Positions 1 to 64,000 of a stretch of DNA of 64,000 nt are shown one piece after another. The stretch is from Erodium maritimum. Its lineage: Eukaryota; Streptophyta; Magnoliopsida; Geraniales; Geraniaceae. The position numbers were made by a program, and so were the translations under genes. Location of the stretch: positions 61,798,039 to 61,862,038 of the forward strand of contig OY997593.1 of the NCBI GenBank assembly GCA_963921825.1, written 5' to 3'. How positions within the stretch are numbered: the stretch's first letter is position 1; every line of letters begins with the position of its first letter. Below the pieces are notes generated by a model, which worked only from the letters and a program-made list of their open reading frames with translations, was not told the origin of the DNA and made no database searches.

Positions 1-1315
1 ACATGCTTTTTGGTTTGACATATGATACCAACGCACCAACGCTTCAACTTTCCTTCTCGACAAGGAATGTTCTTTTAAATTTACTTTTTCTTTTTTGAAA
101 GCGTGAAGTCTGACTATAGTTACATAAAAATACATACAGCGTTGGAGTTCGTATGAATGGGTTTAACCGAACCCATACAAACGAATCCCTCCATAATAAA
201 AGATTTATTAGGGATTTTTGTCTGTTTTTTATTTACTAAAAAGTACAATTTTATTAATTCAGATTTTAACTACAAACGAGTGAACAAAAAAATAATTCTT
301 AGCCTACTAAAGAAGAACAAACATAGAAATACAAGTGTGGGCGACTCTTTTAATACTATAATCATCATAGATGGTATTAAGACGCTATATAGGCAGGAAG
401 GAAAGGTGGGGGTTAGAGAATGAAACTGAAAGTCTAGCTCAAGCGCTCAAGTTTGGACTGCATCAATGGTGGGAGACAAGGCTTCAACCAGTGACCCCTC
501 CCAGAGTCAGTCCTTGAACCTAGAGGGACCTATCATCCCTCCTGGTGGGGCCGCTTTCTAGCCCTCGCTTGATCATCCCGAGGTTCCTCAGCAGAACCCT
601 TCTTCACTCCTCTAGAGTCGGCTTCAGCTCTAATTCCAACTTCAGCTCCAGCTCCAAGTCCAACTCTATCTCTGTGCCCAGGCATGCTAGAAACCCAGGT
701 ACTCAACCACTAAAGAGCTGGTCGGCCACCAAGTTTTTCCAGCCTGGATCGAGATTCCTGGCCTAGACGGTACCCCGAGGTCCTGTACCCTTAGGTATGG
801 TGCTCGAGGATACAATTTGACCCCTTCTGCGAGGCAATGTACCCTTAGGTACGGTGCTCGAGGATATGGGTCCGGTCCTTGGTGATGAGTGTAAATGTGT
901 CATATCTAATTTGACCATTTGCCCATGTATTTTTACCTTGGTTGTGCCTCATTTTTATATTTTTAGCGTTTACTAACAACTACGCAAATCCTCGTTAATC
1001 GTCGACATTTTTTAATTGTTCAAAATATATTCATATTTGGTCTTGTTTTATAGGTCGCAAAAAAGAAAAATATTGGCCCATGAACGAGGCCGATCGGAGC
1101 GCGAACGTAAGGGGAATGAGGAAAAGAAGAAGAGAAGTTAAAAAACAAAAATTTGCTCCAGATCTGGTCAGCTGTTGCGGCATCACATAGTATCAGATGC
1201 ACCCGCGCGGCAGGAGCCTCACGATCTGCTGACCTACGCGAAGACCAAGACGAGTCGTAGATCTCGCGTGCGTTGACTTCCGATCAGTCGTGGGATCTTT
1301 GACCGTGAGATCCAG
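1..1315. other. Intergenic, no gene recognised
   Basis: No reading frame here resembles a known protein. A 28-bp sequence occurs twice with one mismatch (785-812 and 839-866, core CCCTTAGGTA then GGTGCTCGAGGATA), so a small local duplication is present. The last 5 bases (1311-1315, TCCAG) are the left target-site copy of the LTR that follows. Confidence 0.5.
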
Positions 1316-1887
1316 TGTCACGCCCCAAATCCGGTTTTGACCGGACTCGAGACGTGAACTAAAATAACAATTAATAGTAAAGATAAAAGTAAACTTGAAC
1401 GAAATAAATCTCCAATTTTAGTTCCAACAAAAATAACTCCGATAAACATGAGTCAAACGCTCAGCAAGAGAAACAAATTTTAGTACAAAAATGGAGAATA
1501 CGTCTCTACTAAATAACTAAGCCCCGGACTCTCGAGGAGCTCCCGAGCTCTGAGACATCCTCTACACCGACTCATCACCAAAACCTGTAAAGCAGTGAAA
1601 ACAGAGGGGGTGAGCTTTCGCTCAGTAGGAAAAAGTAGTAAAAGGGAAAAGGACTCCCGTTCCGTTACCAGAAATACTCGGCCAGTAACTCTTACTAAAA
1701 AAACTGAGAGCGCAAACAGAAACTGACAGGAACAAATAATATCGATACTAGCACCAAATGAAATAAACAAACGAGCAACAGGACATTATACTGCTAAGAC
1801 CACTACGGTCGTTACTCAGACTCAATACCACATAACATAAGACAAGTACTCAGGAATCCAATCACCACGCACCACTCAATCAATACA

Positions 1888-2275
1888 TCATACCGGAATG
1901 TACCCTCGGTCTAGATGTCTTCCCGGACACACAACATCGGGGTGAAGTAAATACATCGTACCGAAATACCCATCGGTCTAGATGTCTTCCTGGACACACA
2001 GCATCGGGGTGAAACACCACATCATACCGGAATGTCCATCAGTCCAGAGGTCTTCCCGGACAAACAACATCGGGGTGAAACACTACATCATACCGGAATG
2101 TCCATCGGTCTAGATGTCTTCCCGGACACACAGCATTAGGGTGAAACTCTACATCATATCGGAATGTCCATCGATCTAGATGTCTTCCCGGACACACAAC
2201 ATCGGGGTAAAACTCTACATCATACCAGAATATACCCTCGGTCAAGATGTCATGAAACAACAATATAAAGATATC
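1888..2275. repeat. Minisatellite inside solo LTR copy 1
   Basis: About six diverged tandem units of roughly 60-67 bp, each containing an ACCGGAATGT-like segment, a TCTAGATGTCTTCCCGGACA-like segment and a CATCGGGGTGAAA-like segment. The array lies in the middle of the LTR. The other copies of the family have arrays with different unit sequences at a comparable place. Confidence 0.75.
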
Positions 2276-3962
2276 GGACCGACACACACCTCGGTCGGGT
2301 ATCTTCCCGTCACTCGGGGTAAGTCACAACACTCAACACCACACATACCACACTACACCTAATTATCATACTAACGAAGCTTATCGTCACAACTTACCAA
2401 GAACACTGTATCGGTCTATCACTCACCCGATCATATCACAGACAACAATCATATCGCATTTATCTTAATCATTCAATCAATCATATCATGAAACAAACAT
2501 TCATATTGCGTTCATCATAATTCACATGGCTAGATATGATTCTCAACTTAACCAAAAGTATAGTATGCATCGACATTTGAGGACGAACAACCACAATCAA
2601 ACACAACCAACACGCAATCCTAAGGCTCGACATGACCATTCTACAGCACGACAATTCCCATAATTGAAAATGGTTATTCTAGTGAATCACATCCTATATG
2701 CAAACTAAGACTCTTCCGGTTATTATTATCCTACATGCATATTATTAGCATTCCTTAATTAAAAGCGGAAATTTACTACTCTTCCCTACCTCAAATGCTT
2801 TTCAAAGCTCAATCACACAACCGGCGTGTAGTCTCCTCCTCCGAGCTCGAGAACAAAGTCTAGGAACATAAATTAACACTAGATTAAAGACTAAACAAGG
2901 ATGGTTTATGAGGGAAACATCTAAGTTAAAACCCCCAAACATTCGGTTCAAGATAACCTTTCGAATTAAACGAAAAACACCCCAAAAGGACCCAAAAGGC
3001 CAAAACTGGTATGCCACGGTTCGGGTCACGGAGCCGTGAGGCTCCCTGTCACGGATGACGTCACGGACCCGTGGCATGGGCCGTCACGGTCTCCTTCACG
3101 GAGCCGTGACGTCTCCCATCACAGTGCCCGTCACGGATCCGTGACGGCCCAGACCTGCTTCGTCTTTCTTCTTCCTCCAGCCTCCTTTGCACGAAATCAA
3201 CACCCAAAACTCCATTTTTAACCCCTAAAAACTCCAAAAACAGTACCATAAACATCAAAACTCCACTACCCACAATGGGTTTCATCAAAACAACCAAACC
3301 CTCATTGATTTTTTACTTAAATCAACCATCTACTTCTCTAAAAACATCATCTAACAACATAAAGCTCAAAACCTAGCTAGTTCAAGCAATTTCCATGAAA
3401 ACCCATAATCTCAAATTGAATAAAAAGTGGATAGTTAGAGCTTACTTACGTTTATAATGATGAGATGATGAAGATGATTAACCTTTTGAGAAGATTGGGT
3501 GAAGAAATGGCTTGAAATGGGCTTCTTTTCTCTTGCTTCTTCTTCAAGCTTCAATGGAAGCTCTCTCCTTGCTCCTCACTTGTAGAATTCTGCCACACCT
3601 CAAAAATGAGCTGAAAAGTGACCCAAAATGGGTCTTAAACCTAAGTGAAAAGTCCCTAAAATGCTCCCTTGCTCTTATCCTCTCTAGACCAACAAGTGAG
3701 GGTCAAAAGGGTCTTTTTGCCCCCTTTTCTTCCCCTCCAAGCTAACATGGACAAGTTTCCATGTAGGGACCACCTTGTCCTTAATTATTTCTAGCATCTC
3801 TAACTTAATTAAATTTAGTCGATAATTAGTCTCTGTTTGACCAAAAGTTGACTTTTTCACAAGGACAGTCATTTGAAAGGAAACGACCCAACTAAGCTAA
3901 CCGTAATGACGGCTAAGCTTTCTGGGTCCCGGAAAGGTCCCGAATGACTCCCGGAGTCATCG

Positions 3963-3988
3963 GTTGACTTTTTCGGCCGAAAGTCAAC
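3963..3988. repeat. Inverted repeat near the 3' end of LTR copy 1
   Basis: GTTGACTTT (3963-3971) and AAAGTCAAC (3980-3988) are exact reverse complements; the centre also holds the palindrome TTTCGGCCGAAA. The equivalent place in the copy at 30567-33403 has a 10-bp stem with a different loop. Confidence 0.7.
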
Positions 3989-4062
3989 TTTTTCCCAAAT
4001 TTACCGGTTCGACCGGGATTGACCGGGGGCGGTTCTTACATCCAGCGTGTGTCATGCCCGGA

Positions 4063-5740
4063 TGTCACGCCCCAAATCCGGTCTTGGCCAGACTCGAGAC
4101 GTGACCTGAAACAAACGAGGTAAAAGTAGTACAATTGAAATAAATTCTTTTAAAGCTGAGAACGAGTCCAAAGTATTCCGCAATAATTCAATCTAAACTT
4201 CAAATCTAGAGTCAAAACTTGGTAAGTGAAAAAAAGTAAATGAAGATCAACAATGTGGACCAACACATCTCTAATATAACTCTCAAGACATTCGGAAGCC
4301 CCCGAGCCTCGAATTTCCCAGATCCCAAGCACACCTGTACACACAATAAATAAATAAATAGGGATGAGCTTACGCTCAGTAGGGAAAATCGTAAATAACT
4401 TTAGTCTCCGAATTTAATAGTAAAGCTGCTTTAAATCAATGTCACAAAAGTATTTAAAACCCTAAGACCAAAAGGTATAATGAACGAATAAGAAGCAACA
4501 ATAACAATAACGCGTTCTCGAGGATAACGATGAGCTCTCAAAGAATAAACAGAGAACGTTAAACTAACAAAGAAAATTGACACAACGGGAACGAGTAAAT
4601 CCTATAAATCAATGAAAGGTTACAGGATCCGGATAATGAAATAGTATCGCTTCTTCCAAGCTAACGGTAACTTAAAAGAAGTTCATAATAAATGCTTTAA
4701 CGGATCAATAAGAGTAAAATGGGAGTATTTAATCTCATGCCGACCACTCGCTTTCTCAAGCCTCCGATCCATGGATAGATTCTGGGATCACCTCGGTTCC
4801 CATAATTCCGATCCACCAGAGTATCCATGTCATATCAGATTTTCCCTCGGTCCAGAGGAGACGCATAACGTCACAAAGACGTATAACGTCGCGAATACCA
4901 GAAACATCCTTAGGAGGACGCATATCATCGGTATTCTCGGAAACGTATCCAAAGAACCATATGTCCTAGGGAACCAAGGTAGTGCTCCCGTAGGACGCAT
5001 ACACTTGGGTGAAACCATAGTAACCATCTCTCACGGAGTAATCCATCCAACTGCCCCGTAGATCCAATAATCAATGCCTTCCGGCTCCAATCATTCCCGT
5101 AAACCATTCCCACACCGGACTCCTCAACAGTGTGGGTACCATTAATCATTTCTCTTCCTACACCGGACTCCTCAACGGTGTAGGTACCATCGCGTATCCA
5201 CAATAATCATTATCTCTCCCTACACCGGACTCCTCAACGGTGTAGGTCCAATAACCAAAGCCTCGTAGGGTAAACCATTATCTGCACCGGAATCCTCCAC
5301 GGTGTATATCCAATAACCAATGCCCCGTAGGGTAAGCCGCTCCCCACACCGGAATCCTCAACGGTGTGGGTACCATACCAATTCACCATTAATCCTTCTC
5401 GTAAAACTATCCCCGCACCGGAATCCTCAACGGTGTGGGTATCATAACCAGTATCCCGCATAATCTATCAGACAAAGCCCCGCAGGGTCCACAATCAATC
5501 ATAGAAATACACACGTTCATCAATACACACCACACGGGATTCATACCCATAATTACACTTACCATCACTTACCACTTGCTCTCCACCGGCCAATCGATCC
5601 TCTAATAAAACTCTGATGAGACGCTCGAGTGGTCACAACTCCGTTCTTCACAATCCAGCGTGATCTTCGTTCTTCTAGCTCGGGTCCAAACCCTTGCCTT
5701 CGGGCGAAGTCCCGTCTAGGTTTGACAAAGAAAAAGTCCA
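4063..5740 (+). mobile_element. 5' part of a second LTR of the same family (copy 2)
   Basis: Starts TGTCACGCCCCAAATCCGG, nearly identical to copy 1, and keeps the early stem-loop and the CTCAGTAGG-type sequence after it. A middle minisatellite follows (5107-5445). The terminal GGTTCTTACA signature was not found downstream, so the copy is truncated, diverged or nested; the end given here is only where resemblance to the family fades. It starts 18 bp after the TSD of copy 1. Confidence 0.6.
5107..5445. repeat. Hairpin-forming minisatellite in LTR copy 2
   Basis: Six tandem units about 50-70 bp apart, each with a YRCACCGGA(C/A)TCCTCAACGGTGTRG-like core whose ends are inverted repeats (CACACCG with CGGTGTG). 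Units beginning TACACCG end CGGTGTA, so the outer base pair changes on both sides together. Other parts of the unit vary. Confidence 0.8.
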
Positions 5741-7795
5741 ATCAATACTGATAAAAGCCCAAAGGTCCGCTGATTTAGCCAAATTTGCCCTTTAATTTCT
5801 CACCTTGAATTGATTTAAATCAGTTAATTAAATCTGATTTTAAAATATTTTTCTTTGAAACCGGGTTGACCCGGATTCGAACCCAAACCCGGTCCAGACC
5901 CGGTTCTAGACCCGGTCTCTTGTCATGGGCCTGGCCCAACGTGAGGCCCGAGACCTGGCCCGAGTTCTGGCCAAGGCCTAAGCTCTGCTGGCCCAAACCG
6001 TCTTTGGCCCAAGGCCCGTCGTGGTCCAGCCGGACAAGTTCACGTCCGGTGATAATTCCGGCTGGCCGTGGCGGCGACCGGCGTCGGAGAAGGTCGGGAA
6101 GCACGCAGAGAAGGTCGGAAAAGGCGTCAGCACCTCGGCGTGCCCACGATGGCGACGGACACGCGGTTCAATACCACTCCGACTCCAGATCTAGAGAGGG
6201 AAGGAGTGGTCGCCGGCGTGGGAGCTTCCGGCCAGCCTCGCTCCCGTCCGAGCTCAACCACGGTCCTGCCAGAGGTTTCCGAAGGTGGCTGTCGGAGAAG
6301 AATGATGGGACGAAGCGGGTACGAACCGTGCTTCGATTTCAGTCGCCGGCGTTGCGCGGGTAGTAGCCGGAGAAGCGAGTCAGGCCGAGACGATTCGAGG
6401 CGGTGACGTCTCTTTTCCGGCCCGGCGCGGTTCGGTTCTTGAACGGAGGGGAGATGCACGGCGAGGGGCGATTCTGGTGCGAGCAGAGAAGGAGGACGAG
6501 AGGTGAACGCGAAAATGGTCTGGATCTGGTTCGCGTGAGGGAGAGAGGCGTGAGGGGAAGTTCCTCGAATTTCGTGCGTGCAAAAAAGGGAGAAGGAGCG
6601 TCGTCTGTTAGGGTTTTCATGTGAGGCTTGGGCTTCTAGCTCACAGGCCTGGTTCGTGCGGTTCACTGGGCTTGGTCTTCAGACCGGTCCAGTCCAGCCT
6701 AAATGCCCAAAAGCCTTCTTCCTTTTTTTTTTATTCGAACCACTAATCGGCTCGCTCTCCAACTCGACGACGTCTCCTACGATAAATTATCGAAATGAAA
6801 ACTCAAGTCTTTACACCGGTTGCACGCAAAGGCCAATGCTTCTACTCGCGCTCCTCAGCTCCTTCTCCGCATGATTCCGAAGCAGTTTCAATTCCAATCT
6901 TCATTCTGTGCCGTAGCTTATAAATATAGGATAGATATTTAATTTCATATCAGAATTTTACCAATAGAAATTAAATTTCGCCTTATTTTATTTTTCTCTT
7001 CTCTTTTCTCTCTTGTTCTTCATATTTGAGAGCAAATCTACTACCAAAGGCCATAACTAAGACGATCCAAGGAGGTTTCAAGCATCCATGAGCCTCCCAC
7101 CATCTCCAACTTCTCTATTTGCATGTGTTGAAGCTTTGGAGAGTTGGAGATGGTGGGTTCACAAGTTAGAGGAGTTTTCGATTGGGTTTCTCAACCCAAT
7201 CTCAATTCTAATCTCTACTTTTTGCTATTTTGTTGTAAAGCTCTGGTTTTTTTTGTATGCTGGAGTAGGATTTGGATTCCATGACCTTGGATTCCAATAT
7301 TTGGTCATGGGTGGTGTATAAATGTTGATTTCCTTTAAATTGATGCATGAGTTTATGGTTAATTTGATGTTGATGGTGTTTATGGCATGATTTGGGGTTT
7401 TTGAGCTTAATTAGCATCAAATTATTTGTATTCATCTATATTTAAGCTACTCGATGTTTACGCATGATTTCCGTGCTTTGTGTTCGATTTGTTATGTTTT
7501 TAACCCGATTTCATGTGCTATCTATTTCATCTCTCGGGTGTATATCAAGTTCTAGGCTAGAGTTCGTCAAAATGAAAACTTTGTCCATTTAATGAACTTA
7601 TTTAGGATTTCCGACATTTTTTATGTCTTGATTTCCTATTGACCAGATAGGAATATACTAGGACATGTTTTCTCGATTTTCTTGTGTGTTTCAAGTCGAC
7701 CGAATGATTTGGGTATTTTCCCCCTTATTATTGTGTGCGCTACGTAGATTGATGTTTGGAGCGATCCATGATTCGATCTAGTATGAGACGAGATT
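5741..7795. other. Unclassified repeat-like sequence with hairpins
   Basis: 5860-6700 is GC-rich and open in several frames on both strands with no recognisable domain. From 6720 it becomes AT-rich and resembles a retrotransposon leader. Three stem-loops follow in 230 bp: a 16-bp stem (7096-7111 with 7142-7157), an 8-bp stem with a TCTC loop (7181-7188 with 7193-7200), and an 8-bp stem (7279-7286 with 7303-7310). I see no host gene. Confidence 0.45.
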
Positions 7796-7799
7796 TCAG

Positions 7800-8370
7800 T
7801 AGTATAGAATTTACTTACGCTTGTGTATTACCAGAGTTTCGTGATTCGTTACTCTATTTAGTTCAATTTTATTACCGAAATCATCTTGATCGGAGGTGTT
7901 TGATTTTCGAGAAGTGAACTAGGCATAGCTAAGCAGAGTTGTTTATTTATTTAGAGTTTACTTACGCTTGTGTATTACTAGAGTTTTGTGATTTGTTACT
8001 CTACGTAATCCTACTTGATTACCGAACACATCTTGATCAGTGGTGTTCGGTTTTCAAGATGTGAACTAGGCGTAGCTAAGTAAATTCGTTTATTGATTTA
8101 GAGTTTACTTACGCTTTTGTATTACCAGAGCTTCGTGATTCGTTGCTCTATTTAGTTCTCCTTGATGATTGATTTATTCGGTCGTCAAGTTGATTGAACT
8201 ATGCATAGCTAAGTAGATTCGATAACTTATTTGGAGTCCTCTCATGCTTGTGTAGTACCATATTATCGTGTTTCGATACTCTATTTAGTTTTACTTTATT
8301 TTCAGTGTTTGTCTTGCTAATGGCATTTGAAAATTAAGAAGTGAACTAGGCATAGCTGAGTCGATTCACC
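7800..8370. repeat. 147-bp tandem repeat array, about four copies
   Basis: The marker TTACTTACGC recurs at 7811, 7958 and 8105, exactly 147 bp apart, and a diverged fourth unit follows about 133 bp later (near 8234). Each unit also carries a GTATTACCAGAG-like, a CTCTATTTAG-like and a GTGAACTAGGCATAGCTAAG-like segment. No coding content. It may be part of a retrotransposon leader or LTR. Confidence 0.85.
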
Positions 8371-9924
8371 GAATGGTGTAGCTATCTCTACTTTTAGTAG
8401 TTGGTAGCGAGAGTGGCATGCATTATTGTCGTTATCTTTATTCAAGGATTGATCGAGTTTCGCTCAAGATCATGGAACTACACTCTATTTTATTACTTTA
8501 TGATGATTGGTGGTTCGCATATCGTTCCGGACAATAGTCTTGTGCCCTCTCCCCGTGACTAGTATGTGGTTAATTTCATGATACCACATACATGAGAACT
8601 TAAGTGTTCTAAGACCATAAGGAAATCATTATTTTATTTCACCTTCGTTAACCAAACCATGCGTTAATTGGAAATTGTGTTTACTTGTACATGTGACCGA
8701 CTCCTTGCGTGAATCAAAAGCTATGTGTCTTAGGTGGTAGCGTGTACATATTTACCGTTATGTCTAGATTCAAAACAACACATATACATTTCTGTTCTTT
8801 ATTTTCCCTTTCGAGGACGTGGAAGTGACAGCCCACGTCCCTAGGTTATAGCAAAATCCGAGACAGATTTATGCTCCAAAAAGATCTTGTCGAGCACAGA
8901 TGACAACGACATTGATGAGTGTACTATGAATATTATCTCTAGAAATTTTGATTTTTCTTATCCAAGTATTTGAAATCATTTGTTTTTTTACTAAAAAGTA
9001 CTCATATATTATTTAAATAAAATTAAAAGAGTTATTACACGGTGTCGAGTCCCGAAGGTCTTTCTACACATAATTCTAAGACAGGTGAAGCGACATATGT
9101 GGTTTTTTTTGAGGTGCCATAAAGGCTAACTGAAATAAAAATTAAACTACGAAGAAACTGATGATTGTTGCTCAAGGTATTGCCTCGCTGCTGCATACTC
9201 TATAGACCGAACCTGTTGTCATCAGTTTCAAATGGAGTCATTGACCCTGCAAAGACGAAATTAGAAAAAATAAAACAGACCCAATTGATAAGACAGATCC
9301 ATAATCGAGAGAGGGGTCGAGGCGGACGCGGTGGTGGAGGCCAGGGAGGAGGACGCGTCGATGGCGTCAGAGACGGCGGTGGCGGCATCAGATACTTCAG
9401 TGGCAGTATTAGAGACAGCGACTCCGTCATCATAGACGGCGACGACCGCTTCAGAGACGTTGGCGAGATCGCGGGGCTCTGAGGCGGTGAGGTCCATTGA
9501 CGCCGAGGTGAGTCAAACGACAACCATCAGAATTACAAAGAGGGGACCGAACAAGATTGTGAGACGTTTCGTTAGTGACGTGAGGGATCCAAAATCACGG
9601 TGGCTAGAGGCGGTTCGAAAGGAACCCTAACAAGAAAAACTCTCACAAAACCTATAAGAGAGGTGTAAGGGAGAGGATGTATAGAAAATATGAGCATAAC
9701 CATGGCCATGGCCATGACATTGTCTTCGTACGACGACTATCTCAAAAAAAAAACCTAACAAAGCATTTTTACTTGAATTAATCTGTTTTAATAAATATAT
9801 ACAATATATATAATGTTTTTGACGATTCTGATTTTTGTTATCTTTTTATTATTATTATTTACTAACAATTTGAAAATTGGAATAATAAATTATTTGAAGA
9901 CATTTGTTTTAATCAATACATGTT
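8371..9924. other. Intergenic or repeat remnant, possible short exon remnant
   Basis: 8400-8900 looks like non-coding retroelement sequence. Between 9230 and 9500 on the minus strand there is a GC-rich frame starting ATGGACCTCACC (near 9497) that runs about 66 residues, rich in Ala, Ser, Thr and Val, with a possible short intron ending TTTGCAG. I recognise no domain and the opposite strand is equally open, so I do not call a gene. Confidence 0.35.
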
Positions 9925-9941
9925 ATATTAAGATTGATAAT

Positions 9942-12339
9942 GCAGCGCCTCCTTATTCTCTCTGCTAGGGTTTACAAGCTAGGGTTTACAAAAGGGTTAG
10001 GTGTTTTGCGATTTTATGCATCAATCTTCCATGGAATTCACGGGTATGGAGGGAGATGGAGAGCATGCCGGTGACGGGTACGTCCATTGGGGACCTGTTT
10101 TGCTGGAGGAAAGTGTTGTGGCTGTCGAGTCCGAAGTCGGCACGGAACAATCGGACATCGAACCGATGGAGGAGCTGCAGACGACATCTGCGCTGGAGCC
10201 GCTGGTGGCGACGGTGACGGAGGGGACGGACTTGCAGAAGTCGACGGGATCGCAGGAGGAGCCCGTGTTTTCGGAGGAGCAGTGGACGCCGAGGACAGGA
10301 GGGGCACCGGTCGTGTGCTTCTCGGCCTGGGAGGAACCGGGATGGGTCCCGGGAGGTAGGATCCGATCGGGGCCTGCATGCCTCCGCCGCACGCCGGCGA
10401 GGGGACCTCGGCCAAGGAAGACGGGAGCAAGTCGGGGCGCTGCTGCTGGTGTCCCGTTGTTGGCGTCGATGGGTGAGCAGTCCACGCCGATCTCGATATC
10501 TTCGGGATCGGCCATGACACCGGTGGACGCGCCGAAAGTGACACCGGCCGAGGTTGATTGGCGCCGAAGGAAGGGGAAGGGCGTGGTAACTGAGGAGCCG
10601 GGTAGGGTTGAACGTCCGCTGGAGCCGGGTCGCGGTTTCACGGGCGATGCCCGTTGGGCGGCCACATTGGGTCGTAAGTCGGTATGGGCCCAGGGAGAAG
10701 GCGGGGATGTGGCTCGTTGGGCCTCGAGGTTTGGGGCGGGCCGTACAAATGTGGAGGGTGGCTTGGGAGTGGGAGCCGGGGTCGGGCAGCACAATGGAGG
10801 TAACATACGTCCGACCCAAGCAGGAAAGTCGTACCCGACTGAGGACCCCTACCCGGGGGGAAGTCGACCTGAGGGAGGAGCCATGGGACAGCTGGACTCT
10901 CAAATGGGTGCTATGAGGATCAAGGAGGTGGTGGTGCATGTCCAAGAGGTAACAGGACGGGGAAATATGTATCGTTTCGCTTTAGCAGCGAAGGTCCAGT
11001 CTACCAAGAAGATTTATTGGAAGTCGGTGGTGGCACGGTTGGAGGATATCTGGGGAATGAAAGTTGAGGCTAAACCCTTGGAGGGAGGTCTTGTGGATTT
11101 TTTTCTTCAGGTCTACGAAGGAAAGGGAACGAGTATTGGTGGGCGAACCCTGGTCCTTTTGGGACTCTTTGGTCTTGTTCACTGACATACGGCCCACATG
11201 CATGTATCGGAGCTGCAATTTCACCACTTCTCGGTGTGGGCGCGGGTTTCAAATTTGCCGGTGGGGCATGGACGAGGGATGTGGGCTTCAGGATTGGGAA
11301 CACGCTGGGTGTGTGTCAAGGGGTAGATGTAGACAAGAAGGGTCTCTGCTGGGGAGACTTTATGAAGGTCAGAATCAGGGCCGACATTCGGATTCCATTA
11401 CAAAGTCAACTCTGGTTCCGTTTGTCGGTGTCTCAGGTACGAACTCGTCTTTATATCTCGTACGAACACTTACCTAAACACTGTTTTGGGTGTTGCTGCG
11501 CGGGACACCTATTCGCGGTCTGTCCGGTCGTGGGGGGCCTCCGGGGAGTCTCGTTGAAGGCACCATGGGACCCGAGGTCGGAGCTAGAAAAGGCCAAAAA
11601 TGGGAAACCTATCCCGGGGACAAATTGGACTTACCTGAGTGGGTCAGGGATAGGAGATCGGTTTAAGGGGACTCCTCGGACTCCCCCGAGGCGTGAGGAT
11701 ATGGGGCGCTGGGGTCAGTAGGAGGCAGAGGGAGAAGATGAGCCCGTAGGCTGGCTGTCGCGGGAAGCGACGCCGACCCTATCGGGAAACAAGAGGGCTG
11801 GGCGAGATGTGGACTCACCAGGGGACGAAGAATCAGCGGCGTCAAACGGGGCGTCTTCGGCAGCGGCGGGGGGCTTCAAGCACCCTCGCCTCCAGGAATG
11901 AGTGCTGGGATGGCCAGGGAGAGGTTGATCGACTGCACCTCCTCCCTGGTGTATAGGTGGCAAGGGTACCACCAACAGTCGGTAAGTTACTTCCTTACCA
12001 CTTCGGAGTCAGCAATCCCGCGTTCAGGAGCCCTACCATTATCAATCAAGGGAGGACGACGCACGCTGACTTACCGGGGGAGTAATCGGTCCACCACTGG
12101 TTGTTTATCCTCTGATCTGCTCGGTCAGTATCTTATGGTTGTAGTATACTGTATCGGTATCCTTGGACGCTACCGCAGTCCCACCCCTCCGACCGCCCCG
12201 ATGTCAAAGAGCAAAATTTATTTTCCTGCTTATGTCGTTATTGTTATGTTAGTTTGGTTTCCATGTACAGTGCCTCGAGTTTCTGTAGGCACCAATATGC
12301 TTTTACATTAATAATATTGTCATTTCTATCCAAAGAAAA
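9942..12339 (+). mobile_element. Non-LTR element A, ORF1-only, about 2.4 kb
   Basis: Flanked by a 17-bp direct repeat with one mismatch: ATATTAAGATTGATAAT (9925-9941) and ATATTGAGATTGATAAT (12340-12356). The 3' end is A-rich (CCAAAGAAAAA). It holds an ORF1-like region but no endonuclease or reverse transcriptase. TSD length and an A-rich tail fit target-primed reverse transcription by a LINE machinery acting in trans. Element B lies tail-to-tail 178 bp away in the opposite orientation. Confidence 0.8.
10016..11901 (+). pseudogene. Frameshifted ORF1-like (gag-like) protein of element A
   Basis: The frame opens at ATG 10016 and runs to 11185, but similarity to the element B protein shows at least two frameshifts between about 11100 and 11240 before the frame resumes to a TGA at 11899-11901. 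In order: an acidic, Pro-rich N-terminus; a basic WRRRKGK motif (about 10560); a DUF4283-type region (about 10900-11400, ending IRADIRIPL); a zinc knuckle HCFGCCCAGHLFAVC of CX2CX4HX4C type (about 11480-11525); a charged tail ending AAAGGFKHPRLQE. In plant L1-type LINEs such proteins bind RNA. Now a pseudogene of about 630 codons. Confidence 0.7.
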
Positions 12340-12517
12340 ATATTGAGATTGATAATTGTATCACTTTTTCATGATCAATTCAAGAATCAATTTGTTTTTT
12401 TTGTGTGCTTGTTTTTCTTTTATCATGGGTAACTAAATCTTCACAATGGTGACGTAAAGATTAAAGATGATGATTAATGTAACATCAATTATGATTTGTT
12501 TTTAAATCCAAACTAGA

Positions 12518-15047
12518 TTTTTTACTTTTTTGAGAAGAACATATGCAAATTTTATTAAAATATAAAGTAGGGCGATGAGCACATAATTGTACTCATCTTA
12601 CAAAGCAGATACCAACTAACGAACATACAGCAAAGACAGAAAAATAAATTGTGCTCAAGGCATAGGGGTGGTTGAAGGGAATATATGCGGTAGCATCCTG
12701 AGATACCGATACGTCATGCTTTTACCACAAGGCACTGGGCGAGCCAACCGAGTGAAAGGGGAATACTGGTGGACTTACATCTCCCCCGGTATGTCAGCTT
12801 GCATCGTCCTCCCTGGACTGATAATTGTAGGGCTCCTGAATGCGGGATTGCTGACTCCGGACTGGTAGGGGAGACATTTGTCGCCTGAAGATGGAACTGT
12901 CACCATCTATCCGCCAGGAAGGGGTCATAGCTGACCCACCCCTCCCCGGGCCACCTCCGACTCATTCCTGTAGGCGGGGGTGATTATGGCACCCCGCCGC
13001 TGCTACATATGATCCTCCATCTGACACCGTCGATCCCTCTGAATCTTCTAGCTCCTCCTCTCTTTCCAGCCATTTCTTCCCAGACAGCGTCAGACCAGCA
13101 TCCTTGGCCAGCCACTCCGAAGGAATGTCCTCAGTCCCCGTCTCATAGGACGTCTCCCTCCCCCAGCGTGGCATGTGTCGAGGAGATGGAGTGCGTGGTC
13201 CCCCTTTACCCCCTTACTCCCACCTCCCAGATAGCTCCAGTTTGTCCCAGGCGTCGTCTTCCCATGTTTCGCCTTCTCAAGGGCGGATCTCGGGTCTCCT
13301 AAGGCTCGTAAGGAATGACCCTTAACACCCCCCGCTACCGGGCATGACGGAAACAGATGTCCCGCACAGCTACAACCATAGCAGTGATCTGGTAAATGTT
13401 CATACGAGACGTGGAGAAGAGTTCGTACCTGTGATTCCGACAGCCGGAACCAAATCTGACTCTACAAGGGGATGCGTATATCAGCTCGGATTCGAATCTT
13501 CATGAAATTTCCCCACCAGCACCCCGAGCTATCCACATCCATCGCCTGACATACTCCCAGTGCATTCCCCACCCAGAAGCCAGCCTCCTTGTTCCAAGCA
13601 CCCACCGGAAGGTTAGAGACTCTAGCCCACACCGAGAAGTGGTGAAAGCTAAGATCACCCACTTGCATGTGAGCCCGAAGATCCGTAAACAACACTAGAT
13701 ATTCCCAGAACGCCCACGGCTCTCCTGCTAAAACACTCGCCCTTTCCCGAGCCGTGCGAAAAAAGAAAGCCATCAGGCCCCCTTCCAACGAATTTGCTTC
13801 CACGTTCAAGCCCCACAAGTCCTCCATTCTATCCACCAAAGACTTCCAGAAGAAACGTTTAGAAGTCAGCACCTTTGCGCTAGTGCAAACTGAAACTGAC
13901 CTCCAGCGGTGGCAACATCCCCTATAGGGACCACCACCTCCTTGATGCAGAGCGACGAGAGGCGCGACCCCAAGTTCCCAAGTCCAGTCACCCCACCCCC
14001 CCCCCCCCCCGAACGTCCGCGCCAACCGGGTCCATAAAGTTGTTCGACCCGATCGGATCTCCCGATTCTCGACCCGTCTCCAGCGGATCCACCGCGGGTA
14101 TGACCCGGCCCTTCCGCTCCGAACATCCGACCCAACAAGCCCGGCCCGTGGATCCTGGTCAGCCCGGTTCCTGCCCCCACCCGACCGCCCAGGCCTCTAT
14201 GTCACCCGACCCATTTGGCCCACACTCCAGCCCGCCCCGCCTAGCCCGAGGGGCCCAGCCTCCCCGGCCCGCAGTACCACGGCCCGCCCTACGCGCGTCC
14301 ACGAGAAACCCTGCCTCCCGGCCCGGCCCAGGCCCAGTTCCGATGCGCTAGGGTTTTCCCGCGCCACAGCCTTGCCCTTGCGTCTCCTCCACGCCTTCGC
14401 CGTCGGCGACTCAGCGAGAGTCTCGTCCGTGTCCGACGAGATGATCACCACCTCCTCTCTCGCCGCTCCCGCCGCCACTACCTCCGGCTCCTCCTGCACC
14501 CGTGTTCCCGGCGAGCACGCCCTTGCCGGTCCCGTCACCGATTCCCGCGCCACCCGAGGCCTCGGACTCCTCGTCGGCGTCCTTCGAATTATGTTCACTG
14601 TCGTGTGGTGCCACCCTCCACCTAGCAACGCCTCCGCACTTCCCCTCATCGCAGAGAAACGCATCGGGGACGCCGACTCCCCTCTCGACGTCAGCATCTC
14701 CGGGACTGTGAGGGAGTCGCCTCCCTCCACCCCATCCTCCCACTCCGGCAGCCTCTCCTGCCCGAGTCCCTCACCTTCTTCACCGCACCACCCGAGCCCG
14801 TCATCCCCGACACCGCCCGAGCCTTCGAGTCCCGCCCCTCCATCCTCGCACGGGCCATCTTCCCCCGCGCCGAGCACGCCCTCACCACCCCCGATGCCAT
14901 CCTCCACCGGCTCCTCGAGCCACTCGGATGGATCACCGGAGATACGTGACAACCTAGCCGCCGAATATGACATAGTTTGCACCCGTGTAACACTAAACCC
15001 TAGCCCTAGCAAAGAGATAGAGAGAGAGTTGTGAACTTTTTTTCCTC
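12518..15047 (-). mobile_element. Non-LTR element B, ORF1-only, about 2.5 kb
   Basis: Flanked by an exact 13-bp repeat AATCCAAACTAGA at 12505-12517 and 15048-15060. Read on the minus strand its 3' end is A-rich (CTCAAAAAAGTAAAAAA next to the left TSD). Like element A it carries only an ORF1-like region. A 15-base C run lies at 13996-14010, inside the coding part. Confidence 0.8.
12962..14973 (-). pseudogene. Frameshifted ORF1-like protein of element B
   Basis: Starts at ATG 14973 and ends at the stop at 12962-12964, through at least three frame changes (near 14190, in or near the C run at 13996-14010, and about 13200-13450). Visible parts: an acidic N-terminus; a VVIISSDTDE stretch; WRRRKGK; a DUF4283-type region (13462-13950; key pieces KRFFWKSLVDRMEDLWG, EPWAFWEYLVLFTD, MKIRIRADIRIPL); a CX2CX4HX4C knuckle (13342-13383, CYGCSCAGHLFPSC); the tail AAAGCHNHPRLQE. 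The order matches element A, so both derive from one ORF1. No reverse transcriptase follows. Confidence 0.7.
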
Positions 15048-15060
15048 AATCCAAACTAGA

Positions 15061-15763
15061 AATAGTAAGGATGGATCCAAGTATAAATACAAATTGAAAG
15101 GTAGAAATTATCAATAACAAAAAAAACGTAGTAAATGCGTTACGGATACGGATGACATTGGGTATGCATCCTCCATCTATCAAGGATTGAGATACTTTCC
15201 ACGAAAGTTGCTTTAGAGTAACAGAAAGTTGAGAAGCGGATCTTAGAAGTTAAGATCTCTCTACCTGAAACAACAAACAAAAACTGGTATGTACATATGC
15301 AAATAGGTAGGTTGTCTTTGGTAGTTAAGACACAGTTAAGAAGTAAAGAACACATGAGAACAATGGTAGAGAAGCCTACTCAAGCATATCCACCACAACA
15401 TTGTAAAGCAGTATATAGTAGTAATAATCAATTACCAAGTTGCTTGCTCTTTACTTCTCCCTCTCTCTCGATCTCTAAAAAGTGGTCCTCACCGGTCCAA
15501 TTGAGTGAGACATGGAGCAATCAATAGAGGATTGAATGTTTCCTTTTCGGCCACCTCTCAAGCACTCCCATTAATAGTGCTAAGAGGAAAAAATGGTTGA
15601 CTTGGAAACTAGCTAACCCAATTGAGATTTGGACAGATGGAGTTAAAGAGTAGTGTTGAGGGCAAGAAGTAAGATACGTGAATGTAAGTAGTAGTTCCAG
15701 TAACCTTGGAAGTTTGGGATTGGCAATTATGGGGCACCACATGATATCGCTTGATGTTATCTT
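15061..15763. other. Host spacer between elements B and D
   Basis: AT-rich sequence with no recognisable reading frame or repeat boundary, apart from the right TSD of B at its left edge and the left TSD of D (15764-15778) at its right edge. Confidence 0.5.
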
Positions 15764-15778
15764 AAGAAACTCATTGAT

Positions 15779-17368
15779 GAACTCTCTCTCTCTCAGAACA
15801 GCTCTTCCTTCTCCCTTACTTCTCAACCCTAACCTTTCGGCACCGTCGACGTCGGATCTGACCTCCTCTGGAGCCAGTGAAGACGTCGGTAGTGAGACCC
15901 TTCCCTTGCCTCTTTGCTTTCCCCTAACCCTTCCTTCGTCGCCGCCCGGTTGGCTGCTCCAGATCTACTCGTGGGAGTAGCTTCTCCTCTGCTCGGCCGA
16001 AGATCTACATAGATATTGGCTTCCACCGCTTATTCCTCCTCATCTTCTCTTCTTCAGCTTCGTTTCTCCCTTGCATCGATGGCGTCTTCCTCAGATCTGG
16101 TTGTGGGAGGCCTTTCTCCTCCGTCAAGGAGTGGATCGGCACGGATCTGGGTCGATTTCAGTGGTTCGTGGTGAGTTGCGGTAGCTTGGAGCGTCTTGAG
16201 GAGTGGTAGCTGATGCTTGGCCGTTTCGCACTCGATAGAAATGCTGATTCTCCGGCCCTTTTCCGGTGATGGCTGGGGAAAGGGATTCCTCCTTAGGTTC
16301 TGGAGAATCGAGGGCGAGCGGACGCGAGTTGTAGCTTCCTCTCTCCATCTCCGTCCCAGGGCGAGTCAGATCTGTCGTGGGAGGATTTTCCTCATCCTTT
16401 GCGGTGAGGATTATCGCAGATATGACTGGCCTCAATGGCGGGGATGGGAGCTCCTTCGGTGCTCTTACGGTGGATTTGATCTTCTTGATGAGCGCCGCCC
16501 TCCAGTGTCAATCGTGGGACAGGTTTCTTCGCAAAAGATTCGTTTGGTGCTGGAAGATTTGTGCTCTATGGGAGGCTGAGTTGTGTCGTGCCTACTCCGC
16601 CACAGATTTGGTCTTCGTAGGAGATCTTGGGCTCCCGTGGTAAGTCTTCCCACTTCCTCCTTTCTTTTGCTGGGTTTTTTTCTCCCTCCCCTACCTTCTA
16701 TCCCTACTCTAGGCTTCCTGTCTTCCCGGCCAAGTACAGGTCGGGCTTGTCGGTGTTTCGGGGTTGGCCGACGACAAGTTCTTTGAGCTTCTTAGCTCTT
16801 GGAAGCCAGTAGTGGGGGTGGATTGGTTTAGTGGGGTCTGGCTGTCCTCATCCGGATTTTCTCAACTGTCTCGGTCCTGGCCGGCAGTGAATTAAAAACC
16901 ACATTTCCCTTTTTGGGATTGTGGCTCTTTTGAGCTTGGGGTGAATTCTTCCTAGTTTTGGGAAGGTTTTAATTGGGGAGATGCGGGTAGTTGGATGGAC
17001 TCATTTTGCTCTTCATGTTGTTGTTTCTTCTTTTGGCTTGTAGTTGGTTTGGTTTCTTCTTGCTTTCTTAGTTTGGTTCTCTGGTAGTTGTTGTTGTTTT
17101 CTGGCGCTTTTTGTTGGTCTTGTTTCCGGTGTTGAGGTTGTAATCTGGTCTTGTTTCTGGTGTTGAGATTGTAATCTGGTGTTCACCCATGTCTCTTGGG
17201 GTTCTTAGTTGTGTTTAGTTGGTTTTCTTGGTTTTGATTCCCTTACAGGTCGACGTTGAGAGTCTTGAGGTTTCTTTTGAAGATCTGTAGCTGGATCTAG
17301 CTTGTACCAATCCTTTTTCACCTCAAAAGAGGATATAAAATTTCAATATTCATTGCCGATAAAAAAAA
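15779..17368 (+). mobile_element. Non-LTR element D with poly(A), about 1.6 kb
   Basis: A 15-bp direct repeat AAGAAACTCATTGAT at 15764-15778 and 17369-17383 flanks it; the 3' end is a run of A directly before the right repeat. The 5' end is a CT-rich leader. Open frames in 15800-16800 show no domain I know. The T-rich 3' part contains a small tandem duplication (TGTTGAGGTTGTAATCTGG-like, 17125-17180). Probably a non-autonomous retroposon mobilised by a LINE. No detectable sequence kinship to A or B was established by eye. Confidence 0.75.
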
Positions 17369-17383
17369 AAGAAACTCATTGAT

Positions 17384-19020
17384 TAAGCCTTAATCATTCA
17401 GTCACGCTGTATGGACACGCATGGAGATATCCAATCCGGCAGCCGAAGACGCCTCCCTTGTCCTCCCGGCGCTGCTTTGGCTAGGTATTGCTCCTCTCCT
17501 TTCTATCAACTGGTCATCAGTAGTTTCTGTGCGACCATTCCTTGTGGATGGAATCGTCTCTCTGGTACCGGCCAGAGGCGATAGCATGGGTCTTTGGACC
17601 TAGGAACTCTTTTGTCTCGATGATAGTTAGGTTTTGTCCTTGCCGTGTTGTGGTGCGGACCACCGGCAAATGCAAGATCCTTATCCAGTTCGGAATTTAG
17701 GGTTTTGTGGACAAGGAGTTCATGTAAATCCTCCAACATAACTAGGGGGCTTCGGGTTTTAGGTTACACTGTGATTTTTTTTTAGCTTAACGGTAGGCAA
17801 ATTAGGGTATTCAGACCCCTTATTTTTCAAATTGTGCTTTATGTTAGATAAATTCAGTTGCTAGAACTTGTTTTATCGCAGTTAGGTTCCTTTTGTTGTA
17901 CTGTTGTTGGCTTGGTTCATCCTGTGTGCCCTCTCTTAGCTTCTGGGGTCTGTGCACCCTCACTTTGGCTCCCGGGTCTGTGTACCCTTACTTTGCTCCC
18001 GGGTCTATATACTCTGTCTTTGGTCCTTTGCAATCTTTAGGATGATTGCTCTTTTTTGTTAATCTTTTCTTCCTCCGAAAAAATTAATTTAAACATACAT
18101 TCGTTGATCAAAAAAAATCCGTGAACCGAACCTCTCTTTGATGCTCTCTAGTATAAGCATTTCATTGAGAGCTGTATGGAGCATGCTGGAGCTGTTCTCT
18201 CGGACAAGGCACGCCCAATGATTATGTCCCTCGGAAAATGGTGTACAGTGTTGCTTTAAAGTGATGTTTATACTTGACTTGATGATGAACAAACCTTAAC
18301 CAGTCAATATATATATAACCACCAAACAAGTATCCATTATTTGACTCTTCTACTTTGTTCCCTCCATATATAAACGCCCATCTTCACGCATGTCTGCTGG
18401 TAACCAGCTACCTCAACGTGCAGGTTTCGTCTATATTTCAGTTCCGCATTCCATTTCAAGCCTATATACATGCAGCCAAAGTATATCTACATATATAAAA
18501 GTGACTGCAAGCAGAACAACATGGTGACATCTGCACAGGTATGCATGTAAGATTATTGGCATATATACACAGAACACTTGTTTGGTTACGAAAATCTTTT
18601 GCTAACAACTTGTAAAGCATTGGGTAGACCTTGAGAGGTTCAGCCCGATATACCTTCTCCATTACATTTATTTTTCATATTTGGGTTTTGACCTTACTAA
18701 TGCCGGATGTTTTGGTCCTATATATCATAGAAGCATTGTATATATATGTACACTGTACACAGATATTGTAATTTGCACACTCCTGTCTTAAGCTTTGCAG
18801 CTTCATAATTTATAGTATAAAGGTCTGATATCACTTATCTAAATACCTCCCTAAACTACAAATTTCTAATTATACTTATCATAATTTTAATTTTTTTAAC
18901 CATCATTTAAATTTTTTTAGATTTATATAATTATCACTATACTCAAGAGGGTTTATGTTTGATATCATTCCTATATATAATTAGTATGAACTCCTCTTGC
19001 TAAAATATAGGTTCTTATTA
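17384..19020. other. Repeat-like and AT-rich intergenic stretch
   Basis: 17400-18090 is moderately GC-rich and ends in a T-rich tract plus a short A run, like the 3' part of another retroposon; three short tandem units (CTCCCGGGTCTGTGTACCCT-like, about 28 bp) lie at 17940-18020. No TSD was found. 18100-19020 is AT-rich without an identifiable feature. Confidence 0.35.
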
Positions 19021-19029
19021 TTATTATTT

Positions 19030-19975
19030 TTTAATTATAATCGTAACCATTATATTAAGAAAGATAAAATCCCGACCCACACCGAGATAACAAGAAACTG
19101 AACTAAAATGTCCAAACATCGTGGGACTACAGAAAAGGATTAAAAAAATTCTCATCGATCAAAATGCTCCAGGTAGATGTCGAGAGGGGATGCTACGATA
19201 GCGGCCGAGGCCAGCGGTATAGCTGCCCCAAAGGGTGAGTTGGGACAGAGCCGACCTATTTCCGGAGAGTAGTCTTTGAGGTGGATTAAGTACTCTTTCG
19301 AGGATCCAGCGTGCGTCAACCTCCCTTGAATGGTAATGTGTAGGGATCCAAGAGTGCGAGAGTGTTGGATCTCGAGATAGTAAAGAAGTATCGTATCAGT
19401 ACTTGGTGGAACCACTACTACCGTGTAATCAGTAAGACAATAGTACCCACGACCCCTCATTGTCCCATCTATCGCTCACTACATAGCACCCCTCACAGGT
19501 TTGTCTGTCGCTCTCTCGGAAATGACTGCCTCCTTAGAGTCAGGGCTCAAGCAGCCACATACCCAGACCAAGAGCCCATGTGATCTCGTTGGGGCTCATA
19601 CGAAAAACGACATTGCCTTTACAAGGGCGAGAAGCCCGAGTTGAGCTCAAAGATTGCGTTTAGGATCACCTCATTTGTCAAGCTCCTTCTATGCCTCAAT
19701 TTTACGTGATAGAAGACGCGTCGTCGTACATAGGGGGAGTGGAATAAGCGCCACCTCCTTCGGGCCTAGACCAAACCACCCCCATGGAAGACGGTCCATC
19801 TTTGCCGTCCACAGGCATGTCTGGCCGTGTAGCCGACCACCCAGTGCACCTTTCTTGAGCCCTTTTTATCGCAGCATTGAGCCCAACGTCGCCGCCCTAA
19901 ACACAGACATAACCTCCCCCTCCATCGACGTCTTGGTCACCGCCACTATTGGCCCCTCCATTGAACATTATTCAT
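19030..19975 (-). mobile_element. Remnant related to elements A, B and E
   Basis: The segment around 19310-19350 (GCGTGCGTCAACCTCCCTTGAATGG) closely resembles the 3' untranslated part of element E (about 23600-23630) in the same minus orientation. The rest is too decayed to follow by eye, and no TSD was recognised. Confidence 0.45.
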
Positions 19976-20492
19976 AGTTTTGTGCTCGTTCTTTGACTTG
20001 AGCTTTCACGGGCCAACGAACAAGTTATTTTTCAACACAGAGTGATCTCCACATGCCAAAAATCTCATGTATCATTTTGTGTTGAGTTGTAGATAATAAG
20101 TGACTTTTTTTCAATCGGATATGCACGCGAGAAGGGGTGCAAGTCACACATTGCCCCTTAGAGTTTAACCTACCAAATTGAAGTTTAAGATGACTAAATC
20201 GGGTTTTAACACTTGAAATGTAATCGACAGAACTCCCAGGATTACTCGGCCTTGGTACTACATATATCTGCAATGTATACTAGTTCTAGGCATATATCAT
20301 CCAAACTCCAGAGTCTGACTAAAGTGATTTAATTATTAATACAATATTGTACTTAAACTTGTCCAAAGTTTTATTATGTACAGCAAAGGTGTCGCTTCTA
20401 TTAATAAAGCTCCTTGAATTACTTATAACTATTGTAGCCCTAAATCAATATTGCGTAACTACTATAATATATATAATAGCATTTATGTAATT
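19976..20492. other. 3' flank of the NAC gene
   Basis: AT-rich, no gene seen; probably contains the 3' untranslated region and polyadenylation signal of the minus-strand NAC gene. Confidence 0.4.
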
Positions 20493-21504
20493 TTACTTCC
20501 ACAGGTCGATTTGGCAGGTGGAGGCGGACGCATATTCAGCCACAGATCCACCGGACGTGTAATTGGTTTGTTTGGAATCATCTGGGTGACTAAGCTGAGA
20601 AGCTACAAGCTTGTCCAGAACCCTCCAATCAGTGATCACTTGACCCACCACAGCTTGGTCGTTGCTGCAGTAAAACAAATTGTTCATGATCTGGTATTGG
20701 CCCTGATCCTCTACTTGTGTCAGCGATTGTGGCTGCGGGAAAGCGTCTTGACGATGCACACTGTGGTGCTCTTGCTTGCAGGGATGGTAGTGGTGAGAGT
20801 CAAGTTGTAGTTGTGGCATCATCACTTGATGATCATCGTACCAGTCGCTCATTTTCTGGACCGTGGTCATCCGTTTTTTGAACGCCCTACATACCACCCA
20901 ACCTTCTTCCTGTTTCATAACAAATTAAACCTTCCTGCTTAATTAATCAATTAATTATATTCGTGCTTGATCTAACGTTTACCATTAATTAAAATATGTA
21001 ACTTGCCTGAGGAGTGGCATTTTCATTTGTTTCTAGGCGATACTCGTGCATGATCCAATCTGATTTCAGTCCATTCGGGGCTCGACCTTGGTAGAACACA
21101 AGAGTCTTTCTCATGCCCACGAGGCACTGCCTAGCATAGATGGCCTTGTCTCTTCCCGTGGCTTTCCAGAACCCAGCTTTTGTAGCTCTGTTGGTGCGAG
21201 TTCCCGTTGGATACTTCTTGTCCTTGTGGCTGAAGAAATACCAGTCGTTCTGCTCTTCGCTCCCTAAGCTGCACATTTCTGTACCATACCCAAGTGTCCA
21301 TAAGTGTAATCTCAAAATTGTAGTATATAAGATGTTGATGATACCTTGGAGATCCCAAGGTTCAATCCTGTAGAGATCAACATCTCTGATGACATCTAGA
21401 TCAATTTTGGCTGAAGCAACTTTTTTTCTCAGGTAGTAATCAACAAGCTCTTCGTCAGTGGGATGAAACCTAAACCCGGGAGGGACGTGTGAAAATGTAT
21501 TCAT
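20493..21504 (-). CDS. VND-type NAC-domain transcription factor, three exons
   Basis: Predicted exons on the minus strand: 21504-21345, 21278-21007, 20909-20493; 282 residues. The start is the ATG giving [20 protein letters not shown], the usual VND1-6 beginning. The NAC domain covers about residues 7-157: [18 protein letters not shown] at the first splice site, [57 protein letters not shown] and [13 protein letters not shown]. The C-terminus is His/Gln-rich with [14 protein letters not shown], typical of VND proteins. These nuclear DNA-binding activators switch on secondary-wall and cell-death genes in xylem vessels. Intron 1 is only 66 bp (GT-AG). Intron 2 (21006-20910) has donor CAG/GCAAGT and a normal AG acceptor. 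Arabidopsis VND4/VND5 are the nearest guess; the subgroup is inference. Confidence 0.92.
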
Positions 21505-23342
21505 TATTCTTTCAAATTCACCTGCATCATGCATATGTAAAATGCCTATCACATAAGAATCAAAACTAAGGTTATTGGAACAAGTGATTGAAATTCCATA
21601 TGATGATTATGAGATTGTTGGCTTCTCATCTCACAGTTTATGGTTATTGTTGATAAACAAAAATTTAGATCAAAATGTTGGAATAATTGTTTAGAAACAA
21701 GGAATTGTTCTCGTTCAAATTGAAAATTTTGGGAAGGCTTAGAAATAAAATAGTTAGTTGTATAACCCTTGTGTTTAAAATTTAATTAAGCTGAATTGCT
21801 TCATTTCAACACACAGACATTTTTTGTCATGTCACTTCATAGAAACAACTTACTATGAATCCAAATAAAATAGAAACCTATTCATTTAATAGTCTGTTCA
21901 TCAAATACTTCCTATAAAACATTTAACTGCATGATAAAGATGAACATTCTAACCTGAGTAATTGTTTTATTATGATAACCAATCATATAATTATTGGATG
22001 AAAAAATACATGATGCATAGTTTAAATATTTGATGGAATGAGAACGAGATCAAACTCTTATAATTATGAAATTATAGCAGCTGGAGAAAATATATGTAAA
22101 ACAAAACATTTTTGTCATATTATTTGAATATTGATAACAAAAAATAAACTTGAGACAAAATCATGTTATCCCATGTAACGAAAAGAACCAATAAACATGA
22201 AATATAACTAAAGAAAAAAATGATCAAATGAAAACATATTGAAAACAAGAATCAACCAAATAAAAACATGAGATCCAAACATTAATTGCTATACTATATT
22301 CATAAAATAATTGGCAATACCTATATACACAATTTGTATCCTTTTCTTTACATCTATTCTTTTATATGATTCATACAAATGAAGGTTTTAGTTGATATTT
22401 GCATTTCTTGTATTGTATAAGGCGTGTGATCGAATGATGGCATACAGAGTGCAAATCAATCGGGCATAGACATATTATGGGAGAGACTCAATAAGTGGAG
22501 TGGCAATTCAAAAAGAAAGAAAAGAAGAGACCAAGTAATCTTGATAGAAACCTTCACACACTAATCTTATGCAATGAAAAACGAGATCATAAAACAAACA
22601 CGAAAGAGAAGCATACAAAAAGAAGAAGAGCAACATCATATAAATGGATCCATAGATAGCAAATTAACCTTGAAATATACAATAGAGGTATCGTTTCTCA
22701 CCAAGCAACTACTCGAGTGTGAACTTTGTCTGGTTATGGTCGATAAGATGAAGATTAGATGAGATTATAGAGGTATGATCAGATATTAATATGGGATCAA
22801 AGGGAAGGTGACCGGAGAAGTTTGAATGAAAAAGAAGATGAGATCAAGTTAATGAACAAGGGAGAGAGAGAGAGAGATGCAAAGCCCTAGGTTGCCAAGT
22901 CTAACAATATATTGAAGCTATAGAGATCAAAGAGCAGCTTGATTGAAGCTAAAGCTTTGCCCAAAAAGAAAAAGGGATGGATCAGTAGAATGAAACTCCA
23001 CCTGCTTCTGATAGTGATAGCTATGCTACAGACCACACGTCACAGAATGTTTTTATCTTCTTCTTCTTCTCTCCTCTTTTGTCTCAGACTGATGAAACCT
23101 ATTTATCAAACTTCCACGGGTATAAGAATTTATGCAACTCAAAACTGCTTCTAAATATTCCATTTAACCTTTATTTATCATGCAAACATGTTTGAATTCC
23201 TTCTTTTACCGTCTCTTTCTTTTTTTGCTTGAATAAGACCGCGTGATCTACACGATCGGATTAATCATTACGGGAATATTGCACTTATAGATGCCCCATT
23301 CTTCCTATATATTTTCCACCTCTGCATCCCCTATTATTTTCG
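21505..23342. other. Upstream region of the NAC gene
   Basis: AT-rich sequence upstream of the minus-strand NAC start. It contains a GA dinucleotide run near 22862-22878 and no other recognisable gene. Promoter and 5' untranslated sequence of the NAC gene must lie here, but I cannot fix a TATA box with confidence. Confidence 0.4.
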
Positions 23343-23355
23343 TAACTTAATTATT

Positions 23356-24670
23356 TTTTAGAAGAAATGATACTATTATTAATGAAATTTAAAATAGATG
23401 AACCAATAAACCAAGTAGCTATCATAATGCAATAACAGGAAAGTAAACGTTGCTCTGGACATAGGGGCGGTCGAAGGAGAAATCTGCGGTAGCATCCGAT
23501 GACACCGATACAACATGCTCCAACCAAATGGCACTGGTCGAGCCAACCAAGTGATAAGTTCATAGTGGTGGACCGACATCTCCCCCGGCAAGTCAGCGTG
23601 CGTCGTCCTCCCTTGAGTGATACGTGTAGGACGGCTCCTGAACGGGGGATTGCTGACCCCAGACTGGTAGGGGAAAATCATGTCGACTGTTGATGGAACC
23701 AACGCCATCGATCAGCCAGGGAGATGGTACAGCCGACCAACCCCTCCTTGGACCTCCACGGACTCATTCTTGGAGGCGGGGGTGCTTGTGGCCCCCCGCC
23801 GCTGCTATACCTCCAGACCCGACCCGACCCAGGCCACCCCAACCGTTTTCCGCCTGGCCAGCCCCGTCCGGCCCGTAACCAGAGCCCATCTCGACCCAAG
23901 ACCACCGAGCCCTAGATTCCCTTGCCTGCTGCGCCGTCAACCCTTCTTCCGGAACCTTAGCCAACGCCGGCGTCTTCACTAGCGCCACCATCTTCTCCTG
24001 CCGGCCGCCAGACTCCGTCGCGACCCAAGCCAGTATGCTTGGAACCCTAGCCTCCCGTTCCTCTTTCCCCTGCAACGCCACCGCAATATCCCGTCGTCCA
24101 CCGGGCTCAGACACCACGGACTCCGACTCCTGCATGCGTCGTACCACACCCCGCGACGCCACCTATAAACGACCTGTCCCCAACGGCGCCCGGTCTTCCT
24201 CCCCGATCCTCTGTGCCGTCAGGACCTCCGAGACGAGAGTCGCGACTCCTCCTCCGAGAGATCCGGCGAGACCCTCCACGTCCGAAACCGGCGATGCGGG
24301 ACGTGAAGAAAATCGAGACGATGGGATGCAGGGAACCGCACGGCCGGACGACGCCCTCTCCTTGCCGCTCTCTCCATCTCTCACATACACGGAGCTGGTG
24401 AAAAATTCCACCGTCGCCGTCTGTCGCAAAACCCTATCGGTGGGGTTGCACCCTAACTTTATCCTGCCTCGTCCGTGCATGAGCCGCAAAACCTTCGTTG
24501 CCCTGTTCCCCGCTGCTGCAAGCCTCTCCCTTGATGCTCCACCTGCTGTGATCACCAGTAAGAGAAGCCGGAATTCGGCCATGGCCATAGCCATGACAAG
24601 TCACGCCGCAAAGCTGTGCCTAGAGACGGCGACTCTAGGTTTTGGAGAGAAGCGAAAAATCCATTTTTTA
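23356..24670 (-). mobile_element. Non-LTR element E, internally deleted relative of A and B
   Basis: Flanked by a 13-bp repeat with one mismatch: TAACTTAATTATT (23343-23355) and TAACTTAACTATT (24671-24683). The left part (23440-23830) matches element B at 12640-13010 over several hundred bases, in the same orientation. At 1315 bp it is half the length of A and B: the DUF4283 region and zinc knuckle are missing. Confidence 0.75.
23764..24594 (-). pseudogene. ORF of element E lacking DUF4283 and zinc knuckle
   Basis: Starts ATGGCCATGGCTATGGCC at 24594 and stays in one frame to the stop at 23764, interrupted by a single in-frame stop (24163-24165). The C-terminus GGIAAAGGHKHPRLQE is nearly the same as that of elements A and B, which shows common descent. 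The N-terminal half is not obviously related to theirs. No RNA-binding motif remains, so this copy, if ever translated, would lack the central functional part. Confidence 0.55.
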
Positions 24671-24683
24671 TAACTTAACTATT

Positions 24684-25259
24684 AGAAATAATGAATAAAA
24701 ATAATATCTTTACTAAAAACTATATTGAGTTAAAAAATAGACAAAAACATATAGTAAGTATTGTTTATGGTATTATGTTATAATAATGAATAAAAATATT
24801 ATATTTTATTGTATTGTGGTTTATATATTTTGCTCACAGTATTTTTTAATGCTTTATATTCTGACCATATTATTTTTCAATGTTATATGTATTATACCCT
24901 TACAGAACTGTTTATTATTTTAACAGAAGACTATGAGCAATACTTATTATATATTTTTGTCAACTTTTAATCTTAGATTTTAATAAGGGACAAAACTGTT
25001 TGTACTATGATTTATGAATATTTTATAAAGAATACAAGTGAATACTATATTGTGATTCGTTAAATATGTTTTGAGTATGATGTTGATTATTAAATGAATA
25101 TTAGGGTTTTTAATTAATGGTGGGCGTTATTACGTTCGGAATTGTCAATAATCATCAGATAACTATTATGGATTTTAATTGTGCCTTGACCACATTGGCC
25201 CGCTTGGCTTTCTCTACTGTTAGGTCCTTGACGTTTTTCATGTCATGGGCCGAGAGGGG
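24684..25259. other. AT-rich spacer, nothing recognised
   Basis: Very AT-rich with repeated TATTATATTT-like stretches and no coding or structural feature that I can support. Confidence 0.5.
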
Positions 25260-25275
25260 AGAGCTAGAGGTGTTC

Positions 25276-26897
25276 CAATAAGGACCATTTCCGCTTCTTC
25301 CATGACGGGGCTACAGATGGCTCTCATGGGTGTTGATGTGAACGTAAAATGCATCTATCATAGATGTTTTTAGCCCACATTTCTAAGCTTTTCAGACCCG
25401 GGATCATGTGACTTAATGTATTTTTCTCTCTATTTATGTAATTGTTCTCTTTTCCTTGGTATTTAGGAGTTTGATGTGAAATAACGAGTTTTTGAGCTAA
25501 ATAGAGCTAATATCAGCTTAAGAAATTTTGGAGTTTGGCTGACCTTGTGAAGGGCATAACTTTCGCATTCGGACTCCGGTTTTCTCCCGTTACCTATCAA
25601 ATCGAAGGGAATTCAAAGATCTACAACTTTGAATAAGGATTTGATGTTGAAAAATGCAACGATTATTTGCACGGGGTGCATCTAACCGTGCATACGAGAC
25701 AGAGGCGCCAGAATTATGCACCAGAAACTTGCACGGCGTGCAAATAACTGGTGCAACTTAAGATGCACCGGAAACTTGCACGGCGTGAAAGCGATAGTGA
25801 AAACGTCAAAAACGCATTTTCCAGTTGCGTTTCCCATTTTTTATTAGTTTGGACTCTCAATATAAAAGGGAAATTAGGTCAGATTGAAGGGTATCACGAA
25901 ATTGGAGAGAAAAAGCCACTTTTGGGGAGAACTTGGAGAACTTGAAGAAGATCAAAGGAGAACTACTAGAATCACATTGAGGTTTTTGTACTTTGGATTG
26001 TTTCTGAATATTTGTATTGGTATTTTCAGTTAATATGAGTATGATTGTTTCAATCCTTCTCTCGTGTTCTTACTTCGTTGCTATGAACTAAGTTTATATC
26101 GATCTAGGGCTAGGGGGAACGATGTGATGAATTGATTGAGCATATTTAGGTCATATATTTATAAACTAATACTAGAAAAGTGTTTATGCATTTCCGTTCG
26201 TAATGCTACATTGCCTTGATCACGTACATGTATGATTAAATCTTGTTAACCAACAATTAAGAAATGAGGTTAAAAAAAGGAAAAAGGAATTGGATAGCTC
26301 GGGTTTCAATCTAGGCTAGAATATGGCTAGACTGACACGAGTGCAATAGCTATAGGTGTAAAACCCGAAAGTTAGAGGAATTCATAGATCGTAATGCTTT
26401 ATGCCGCTCTACACCTAGATTAGAGATAATTAGGTGGACCGAGTGTATTAGGGTCCTAATACGATCGAGAGATGGTTAGGACTACTTAAAGAGAATTCCC
26501 GTTGCCCTTAAAATAGTATTAGTTATAAATGTATGCCAAATATCGTTAAGTTTTTCATCGCATTCGACCCCCGTTAATGTCCTAGATCGTCTTTTATCTC
26601 TGATTTACAATCCATCTGTGGTTTTGTGCTCTGTTTTCGGATCATTTATATATTCTCAGTACTTGCATGAATTTACATTTTACAACCCAAAACAAACATC
26701 GTTATAGGAATAGCTTTATCATCGAATTAATTAACTAAAGTGCTTGTCTAATTGCTCCCTTGGGTACGATATCTCGGACTTAAAACCCGAATACTACTTG
26801 ACGACCGGTACGCTTGCCGTACCATTCTGAGGGTTGATTCTCAGAGTGTCAAGTGTCGAAGGGGTACTGGAGGGTGATGGAAAAGCTTAAGGTTTTG
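25276..26897. mobile_element. LTR-retrotransposon-like remnant, non-coding
   Basis: Sequence such as GATGTGAACGTAAAATGC at the left and GACCGGTACGCTTGCCGTACCA at the right resembles the ends of a long non-coding LTR or leader, but no 5-bp TSD was found. A 15-bp sequence GAGCTAGAGGTGTTC occurs on both sides (25261-25275 and 26898-26912), as if an insertion duplicated it. The identity is inference from general appearance. Confidence 0.35.
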
Positions 26898-26929
26898 GAG
26901 CTAGAGGTGTTCACTAGGGTTTCTGGTGT

Positions 26930-28110
26930 ATGTTAGAATGGATATTAATATGGGTGACTCTCATGGTCACCTACGACCTCACCATTCCCATTCCACCTGC
27001 TTCTTGGGTCCGAGACAGTCCAACGAAGTCCCTAGTTAGAGTTGGGGTAATAGACAGGGCATTGGTCCAAGGTATGGTTGATTCCTTATGCACGTTGGCC
27101 AATAGGGTCTCTACGTTGATGGGTGGAATATGGTGGTCATGAAGCCCAAAGGGATCTTTGGCGGTGGTGGAGGAAGCAGAAGAGATCGAGGGAGACCTTC
27201 TAGGTCATCCAAAGACATCCTTCTTGACTAGCTAGATTGTTAGCCTCGCCTCCTAGTTCGTCTGCATAAAGCCTTCCACCGATACCCCCTTTTGGCCTTG
27301 ATAGAGAGGTCGTAATGGATGGCCGCTCATTCTACTCCTGGGATAATCGCCACGCAGCTATGGCTGATGTGACCCAAACGGCCACAACGCAGATAGAACT
27401 AGAGGATTTTTTCTCCGCTGAAGTGGTTGTGAAATGTCGATCTCCGCTCGGAGCCACGGATATTCCTCCCATCCCCTACGGCTAGTTCGGTCCCCCAACA
27501 ACGCCTCCTTTTCCATTGCATCCCCGATAATGATTCGTATTTGGGACGTACGGGCTTCCACCAGAATGTTGAGCGCTCGGGCCGCAATCCACAAATATTG
27601 AAACACAAGAGAGTCCGACTAGAGGTAGAGACGTGAGGAAGAGGACGAACCCATGAAAGGTCCATGGTTCTTGCTTTAGGATCCCCTCTATCGTCTCTCA
27701 AGAGGGGAAGAGAAAATTGAAGACCATTTCCATCATCGGTTGCACCACCAGCCCCTTGATGTCCTATGTCGCCTCCATGAGATTGTACATAGCCCTTGGG
27801 TTAAAACACCTCTTGGCTAGAAACCGGCGGACAAGCGAAAATCGGTAGCGAGCGCGGTCCATGGCCAAAACCACCCTTTCGGGACAATGATGACCCATTG
27901 TCCTCTTATTTGTCTCCGACATGTGACACCGTACTCATCCTGCCCTCGGTGGACAATAGGTCCTCTGGTGGTTCTCTCCACCATGCGACCGGTCCCAAAA
28001 ATAAAACCGGTGGTTGAAGGACGGAGTGGAAGAAAGGACGCCGACGGGAACAAAGATGGGGAAGATACACTTACATGTTTGCAAGATGGTGACGACAACA
28101 TTACATCAAT
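26930..28110 (-). mobile_element. LINE ORF1 (DUF4283) fragment, degraded
   Basis: On the minus strand, three frames together show a typical DUF4283 order: WVIIVPKGWFWPWTALATDF, then RCFNPRAMYNLMEAT, a KQEPWTFHG-like piece, and EARTSQIRIIIGDAMEKE followed by LRAEIDISQPLQRRKN. Stops and frame changes interrupt it. Such regions belong to ORF1 of plant L1-type elements. No boundaries with a TSD were identified. Confidence 0.55.
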
Positions 28111-29843
28111 TTTGTTTTAAAATTATAAAGAGTCAATCGTTAATTCGAGAGAAGATGTACATTTTTGACTCGCGTGTATTTTCATTTGTGAATCTTAACT
28201 ATACTTTTATTGTACTTATACCCTTTGAATCTCTGGCTTCAAAGTTATCAACCTCTATCTGTGATACAACCAACTGTGATTTTCGATAAACAACATATAT
28301 GCACTATGTTATTTTAATTGATTTATTTTCTCTGTTTGTTTGATTGTATGTCTCACAACCTCTTTCCTTTCTAGATAAACGGAAAAATGTCCAGTCAAAT
28401 ACTATGATATCAAATTTTAATTAATTATCAATCACAAAAAGTACAGGGCATTTATATATAAAGATAACACTAATGAAAGGTCAGAAACATAATTATTTTG
28501 TAACGGGGTTCATAAATGCTGTAACAGTACCCAACCTCAACTCAAGTCGACCACTGGTTGGTTGGCCTCCTTATTGTTATTCATTTTTATCTTGAACTTA
28601 TGGATTATTTCATTTACTTTTTCTTTCCTACGCTTTCAGTACCAAGAGGACCCCACAGACCGACTGTGGACGAATACGATAGTGACACTGCCCCAGATGG
28701 CAGATACATCACGCAAAACGCGCCGTTTCAATTGAAGTGGTGGAAGGTGGGCCCCAATCAAACCGGTATGATATTACGGGACTGTGGCTCAGTACGTGGC
28801 GGCCGATGGTCCGGCGTGGGCTACCCCCTTGATCATTAACTTCACCATCCGTGATGCAGGCTGGTTGTCCCATCGGGCCCCACCCCGTAATCCGTTCGTA
28901 CCCACCCTTTTTTAAGTTATTGTTGTCATTTTATATTGGGCCGAGTGGGCCAGACCCAACAGGTCCAGCTTGTTTTTTTTTTTCCTTTTTTTTCTTATAA
29001 AATATTTTCCATTTTAAGGAGGACTTTGTGTGTTCCATGTTGTTGTAGTGTAGAGTTGTGTGCTTGTGCGTGCCGATAAATTCATCCCTACTTTAATCCG
29101 TTGCCTCGGGCCTGTTCACTTCGCTGCCCAAACAAGTGTTCATAAAGCTAAAGCAAAATATACGCGGTTTAGTGTAGCTTTTTATTTGTTTCTAGTAGCC
29201 GTGAAGAAGTGAACCTAAAGTCTCCGACGTGATCCATGTGTCATGTTGGTCTCGTGGCAGTCTCTTACATAAGCTTCATTAACGTTAATTATAGCTAATA
29301 ATTGAGATAGTTAAGTCGTTTATCTTGATTAGCAATTACTAACCAGCACAGTATTATAGTAATGAAGAGCCAACTCCCCTGATTATATTTCCAATAATGA
29401 CTGGAGTGTCAACAAATATTTGACCTAACCCATGTACAAATATGATGGAATATTAGTTTAGTTTCATTTTAATTCAATTAGCATTAATCCTACTTAAAAA
29501 TAAAAGGAAGAATGGTTTCTTTTGACTGCATTCCTACATACAATATATTATTATTATTAGGTTCACGGCCCACGTCAGGACCTTTTTGGAATTTCTAAGA
29601 TTTTTATTCTTTTTCTTTTTAATTTTTGTAATTATGATTATGTTATCGAGGGTTGACGATTGTACCGCAGTCAGGACCAATCCTTCATCAAGAGGATCTG
29701 CTTACCCACAAAGGGTATGGAGTAAAGGTTCAGCAAAACACTCTTGAACAATACTAAAAACTAATTTGGAAAAAATATTGTTCTATCCATATGTACTTAT
29801 CAATCCATTAGCAATTTATTATGAAACATGTTAACTGTTACAT
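28111..29843. other. AT-rich intergenic stretch
   Basis: No gene recognised. A frame at 28558-28839 encodes 93 residues with no known domain and is probably fortuitous. Confidence 0.45.
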
Positions 29844-31139
29844 AAAGCAAGTGACTGCACGAAACAGCTCTCCAAAACACCTCTATGAGGTTACCTCTTA
29901 ACCTATTTGGATTGTCGCCGCCGCCGTCCTCATCCGTCCTCTCCGATCGCCTGCCTGCAGTCCCTCCACTGCTCCCTCACTCACAGCAGCTCTATCTCCA
30001 GCCATCGCTGCCCAGTCGAGGTCTGCTCGCCGTCGTTCTGTTCCGTCTCCGAACGCCTACATCTGGGCTCCCACTGCCGCCATAGACGCCCCCTCGACAC
30101 CAGCCTCGCCCATTTCCGATCAATCGATGTCGGATCTGCCTACTCCCCATCTCCATGAGTCGGAAATGGTCAACTCCGACCAGATCCACTCACATGCAGA
30201 GGTCCCTCGCGACCTCGGGGTCTCCGCCCAGCACCATGCACGCCGCGCTGCCGATCTCCCACCGCTGCTCGGCCCGGTTTCTGCCTCCCCTCGGAAGCCG
30301 CTGCACCCGACAGATCTGAAGGACAAGTCGGGCTTGCTCTTGCCCATCGTGATGTCTCTGGTCGTCGGCGATGCTACTGACCCACCGGATCCTTGTCCGT
30401 CTTACACCGGACTGTCATCGACGCCGAGGGAGGTCTACCGGGATTTGATCACCCTTCCCTGGCCAATCCAGTCTCCGGTGAGTACTCACCGTCCTCCTCC
30501 GGCCGAGCAGGGGCAGGCTGCTAGCCCTATCTGTCCGAGGGTTGGCCGGCCATCGGGGACGTCTTCTGTCACGCCCCAATTTCAGTAAACCGAACTCGGG
30601 ACGCGAACATTTCAAATCATAAAACACTTGAAACCAGTTTTGAATAAATACTCTGAAACTACTATTTAGTTATCAAAAATAATAATATTTACATTACAAA
30701 CGTCCCAACAAGTGGACAAGGTACAGTATCCGTCACTAGACTCAACAAAATAAAGACCAGACTCCGCTCCTAGCTCCACAAGCTTCAAGAGCTAACCTAG
30801 TCCGTCCGGTGATCAGTACCTGTAGGAAAAACAGCTAGGGGTGAGCGTTCGCTCACCACCACGGATAACAGACTAACTATGGCATAATTAGTAGATAAAG
30901 CCAGTAACACAAAAGTCAAACCCAACACCGGGACTACAGTCCCCAACTCAAGTACTTAACTGACCCACAACCCGTTACTTTCCTCAACAGACTCAACACT
31001 CGATAAAGTAATGTACACCCGACACAACTATCGACGACCTCCTCCAAGGACACGACAGAAAGAATACGCAACGCCAAACAAGATCACAAAGGATCGCACA
31101 CCAACTGCTCAGTAACCTCCCTCAAACCCAGTTATCAAT

Positions 31140-31680
31140 CTCAATCAGGTCAAGGATCGACCTATCGCAATTCCGCGACACGAAGTCGGATCAGGCTGTC
31201 GACCTATCACAATTCATCGACACCAAGTCGGATCAGGCTGTCGACCTATCGCAATTCATCGACACCAAGTCGGATCAGGCTGTCGACCTATCACACTCAC
31301 AACTTCAGGTAACCACAATCACAATCACAGGCAAATTCAACAAACAGGCACTCAAGGCCACCCAAGACACCTCAGTAGTCAAGACTCGGGTTCAACAACC
31401 CCACGGGCACTCACGGCCACTCAAGACACACCAACGGTCAAGACTCGGGTTCAACAACCCCACGGGCACTCACTGCCACTCAAGACACACCAACGGTCAA
31501 GACTCGGGTTCAACAACCCCACGGGCACTCACGGCCACCCCAAAATACCAACAGTAACACACGGGCTCTCATGGCCACCCAAGACACCAATTTAAATAAC
31601 ACGGGCTCTCATGGCCACCCAAGACACCAATTTAAATAACACGGGCTCTCATGGCCGCCCAATACACCAATTTAAACAGT
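31140..31680. repeat. Tandem arrays inside solo LTR copy 3
   Basis: First array (31150-31295): about three units of 57 bp with CGACCTATC..CAATTCATCGACA and CAAGTCGGATCAGGCTGT. Second array (31340-31675): units with CACGGGCACTCACGGCCACT and GACTCGGGTTCAACAACCCC, passing into shorter CACGGGCTCTCATGGCC units. The second contains the hairpin GGGTT-CAAC-AACCC in each full unit. Confidence 0.8.
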
Positions 31681-33190
31681 CAACCTCTGGGCATGGTCAT
31701 ATGCCTCCAGTAATTCTAATATCGCTATGTTCTCTGTTCCTACGACACTACTAAGAGTCACATGCTTTTCTCATAAACGCTACAATCCCGTAACATGCTT
31801 TTCTAATATTTAAATAAACCTACTCAACCCACGACACCCCGGTGTCACATGCAATTCTACTGTTAACTTTCCCTAATCAGGGCCGAGATCCGGCTACTTT
31901 TCCCTACCTCGTATAAAACTCCAAAAGTGCTCCACTAAGTCTCGATGGGATCCCTGTCACTCGCCGAGCTTCCCTTTGCCTCGGTCCGCAGCACGATCTA
32001 AAAGAACACAAATTTAAGGCACTTTTAAACTAGTACGAATAAACCGAAATTCAATAAACTTAACGCCCAAACGTAACCCCGACAATGTCGATCACTCCCA
32101 AACTTCCCAATTACTCGACATTGTCGACAAAGGACCCGTAAAGGCCCGATTCGCCCGACATGGCGAATCTTCCCGGGTTTTGTAAATGCCCTTCTGGGGC
32201 TCCAAAAATTCTCGTTTTCGTTTCTACGGTCTTAGAATAGTTCAAGGATCCCAATGCACTTGACGGAATCGAATTTCGACTTCCGAGTCAATTAATTAAC
32301 GTTTAAAGTTTCTAAAACCCGTTAATTACAACTTTTCCAGTTCAATTCCAAGTTTCGATTCGGTTATGGATAAATGGTCTGGGGAACGTTTTAAACCTCC
32401 CGAAAACTAAAACCGAGCACCCGAGTACGTGGGCCCCACCCGGCCCACTTGGCCGTGGGCCCTAGGATTTCAATGGGGCTTGGCCACCATGGTGGTGGCC
32501 GGCCCTAGGTCCAGCCAGCCACCTCCTATGGTGGCCGGCCACCCCCTATGGTGGCCGGAGCTCCTCCCGAGCTCCCGGTCGCCGGAAAACGTTCAATCAA
32601 ACCTCCAAACACCTCTAAAACGTCTCCAACACTTCCCCAACCTCAATACAACCCTAACCCATTTATTTTAACAAAAACCCTAGCTTTTGAAACTAAACAA
32701 AACGACGATCGGTTTAGGTCTTACCAACGAGGAAGACGAGGGGAAGAAGATTGCTCCTTGCCTTGAGACGATCCAATGGTTGATGACGTGAATAGTACCA
32801 CAAACCCTAACTTCTCTCTCTTTTCTCTCTTCTTCTCCTTCTCTCTCTAAAACTCTCTTCTTTTTCAAAACTAACACATTTTCCCTTTTTTTTCCTTTTT
32901 TACATGTGTGGCCGGCCACCCCCTTGTCCCCTCTAGTTTCCCCCCAAAACTAACACCACCACAATTTGGACAAGTGTCAAGGTAGGTCCCACACCTTTTG
33001 GAAAATATCTACTTGATATTTTCCACTCATATTCGCGAAAAACAGACGTTTCGGGCCCCGAACTGGCACTTTTCCCAAGAAATTACGAAACTTGGCAGGC
33101 TACAAGGAAATGGCTCAACTAAGGCCGCTGAGACGCTGGCTAAGCTTTTTGGATCCAAAACGGTGCTCGAATTGACCAAAACGTCGCTCG

Positions 33191-33216
33191 GTTGACTTTT
33201 CCAGCGAAAAGTCAAC
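33191..33216. repeat. 10-bp-stem inverted repeat near the 3' end of LTR copy 3
   Basis: GTTGACTTTT (33191-33200) and AAAAGTCAAC (33207-33216) are perfect reverse complements around a 6-base loop. The matching place in copy 1 has the same outer stem. Confidence 0.75.
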
Positions 33217-35122
33217 TTTTCCCAAATTGATCAGAAAGTTGCCATGAGTCCCCCGGAACTCACTTTGGTCAATAACGAGGTCAACTTAAGTCCGATATGA
33301 CCCTCGGGGTCAATTTAGGTTAAGTTAAGTGTTTGTCTTAAAAGTTTTAAATTTTCCTGTTTTTCGCAGGTTTGACTGTCGTTGACCGGGAGTGGTTCTT
33401 ACATCTTCTGAGACCCAGGCAAGCCGCATCTCCCCGATCCCGGATTGGGAGGATGAGGAACTGGTGGTCTCGGACGAGGGGGTCTCGCTGTTTACGTCGG
33501 GATCGTACGAGTTCTTCCTCGCAGCGAGGGTTGCAGGGGACGGATCGCACAATTAACACATCGTCTGCGGGATGATGTTGCGGAAATGGAAGGTTACAGG
33601 GATTTTGGTGGATTTCCTGGCCCCCGACGTCACGGGCTACCACTTCCCGTCTGCCAGGACTATGGAAGATATCCGTCATAGGGGCCCCTGAGCTTTAAGG
33701 GTTTTCCCCTCCTCTTTGAACCGCTCCGGCGCTTCGATCGGGCGGAAGACATCAGCTTCAACCATGTGAAACTCGGGGGTTAGGGCACTGAATATCCCGG
33801 GAGGAGCTAGGAACTCATACATTCGGGGTCTCGTGGCGGGCAGTATAGGCACACAAATCCTGTCGGACCCAATTCCGACGGTCCGACGGGAGGACAGTCA
33901 TCTCTGGCTGCGGGTCCGTATGGAGCTGTCTCGGCCACTGCGGCGCAGGACCAGACTTTGTTTCCCAGGTACTGATTCCTCTGTTGTGATAGACCTGCAG
34001 TACGAGAGAGTGGTGGATTTTTGTCGCAGGTGCGGCATGTTGACACACAGGCTACCGAACTGCCAGACTCTGCTGCCGGGGATTGGCCGGGATGAGGTCC
34101 AATATGATAGGTCTATTCTGGTTCCCCGGGACTTGGATGTGGATCAGCTGCTCTAAACGGTCTGGGAGGCACCTCCTCTAGTATCACACCCGGCGATCAC
34201 GTACCTCCTGAGTGATCTAACTCTGAACTCTATGGTCCGTTCTAGAGAGATTACCATGGGCGCTGAGTCGTCCAATGCAGGCACTCTGAAGCCTAACTTT
34301 CTAGCTAAGGTTAACCACGAAGGGTTGACCACTATCTTGCAAGGGGATGGCCATGGAGCACCCAACCCGCCACCCAGGCCCACAAAGCCTGACTTCCTGG
34401 CTAACATCCACCCTGCTGCTGGCCCTGTGATCCAAGCTCCCCCCGGATACAATGTGATGAGGAGGAAGGAAAAGGAGACAGATCCACGGGGCTACCCGGC
34501 CGACCCTCTGGGGAGTCTAGGCAAAGGTGGACCCAGCAGAAGCAAAGGTAAAGGCAAGATGACCACTCTGAATACCAGAAGTGGTTCGATGTATGCCCGC
34601 CCACCGGAGACAAAGAAGCAGAGGGGCGACCCGACTAACCAGCAGCAGTCATGGTATCCGCTCTTTCAGGAGGAGGAGCGAGCAGTCGGAGCGGAGGTCC
34701 AGAGGCCTCCGATGGAGGAATGATCTGCCCCAGTAGGAGTGGGTGGAGTCGGCCCCAGACTATACCTACAGACTCGGGACAACCACTGCTGGGAGGTCTC
34801 GGGCAGCCTGCATCATCAGCACCAGTTATTTCCGTTTATTGCTATTATTTTTATTCTTGTTGGGACTATTTACTTTCTGTTGGTTTTGGAACTTGGTTTA
34901 TTTTCCCCCGTTATGTTGAAACGACGGTAGGGAGATGTCTTGAGTTGTTGCCCACGAGTTTATGTGGGCTAAAATTATGGGTCCATGAGCGCCGGGCTTG
35001 CTATGGTCGGCCCGGACAAACATTTGGAACCCGAGGCGATCACGCCTCGTCCTACTTGATTGTCTTTTGATATTAATGAAATCTCCGGTTACCCGTTTCA
35101 AAAAAAAAAGCAAGTGACTGCA

Positions 35123-36770
35123 AAGAGTACTAAGTGATATGTGTCTATTAAATCTGTCACTACTGTAACAATTAAGAGGTGCGTGCTGCTGTAGCAATTT
35201 TTTTAGATTTGATGTAACGCGTAAATATTTGGGACATTCCATCAAAAGAGTAGCATCGAGAAAGAATCATCGCTTAATTAACCGTTCTCTAAAGAACTAC
35301 AGAGACGCTACATTTAAAATAGCGTCACTTTAATTAGTGTGTGTAAAAAACGCAATACATTGTACTATTGTTTAAGACTGATTCACAACATCTCTTTTAT
35401 TAAGATTTAAGACATTATTATAAATATAGTGTCTCCTAAGTGTTATCTTAAGAGACGTTATACTTTCAATGTAATGTTTTGAGTCTTAACTCCAAAAACG
35501 CTATGTTAAAAATTACTTCTCCATAAATTTGAAATTAAGACACACTACTATACAAACATAGCATCTCCTTATAATCAACTTAGAGCATCTCCAACGGATC
35601 GTGTCAGGGGGTCGTTGCAGGCGCAGGCAAGACGCTGACACGACTCGCTGACACGACTCGTCGTGTCAAAGGGGTGTGTCAGTCGGTCGTTGCAGAATCC
35701 AGCAACGACGCGTCGCCGTGTCAATGAGCTATTTTAAAGGAGAGAGAAGATCATTTTGCTCCAAAAGCACCTCATACCATGACTCCTTGACACTAGACCA
35801 TTGGAGAAGCCATGTCAGGAAGCCAAAAAGCACTTCCTGACACTACTCCTTGACACTGCCAGTGTCAAACCATTTAAGAGACACTTATTTAAAATAAGAA
35901 AATTTTCAATATAATAGTCTACCAAACATTTTGAAAATGATACTATGGTTTGAAATTTAATACCCTGACAAAACATACACTAACAATTTGGTATCCATCT
36001 GTTAACTTCCCGTCTATTTTGGACGGAAAACAGTCATGTGTGAAGCACATGATCCTTACCTTTTATAAAATACCCAAAACACCCTTTTACCTATTCCCCT
36101 CCTTTTGTTATCTTAACCCTCTCTCTTTCAGAACAACAAAGAGCACGTAGAGGATCTCCTCCTCTTCCGGCCTTCATCGACTTTCACCACCAGAGACGAT
36201 AGATTTGGAGAGTTGGTCGGCAGCGCGGGGAAAGGAACGACCGACCATAGCGGAGACGAGCTTTGCAACAACGATTAATTTTTGCAGATGTGGTTGTACC
36301 ACGACACTCTCATTTATTTTCCACTAGTTGTTTTCGACTCTCTGGAAGGGAAACCACGTGATTAGAACTGGTCCTCTCTCGTCGTCAGAACCATTATCGT
36401 CTTGGACGCAGAATAAGGTGACCCCCTTGTTGCCTTTTACCAGCACCCACATGCCCGCATGGAATCCTAGGTTGCGACGGAGCACAACAGTGCGGTCATC
36501 CGTTTGTATGTCTCAAAGAAGAAGAGGATCAAGAGGCGCATATGAAGAAGGGTCTACATATTCTAATCATGACGGGGAACAATTCAGAGCAAAGATATGA
36601 GGTGGATTGGGGATAATAACAGACGATGATAAAAAACGATTGAAAGGGTATCCGAAAAAAATGTTGATTTTAACATGAATGATTAAGACCGGCTAAAAGA
36701 AAAACTACCTTAAAAGCATGTTTAACAAAAGCATATGAATCGAGTTCAACCATATAGTCAATCACGTTTT
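35123..36770. other. Intergenic with DNA-transposon-like fragments
   Basis: 35130-35580 has repeated short motifs (GAGACGCTA, AGCGTCAC, GAGACGTTA, CATCTCTT) and a CACTACTATAC stretch, like the subterminal region of CACTA elements. 35583-35880 begins GAGCATCTCCAACGG, a common terminus of small plant DNA elements, with several TGACAC repeats. Neither has a confirmed opposite end. 35940-36770 shows no supported feature. Confidence 0.4.
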
Positions 36771-36789
36771 TCTCTCTCCCAACAAAACC

Positions 36790-37697
36790 CTACGCCCATC
36801 TCTTGTTGTCGCAGTCATCACCGGCGGCCACTGTGGCCCCGGCCATGAGGGCTACCGGTGAGGCTAGTGTTCCCACTGCTCGTAGTACTCTCTGCTCACC
36901 ATTTCTCAGATTCGTCGCATTCTCCTTCCTTGGGCCGTCGTCGCCGTTCGCCAGGCTCAACCGCCACAGATCTCCTCTACTCCTCCTCCAGCTGGATCTA
37001 CCACCATACACCCTCTCGCCGCCCAAACCCTCTACCTCGCCACCCTCCTCCATACCCCGGGCATATATGGCCCTCAAGCTGGCCAGAGCTCAAGGTCTGT
37101 CGTCCGCCTCCCTTACCCTATTCCTCTTCCTGGCGTTGACGCGCCACCCCGGGCTGCTGCGAGGAACCACCCGAAATCCGCTGCTCTTGCGTCGCCACTG
37201 TCCTCCTCCGGCCTTCCCCCCCGTCTCCAAACTTGGCTTGGTGTTCAAAGGCCCTACTTCCACCTCGCAGGTCAGTTCTGCCGGCACAGTCCGAAGATTA
37301 GGGATTTGGGGACTCACGCGAACCCTAGGGTTTCTTTTGAACTTTCAGGTTGTTTCATGGCTTCGCCCGCTTGATGGGTTTGAGATCTGGGAGGAGGGAC
37401 GATAGGTTGGGATATGTCTCCACGGCACCCAAAGTCGGGCATCTTTTATTTTGGTTGTATTAGTTTGGTTTACATTTGGATTTTTCATTCCCTCTTTTGT
37501 AATCTTAAAATGTCGGTAAGGGGATCTCTTTAGTTAACGTCTGCGACCACACGCATAGTATTTTTCTACGAATCCATGAGCGTCGAATAAACTACAGTCG
37601 ACCTAGGCAAATATCTAAAATCCTGAACTATTACGTCCTACCCTACATGATTCACATTTCATAGTAATAAAATTCTCCAATTACTCGTTTTAAAAAA
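36790..37697 (+). mobile_element. Retroposon remnant sharing its 3' end with element C
   Basis: The last 190 bases (ATCCATGAGCGTCG ... AATAAAATTCTCCAATTACTCG, then an A run) line up base by base with the 3' end of element C (GTCCATGAGCGCCG ... AATGAAATCTCCGGTTACCCG, A run). Many differences are C-to-T or G-to-A. The upstream GC-rich part is open in several frames without a known domain. The left boundary and TSD were not found. Confidence 0.6.
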
Positions 37698-37699
37698 AA

Positions 37700-39440
37700 T
37701 AAAAGCCAACCAATAAAAAGTAGTAGTAATAGGTAATCAATTACCATGAAACAAAATTTAAAAGTTTTTAATTGATTAATTAATTTGAGTATTGAGTGGA
37801 AAAGAATGGTGTAGCTTGGTCAACTGTTCATCTAATCATGCTCCTTTTTCTCCTTTACCTTCGGCACAAAAATTCATGTGAACATAAGCCATCAAGTCAT
37901 GTTTCTCGTTGCAGAAGGGAGTGATGATTGTGCGTAATAATTACTCCTACAATTCATATGTATTTTTAATCAAGAAAAAAAAAACATTTTGTCTTTTCAA
38001 GACTACAATATATTTCAAAATGAAAAAAGACTACAATATACCAGGTTGAAATGTAAAGATAAAACTCAAGAGCAACAAGTACCTTTCACTATATGATGTC
38101 ATATACACACACCATAATTGGTAATTGCATTTTGGGTTATTTGTCTCCTTCACTGTAATTATGACAATAATAATCAGATTAAGAAATCAGAACAGATAAA
38201 GCTAAGATAGTGCAACTTCTCATCATTAAATATTAATTAATACCATCGCGTAGGGCCTGTTTTGAAGGCCCAAAACAAAATGGGCTAAGACTTCTGCAGG
38301 CAGCCCAGCCCATTACGTTGACCTGTTACATGGACAACATGCCTGCAGCCCTATATCTCCGGCGGATCGACACACAAAATCCCGAATTTCACATAATAAA
38401 ATACGATGAAAGACAAATTAATGTGTCGTATCATCGCTGTTCCCAAGCAGATCCGAATTTCGATAACAAGACAATTAATTACAGTGATTATAACAAATCA
38501 ATGGTTCTCATCGTACTGGATGTATAGTTGTGACACGACAGAGCAAGCAGAAAACGACACGTTGAAGCAGACATCATCCATGTTCAGGGAACAGCTTACC
38601 CACCTCCGCGCTCTCTTGTTCTTTTTCAGATCTAATCTACCTCCACCTCATCAAGACTTCACGAGCTCTGTTTTATTAATTACCCAACTATTTAATTATA
38701 TATTAACACTTTAATCGAAGTTGTCGTTTCCCCAGAAATGTTGTGCCACAAGCGCCAAAGCTGAAAGGTTGTAGGCAACCTAGCCTTCCTGGTCGAGATT
38801 GATTAGTCATCACATACTAATTAATTATAATTTGTGACTAATAATTAATAGCAATGGCACCTGAAATTCAGGTCCGTGCACTTACTGCATAGTGGTTTAG
38901 CGACATTGACAAGTTCGTAACTAGCAGTTTGTCTGGCTGTCTTGTACTGATCCGTCAAATTTAGACATGATTTGTCCTAACTGCGTGAGCTAATCGCGAA
39001 ATTAGACCCATGCATGAAATGATTATAGCTAGATTTAAAAAAATGATTGGTTTAGTACTAGATATTATCTTAATTGAAAGGCCATATCACCTAAACTTTA
39101 GGTGGTAGAGTTCATATTTTGAGTGGCAAGAAGGTTATAAACGTAAACGTCTTTACATGGTTAGCAAGTTGAGGAGCAGATTGATTCCATCCATGGCAAT
39201 AACAGTCAATGGGACAACGTACAAGAGTACCTCTGACCTGCTCAGCCGCACAAGTATTTGGTGCTTGTCCACATCTAACATTAATTTCCTTGCCCTATAT
39301 TGTTTGAGTACCATATCAAATAAACACGTTCATTTTTTGCTAAATATCAATGACATCTTCATCTATTGACTTACATTTGAGTTGATCGAACTTTAACATA
39401 ACATCTGAATTCGGAAATTTTGAGTTATCCCTAATATGCA
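37700..39440. other. AT-rich intergenic stretch
   Basis: No gene, RNA gene or repeat boundary recognised on either strand. Confidence 0.5.
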
Positions 39441-39449
39441 ACGACACAT

Positions 39450-40667
39450 ATACAATGCGTGCACGTGCTTGTCGTAGAGCGAACTTCTTTATAGCGGAAG
39501 GTTTTGTGCGCTCGTCACGGTTGGGTCGAGTCCGAGTGAAATCTCTCTTGTGTTTCACTCGCCTATCGTTCTTCTTCTTTAGTTCATCGCCACATTGCTC
39601 ATTTGACTCAATATTCTCGTTTCCCAGATATTTTTGGCCCAACAAAGGTTTGATGGGTGCTAGAGTCTGGTTGTTTCATTCGTTTTGAGAGGATGTATGG
39701 GTCACCGATGTTCCTATTTCGACACTTTTTTCTCATCTTTTCTTATTACTGGAGGAGAAAAGTCTATCAATTATTCATTTTTAGGTGAACGACGGTGGGA
39801 ACTTTACTTTTTGTAGTCATCTATAGAAAGCTTCTTGCCTTGGAGGTCCTCGCACTTTCTATTGGGCGTTCGTCTCGACTTTTTTCTTCCAAACGGATTG
39901 TTTTGGTCTTTGGACTCTCATGGTTTCTCGAGTTCCAGAGCTTTTTATGCTTTTTCTAGCACAAGAGGATTGAACTCGGTTTTCTGGGTATTTATAGTAT
40001 GGAAGAGTTCTGCTCCGCCTAAGTTCCAACCTTTTGCTTGACTTGTTGCTCATGAGGCCATCCCTATTAGATCTTTCTTGGTGGTGAGAGGTTTCTCGAT
40101 CTCAGTAGGTCTTTGGTTGTGTCCTATGTGTGGCAAACACATCGAAGACACCTTTCACCTCCTCATTATTTTTGGGTGGGCTTGACATGTGTGATCTCTA
40201 GTTCTCCAATGGTGGGGATTTTTCTCAGCTCTCGCTTCGTCTCCTGCTCTCTTCATATCTTCGTGGCCTTTTATCTAGTGGGCGTGCCGTCAGCGCAAAT
40301 TTTGGTCTCGTTTGAGTCTTTTGAGGTTATTGTTCCTTTGGATTGCTCGGAACGCTAGAATTTTTCACGGAGCTCCAGTCCTTGACCCGTCTATCATTTT
40401 CCGAAAAATCCAGTTTGAAGCGCTTTCGTTGATTCGGACAGATGGGCGAGCCCCTTTTCCTATTTCCTAGTTGGTGTCGCCAACAATTGCTTTTTCTTAG
40501 CCTGCTTGAGCTCCTTGTCTTCTTTCTTCCTCCTCTCAGATCGGGTAATTGTCTCTCCCCTTTTGAGCGGATCGGTTGTTTCTATCCTCTATTTGTTTAG
40601 GGTCTTCTTGATTTTTTTTCTCGAAACTCACACCACTTATTATATGCATTATTTATTCAGATAAAAA
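39450..40667 (+). mobile_element. 3' fragment of a LINE (zf-RVT region) with A-rich end
   Basis: Around 39990-40190 the plus strand encodes, across small frame breaks, VWKSSAPPKFQPFAWLV, AHEAIP, and CPMCGKHIEDTFHLLI. This is the zf-RVT region found at the C-terminus of plant LINE ORF2 (Trp, Ala-Pro-Pro-Lys, CX2C ... HLL). The upstream part is a degraded continuation. The 3' end is GATAAAAAAAA (about 40660-40668). A TSD was not identified; the copy is presumably 5'-truncated. Confidence 0.6.
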
Positions 40668-41348
40668 AAATACATGCACCTACACAAATATTACTGATCA
40701 AACAAAAGAAGAGGTAAATGAAGTGAACCCCAAGCTAGTAGTTATAGTAAAAAAGAGAGTGGAAAGTGAGATTTGGATAAGGTTTGGTGTTGACAGAAAA
40801 GAGTGTTGAAATTAAAAAAGTAGTAAGAGTTGGGTTTTGAAGAAGGAGATGAAGTTGTGGGAAGTGGCAGCGCAGAAACTTATCCCTTGATGGAAAGTTT
40901 AGTTCCATGTCCAAATAATACAGCTCGTGGCCAACAAAGAATAAGTATATACACCTAAATTTATGCGTATGCTTCTGATAAAAAAAGGAGTAAGGCCAAT
41001 GAATTTCCACTGTGCACGAATAAATTACATTTTCGTTTTGCAGAAATTGACATCGTGAATCACTTTTCCCCCATGCTTTCCATAAAGCTCCAGTATTTCT
41101 TCCTTTCTTTTTGCATAGACAAGACGGCACCGTTTCTTATGTCTGGTCAGCGGCTCATAACTACAGTCTACAGTTTCAGATGAACTAAATAGCATGGAAA
41201 ATGAGAAAAACATCTGTGTAATTACCGAAACCGAGAACGTGTGTGGTGTGGTCCATCCGAGTAAGAACTCCAACTTTCTCAGTTTCTCTGGTTATCCCTA
41301 CGCGATCATAGGCCTGTGGTCCCTCAAAACAAAAAATCGTTAGGTATG
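40668..41348. other. Spacer, nothing recognised
   Basis: Moderately AT-rich sequence without a supported gene; short frames on the minus strand show no known motif. Confidence 0.45.
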
Positions 41349-41364
41349 CATACTTCCAAATTCT

Positions 41365-42655
41365 TTTTTTTTTTAACATAAAAGATTCGTTAATAAATTA
41401 ATAAATCCTATATACCGAGCAACACCGTACCAAATAAAACAAGTGTTGCACCCACGATTGTTTTCGAGATCCCAAGAGAGGACCAGCGTGATGAATAGAC
41501 CTCAAGAAAAGCAACGCAACGCCTAAATTAAAATCTAGTACAAGTCGGTCTATCTTATCACCTCTCCGAAGAGATCCACCGGTAAAAAGTCTCGATCGGA
41601 CACACTATCAGAGACAACAACCACACCTACCGGAAATCCGAGATTCCGAAAAAGAGGACAAATAAAAAACCGATAAACTAACAACAAAATAGACAACAAC
41701 GAGCATGAACTACTCGCGGCCGGCCTCCGATGTTTGGGTGTGGGATCATAGCGAGGTGAACGACGCTGATAGGTACAAATTGATCCGCTTGGGGCTGATG
41801 CAAGGGTCTGGTCGGTTAAACACGAAAAGTAGGTGCACGACTGAACGGCTCGGACTACGGTGTTTCAATAGAAGGTGCGAGCAGATATGACCCTCTGACA
41901 AGAGGAACGTGGTAGATATGCTCAATCAGAAGAAGTCTGGTCGTTGTCGTTAGGGGATGAAACCGGTGGGTGGGGCTTTCGGTCCACTGTGGTCGTCAAC
42001 AGGGATGAAGGTAGATTGGGGGAAAGATGTGGCCGACAGATCTGGCTGCCACAGTGGCAGATCTGGTTGTCGTGGGGGTCAGAAGTGGTCGAGGGTGGCG
42101 AGTTAGGTTGTGGGGCCGGAGGAAGGTGTGATTGGTAATGTGGAGGTGGAGGTGGGTGGATGGGAGGGGGCGGTGGACCACGACGTATAGGAGGGGGAAG
42201 AACGCAGTCGGAGGAGGACGACCATCCCAGCGAGGCTACGAGAGGGGACCGATGATGGAGCTGACCGGCCCCGACACCGAGACTCTATCGGATTTGGGGT
42301 GGAGAGAGGGTCGCTCGAGTCACGCCAGAAATGTGAAAACAGAACGGCGAGGTGCTCTGGCGACGATAGAGGGGCACGACACGAGTGGAAGGAGGCGACA
42401 ATGGATGTGTACAAGCGACAGAAGTCGATTGTGCACGGACGGAGGAGGACGACCCCGACTGCGAACGGGCGAGCGGGGTTGATAGATGCTGGAAGATTTC
42501 GGGAGGATAAAAGAGAGGGGGAGAGGTCTCCACCAACAGCCGCTATGACCGAGTCTAGTGAGGCCGCCGACAACGATGGCAACGAAAAAATGAAGGCCCG
42601 TTAGATTTTTGGGAGAGAGAAGCTATTGTATTTATAGCCTTTTGTCTTATTTCTA
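41365..42655 (-). mobile_element. Non-LTR element G, about 1.3 kb, TSD-flanked
   Basis: The sequence CATACTTCCAAATTCT (41349-41364) recurs as CATACTTCAAATTCT (42656-42670), a TSD differing by one indel. Next to the left copy is a T run (41365-41375), the poly(A) tail of a minus-strand insertion. The right half is GC-rich and open in several frames with no domain recognised, as in other non-autonomous retroposons of this window. Confidence 0.7.
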
Positions 42656-42670
42656 CATACTTCAAATTCT

Positions 42671-43520
42671 ACCCTTATATTAGACACATACATCGATTTG
42701 GGGATATTTTATTCACATGTCGGGTTAGTTTTTCAAACGAAAGTTATTCATATTTCTTTTTTAATAAATTCTTTTTCCTCAACAAACGAAATTATAATTG
42801 ATATCGTCGTCCTTACAAACTCAAGTTAACAAAAAAATTAAAAATCTGAATAGGATATATATAATTCAAGTTGGTCTTTTGAATACAATGGATGTCCGGT
42901 TCATATCATATGAGACTAATCTTCTATTCAGCACGACAAAACTTGGAATAGTACGGATTCATGGACTTTCAACCTTTTCTAGGCTAATAAGATACTGCCA
43001 CGTAGCTTGTCTGCAAAGTTACTCTAACTCAGAGCAATACCTACCGTACGGTCAAAGGAAAATTAATAGTTTTTTGGCAGATTAATTTGGTCAGAATCCG
43101 TAACGCTTCAAGTACGCTTCAAGTACAACAAAACAAACCTCGATTTAGACCTCAAAATGTGTAGACTATTACGTGGAACGAACTAATTAAATTAGAGTGG
43201 ATAGTTTCTATCTAACTCTTTTCCTTATAAAATTAAGAAATCAAGGCTAGATTGAACATATCCAAACAAAAAATATATTACCATAAGAACCTCGGGACAA
43301 GCCGTAGCCATCATATTTTAAAAAAATATCATACATATCTTAAGACTTGTTTAATTTACAAACGAGTCTGGCCCACAAAAATTATTATAATTTGTGAAAT
43401 ATTAAATTTAAATGACCATATTCCGTATAGTGCTGTCCTAGCAACTTCCTTCCTTGAGGTCATGGCTACATAGCCTGAACCGTGTGCCGACTACTCAGAT
43501 TCCAACTCGTGCACACTCAG
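42671..43520. other. Upstream region of the SAUR gene
   Basis: AT-rich intergenic sequence with no gene recognised; it must include distal promoter sequence for the SAUR gene. Confidence 0.4.
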
Positions 43521-43550
43521 TATAAATTCGTCACTTTTGATTCCTATAAA
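43521..43550 (+). promoter_or_regulatory. TATA-like boxes of the SAUR gene
   Basis: CAGTATAAATTCG (TATAAAT at 43521-43527) and CCTATAAACA (TATAAA near 43544) lie about 150-175 bp before the ATG. Either would give a leader of roughly 115-150 nt, which is normal for SAUR genes. Confidence 0.5.
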
Positions 43551-43698
43551 CACTGAGCCTCAGCCAACCCACCCTCTGAAATATTCATAATCAGAGCATC
43601 CTCCTTTTTCAACCCCACCACCAAGCTCAAGCTCAAGCTCTTGTCTTTATTAGACTGATCAAACCACAAACTCAATTGTGTTCTTAAGTTGTTTCGTC

Positions 43699-44178
43699 AT
43701 GACCAGAACCAGAACCAGAGGATTCGTGGTCGGACGGAGGCTGGTGAAGGCTTTCAAGTGGTTCGTGCGACCGAGACGGAAGTGCGCTCCGGGGTATCAA
43801 TTAGGCCACCGGTCGGCTATTACTTGCAACCCAATTCCCAAAATCGTGGCTTTGGCTCGCCGTTTTCGGCGCAGGGCCAAGCAGCTCTGCTCCGGCAGGC
43901 GGGAAGGCGGTTACCTCCGGTTGGATGCGAAACAGGCGGCGGTGCCCAAGGGCCACTTGGCGGTGTACGTGGGCGAGACCAACGACGACGCGCACAGGAT
44001 CTTGGTTCCGGTGATTTACTTCAACCACCCGCTGTTCGGGGAGCTCTTGAAGGAGGCCGAGAAGGCGTACGGGTTCAATCATCCCGGCGGGATCACGATC
44101 CCGTGCCGGGTCTCCGAGTTCGAGAAGGTCAAGACCAGGATTGCCGCCGGAGACGAGATTTGCCGGCGGCGGCGGTAG
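43699..44178 (+). CDS. SAUR-family auxin-responsive protein
   Basis: Intronless frame of 159 residues from ATG 43699 (MTRTRTRGFVVG) to TAG. The SAUR domain covers about residues 80-148: VPKGHLAVYVGE (82-93), RILVPVIYFNHPLFGELL (100-117), EKAYGFNHPGGITIPC (121-136), then a Phe-Glu helix. The first 70 residues are rich in Arg and Lys, longer than in short SAURs. Plant SAURs are induced early by auxin and inhibit PP2C.D phosphatases to raise plasma-membrane proton-pump activity and cell expansion; long basic forms are less well studied. From memory of Arabidopsis gene order, At4g12410 (SAUR35), beside HOP3, is the likely counterpart. An overlapping frame at 43689-44183 is a shadow of this gene. 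Confidence 0.93.
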   Translation: MTRTRTRGFVVGRRLVKAFKWFVRPRRKCAPGYQLGHRSAITCNPIPKIVALARRFRRRAKQLCSGRREGGYLRLDAKQAAVPKGHLAVYVGETNDDAHRILVPVIYFNHPLFGELLKEAEKAYGFNHPGGITIPCRVSEFEKVKTRIAAGDEICRRRR

Positions 44179-46120
44179 ATTAGCAACCAGAGGGGGCAGA
44201 AAAAAAACAAAACCAAGACAATGATCGTCCAATTGTGTGAATAGGAGTTGGTAAACTGTCAATTTTCAAGGCCATTTCACAAACTTGGACGATTCATTTT
44301 CTCGCCAGTTGATAACGATTTTCATGTATAAAGAAATTTAGAGAATTGTCTATCGTTTACTTTTCCTTCTCTCAATCACAATTCCGTAAACGCCACATTT
44401 GACGCCAATTAAACATTCTCTTGTCATATTATATGAAGCAGGAAATTCAATTTCGACCACAGTAACAAATATCACCATCAGATTGAATTGAACCAAAAAT
44501 AATCATCTCTATCCTCGCACACTAGTTGTATAGCCCAGTTATGAGCACCCCAGATAATATATATAAGTATATCATCCTTGTATTAACACTAAGTTGTGCT
44601 AACGAGTTTGTCTTCCTATATGAACAATTGACTGTTTTAGGTATACGTTTCTGTCAAGGTTGCGTCAAGGGCTAAAACATCTAATACAGACAACTAGAGT
44701 GACCGCATGATGTGCTACAGTAAAGGTACATGGACGGACCGATGACACTCAAATTGGAGACTCAATTCACTTCTGAATCTGCACTCTTAGACGACAGAGA
44801 CATGTAAGTCCTCGTCAATTCATATCAACATCTTCAATTTAATTTTACTAAACTTCCACACCCTATCTTGATCCCAAATAATGAGAGGATGTTCACAAAC
44901 AGAATCAATGTTAATGAATGATAGATACAATAATTAAGCAACGTGATGATGTTTGAAATAGTAGATTCTGAGATGGTAGTTATAATTTTTCTATAGCTAG
45001 GAGCTCAAGCTACACAAAAAAAAAACATATCCGATGAAATGATCCTGTAAAGAAATCACATGCTAATAAATGAAGGCTCCATATCAATGCTGAAGTTCAC
45101 ATTATCTGATCAGCTTAATTTAGCTCAACTTCAATTCTTGCATAGTATAATAAAATGTGCTGTGTTTGAAGATCGTTTTTTCTTTATCTATTTAGATGAG
45201 ATGGTAGTGAAAGCTAATGCTTATCAAGATATAAGACAGAGTAATGCATAGTTATGATGTAAAATTACATGACTCGACAGAGATTGTAAGATTAAAATGT
45301 ATACATGAATGTAAATTACAGGAAAGGAAATGAAGACAGTTGAATGGGATTGACAGATAATGGACTACCTTACAATTGTAAAAGCTAAGCTTACCATATC
45401 TCAGTACATCAACTTTTCCTATCATTATTGTATCCATTTTTCATATTTTGTTCACCAGCTTCCATAAAACTGGGAATCTACCCTGGTTTAAGTAGCCTTT
45501 ACAGAGATGTTATATATTCTGCAACTGTGTGTGACTTCTAGTTTTCGGACTAAATGTTGTTCAAAACGTTAGTTCACTGCACATATTACGCTGTCAATGA
45601 AAACGATCATCTTACAAGAATATCCGCCACTTGTTCCGATTCTAATCTCACTATATCCATATTGTTGACATAATTTCTCTAATACTAACATCAGCGGTGT
45701 TATGTGGGGAACTCCAACTTATTCATTAACTTCTCTCTTTCACTAAACCATAGCCTCCTAAGTCTCAGTAGTGTTAACTTGAACACAAACTCCAGTAAAG
45801 TCAACATACATACAATCTTAGCATTATTTTCATTTAATCTTATCCATAATCATGTAAATCAAACGTCTCATATTGCATAAAGCCTATATCATAGAACAAG
45901 AAAAAAATATGCTATAGAGGCTGAGGATCTCGAGAAAGGAACCATAAACCAAAAAAGAGAGAAATTCCAAAATTCAACCAGGAAGAATACCTATGCTCAA
46001 CATAAGCAAACAAAGCATGAAAAACAATAACAGCCAAGCATCCGACAAGGGCACAATTGATCTAACTTGTAGAGAATTGGATGAGAACCTGAACCAAGCT
46101 GTTGAGCTTCACTTTCTTAT
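44179..46120. other. Intergenic stretch downstream of SAUR
   Basis: AT-rich, no gene recognised. Short frames around 45060-45250 lack any known motif. Confidence 0.45.
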
Positions 46121-46129
46121 ATGGAAATA

Positions 46130-49100
46130 AGGGAATACTAGCCTTGGGTTTTTTTTCGATAAGCGAGATTTATTAGTAAACCTTGAATTCCAAAATAGAG
46201 ATAAAAGGCAAGGAGATGTACCAAATTGGCAGTTCCTCAAAATACAAACAAAAACCTTTATTACCACCACTCTAAACCCAACAACGAAACCGGTCATCAA
46301 ATAAAACTTGGACCACAAGGAATAACCACCATCCCTCTTGTGTCACCAAAGCTCCACTATCTAGCCAACCCAGCTCAGACACCAGACCTCCAAATCAGCA
46401 ACTCCGCATGGCCTAACAGCAACCCAACCTAACCTCTCCTACTCGCCCTTAAGCACTCTCGATGAGCCTTCCTACAATCTCCAAACCGCGTTTTATCCCT
46501 CAACGACCGAGACACCCATACCAAGCTAAACGAGTAATTTTGAACTCGTATCAACACAGTGTCCATTACGAGATTGAAAATTGTAGAGTTTCGCAGCAGC
46601 CAAATCTGCCATATAACTACATATATCACCTTCGCCCATTGTCGCTACCACTTCCTTCTACCAAGCCCTTGGCATCCCAACAATAACCCCCCAACATTTT
46701 GAGGCATCACCCACTCAAATCCCCACCACTATACCACAAATTTGGGCAATGTAACAGAATAAGATTGACGTCATCAGAACATGACTTACACATGAGGCAC
46801 AACATCTGAGCTAAGGACAGCCTAAAGCCTATTTCCTTTAGAAACAATGTAGTTGGAATTGCTTCATGCGCTGTTAGCCAGTCAAAAGCACAGACCTCAC
46901 CTTTCACCCAAATAAGGCCCTAGCTGCTATCGTTCCCTACTGGTTCGCCAAAGACCATACCCACAACTGACTGAGAATCACTGTACTTGATGTTTCTACT
47001 AAATGTTATCATCCTCTCCTTTATTCAGTGAAATACCCTCCAACATATCAGCCCTTCCTTCTCCCACGATGTTAAATCTCTTCTGAATCTCATATTCCAA
47101 ACCCCATTCTCCTAAAACTGGACCATTCTTCTCTGCTTATCCAAGGACAACTGAAACAGATGCAGAAATTAACACCTCAATGCCACCCCTCCCAACCAGA
47201 TATGCTCCCAAAATTGAATTTTATAGACCCTGCTCCTAACCTCCAATGAATCCCATGTCCTCTAAACAACCCCCCGAAAGCGGCTATTGTTGGCTAGGGC
47301 CATAACATGTCCAATAAAAATATGAACTCCCTGGTTTATCCAATTTGTTCAAGTCCCATTCCGAGCTATCCCATCCATACTTCGTACACAGAACAAGCTT
47401 CCATAAAGAGTCATCTTCTACTGAAAACCTCCACCACTACTTGACCAATTGTTTCCAAGTTTCAAATACCCAAACCTCCACCACTCCCCGTCACATCCTA
47501 CAATCATCTCCATTTCTCCAAAGGAAGCTTTGTTGCCATCTCTCTAGGATCTTTATAAAACAGAGGCAGCACTGGAAGTATAGACCTGATTAACTATTGC
47601 TGACTTTATCCGGAAAAAAAACGTAAGAAGCCCGGTCGTCGCAAGCCTCCTTCCCTCGCTCCTGTCACCAAACCCTCTAACAGGTCCCTTTGCAAGAAGT
47701 CGGAAGCTAAGCGTTCATGGGCCATTGCCAAATCCATAGGGTTTACTTCCAAGTTCAGCGAAGACGAAGTTATCAACATGTTTGAGAACATTTCTTAATT
47801 CTCGGGTTTCTCAACTTTTGTAACTTTCCTTCTGTTTCGGTTTCGGTTTTTCTGTTGTTAGTGTCCTCATGACGTCTCTAGCTCTTTCTCTCCTCCCTTT
47901 CCTGTATCATCTCTTATGAGATCTTTGGACTTGGGTGGAATAAATCCGTTTTTTTTGCTGATCAAAAAAAAAAACAATATCCTCCTTCCTAGTGATATAT
48001 ACCGCACATCAGGGCCTTCTTGTAGTTGCTGATAAGTGGAACCCACGAGCTTATACGTCTCAGAGGGGCTCCCAACCTCAATCCCTAGTACACCATAAGA
48101 TGGAAACCTGCTGAGCACCCAAGCACATCAACTACTTCTTCCTGGGTAATTTGACTCCTATGGAGTAAAATTGGCTTCTATTCCTTGAAATTAACCTTCA
48201 GCCCTGAACAGAATTGGGAGCCCAACACCGTATGTTTAAGGTTCAAAAGCTAAACCCTCTTGCCTTACACAAACAACAAAATATCGTTTACGAATTGCAA
48301 GTCAAACAACAAAATATTGTTTGCGAATTGTAAGTGCGATACCTTTGGTCCTGTGTTCCCTACTATGACACCCTGAAAACTTCCCATAGACAGCCCTGCT
48401 TCCAAAACGTGATGGAGCCCCTCTGCAGCTAGGATGAAGATAAATGGTGATAAAAGGCATCCTTGTTGAATTTCACTTTGGATAGGAAAGTCATGTTGGG
48501 TGAGCCGTTAACCAACACCAACAAATAAACCCTGAAACAATACTTCAACCACATTCTCCAACTAGCTTCAAACCCCATAGCTTCTAGGATATATTCATCA
48601 AACATACCCCCAATTGAGTTTGTCATACGTCTTTACAAAGTCCAGTTTCAAGAGAACAACCTCTCCTTCGTTTTTCTTATCAGAATGAATCACCTCTGAT
48701 GTGATCAGCACTCCATCAACCAGCTGACGTCCAAAAACTAACCCAATTTGGCAGTCACTTACCAAATCAGGCAGGACCTCTTTCAATCTATTCGCAAGGG
48801 TCTTCACCAGAATCTTAAAGGGAGCTGAAACCAAATTTATGGGTCTGAAATCTTCAACACCTTCTGGACTCTCTGTTTTGGGTATCAAAGCCAGAAAAGT
48901 CAAATTTAACCCCTTCCCAATAACCCCGTTCTTAAAGAAATCTTTCACAAAACTCAAAACCTCATCATTAATAATGCCCCATACACAAATGTGAATCCGT
49001 CCGGCCGGCCCATTTGCTTTTCCCCCTCGACAGCAGTCAACTGCGTTTTTAATCTCCTCAACTGTGAATTCCTTCTCCAAACCCTCTGCTTCATTTAAAG

Positions 49101-49140
49101 ACAAACGCCTGCCATAAGATTGATAAATGACCCCACCATA
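46130..49140 (-). mobile_element. Degraded L1-type LINE (ORF2 reverse transcriptase)
   Basis: On the minus strand 49104-48598 encodes a recognisable RT segment: EEIKNAVDCCRGGKANGP, LTFLALIPKTESPEGVEDFR, PINLVSAPFKILVKTLANRL, the GRQLVDGVLITSEVIHSD region and LLKLDFVKTYDKLNW. A shifted frame continues FDEYILEAMGFEASW and LVLVNGSP (48620-48430). Further left a zf-RVT-like part follows (46700-46907: FDWLTAHEAIPTTLFLKEIG, CLMCKSCSDDVNLILLHC), then a terminal W-IWLLRNSTIF piece (46600-46630). The downstream YADD-type catalytic part is not readable. Many stops and frame changes make it inactive. A plus-strand insertion sits at 47600-47975. Confidence 0.75.
47600..47975 (+). mobile_element. 5'-truncated retroposon inserted in the LINE
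   Basis: Plus-strand sequence ending in GCTGATCAAAAAAAAAAA (A run at 47965-47975). It begins with a basic frame (RKKPGRRKPPSLAP ... SWAIAKSIGFTSKFSEDEV) that stops at TAA near 47799, followed by a T-rich 3' untranslated part. Its orientation is opposite to that of the surrounding LINE. No clear TSD was seen. Confidence 0.5.
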
Positions 49141-49401
49141 AGAGAGAGGCCTAACATGAGTTAAAAGAAAATTAAGGACAAAGGTGTAGAGTTACTGTTG
49201 TTGAGACTTAAACCTCGACCTCAAGAAATCAAGTTCATGTGCTTAATCAATTGGACAAGCAAGCCTGTGACGGATATACTAAGCATATCAAATAAAGCAC
49301 ATCAATATACCACGATAGTATTCATAAATTACAAAACCAAAGCTTTGGGCATCTCATAAATATTTTAAAATATGAACTTCAATCTACTCATAATAAATTT
49401 T

Positions 49402-50823
49402 AGGGTTATTTACGATAAGGTACCCTTATGTTTCGTCCACGAACGATAAGGTACCCTAATGAATTTTGTGTCCGATAAGGTACCCTAATGATTCGTCCAC
49501 GAACGATTTGGTTTTCTGCTGTTAAAAAACTAACAGACCAAAGTGAAAAGACCATTTTGCCCTTTATCATTTTAGTTGACTTTTGACTTAATAGTGAAAT
49601 GACCATTATACCCTCAGTTTTTATTTTTCCTTAATTTCTAATTACTTTTAATTTTCAAAATAAAATAAATAAATTTTTAAAAAACTGAATTTTTTTAAAA
49701 CCAGATTTTTATATTTTAAAATCAGATTTTATATTTAATTAGTTTTATTTTTTAATAATTAATTTTTTTATATATAAATTAATTTTTATTAAAAACAGTT
49801 TTATATATAAAAATCATTTTTATTTTATAAAAAATTAATTTTATTTAAAAAAAAAAACTGGATCGAGTTCGTCTTCTCCGGCAGCTCCGGCGTGGTCTCC
49901 GGCCACCCGTCCTCCGCCGGCGTCGTCCCCGGCAACCCGTCCTCCTCCGGCATCTTCCCTCCTCCCTCTTCCACCGCTGGCGTCGTTGATTTGGTTCCAA
50001 TCTGAACCAAATCACCGACGAAGACGCCGACGATGGAAGAGGGAGGAGACGCCGGACGAGGGGGACGAGACGTCGTAGGAGGGGGTGGCCGGGGACGAGA
50101 CGCCGGAGACGACGCCAGAGCTGCCGGAGAAGACGAAGAAGCGTTCTGCAATTTTTTTTTGATTTGGTTCAGATTTGAACCAAATCGCGATTTGGTTCAA
50201 ATCTGAACCAAATCAACGACGTCGGCAGTGGAAGAGGGAGGAGGGAAGATGCCGGAGGAGGACGGGTGGCCGGGGACGACGCCGGCGGAGGACGGGTGGC
50301 CGGAGACCACGCCGGAGAAGACGAACTCGATCCAGAATTTTTTTTTAATAAAATTAATTTTTTTATAAAATAAAAATGATTTTTTAATTTTTTGTATTTT
50401 TAAATATTTTTTTAATTTTAATTATTAAAAAATAAAACTAATTAAATATAAAATCTGATTTTAAAATATAAAAATCTGATTTTTGAAAAAAAATTCAGTT
50501 TTTAAAAAATTTATTTATTTTATTTTGAAAATTAAAAGTAATTAGAAATTAAGGAAAAATAAAAACTGAGGGTATAATGGTCATTTCACTATTAAGTCAA
50601 AAGTCAACTAAAATGATAAAGGGCAAAATGGTCTTTTCACACCCCACTTAACTGAAAATGTCTAAGTTAGAGGAATATTCCGTTAAAAACTAACGGAATA
50701 TGCCAATTTTAAACCAAATCGTTCATGGACGAATCATTAGGGTACCTTATCGGACACAAAATTCATTAGGGTACTTTATCGTTCGTGGACGAAACATAAG
50801 GGTACCTTATCGTAAATAACCCT
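49402..50823. mobile_element. 1.42-kb near-complete palindrome (foldback element)
   Basis: The left arm from AGGGTTATTTACGATAAGG (49402) is repeated in reverse complement at the right end, down to CGTAAATAACCCT (50823). Nearly the whole element is inverted repeat: outer about 170 bp, then about 280 bp of extremely AT-rich sequence, then about 130 bp of GC-rich sequence (CTGGATCGAGTTCGTCTTC from 49858 matched by GAAGACGAACTCGATCCAG at 50317-50335). The middle 150-200 bp is less regular and holds further GATTTGGTT/AACCAAATC inverted units. A 7-bp direct repeat AAATTTT flanks it (49395-49401, 50824-50830). No transposase frame. Arms and flanks fit a foldback or MULE-like non-autonomous DNA element. 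Confidence 0.85.
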
Positions 50824-50830
50824 AAATTTT

Positions 50831-52140
50831 AAAATATCATGAGCGTCATTCAGTTCACAAACATCACATAAATATGAGTACTTGAAATTGTTTTAGTTTT
50901 GATGTCTACGAGTCTTTCTAATTAGGCCACTTTGATGACTAACAAATCAATATATACTATATACATCAAATCAAAATCATCATACTCATTGTCAAACAAT
51001 TTCATTCTATTCGACATTGTCTCTTATTTTGCAACTTCGGTGGCTAACGAATAATTTGTGATATAGACGATTAAATAAGTAATTAAATTTGATATCTGTA
51101 TAACATTGTAGTTTGGTCATCTTGATGAACACCAAGTTAAATATAACTATATTTATCAAATAATAAATTTGGGGTAAAACTTAATCGCCTAAAATGACTG
51201 TCAATTCCTTAATGATATTGATTCGAAACCGATCATATATAATAGCCACAGTCAACAACTAATCACATGATGCCATGGATTAAAAACAAGGGTTAATTGC
51301 CAAAACCTACCCCAAAAGTATTGTCCACATCAAAAAAGGACCTTATCTTTTGTCCACGCTTTTAAGAGGCACAAAGTATTATCCACCGTCTTTTTGTGTT
51401 AAACCACGGATTACGACTTTGGCTTATCACTTTAGATAGCACTCGTCATTTTACAGTAGATTTGTGGGCAATTCATAATGCATTCAATAGTTTGTGGGCA
51501 ATTACATCCCCAAACTGATTCCAGCAATAAGCTTCCGGAGATAGCTTGGTGTCACTGCTACAATAGTTCATCTTGTGAAAAATCATCGTCATTTGGGCGG
51601 TCAACCATAGAGAAATATATTGACAATCATTACTCGACACCAGTTACTCGCTCAAACCCAAAGAGTATCAAATAGAAAGACCTGAATCGCATCTCTCAGA
51701 GAGTTTTAATCACATTTACACAACACAAGGCCGAAATAAAAATGCAGATTAGCACGTAACTGCAACGACCCATCTTGGATCTTCAAGGAGAAAATGAAAT
51801 CGCTAAATCAAAGTGGAAGTTTACCTACTGAATGAGAGCGCACCAGAGAGGGAGAGAGAGAACGGACTGTGCTTCTTCACCGGTTCAGGAACTGTGCTTC
51901 ATCATCCACGGTTCAATTTGCAAACGTGATCTACTGATCTGGGCCTTATTAAATAAACGCAGCGTTTTGAGATTTTCATTTTGGCACGTGTGAAAAACTA
52001 AGTTGCCAGATTTACAGTTGAGCCCCCTCTTTTATCGGGTTTCCCATTTGCCCCTCAATTTAAGAAACGGCGTGATGCACCCGTAGCCAAACAAGCCCCA
52101 ATTCCAAGCGCGAAAACGAACAAAACGGAACGGCTTTTCG
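50831..52140. other. Intergenic region upstream of HOP
   Basis: Mostly AT-rich. No gene recognised. 51290-51420 resembles small dispersed elements found in many plant genomes but has no confirmed ends. Confidence 0.4.
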
Positions 52141-52151
52141 TACTAACGGGA

Positions 52152-52164
52152 GAAGATTCCAGAA
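52152..52164 (+). promoter_or_regulatory. Perfect heat-shock element of HOP
   Basis: GAAGATTCCAGAA, three alternating nGAAn units (GAA-NN-TTC-NN-GAA) without mismatch, begins 131 bp and ends 119 bp upstream of the HOP ATG. This is the binding-site form of trimeric heat-shock factors and suits a co-chaperone gene known to be heat-induced in plants. Confidence 0.7.
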
Positions 52165-52282
52165 CCAACTCCACACTCCTTTTCCAGCAAAGCACAGGTC
52201 TCTCTTCTCCGATATAATCCCTTCCCTCTTTCGATCTCTCACATATCTGATTCTTATCGACAGCTGTACAGTGTGACATATA

Positions 52283-55200
52283 ATGGCCGACGAAGCCAAA
52301 GCTAAAGGCAATGCCGCCTTCTCCTCCGGCGACTTCTCTGCCGCTGTTCGCCATTTCTCCGACGCTATAGCCCTCGCTCCTACTAATCACGTTCTCTACT
52401 CCAACCGATCCGCGGCATATGCCTCCCTCCACCAGTACTCCGATGCCCTTGACGACGCCAAGAAGACAGTCGAGCTCAAGCCGGACTGGGCCAAAGGCTA
52501 CAGCCGTCTCGGAGCCGCTCACCAGGGATTGGGGAAATACGATGATGCCATCGCCGCCTACAAGAAGGGCCTCGAGATTGATCCCCAGAACGAGGCTCTC
52601 AAATCCGGCTTGGCCGACGCTCAATCAGCAGCGTCCAAGTCCCGCCCCTCGCCGTCCAATCCATTCGGTGATGTTTTCACGGGTCCCGATATGTGGCCCA
52701 AGCTCGCGGCTGATCCGGGCACCAGGGCTTATCTGCAGCAGCCTGATTTCATGAAAATGATGCAGGACATTCAGAGAAACCCTAACAATCTGAATTTGTA
52801 CTTGAAGGATCAGAGGGTGATGCAGGCGCTTGGGGTTTTGCTGAATGTGAAGCTGCGGACTCCTGGGGATGATATGGAGATGCCTGAAGCTTCTTCGCCT
52901 CCACCGCAAGAGAGGAAAAGGCCTGCTGAAGCGGAGCCCGTGAAGGAAGAGAAGGAGCCTGAATCAGAACCAATGGAAGTCTCTGAAGAAGAGAAGGAGG
53001 AGAAGGAGAGGAAAGCGCAAGCACAGAGGGAGAAGGAAGCAGGAAATGCTGCTTACAAGAAGAAGGATTTTGAGACTGCCATTCAGCAGTATTCCAAAGC
53101 TCTGGAGTTGGATGATACTGATATTTCCTTCCTTACCAACCGAGCTGCCGTGTATTTGGAAATGGGAAAGGTATGACATTTTTCTGCAATTCTCTTCCTG
53201 CTTTAGTTTTCACTTGTAAATGTTGCCTGGTAATTGACTATGTCTTCACAACAGCTGTCACTATACTTAGTGATGTGCTCCTTAATCTTAAAATTGTTAT
53301 AAGTTGTGAAATTTAAGGTTAGTTACTGTTTCCACTTCAATATATTTGCAGTCTGGCATATAGATGATATGCTTAGTTAGAGGGGTTCCACTCAAAATCA
53401 TTGGTTAATTGGTGTATAATTATAGTTCATAGGCTAATAGTTCATCCTCCTTTATGAAGTTGGGTTTGACTTCTTTTGCATGTTAAGTTTGTCTCTGGGC
53501 AGCAGAGAATAGTTAGTTTAATTGTTGTGTCTATTCTGATCCTCTCGCATTGTCCTGTTTTGTTTCTCCCGCTGTAAAATGAAAATGGAAAGGATAGACT
53601 AATGCTAAGGAATGGCAACGGGCATAGAAATAAACAAATGCAGGATATGTTGATGTTTTGCTAACTTAATCAAAAGCAGGGGAGAGGGTTGACTTTAATT
53701 CACACACCAAAATAATCTTAATGGAATCTATATGCTGATGTTTTGCTGCCCATGCAAGATTGTTTTGTTCTTCTTGAAGGTGATGCATGCTTGTTTTTTC
53801 TTGTGATCTATCCTCTGTATATTGGTATGGCATTGATGTTGGTGCCAAGACAGCCAACTGCTTCAGTGACATCTAACGATTGCATAGATTCCTTGTATGG
53901 GTCTACTGAGATATTAACCATTCTGTTCGGTGGTCAAATTGAAAATATTGTGGATTATATCTTCCCTTTCCTGCTCTGGTTATATTAATTAATGTGATAT
54001 TTTATTGGTTACAATGTTCTTCTTTCTCCTGCATATATGCTGCCTGACTTCGCTAAAATATTTTCAGTACGAGGAATGCATTAAAGACTGTGATAAGGCT
54101 GTGGAACGGGGAAGAGAGCTTAGGTCTGACTTCAAGATGGTAGCTAGAGCTTTGACTAGGAAGGGAACTGCCTTGGTGAAAATGGCAAAATGTTCTAAGG
54201 ACTTTGACCCTGCTATTGAGACATTCCAGAAAGCTCTTACTGAGCATCGTAATCCCGACACGCTGAAGAGACTAAATGAAGCTGAGAAAGCTAAGAAGGA
54301 TCTAGAGCAGCAAGAGTATTTTGATCCTAAGTTAGCTGATGAGGAGCGTGAGAAAGGTATTGTCATCTTCATTTTTTCCTTTGCAGAATCAATATACTTT
54401 ACAAATTTCATGTTGTGAGTTGTGTCGTAAACCCCACTCCTACATTCTTATGGAGAGAAGTACAACTATCCTGTTAATAGTTGCTTCCTACGCTCTTATA
54501 GAGAGAAATACAACTATTCACAGGATAGTTGCTTTCTTTTCAGTAACGGCTAATAACACTCGTGTGTACATTATCATAGATACCTTCTAGAATCTAGTCC
54601 ACATGGTCAATTGCATGTGTCCTATCTTGTGTTGGAAATGATTAGACTACTACTAAAAAATATCACTCTTTGGGCTTGTTTGGCTAGTTGATTCAACCTG
54701 TGTTGCAACTCATGATGAGCAGGAAATGAATGTTTCAAGCAGCAAAAGTACCCTGAAGCTATCAAGCATTACACAGAATCTTTGAGAAGGAACCCCAAGG
54801 ATCCGAAGGTAAAGATAAACCTCACTTTGTTATCTTCGCATACTTACAATGCATTTCGTCAATAATGAATATTTTGAGGTAACTGTCGGTGGCTGTGGCT
54901 AGGCATATAGCAATAGAGCTGCTTGCTATACTAAACTGGGAGCTATGCCTGAGGGATTGAAGGATGCTGAGAAGTGCATTGAACTTGATCCAACTTTTGC
55001 TAAAGGGTATACAAGAAAAGGTGCTGTCCAATTCTTCATGAAAGAATATGACAAAGCTTTGGAAACATACCAGTTGGGGCTGAAACATGACCCTAACAAC
55101 CAGGAATTGCTTGATGGTGTAAGAAGGTATTGTACGATTATTACAACTTCGTTGTTCAGGTTTATATTTCAATTTCGCAGCTCTAGATACATTATTAGAA

Positions 55201-55775
55201 TTGCTCCCTTTTAATTTCTGCAGATGTGTTGAACAAATTAATAAAGCCAGCCGTGGCGATCTTAGCCCTGAGGAAATAAAGGAGAGACAGGTTGGTTACT
55301 CTGTTTCAAAATTTTGTTGAGACTGGCATGATAAAGGATCTCTGGATCTCATGCTGATATTTCTTGCAGGCCAAGGCAATGCAGGACCCAGAAATTCAGA
55401 ACATCCTTTCAGACCCTGTTATGAGACAGGTACATTTAGTCGACATAATGTTGTATTTAGGATAGTAGTTATTCTATGAAGGATCTGATTCCCGTTTATT
55501 GTGTTCCCTTTAAAATTAGACGAAAATAGAGACTATGGCTTCTACCACTGGCTAATTCAAACGTTAACAATGGAAATCTCATCCTCAAGCAAAAAATAAT
55601 TACCTTGATTTATCTGTTGATTTAAATGGATGGCTAAAACAACTGTGTGCAATGTGGGCAGGTACTGGTTGATTTGCAGGAGAATCCCAAGGCAGCTCAG
55701 GATCACATGAAGAACCCCATGGTTATGAACAAGATCCAGAAGTTGATCAGTGCAGGAATTGTGCAAGTCAAATAA
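52283..55775 (+). CDS. HOP: Hsp70-Hsp90 organizing protein (HOP/STI1), seven exons
   Basis: Exons: 52283-53170, 54068-54356, 54723-54808, 54903-55126, 55224-55290, 55370-55429, 55662-55775; all GT-AG, giving 575 residues, the usual plant HOP length. Domains: TPR1 (about 2-107), DP1/STI1 (about 135-190), a charged linker with RKRP (211-214), TPR2A (about 243-360), TPR2B (about 385-500), DP2 (about 515-570). Carboxylate-clamp residues are present in TPR1 (K6, N10, N41, K71, R75) and TPR2A (K251, N255, N286, R323, R327); in TPR2B N394, N425, K455 and R459 are kept, with R390 in the first position. The cytosolic protein bridges Hsp70 and Hsp90 so that client proteins pass from one to the other. 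It is convergent with the EF-G gene, with 444 bp between the stops. Confidence 0.97.
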
Positions 55776-56219
55776 AGGGTAAAGAAGGTCAGAACAGAGA
55801 AAAGTGTCTCCAATGAATAGAATGTGCCTACTGGTGTGAATTGGATGGTTAATTGATTCGAAACATATCCTTCATTCAACTAGAAAATGTCAAGTTTTCC
55901 TTCTCTTTCAAGTTTGGTGTAATGGATATCGGTTATGATTTTATCAATGGATGGTACTTGTTGGATACAAGTTTCTTCATTAATCCCCTACAATATCCAT
56001 TGTTGCTAATCCTCATTTATGAACCATGGTTTCAGTAATGCATACAAGTTATATTGAGTGCTTTCATGATGGGACAAGGTCTGTTTGTTTCAATAACATG
56101 GAATCAGAATTCATGTATAAAAATGGCACCGCGTTCCATAAATAAATAAATACAAAGATATACTCTCGGAAATCCCTGAAGATCAAATTAACAAAATTAT
56201 AGGTCCCCCGTAGTTGAGA
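55776..56219. other. Convergent 3' intergenic region, HOP and EF-G
   Basis: 444 bp hold both 3' untranslated regions. AATAAA motifs for the plus strand lie near 56140-56150, overlapping the probable 3' end of the minus-strand gene, so the two transcripts may overlap. Confidence 0.5.
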
Positions 56220-59200
56220 TCAAGCAGCAACTTGTTGGTCCTTCGTTGCTAGTTTGTCTTGGATGAATTGAGGAACAACATCAAATTTAGATAATTGCAT
56301 GGTGTAGGATGCACGGCCTTTTGTCATTCCCCTGAGTGTACTGACATATTGGAACATCTCTGCCAGTGGAACCAGTGCGTCCACCACCTGCATCAAACGT
56401 AAGAGCTAAGATGAGAGGAACAACACAAAAGCGGTTGAGAATTAAATGGGAATTACCTTCAAACCACCAGGTTTGTCACCAAAAGTGTTGATCTGTCCTC
56501 TCCTGGAGTTGAGATCACCAATTACATCTCCCAAGTGTTCTTCAGGTGTGACAACTTCCACTTTCATTACAGGCTCCAGCATCTTTGGGGCACCTTTCCT
56601 CATTCCCAGCTTGAAGGCTCCTCTAGCAGCCAGCTGAAAGGCCAACACACTCGAATCCACATCATGGTAAGAACCATCCACTAGCACTGCCCGAACATCC
56701 ACAACAGGAAAACCGGCAAGCACACCATTACTCATGCTCTCCTCCAATCCTTTCACCACACCAGGAACAAACTCCTTTGGCACCACACCTCCTTTAATCT
56801 CACTCTTGAATTCGTATCCACTGCCCGGATCCAAGGGCTCAAATCTCACAGTAATATCAGCAAACTGTCCTGACCCACCAGACTGTTTCTTGTGCACATA
56901 CTTCACTTCTGCAACTTTAGAGATGCTTTCTCTGTAGTTCACTTGTGGTGCACCAACATTAGCCTCTACCTGCATACACCAACCAATCAACCAAAGTTAC
57001 AATAAATCCCAACAAATTTGACAATAAGATGCAGTAGGCACTTAGCAGAGACATACCTTAAATTCCCTCTTGAGCCTATCAACAATAATCTCAAGATGGA
57101 GCTCTCCCATTCCTTCTATTATGGTCTGGTTTGTCTCATCATCCCGCGAGAAGTGGAATGAAGGGTCTTCTTGTGCAAGCTTGACCAAACCAGATGCCAT
57201 CTTATCAATATCAGCTTTAGTCTTGGGCTCTATAGCGACCTTAATCACAGGATCAGGGAAGTCCATTCGTTCAAGTATGATAGGATGGTCGGGATCACAA
57301 ACTGTTTCCCCAGTTATTGTATCTTTAAGGCCTGCAAGAGCAACGATATCACCTGCCAAAGCTACCTTAATGTCCTCCCGGCTATTGGCATGCATTTCCA
57401 CAAGCCTACCAATTCTCTCCTTCTTTCCTTTGTTTGCATTCAGCACATACGAACCTGCACTCAGCTTCCCTGCATAGACTCTCACAAATGTAAGGGATCC
57501 CACAAATGGGTCGCTCATGATCTTGAAAGCAAGTCCTGCAAATGGTTCATTGTCATCTGGGGCCCTTCGAAGTTCCACTTCTGCATCATCTGGATCAGTC
57601 CCGATCATTGGTGGCACATCAAGTGGGGAAGGGAGATAGTCCACCACAGCATCAAGCAAGGGCTGAACACCCTTGTTCTTAAAAGCTGATCCACATAACA
57701 CTGGAACAAAGTTGCCTGCAATTGTTCCTTTCCGGATTAACTTCTTTACTGTTTCTTCATCAGGTTCAACTCCTTCAAGGTATTTCTCCATAACATCATC
57801 ATCCATCTCAACTACAGTTTCCATCATCTGTGAGTGATAATCATCAGCTTTCTCCTGAAGATCAGCAGGAATATCCTCATATGAGAACTTGGCACCCAAT
57901 TCTTCTCCTGACCAGACTATAGCTTTCATCTTCAATATATCAACAACCCCTTGAAAACTATCTTCTGCACCAATTGGGATTTGGAGCACAAGTGGTTTAG
58001 CACCCAAGTTTGTTACTATCATGTCTCTAGTACGGTAAAAGTTAGCTCCAAGGCGATCCATCTTATTGACAAAGCAAATTCTAGGTACCCCATATCTATC
58101 AGCCTGCCTCCACACAGTTTCAGATTGTGGTTCCACACCAGCAACACTGTCAAACAAGCATATAGCACCATCCAAAACCCTCAGAGCTCGCTCCACTTCA
58201 AGTGTAAAGTCAACATGGCCTGGAGTGTCAATGATGTTAATCCGATGGTCAAACCAGAAGGTGGTTGTTGCAGCTGAGGTTATGGTGATTCCTCTTTCTT
58301 GTTCTTGTTCCATCCAGTCCATAGTTGCTGTTCCCTCGTGTACCTCCCCAATTTTGTAGTTCCTCCCAGTGTAGAATAGGATCCTTTCAGTTGTAGTAGT
58401 CTTTCCTGCATCTATGTGGGCCATAATCCCAATGTTGCGGTAGTCTTTCAACGGTATTTTACGGGTTGTATCTGAAAATTAAAGCAACAAGAAGAAATCA
58501 ACCATCTCCATGGAGTTAGCAAATAAACAAAACTTGAACAAGTTCTATAGTAAATTACAAAACCACAATTTAACTGTCTATAAATTAGATGGCTTCTGAA
58601 GGCAACAGGACAGTTTAAGCCTCTCATCAACAGACAATTTTAAATCTCTCAGATCAAATTTCCAATATAAAGGTATAGGTTTCTCTAAGAAGGAATGCAT
58701 GCAAATCATACACCAACAGTTAACATATTATAATTTGGCGAAAATAGTGGTTTATATATAGAGTCAATTTCAAAGTCATCATCAATGTGCTATAACATTA
58801 ACAAGTCGATAATAAAACCAAAACTAGAATGCTTCAACTCTCAATGCTGCATGAAATTAACTATTTTCATGCAGAACTGAAATAACGCTGTCCTGCTAAA
58901 GCAAAATCCACCATTCATTCACATGGCATATAGATGTCTTAAAATGATACTTAATTCAATTCCGTTCTGATCTCTCATATACACTTAAATGGATAAAATT
59001 GTAATATGGAACATTTGAGTTCATTCAATATCAACAAACATCCACACAGCCAGCTTATCCAGAACACAATTACCATCAACAAATAGTGGACTAATCAGAA
59101 AGGAAATAAAAACCTAAAACATGGAATTTTCAGCAAGTAGTGGACTAATCAGAAACAATTGCCAATGACTATGAAGTGACCAACAAAACATGATAGGAAA

Positions 59201-59702
59201 AGCTACCAATTCATCAGATTGCAATTTTTAGCCACACTAGATAAATGAGTATTAAGGAACTAATAAGAACTCAAAAACACCAGAATCAAAACATAAACAA
59301 AAAAAATGAAAATCCAAAAGTAGCTATCGGACATTAAATAGACAGAATTACAGGCACGTACTCCAAATAAATTCAATTTTCAACCAAGAGACGAATGAAA
59401 CGATATAAATTTGCATATTCTTCGAATAATGTTGAGAATTGGTAGAGAAACACAGCGTATAGAGATGTACCCTCGTCTGCCATGGCGAAGACTGAGAAAT
59501 TTCTCCGCCTCTGGTGGCGAGAAGTGGAGACCTTGGAGGAGATGCGCAGAGCACCCAAGAACTGAGAAGCTGAGGAGCAAATTGAGGAAGAGGAAGCACG
59601 CGTAGCGAGAGCCAGAAAGCGAGCAGGGACCACCGGTCTCCTCTGAGACCCAATGAAACTGCATACCGTTGAGTTCGTTATCCTCACCGTCTCTGCAGCC
59701 AT
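56220..59702 (-). CDS. SCO1: Chloroplast elongation factor G, four exons
   Basis: Exons on the minus strand: 59702-59471, 58471-57057, 56969-56457, 56387-56220; all GT-AG; 775 residues against about 783 in Arabidopsis SCO1 (cpEF-G). Exon 1 encodes a Ser/Arg-rich plastid transit peptide ([16 protein letters not shown]..., about 70 residues). The GTPase domain has AHIDAGKT (95-102), RGITITSA (137-144), DTPGH (159-163) and NKMD (213-216). Domain II ([11 protein letters not shown]), domain III (GMGELHLEI), domain IV ([20 protein letters not shown]) and domain V ([14 protein letters not shown]) follow in order. EF-G drives translocation of tRNA and mRNA on the plastid ribosome using GTP; loss in Arabidopsis gives pale cotyledons. 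The plastid type is told from the mitochondrial one by near-identity to remembered SCO1 segments. Confidence 0.96.
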
Positions 59703-61171
59703 TGTTATTTGCGCCTCTGCTCTGCTCTGAGCTCTCTCCCTCTCTAACCTTTGAGGGGATAACAATAACGATAACTTTTTGAGGCTCTTATGTGTTCCGT
59801 TCACTTCAAAATCCCCAGCAACTGGTAGATAATATGTTTTTTTATTAAAAATATGTAATTTCTGGAACTTTGCCCTTACTTTTCAACAAAATAACGAAAA
59901 CACCCCAAGCTAGAGAAGTATGGGCCTGCCTTATAGCTATATATGGGCCTTCTGAATAAACAGAGTACATCAAAATCTTTGTTCATTAGCTTAACCAAAA
60001 CCAAACCAATCCTTCAAATTACTATTTTTTTTAAATAGGAAAATTTTCTATCCGTTCAAATTTTCTTTCATTACATGTTTATTACGGTAAGCTATGGTTA
60101 TAAGATGTATAAAAAAACCTAGATTCTGATTTATGAACAGCAATGACAATGATGTAATTTCTGGAGTTTTAGAGGGTAGGAAGGTCAAAGAAGGAAATTA
60201 TTCATTTGATCGCAAACACAGACAAGAATCAAGTAGTGTGCAGTAGAAAAGGGTTGTGAATTGGCCACGTAGCTCAAAGTTTATATCCGCGGAAGCCAGG
60301 TGGGGCCTAGAGAAATGACTGGCTATCCAATTTCCAGTGGGTCCTCACCATCCCCATCCCATTATCTGTAGTATATGGATGACTGAATTGAATGTTGGGC
60401 CTTTGACTGCTAAATGGATATGTGCAGTGCGTGTTCTCATAATTGGGCCTATAAGCCCAGTGGGTTTCTGATAAGTGGACCCATTGCCAGCTGAAACCCA
60501 ATTAAATAAGCTAAAAAGTAGGCACCAGAGCTGAGGGCATGTGGAGACATTGGTTTTTCAGAACCATAAAATCCCCACCTCCTGCACCAATGTGGGTTAC
60601 AACGATTCCAACTGTCTGAGGACCAACACCAACAGCACTAACCATCCTCATGGCCGACAAATTGTGATGTTTAAAGTTGTAAGAAATGTCACCTTCATTT
60701 GCATATTTGCTTTTGGAGGTCTTGTTTATTTGTATCGATTAATCACATAATTGCATAAGAAATACCGTGTTATGTTGTTTTTGATCTTCGTCTCAACAAC
60801 AAAACCTCATCAATCAATCAATTTTGGTGTTCTTTAGTTATACAATTGAATTAAATTTCAGTTGTGGGATAATAATCAATTTTTTGATACAATTATGATA
60901 TCAAATAATCTTTAACTTGACCTCCAACAGTAAGCATAAGACATGAAGAAAACATCCTCATATAAAGACATGTCCTTAGTTCCATTACCAATATTTGATT
61001 TATTTAATTATACACAATACAAAACACAAGCATATACCGAATTCTAACATATATGTATATATAAAATTAAAGCAGCTACCCAAATCTATCTTAGCTGATT
61101 TTATCATCAGCATCAAGAACCATTACAACACGACGTATAATATACGTAACACTTGAGTTCCTATGGATTTA
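59703..61171. other. Intergenic between EF-G and PMEI genes
   Basis: The right 1.4 kb contains the EF-G promoter (just above 59702) and the 3' end of the PMEI gene. No further gene recognised; frames at 60307-60750 have no known motif. Confidence 0.45.
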
Positions 61172-61750
61172 CTAAGAAGATCCATAGCTGTGAATGAGAG
61201 CGAGAGCAATGGTGGTCAAGTGTGCAACTTTGACAACCTGCCCCTTCACCACACTCCCATCTACGCCGCTCTCAGAGAAGCCGTCCAAGCACGTATCGTC
61301 GTCCGTCAAAGCTGAGCTCAACCAAGTCTCTACGTCGTTCAATGTCGTCCCTGAACTCCCTCCTCCTCCCATTTCGCCCAAAGCCCTCTGCAGCTCGTCC
61401 ACAGCGTCCTTTAACTCCTCCACACAGTCCTCAAGCGCCGAGCTTTCTCTACCAGTCCTCGACCCCTTGTGATCTTTTGACATCTTGGTCATGGCCGTAG
61501 CGGCTGATCGTGCAGCCTCCAGGGCCACGGACATGGCAGCTTTAGCCAACAACTTGGGGCTGGTTCGGATCTTGGTCGCGTAGCCGGAGAGGGAAGTGAT
61601 GCATAAATGGGGATAAGTTGTGTTGCTACATGATGTTCTGATGAACTCTCCACTGTTGCTCATAGGAACTGCTTCTGCTGCCCAAGATAGGCCCATTTGG
61701 GTACCAAGTAGTTGTATTATGAGGATGGAGGGAATGAATAAAGCAACCAT
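61172..61750 (-). CDS. PMEI-domain secreted inhibitor
   Basis: Intronless, 192 residues from ATG 61750. A hydrophobic signal peptide (about residues 1-26, ending near SWAAEA) leads to the cell wall. The PMEI domain follows with the four conserved cysteines C41, C50, C109 and C154, which pair 1-2 and 3-4 in this family. Characteristic pieces are FIRTSCSNTTYPHLC, ALEDCVEELKDAVDEL, and VETWLSSALTDDDTCLDGF. A Gly/Ser-rich insert (GEMGGGGSSGTT) joins two helices. These proteins bind pectin methylesterase (some bind invertase) one-to-one and so control wall pectin charge. The target cannot be told from sequence. Length and cysteine spacing are normal for the family. Confidence 0.93.
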   Translation of the reverse strand: MVALFIPSILIIQLLGTQMGLSWAAEAVPMSNSGEFIRTSCSNTTYPHLCITSLSGYATKIRTSPKLLAKAAMSVALEAARSAATAMTKMSKDHKGSRTGRESSALEDCVEELKDAVDELQRALGEMGGGGSSGTTLNDVETWLSSALTDDDTCLDGFSESGVDGSVVKGQVVKVAHLTTIALALIHSYGSS

Positions 61751-61784
61751 TTTTTCCAATGAAACGGTTGTGAAGCTCAGTGCG

Positions 61785-61791
61785 ATTTATA
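61785..61791 (-). promoter_or_regulatory. TATA box of the PMEI gene
   Basis: Minus-strand CCCTATAAATCGC; the TATA sequence ends only about 35 bp before the ATG, implying a leader of about 5-10 nt if this box is used. Confidence 0.5.
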
Positions 61792-62384
61792 GGGGAAGGT
61801 GTGGTTTTGTGCCTGCCATAAAATTTAATAATGTCACATTGAAGGTACGTGTATGTGTCTTCCCGCTAACTTTTCTAAAAGTTATTCTCCAATCCATCAA
61901 TGTCACCCTTGAAAAAATAGTTGCTCAATCATTTTGAATTTAAGAAAAAAAAATTGTATGTAAATTTGGACAAGGTTCAAGGGATAACATTTGGACCTAT
62001 GTTGAAAGGTCATTTACAACTCTTAATTATGGATCGATCTTTTGTGACAAATCCTAACTTACAATATATCACATTTTACAGAAAGTATAAAAATCTGTCT
62101 AAACTAACGACTAGGTTAAATGTTGGAGCACGTGAAAGGCAGGTGAGGAGTCTGAAATTTCTAAATGACAATCTTGCCCCGATTTGTTTGGCTTGAAAAG
62201 GGTAAAGAGTGAAGATGAATCATTGGTCTCGCGTTGGAAGGGAGAAGTTGTAGAGTTGAGTCGCGTTTGAAGAGGGAAGAACCAGAGTGAAGGGAGAACG
62301 ATGAAGGGAGAAGCTCAAGCAAGATTTGTTCACCCTCATTTGTTTGAACTCCATAATAATTGGTGGGTGCATCCGAAATTGTGG
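61792..62384. other. Intergenic stretch upstream of PMEI
   Basis: AT-rich sequence between the PMEI promoter and the 128-bp duplication that follows. No gene recognised. Confidence 0.4.
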
Positions 62385-62640
62385 GGTTTGTTCATAAACA
62401 ATCTGGTAAATCTAGAGTTTGTTCATCCACATTTAGAAAGCTAGGATTTTTCATCAAAAAGTGCAAAAAAAATAGGGGTTTGTCCTTCACTTCTAAGTTA
62501 CACAAATGTAAGGGTTTGTTCATAAACAATCTGGTAAATCTAGGGTTTGTTCATCCAAATTTAAAAAGCTAGGGTTTTTTTGCACCCAACTGTAAAAAAA
62601 TCTAGGGTTTGTTTTTAAAAAATATGGGAATGTACTCTAA
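62385..62640. repeat. 128-bp tandem duplication
   Basis: GGTTTGTTCATAAACAATCT starts at 62385 and again at 62513, each followed by CTGGTAAATCTAG and GTTTGTTCATCC. A third partial unit follows (AATCTAGGGTTTGTT near 62598). Frames across it are by-products of the repeat. Confidence 0.75.
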
Positions 62641-62732
62641 TTATTGGTTGAATGTAGGTTCAGTGAGGTCTAGAATTTTAATTTGAAGCTGAAATTACAT
62701 TGAAATTTGTCATCTATTTGTAACAGGAGAAT

Positions 62733-63092
62733 ATGATTGGATTTCATGAAATTCTATACTATTATTGTGGAGTACAAGCTCCACTTCGTAGATCGTTGTC
62801 AAAGGAAATTCCCGGGAGAAGGTTCTATGGTTGTGGGAAATTTAGTGTAAGCTTGTTCCTCAACAACATTATTCATATCACCAAATATATGGTGTTGAAA
62901 TTAATTTCATTAACATTGTCACTGTTATGTATGTATGTGCCAGGATGGGAAGAAAAATGTAGTATTTTTCAGCAGTATGATCCTGATGTTTCTGGGGTGG
63001 ATGTGGCTCAAATGAATGACAAAATTAAGGCATTGGAAGAGGCTAATTGGACTGAAAAAAGAACAACAATGCTATTGGGAAGAAGACTTTGA
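62733..63092 (+). CDS. Small GRF-type zinc-finger protein, two exons
   Basis: Likely exons 62733-62844 and 62944-63092, spliced A/GTGTAAGC ... TGCCAG/GA, giving 86 residues; an upstream exon is possible because TAACAG precedes the ATG. The order CGVQAPLRRS, EIPGRRFYGCGK, then KCSIFQQYDPD is the zf-GRF pattern (Cys, Arg-Ser, PGRRFYGC, Cys, aromatic, D-P). A charged helix follows (VAQMNDKIKALEEA). Only three of the four usual zinc ligands are obvious in this model. zf-GRF domains bind single-stranded nucleic acid in several repair proteins; short plant copies are often linked to transposon proteins. It may be functional or a fragment. Confidence 0.55.
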   Translation: MIGFHEILYYYCGVQAPLRRSLSKEIPGRRFYGCGKFSVSLFLNNIIHITKYMVLKLISLTLSLLCMYVPGWEEKCSIFQQYDPDVSGVDVAQMNDKIKALEEANWTEKRTTMLLGRRL

Positions 63093-63530
63093 AATGTAGA
63101 CTAGTTTTTCTAATTATTGTAGTGGTTTTTTTTGTTATCTTTCTTTCTTAAGGGTAGTAATGTACCGAGCAAGAAGGCTTACATGATTCTTCTATGAATT
63201 ATAGATTGTGGGTTGCTTCTGATTGTATAATAGCCGTGTGTCATGATGTAAGAAGACCTGAAATTGTGTCCTAATGGTTATGTAATAGTTCTATGTCCTA
63301 ATTGGTGTAATTATTTTTGTGTATATATAATTCTAAAAAGCAGGTAAAATAGTTGAATATAAAAAATCATTCATTAGAGACTACATAGTTAAAACATGGA
63401 AAATAAGGATATGTCCTAAACATGAACATAAGGACAAAAGGTAAGCATGTTTTGGATAAGGGTCGAGCATTAGAAACTCGTTGTCTTCTACATCAATGGC
63501 TTCTTCGTCTTCAGTATTTGGAGCAAAACC
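63093..63530. other. Short AT-rich spacer
   Basis: No feature recognised apart from possible 3' untranslated sequence of the GRF gene and of the minus-strand frame that follows. Confidence 0.4.
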
Positions 63531-63854
63531 TTACTCATCACCGCTCCCTTCTCCTTCCGTGTCCCTGACATAACCATGTTCCGCGTTGTTCTCTTTCTTA
63601 ACAGGAGGTTGTTGTTGAGGATCTTGTTCTGCTTTAGGGAGTTGAATTGGAGGTGGTGGTGGTGGATGAAATGTAGGTGGTGAATGATTTGGAGATTCGA
63701 TAGTTGAATATGGGTAATCACCGGTGGGATCACGGGGTGGATGGTCGGGAATGGTTGGGTGCCCATAATGTTCCCATGTATCGCTCTCACCAGACGAAGA
63801 GTAATTGAGATAATAATCATCAATGAAGGATGTTGGGTCATTGTTGTTGGACAT
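63531..63854 (-). CDS. Hypothetical Pro-rich acidic protein
   Basis: A frame of 107 residues from ATG 63854 (MSNNNDPTSFIDDYYLNYSS) to the stop at 63531. It has a tyrosine- and serine-rich N-terminus, a proline-rich middle (a PPPPPP run) and a glutamine/glutamate-rich tail ending EGEGSGDE. No domain, signal peptide or membrane segment is visible. Such acidic Pro-rich N-termini occur next to transposase-like or GRF-type genes in plant genomes, which is only a suggestion. The frame remains open upstream of the ATG, so the start could lie further right, near the window edge. Confidence 0.35.
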   Translation of the reverse strand: MSNNNDPTSFIDDYYLNYSSSGESDTWEHYGHPTIPDHPPRDPTGDYPYSTIESPNHSPPTFHPPPPPPIQLPKAEQDPQQQPPVKKENNAEHGYVRDTEGEGSGDE

Positions 63855-64000
63855 GGTGTAGTAAATTTCGTACCCCAAAACCGGAATAAAATACTCACCC
63901 AGAAAATCAATCGGATCCGTGGAAAAGAACCGACGCGGTTCAATCCACAACAGACACCGATAACCTGATTTTCCAACCCCCGGTCCTAGGACCCAGTCGA

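Follow-up and report, generated by a model that had tools for sequence, protein, structure and literature searches.

The genome of Erodium maritimum harbors two kinds of full-length single-ORF LINEs, families that encode only an ORF1 protein and families that encode only ORF2, and we put at about one half the probability that these are split LINEs, i.e., ORF1-only and ORF2-only halves that would be copied by a common ORF2 protein. The starting point was a window of 64,000 nucleotides (the whole stretch of DNA analyzed; assembly GCA_963921825.1, contig OY997593.1, positions 61,798,039 to 61,862,038), in which an initial annotation had noted three elements, A, B, and C. A search of the 763 Mb assembly containing this window identified all three as members of multicopy ORF1-only LINE families. 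The ORF2-only kind is represented by families F1 and F2, and sequence comparisons suggest a pairing of C with F2 and, less surely, of A, B, and a further element, D, with F1.

The initial annotation had described A, B, and C as each carrying an ORF1-type gene and a 3' tail between target site duplications (TSDs) of 13–17 bp, which is borne out by the positions in Table 1. Its assignment of a DUF4283-like domain and a zinc knuckle is likewise supported by Pfam, with several matches below threshold: zf-CCHC_4 was matched in A, B, and C of the window (scores of A and B below the Pfam cut-off), and DUF4283 was matched in B of the window and in fetched copies of A (L049) and C (L026; 25.1 bits, slightly below the cut-off of 27.2). 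In agreement with the reported lack of endonuclease and reverse transcriptase, Pfam detected neither domain in the stop-free frames that were scanned, among them the frames downstream of ORF1 in A and C. A solo LTR splits C, which measures 2405 bp without it. D is a fourth copy that was absent from the initial annotation and retains the ORF1 C-terminus as well as the A/B tail; DUF4283 was not found in it, its two frames gave no Pfam match, and it seems to have arisen in the A/B group by deletion.

Table 1. Positions of the ORF1-only LINE copies and their parts within the window.
Feature	Position	Strand	Evidence or remark
A, full-length ORF1-only LINE copy, 2398 bp	9942-12339	+	TSD, end-to-end genome matches
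A 5' TSD	9925-9941		16/17 identical to 3' TSD
A 3' TSD	12340-12356		16/17 identical to 5' TSD
A DUF4283, just 5' of zinc knuckle	about 11031-11369	+	comparison with copy L049
A ORF1 zinc knuckle (zf-CCHC_4)	11379-11526	+	Pfam, sub-threshold
A 3' untranslated tail	11902-12333	+	75-77% to B and D; directly 3' of ORF1 stop (HPRLQE*)
B, full-length ORF1-only LINE copy, 2530 bp	12518-15047	-	TSD, end-to-end genome matches
B TSDs	12505-12517 / 15048-15060		13/13 identical
B ORF1 zinc knuckle, partial	13339-13437	-	Pfam, sub-threshold
B ORF1 DUF4283	13489-13827	-	Pfam, E=7e-14
D, shorter A/B-group member, 1315 bp	23356-24670	-	TSD 12/13; 76-77% to A and B tails
C, ORF1-only LINE copy split by solo LTR	29860-35106	+	TSD 16/16; contiguous right-part copies
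C TSDs	29844-29859 / 35107-35122		16/16 identical
C 5' leader	29860-29970	+	homologous to 5' leader of ORF2-only family F2
Solo LTR inside C, 2837 bp	30567-33403		own 5 bp TSD TCTTC at 30562-30566 and 33404-33408
C ORF1 zinc knuckle	33923-34066	+	Pfam, E=9e-10
C 3' untranslated tail	34724-35098	+	last 30 nt resemble F2 3' end

A, B, and D form one group with 65–77% DNA identity over shared parts, and DNA comparison detected no similarity between this group and C. At the protein level, ORF1 of A/B/D matches that of C at 22–25%, compared to 24–34% for either group against ORF1 of two-ORF LINEs. Therefore, a single family comprising A, B, and C was rejected: the two sets that the initial annotation had taken for subfamilies stand, but as separate groups.

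Among the genome-wide matches listed, 29 of 46 for A run end to end at 83–100% and 19 of 45 for B at 74–100% (A and B themselves counted). For C, ORF1 is joined directly to the tail in all 40 scored copies of the right part, and the distance from ORF1 motif to tail is 447–449 nt in 42/42 of the pairs listed (pairs within 8 kb). The C tail occurs at 656 places and the C ORF1 motif at 241, with a reversed-pattern control giving 0. Continuation of ORF1 into an endonuclease was found in 0/17 further ORF1 copies, compared to 8/8 two-ORF control loci. An endonuclease stretch approximately 950 nt past the end of one TSD-flanked C copy (L017) was read as a neighbor. The TSDs were assessed in 39 copies (29 of the C family, 6 of A, and 4 of B): a score of at least 13 was reached by the copy's own flanks in 23 of them but in 0 of 1482 cross-pairs, and a score of at least 9 in 31 copies compared to 149 cross-pairs. 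The search thus recovered many full-length copies of 2.3–2.6 kb with TSDs and poly(A)-type 3' ends, in which ORF1 is kept and ORF2 is absent, as expected for HAL1-like LINEs and as the initial annotation had anticipated; the outcome that it considered fatal to its reading, most copies running into ORF2, was not seen.

The ORF1 of C has been under purifying selection during the spread of the family. Nonsynonymous to synonymous variants (stops apart) number 523:253 in singletons compared to 128:121 among variants common to at least 4 copies (Fisher p=1.9e-6, stops counted as nonsynonymous), and the contrast is pronounced in the DUF4283-zinc region (180:96 compared to 23:51, p=9.6e-8), whereas it is not significant in wrong frames or in the C tail. 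This analysis left out L034, a segmental duplicate of L022, and entered the window copy (L009) as joined flanks. The N-terminal extension shows a weak signal (p=0.04) and the C-terminal part no significant one (p=0.38); both count against split LINEs.

F1 and F2 comprise full-length copies with TSDs and a leader of roughly 0.5 kb without ORF1, and they encode endonuclease, reverse transcriptase, and RNase H (Pfam domains of F1: EN, RT, zf-RVT, and RVT_3). For F1, TSDs bound the pairs L070/L039, L072/L073, and L082/L083, and 12 of 34 scored matches (query counted) span the whole element, leader through 3' end; among 8 F1-like pairs fetched for their ends, 2 have clear TSDs and 2 others are 5'-truncated. 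F2 has a TSD of 15/15 in L104/L097 as well as TSDs in 7 of 8 further copies, with constant 5' ends, and 23 of 40 scored copies are contiguous from the leader into ORF2. ORF1 was found inside the element in 0/21 longer F1/F2 5' loci, although the same probes match 10/10 two-ORF loci. As expected of split LINEs, both halves are therefore TSD-bounded and multicopy. An endonuclease tree groups F1 and F2 apart from two-ORF LINEs (support 80), and the ORF1 tree, with a support of 36, does not separate a single split from repeated ones.

Terminal sequences are shared at both ends of C and F2. Their 5' leaders are 73% identical over 109 nt (E=3e-18), and one 24-mer occurs at 82 places genome-wide, 16 heading C, 13 heading F2, and the other 53 unassigned (control 0); the leader comparison was made without 12 rows, namely L018, L025, L032, L034, and 8 lacking the anchor motif (6 C, 2 F2). 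The best scores for 3'-end similarity link A, B, and D to F1 (p=0.0003, 0.004, and 0.0003) and C to F2 (p=0.006). F1 is the top-scoring match of A/B/D, but the 3' similarities are not exclusive: mean scores also link A and B to F2 (p 0.003 and 0.002), A weakly to the two-ORF family (p 0.016), and C to F1 (p 0.004) and an unrelated family (p 0.003). Furthermore, the 3' similarity, the only terminal sequence shared by A/B/D and F1, spans only about 25–30 nt, and a leader common to A/B/D and F1 was looked for without success; the lack of exclusivity, the short span, and the missing leader all count against split LINEs. The initial annotation had proposed to look for an autonomous partner with the same 3' end; F2 fits this and shares the 5' end as well, but the likely partners are ORF2-only elements and not just complete LINEs, and F1 is the less certain one. 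No significant 3' hairpins were found in the tails of A, B, C, D, F1, or F2 (z-scores -1.8 to +0.5), which likewise counts against split LINEs, and only the tail of the two-ORF LINE L044 stood out (z -3.2); the stretches scanned for L043, L050, L051, and L118 did not reach the exact 3' end. In the places examined, no element joins a C-type ORF1 to an F2-type ORF2. At L122, a C-type ORF1 lies upstream of an F2 element, but this was rejected as a joined element, since the C copy ends in a tail and an A-run of its own, with approximately 85 nt of AT-rich sequence between it and F2.

A, B, C, and D are retrotransposed copies of LINEs whose single product is an RNA-binding protein, ORF1, with a DUF4283 domain and a zinc knuckle; its gene is followed by an untranslated tail and then by a short A-run. 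We propose that, together with F1 and F2, they form split LINEs. Because the ORF1-only RNAs carry the F1/F2 3' end, ORF2 protein made from F1 or F2 RNA could copy them in trans by target-primed reverse transcription. The ORF1 protein of C or A/B would serve its own RNA and perhaps that of the partner, and in the C/F2 pair, the common leader may supply the same promoter. In a stricter form, which we regard as conceivable but less likely than not, the bipartite LINE would be obligate: its halves, C with F2 (and A/B/D with F1), would be separately mobile with common ends, each moving only with the other's protein, comparable to a segmented replicon, and the split would have outlasted deep divergence of both. 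A point against split LINEs is that an ORF1 protein may be dispensable for ORF2-only LINEs.

This genome also contains two-ORF LINEs in abundance, a further point against split LINEs; ORF1 and ORF2 lie in one element in L001–L008, L043, and L044, unlike in A, B, C, F1, and F2. Some have a long open ORF2 (1370 aa in L044), and they could mobilize poly(A)-ended RNAs, including ORF1-only ones; most L1 LINEs of flowering plants are proposed to recognize poly(A) in a relaxed manner (PMC3747384). It is thus conceivable, though somewhat doubtful, that ORF1-only elements are HAL1-like parasites moved by two-ORF LINEs via the A-run, with the ORF2-only families as an independent ORF1-free lineage and the C/F2 leader as an ancestral relic. 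However, C agrees with F2 and not with the two-ORF family in its leader and at its 3' end, and ORF1 is kept by selection even though it is not translated together with ORF2. The leaders of F1 and F2 differ between subfamilies, as they might if these were two-ORF LINE copies that had recently lost ORF1 and were families in appearance only, but this is improbable given that F1 subfamilies at saturated synonymous divergence (dS >1.4, JC-corrected) are both ORF2-only with dN/dS of about 0.02–0.08, which shows selection on the ORF2 protein as well, and that the TSD-flanked F2 copies have constant 5' ends. While independent internal deletions or premature ends of complete LINEs can arise in principle, and D resembles such a derivative, we reject them as the origin of A, B, and C as highly improbable, in line with the initial annotation, because dozens of end-to-end copies share the same two ends and a single ORF1-to-tail distance without continuing into an endonuclease.

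The initial annotation had named mammalian HAL1 (half-L1) as the parallel, which encodes only an ORF1 protein and arose from L1 several times independently (PMC5753468). The likeness holds for ORF1-only multicopy elements with TSDs; however, the plant DUF4283/zinc-knuckle ORF1 does not derive from mammalian L1, which makes these elements analogs and not members of HAL1, and whereas the partner L1 of HAL1 has both ORFs, the likely partners here include ORF2-only LINEs, one of which (F2) has both ends of C. Dictyostelium TRE5-A.2 likewise has no ORF2 and relies on the ORF2 protein of TRE5-A.1 for movement in trans (PMC5633606), a kind of movement that we infer here from common ends; unlike the present elements, TRE5-A.1 has both ORFs and TRE5-A elements target tRNA genes. 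Drosophila HeT-A similarly encodes only Gag and depends on the reverse transcriptase of another element, with one element's Gag serving another (PMC5537684), but TART and TAHRE have Pol as well as Gag and all these elements are telomeric, whereas F1 and F2 lack ORF1. The poplar L1-clade LINE Celine resembles our elements in its DUF4283 ORF1, endonuclease and reverse transcriptase in ORF2, poly(A) tail, and TSDs (PMC11288735), but carries both ORFs in one element, like L043 and L044 and unlike A, B, C, F1, and F2.

Among the papers listed by searches of the open-licence PMC literature, we saw no account of plant LINE families that have only ORF1 or only ORF2. If split LINEs exist as proposed, the two LINE proteins can sit on independent mobile elements and be held so by selection, which runs counter to the usual view of strong cis-preference, and mutual dependence of the halves would be an unusual two-part mode of LINE spread. 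Such elements would provide a natural test of the role of the plant ORF1 protein, of RNA choice by the plant L1 reverse transcriptase (common 3' end or poly(A)), and of what distinguishes parasitic from mutual halves. Furthermore, some of the many stand-alone DUF4283 gene models of plants may be mobile ORF1-only elements.

The positions initially annotated for A, B and C, LINE-like elements with an ORF1 and without an ORF2 in a 763 Mb genome, were confirmed, as were their sizes of 2398, 2530 and 2405 bp (C counted without its solo LTR), and their target-site duplications (TSDs) measure 17, 13 and 16 bp, respectively. The only domains found were DUF4283 and zf-CCHC_4, which together constitute the ORF1 core, in agreement with an ORF1-type gene lacking endonuclease and reverse transcriptase. 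A fourth element, D, is listed below together with further features. While A and B are 65% identical across 1318 nt and the tail of D is 76-77% identical to theirs, no DNA alignment of C with A, B or D was found, and the assignment of A/B and C to subfamilies of one family had to be abandoned. ORF1 core identity is 22-25% between A/B and C, and in comparison to the ordinary two-ORF LINEs of the same genome it reaches 30-34% for A/B and 24-28% for C. Judged by these identities, A/B and C are two groups.

Elements and other features in the window
Feature	Position	Strand	Description
Tandem array	1952-2281		unit ~66 bp
Tandem array	5120-5443		unit ~62 bp
Tandem array	7805-8378		unit ~147 bp
NAC (NAM-domain) transcription factor gene	20493-21606	minus	between the elements
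D	23356-24670	minus	fourth copy, shorter than A-C
Solo LTR	30567-33403		inside C; 2837 bp, TG...CA, TSD TCTTC
Tandem repeat	~31344-31538		59 bp repeat within the solo LTR of C
Inverted repeat	49394-50831		large, near-perfect; in several stretches the arms reach 91-99% complementarity; candidate foldback or long MITE-like element

The families of A, B and C are real. Genome searches, as proposed in the initial annotation, revealed many full-length copies with TSDs; since only the best candidates were scored, the copy numbers given are minimum values, and two-ORF members of these families, if rare, could have gone undetected. For A, the best 40 of 3736 candidates yielded 46 rows, 29 of them (A included) end to end, i.e., starting at most 39 nt from the 5' end of A and stopping at most 7 nt from its 3' end. 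For B (best 40 of 3925), 19 of 45 rows were end to end, at 74-100% identity. With the right part of C as query, each of the best 40 of 2632 candidates gave an uninterrupted match to 1409 or more of the 1693 nt; 30 C loci were read, and, C itself apart, the alignment of 26 of 29 extends to 33 nt or less from the 5' end of C, the elements measuring 2376-2439 nt. In the C copy L026, a frame spanning ORF1 stays open for 668 codons. At up to 2 mismatches, 26-mers from the tail and ORF1 of C occur at 656 and 241 places genome-wide, respectively (reversed-pattern controls, 0 each). TSD scores of at least 13 were obtained for 23 of 39 A, B and C copies compared to 0 of 1482 cross-pairs. The first TSD base is A in 23/31 copies and the preceding base T in 19/31, a preference consistent with nicking of the L1 type. 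The C copies L022 and L034, separated by 85 kb on C9, have a common TSD and therefore originated by segmental duplication.

Continuation of most copies into ORF2, the outcome that would have spoken against the initial annotation, was not seen. Among the first 100 listed places per motif, all 42 same-strand pairs of C ORF1 and tail motifs separated by no more than 8 kb show a spacing of 447-449 nt, as expected of an ORF1-only element. Seventeen ORF1 places on the plus strand for which the listing gave no exact tail motif were fetched; C sequence runs from ORF1 into the tail in all 17, with 16 reaching its 3' end and one stopping at position 513 of 629, and no endonuclease match below E=0.36 was found behind ORF1. 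As a positive control, endonuclease was matched in 8/8 two-ORF loci at 1e-71 or better. Furthermore, none of 100 C ORF1 places has an F2-type endonuclease (see below) within 5 kb downstream among 150 listed endonucleases of 8673 candidates. In ten two-ORF loci (L001-L008, L043 and L044), ORF1 carries DUF4283 close to its N-terminus, and ORF2, which overlaps or adjoins ORF1, comes next.

Selection on ORF1 was assessed in 29 C copies by comparing variants in one copy, mostly post-insertion decay, with variants common to at least 4 copies, mostly inherited. N:S was 523:253 with 36 stops for the former and 128:121 with 4 stops for the latter (p=1.9e-6), and for the DUF4283-zinc part 180:96 with 15 stops compared to 23:51 with 2 stops (p=9.6e-8). 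The shift was weaker in the N-terminal extension (p=0.04); neither the C-terminal part (p=0.38) nor the tail (p=0.44) showed a significant one, nor did the wrong frames (p=0.30 and 0.74). Therefore, purifying selection acted on the RNA-binding core during the spread of ORF1-only elements. Comparison of A with B gave a pN of 0.25-0.31 and a saturated pS of 0.78-0.88.

Two LINE families of the same genome, F1 and F2, carry ORF2 without ORF1. F1, found in a partner search by the RT zinc domain, includes three elements with TSDs at both ends: L070/L039 (exact 15 bp; ~550 nt ahead of the ORF2 start), L072/L073 (19 bp with one mismatch; ~0.5 kb) and L082/L083 (15 bp; ~0.5 kb). In L071, whose own TSD is weak, the ORF2 frame is open over 1373 codons with EN, RT, zf-RVT and RVT_3; used as query, it gave 12 matches spanning leader to 3' end, itself included, among 34 scored matches (2091 candidates). 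F2 includes L104/L097, with an exact 15 bp TSD; further copies have a TSD adjoining the leader in 7/8 cases, and 23 of the best 40 of 302 candidates are contiguous into ORF2 from query position 98 or earlier. In a search of 29 F1/F2 5' loci, of which 21 had a sufficient length to be informative, nine ORF1 proteins detected no ORF1 inside any element, the ORF1 matches near these loci being two neighbours (L122 and L070); A and C ORF1 probes matched 10/10 two-ORF loci. ORF2 is conserved between F1 subfamilies (dN/dS 0.02-0.08 at saturated dS; 0.19-0.24 between close copies) and over ~60 codons at the F2 ORF2 start (0.06-0.10 between subfamilies, 0.32-0.47 within). At L122:548-1899, a C-type copy ends ~85 nt upstream of an F2 copy in the same orientation; their proximity may be due to chance or may point to targeting.

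A candidate partner with a common 3' end, as initially anticipated, was found in part. Across 30 nt and with significance from 3000 shuffles, the highest scores of A, B and D are those with F1 (14 each; p=0.0003, 0.004 and 0.0003) and the highest of C is that with F2 (11.5; p=0.006), compared to best scores of 5.5-8 with the two-ORF family (p 0.07-0.50). However, the pattern is less sharp by mean score, by which A-F2 (p=0.003), B-F2 (p=0.002) and C-F1 (p=0.004) are also significant, as are the comparisons of C to an unrelated family (p=0.003) and of A to the two-ORF family (p=0.016). A poly(A) signal may account for part of the likeness.

Most likely, the F2 ORF2 protein would copy C RNA at the nicked target via the common 3' end and A-run, and the F1 protein would likewise copy A, B and D RNA, while the ORF1 proteins would coat their own RNA and perhaps that of the partner. 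According to passages in the respective papers, TRE5-A.2 (PMC5633606) and HAL1 (PMC5753468) are precedents for ORF1-only LINEs copied in trans, and HeT-A is a telomeric precedent for trans-copying (PMC5537684). In contrast to all three, the putative partners that supply ORF2 here lack ORF1. Searches of open-licence papers yielded no account of plant LINE families with ORF1 alone or ORF2 alone.

C and F2 also have a 5' leader in common, their initial 100-120 nt matching at E=1e-5 to 3e-18 in five copies (best, 73% over 109 nt). When 110 nt were compared across 20 C and 11 F2 copies, with 12 rows left out, C copies averaged an identity of 0.79 among themselves and F2 copies 0.76, compared to 0.67 for C with F2 (at most 0.88), and the leaders interleave in a tree with modest support. 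A leader 24-mer occurs at 82 places genome-wide at up to 2 mismatches (control, 0), of which, among the matches listed, at least 16 head C and at least 13 head F2 elements, the other 53 being in neither listing; one exact variant heads both. Among the endonucleases listed, an F2-type start lies 406-671 nt downstream of 12/82 leaders and 1.5-6 kb downstream of none. A variant ending GGTTCAT, found at ~12 places outside assigned C and F2 heads, may head a further subfamily.
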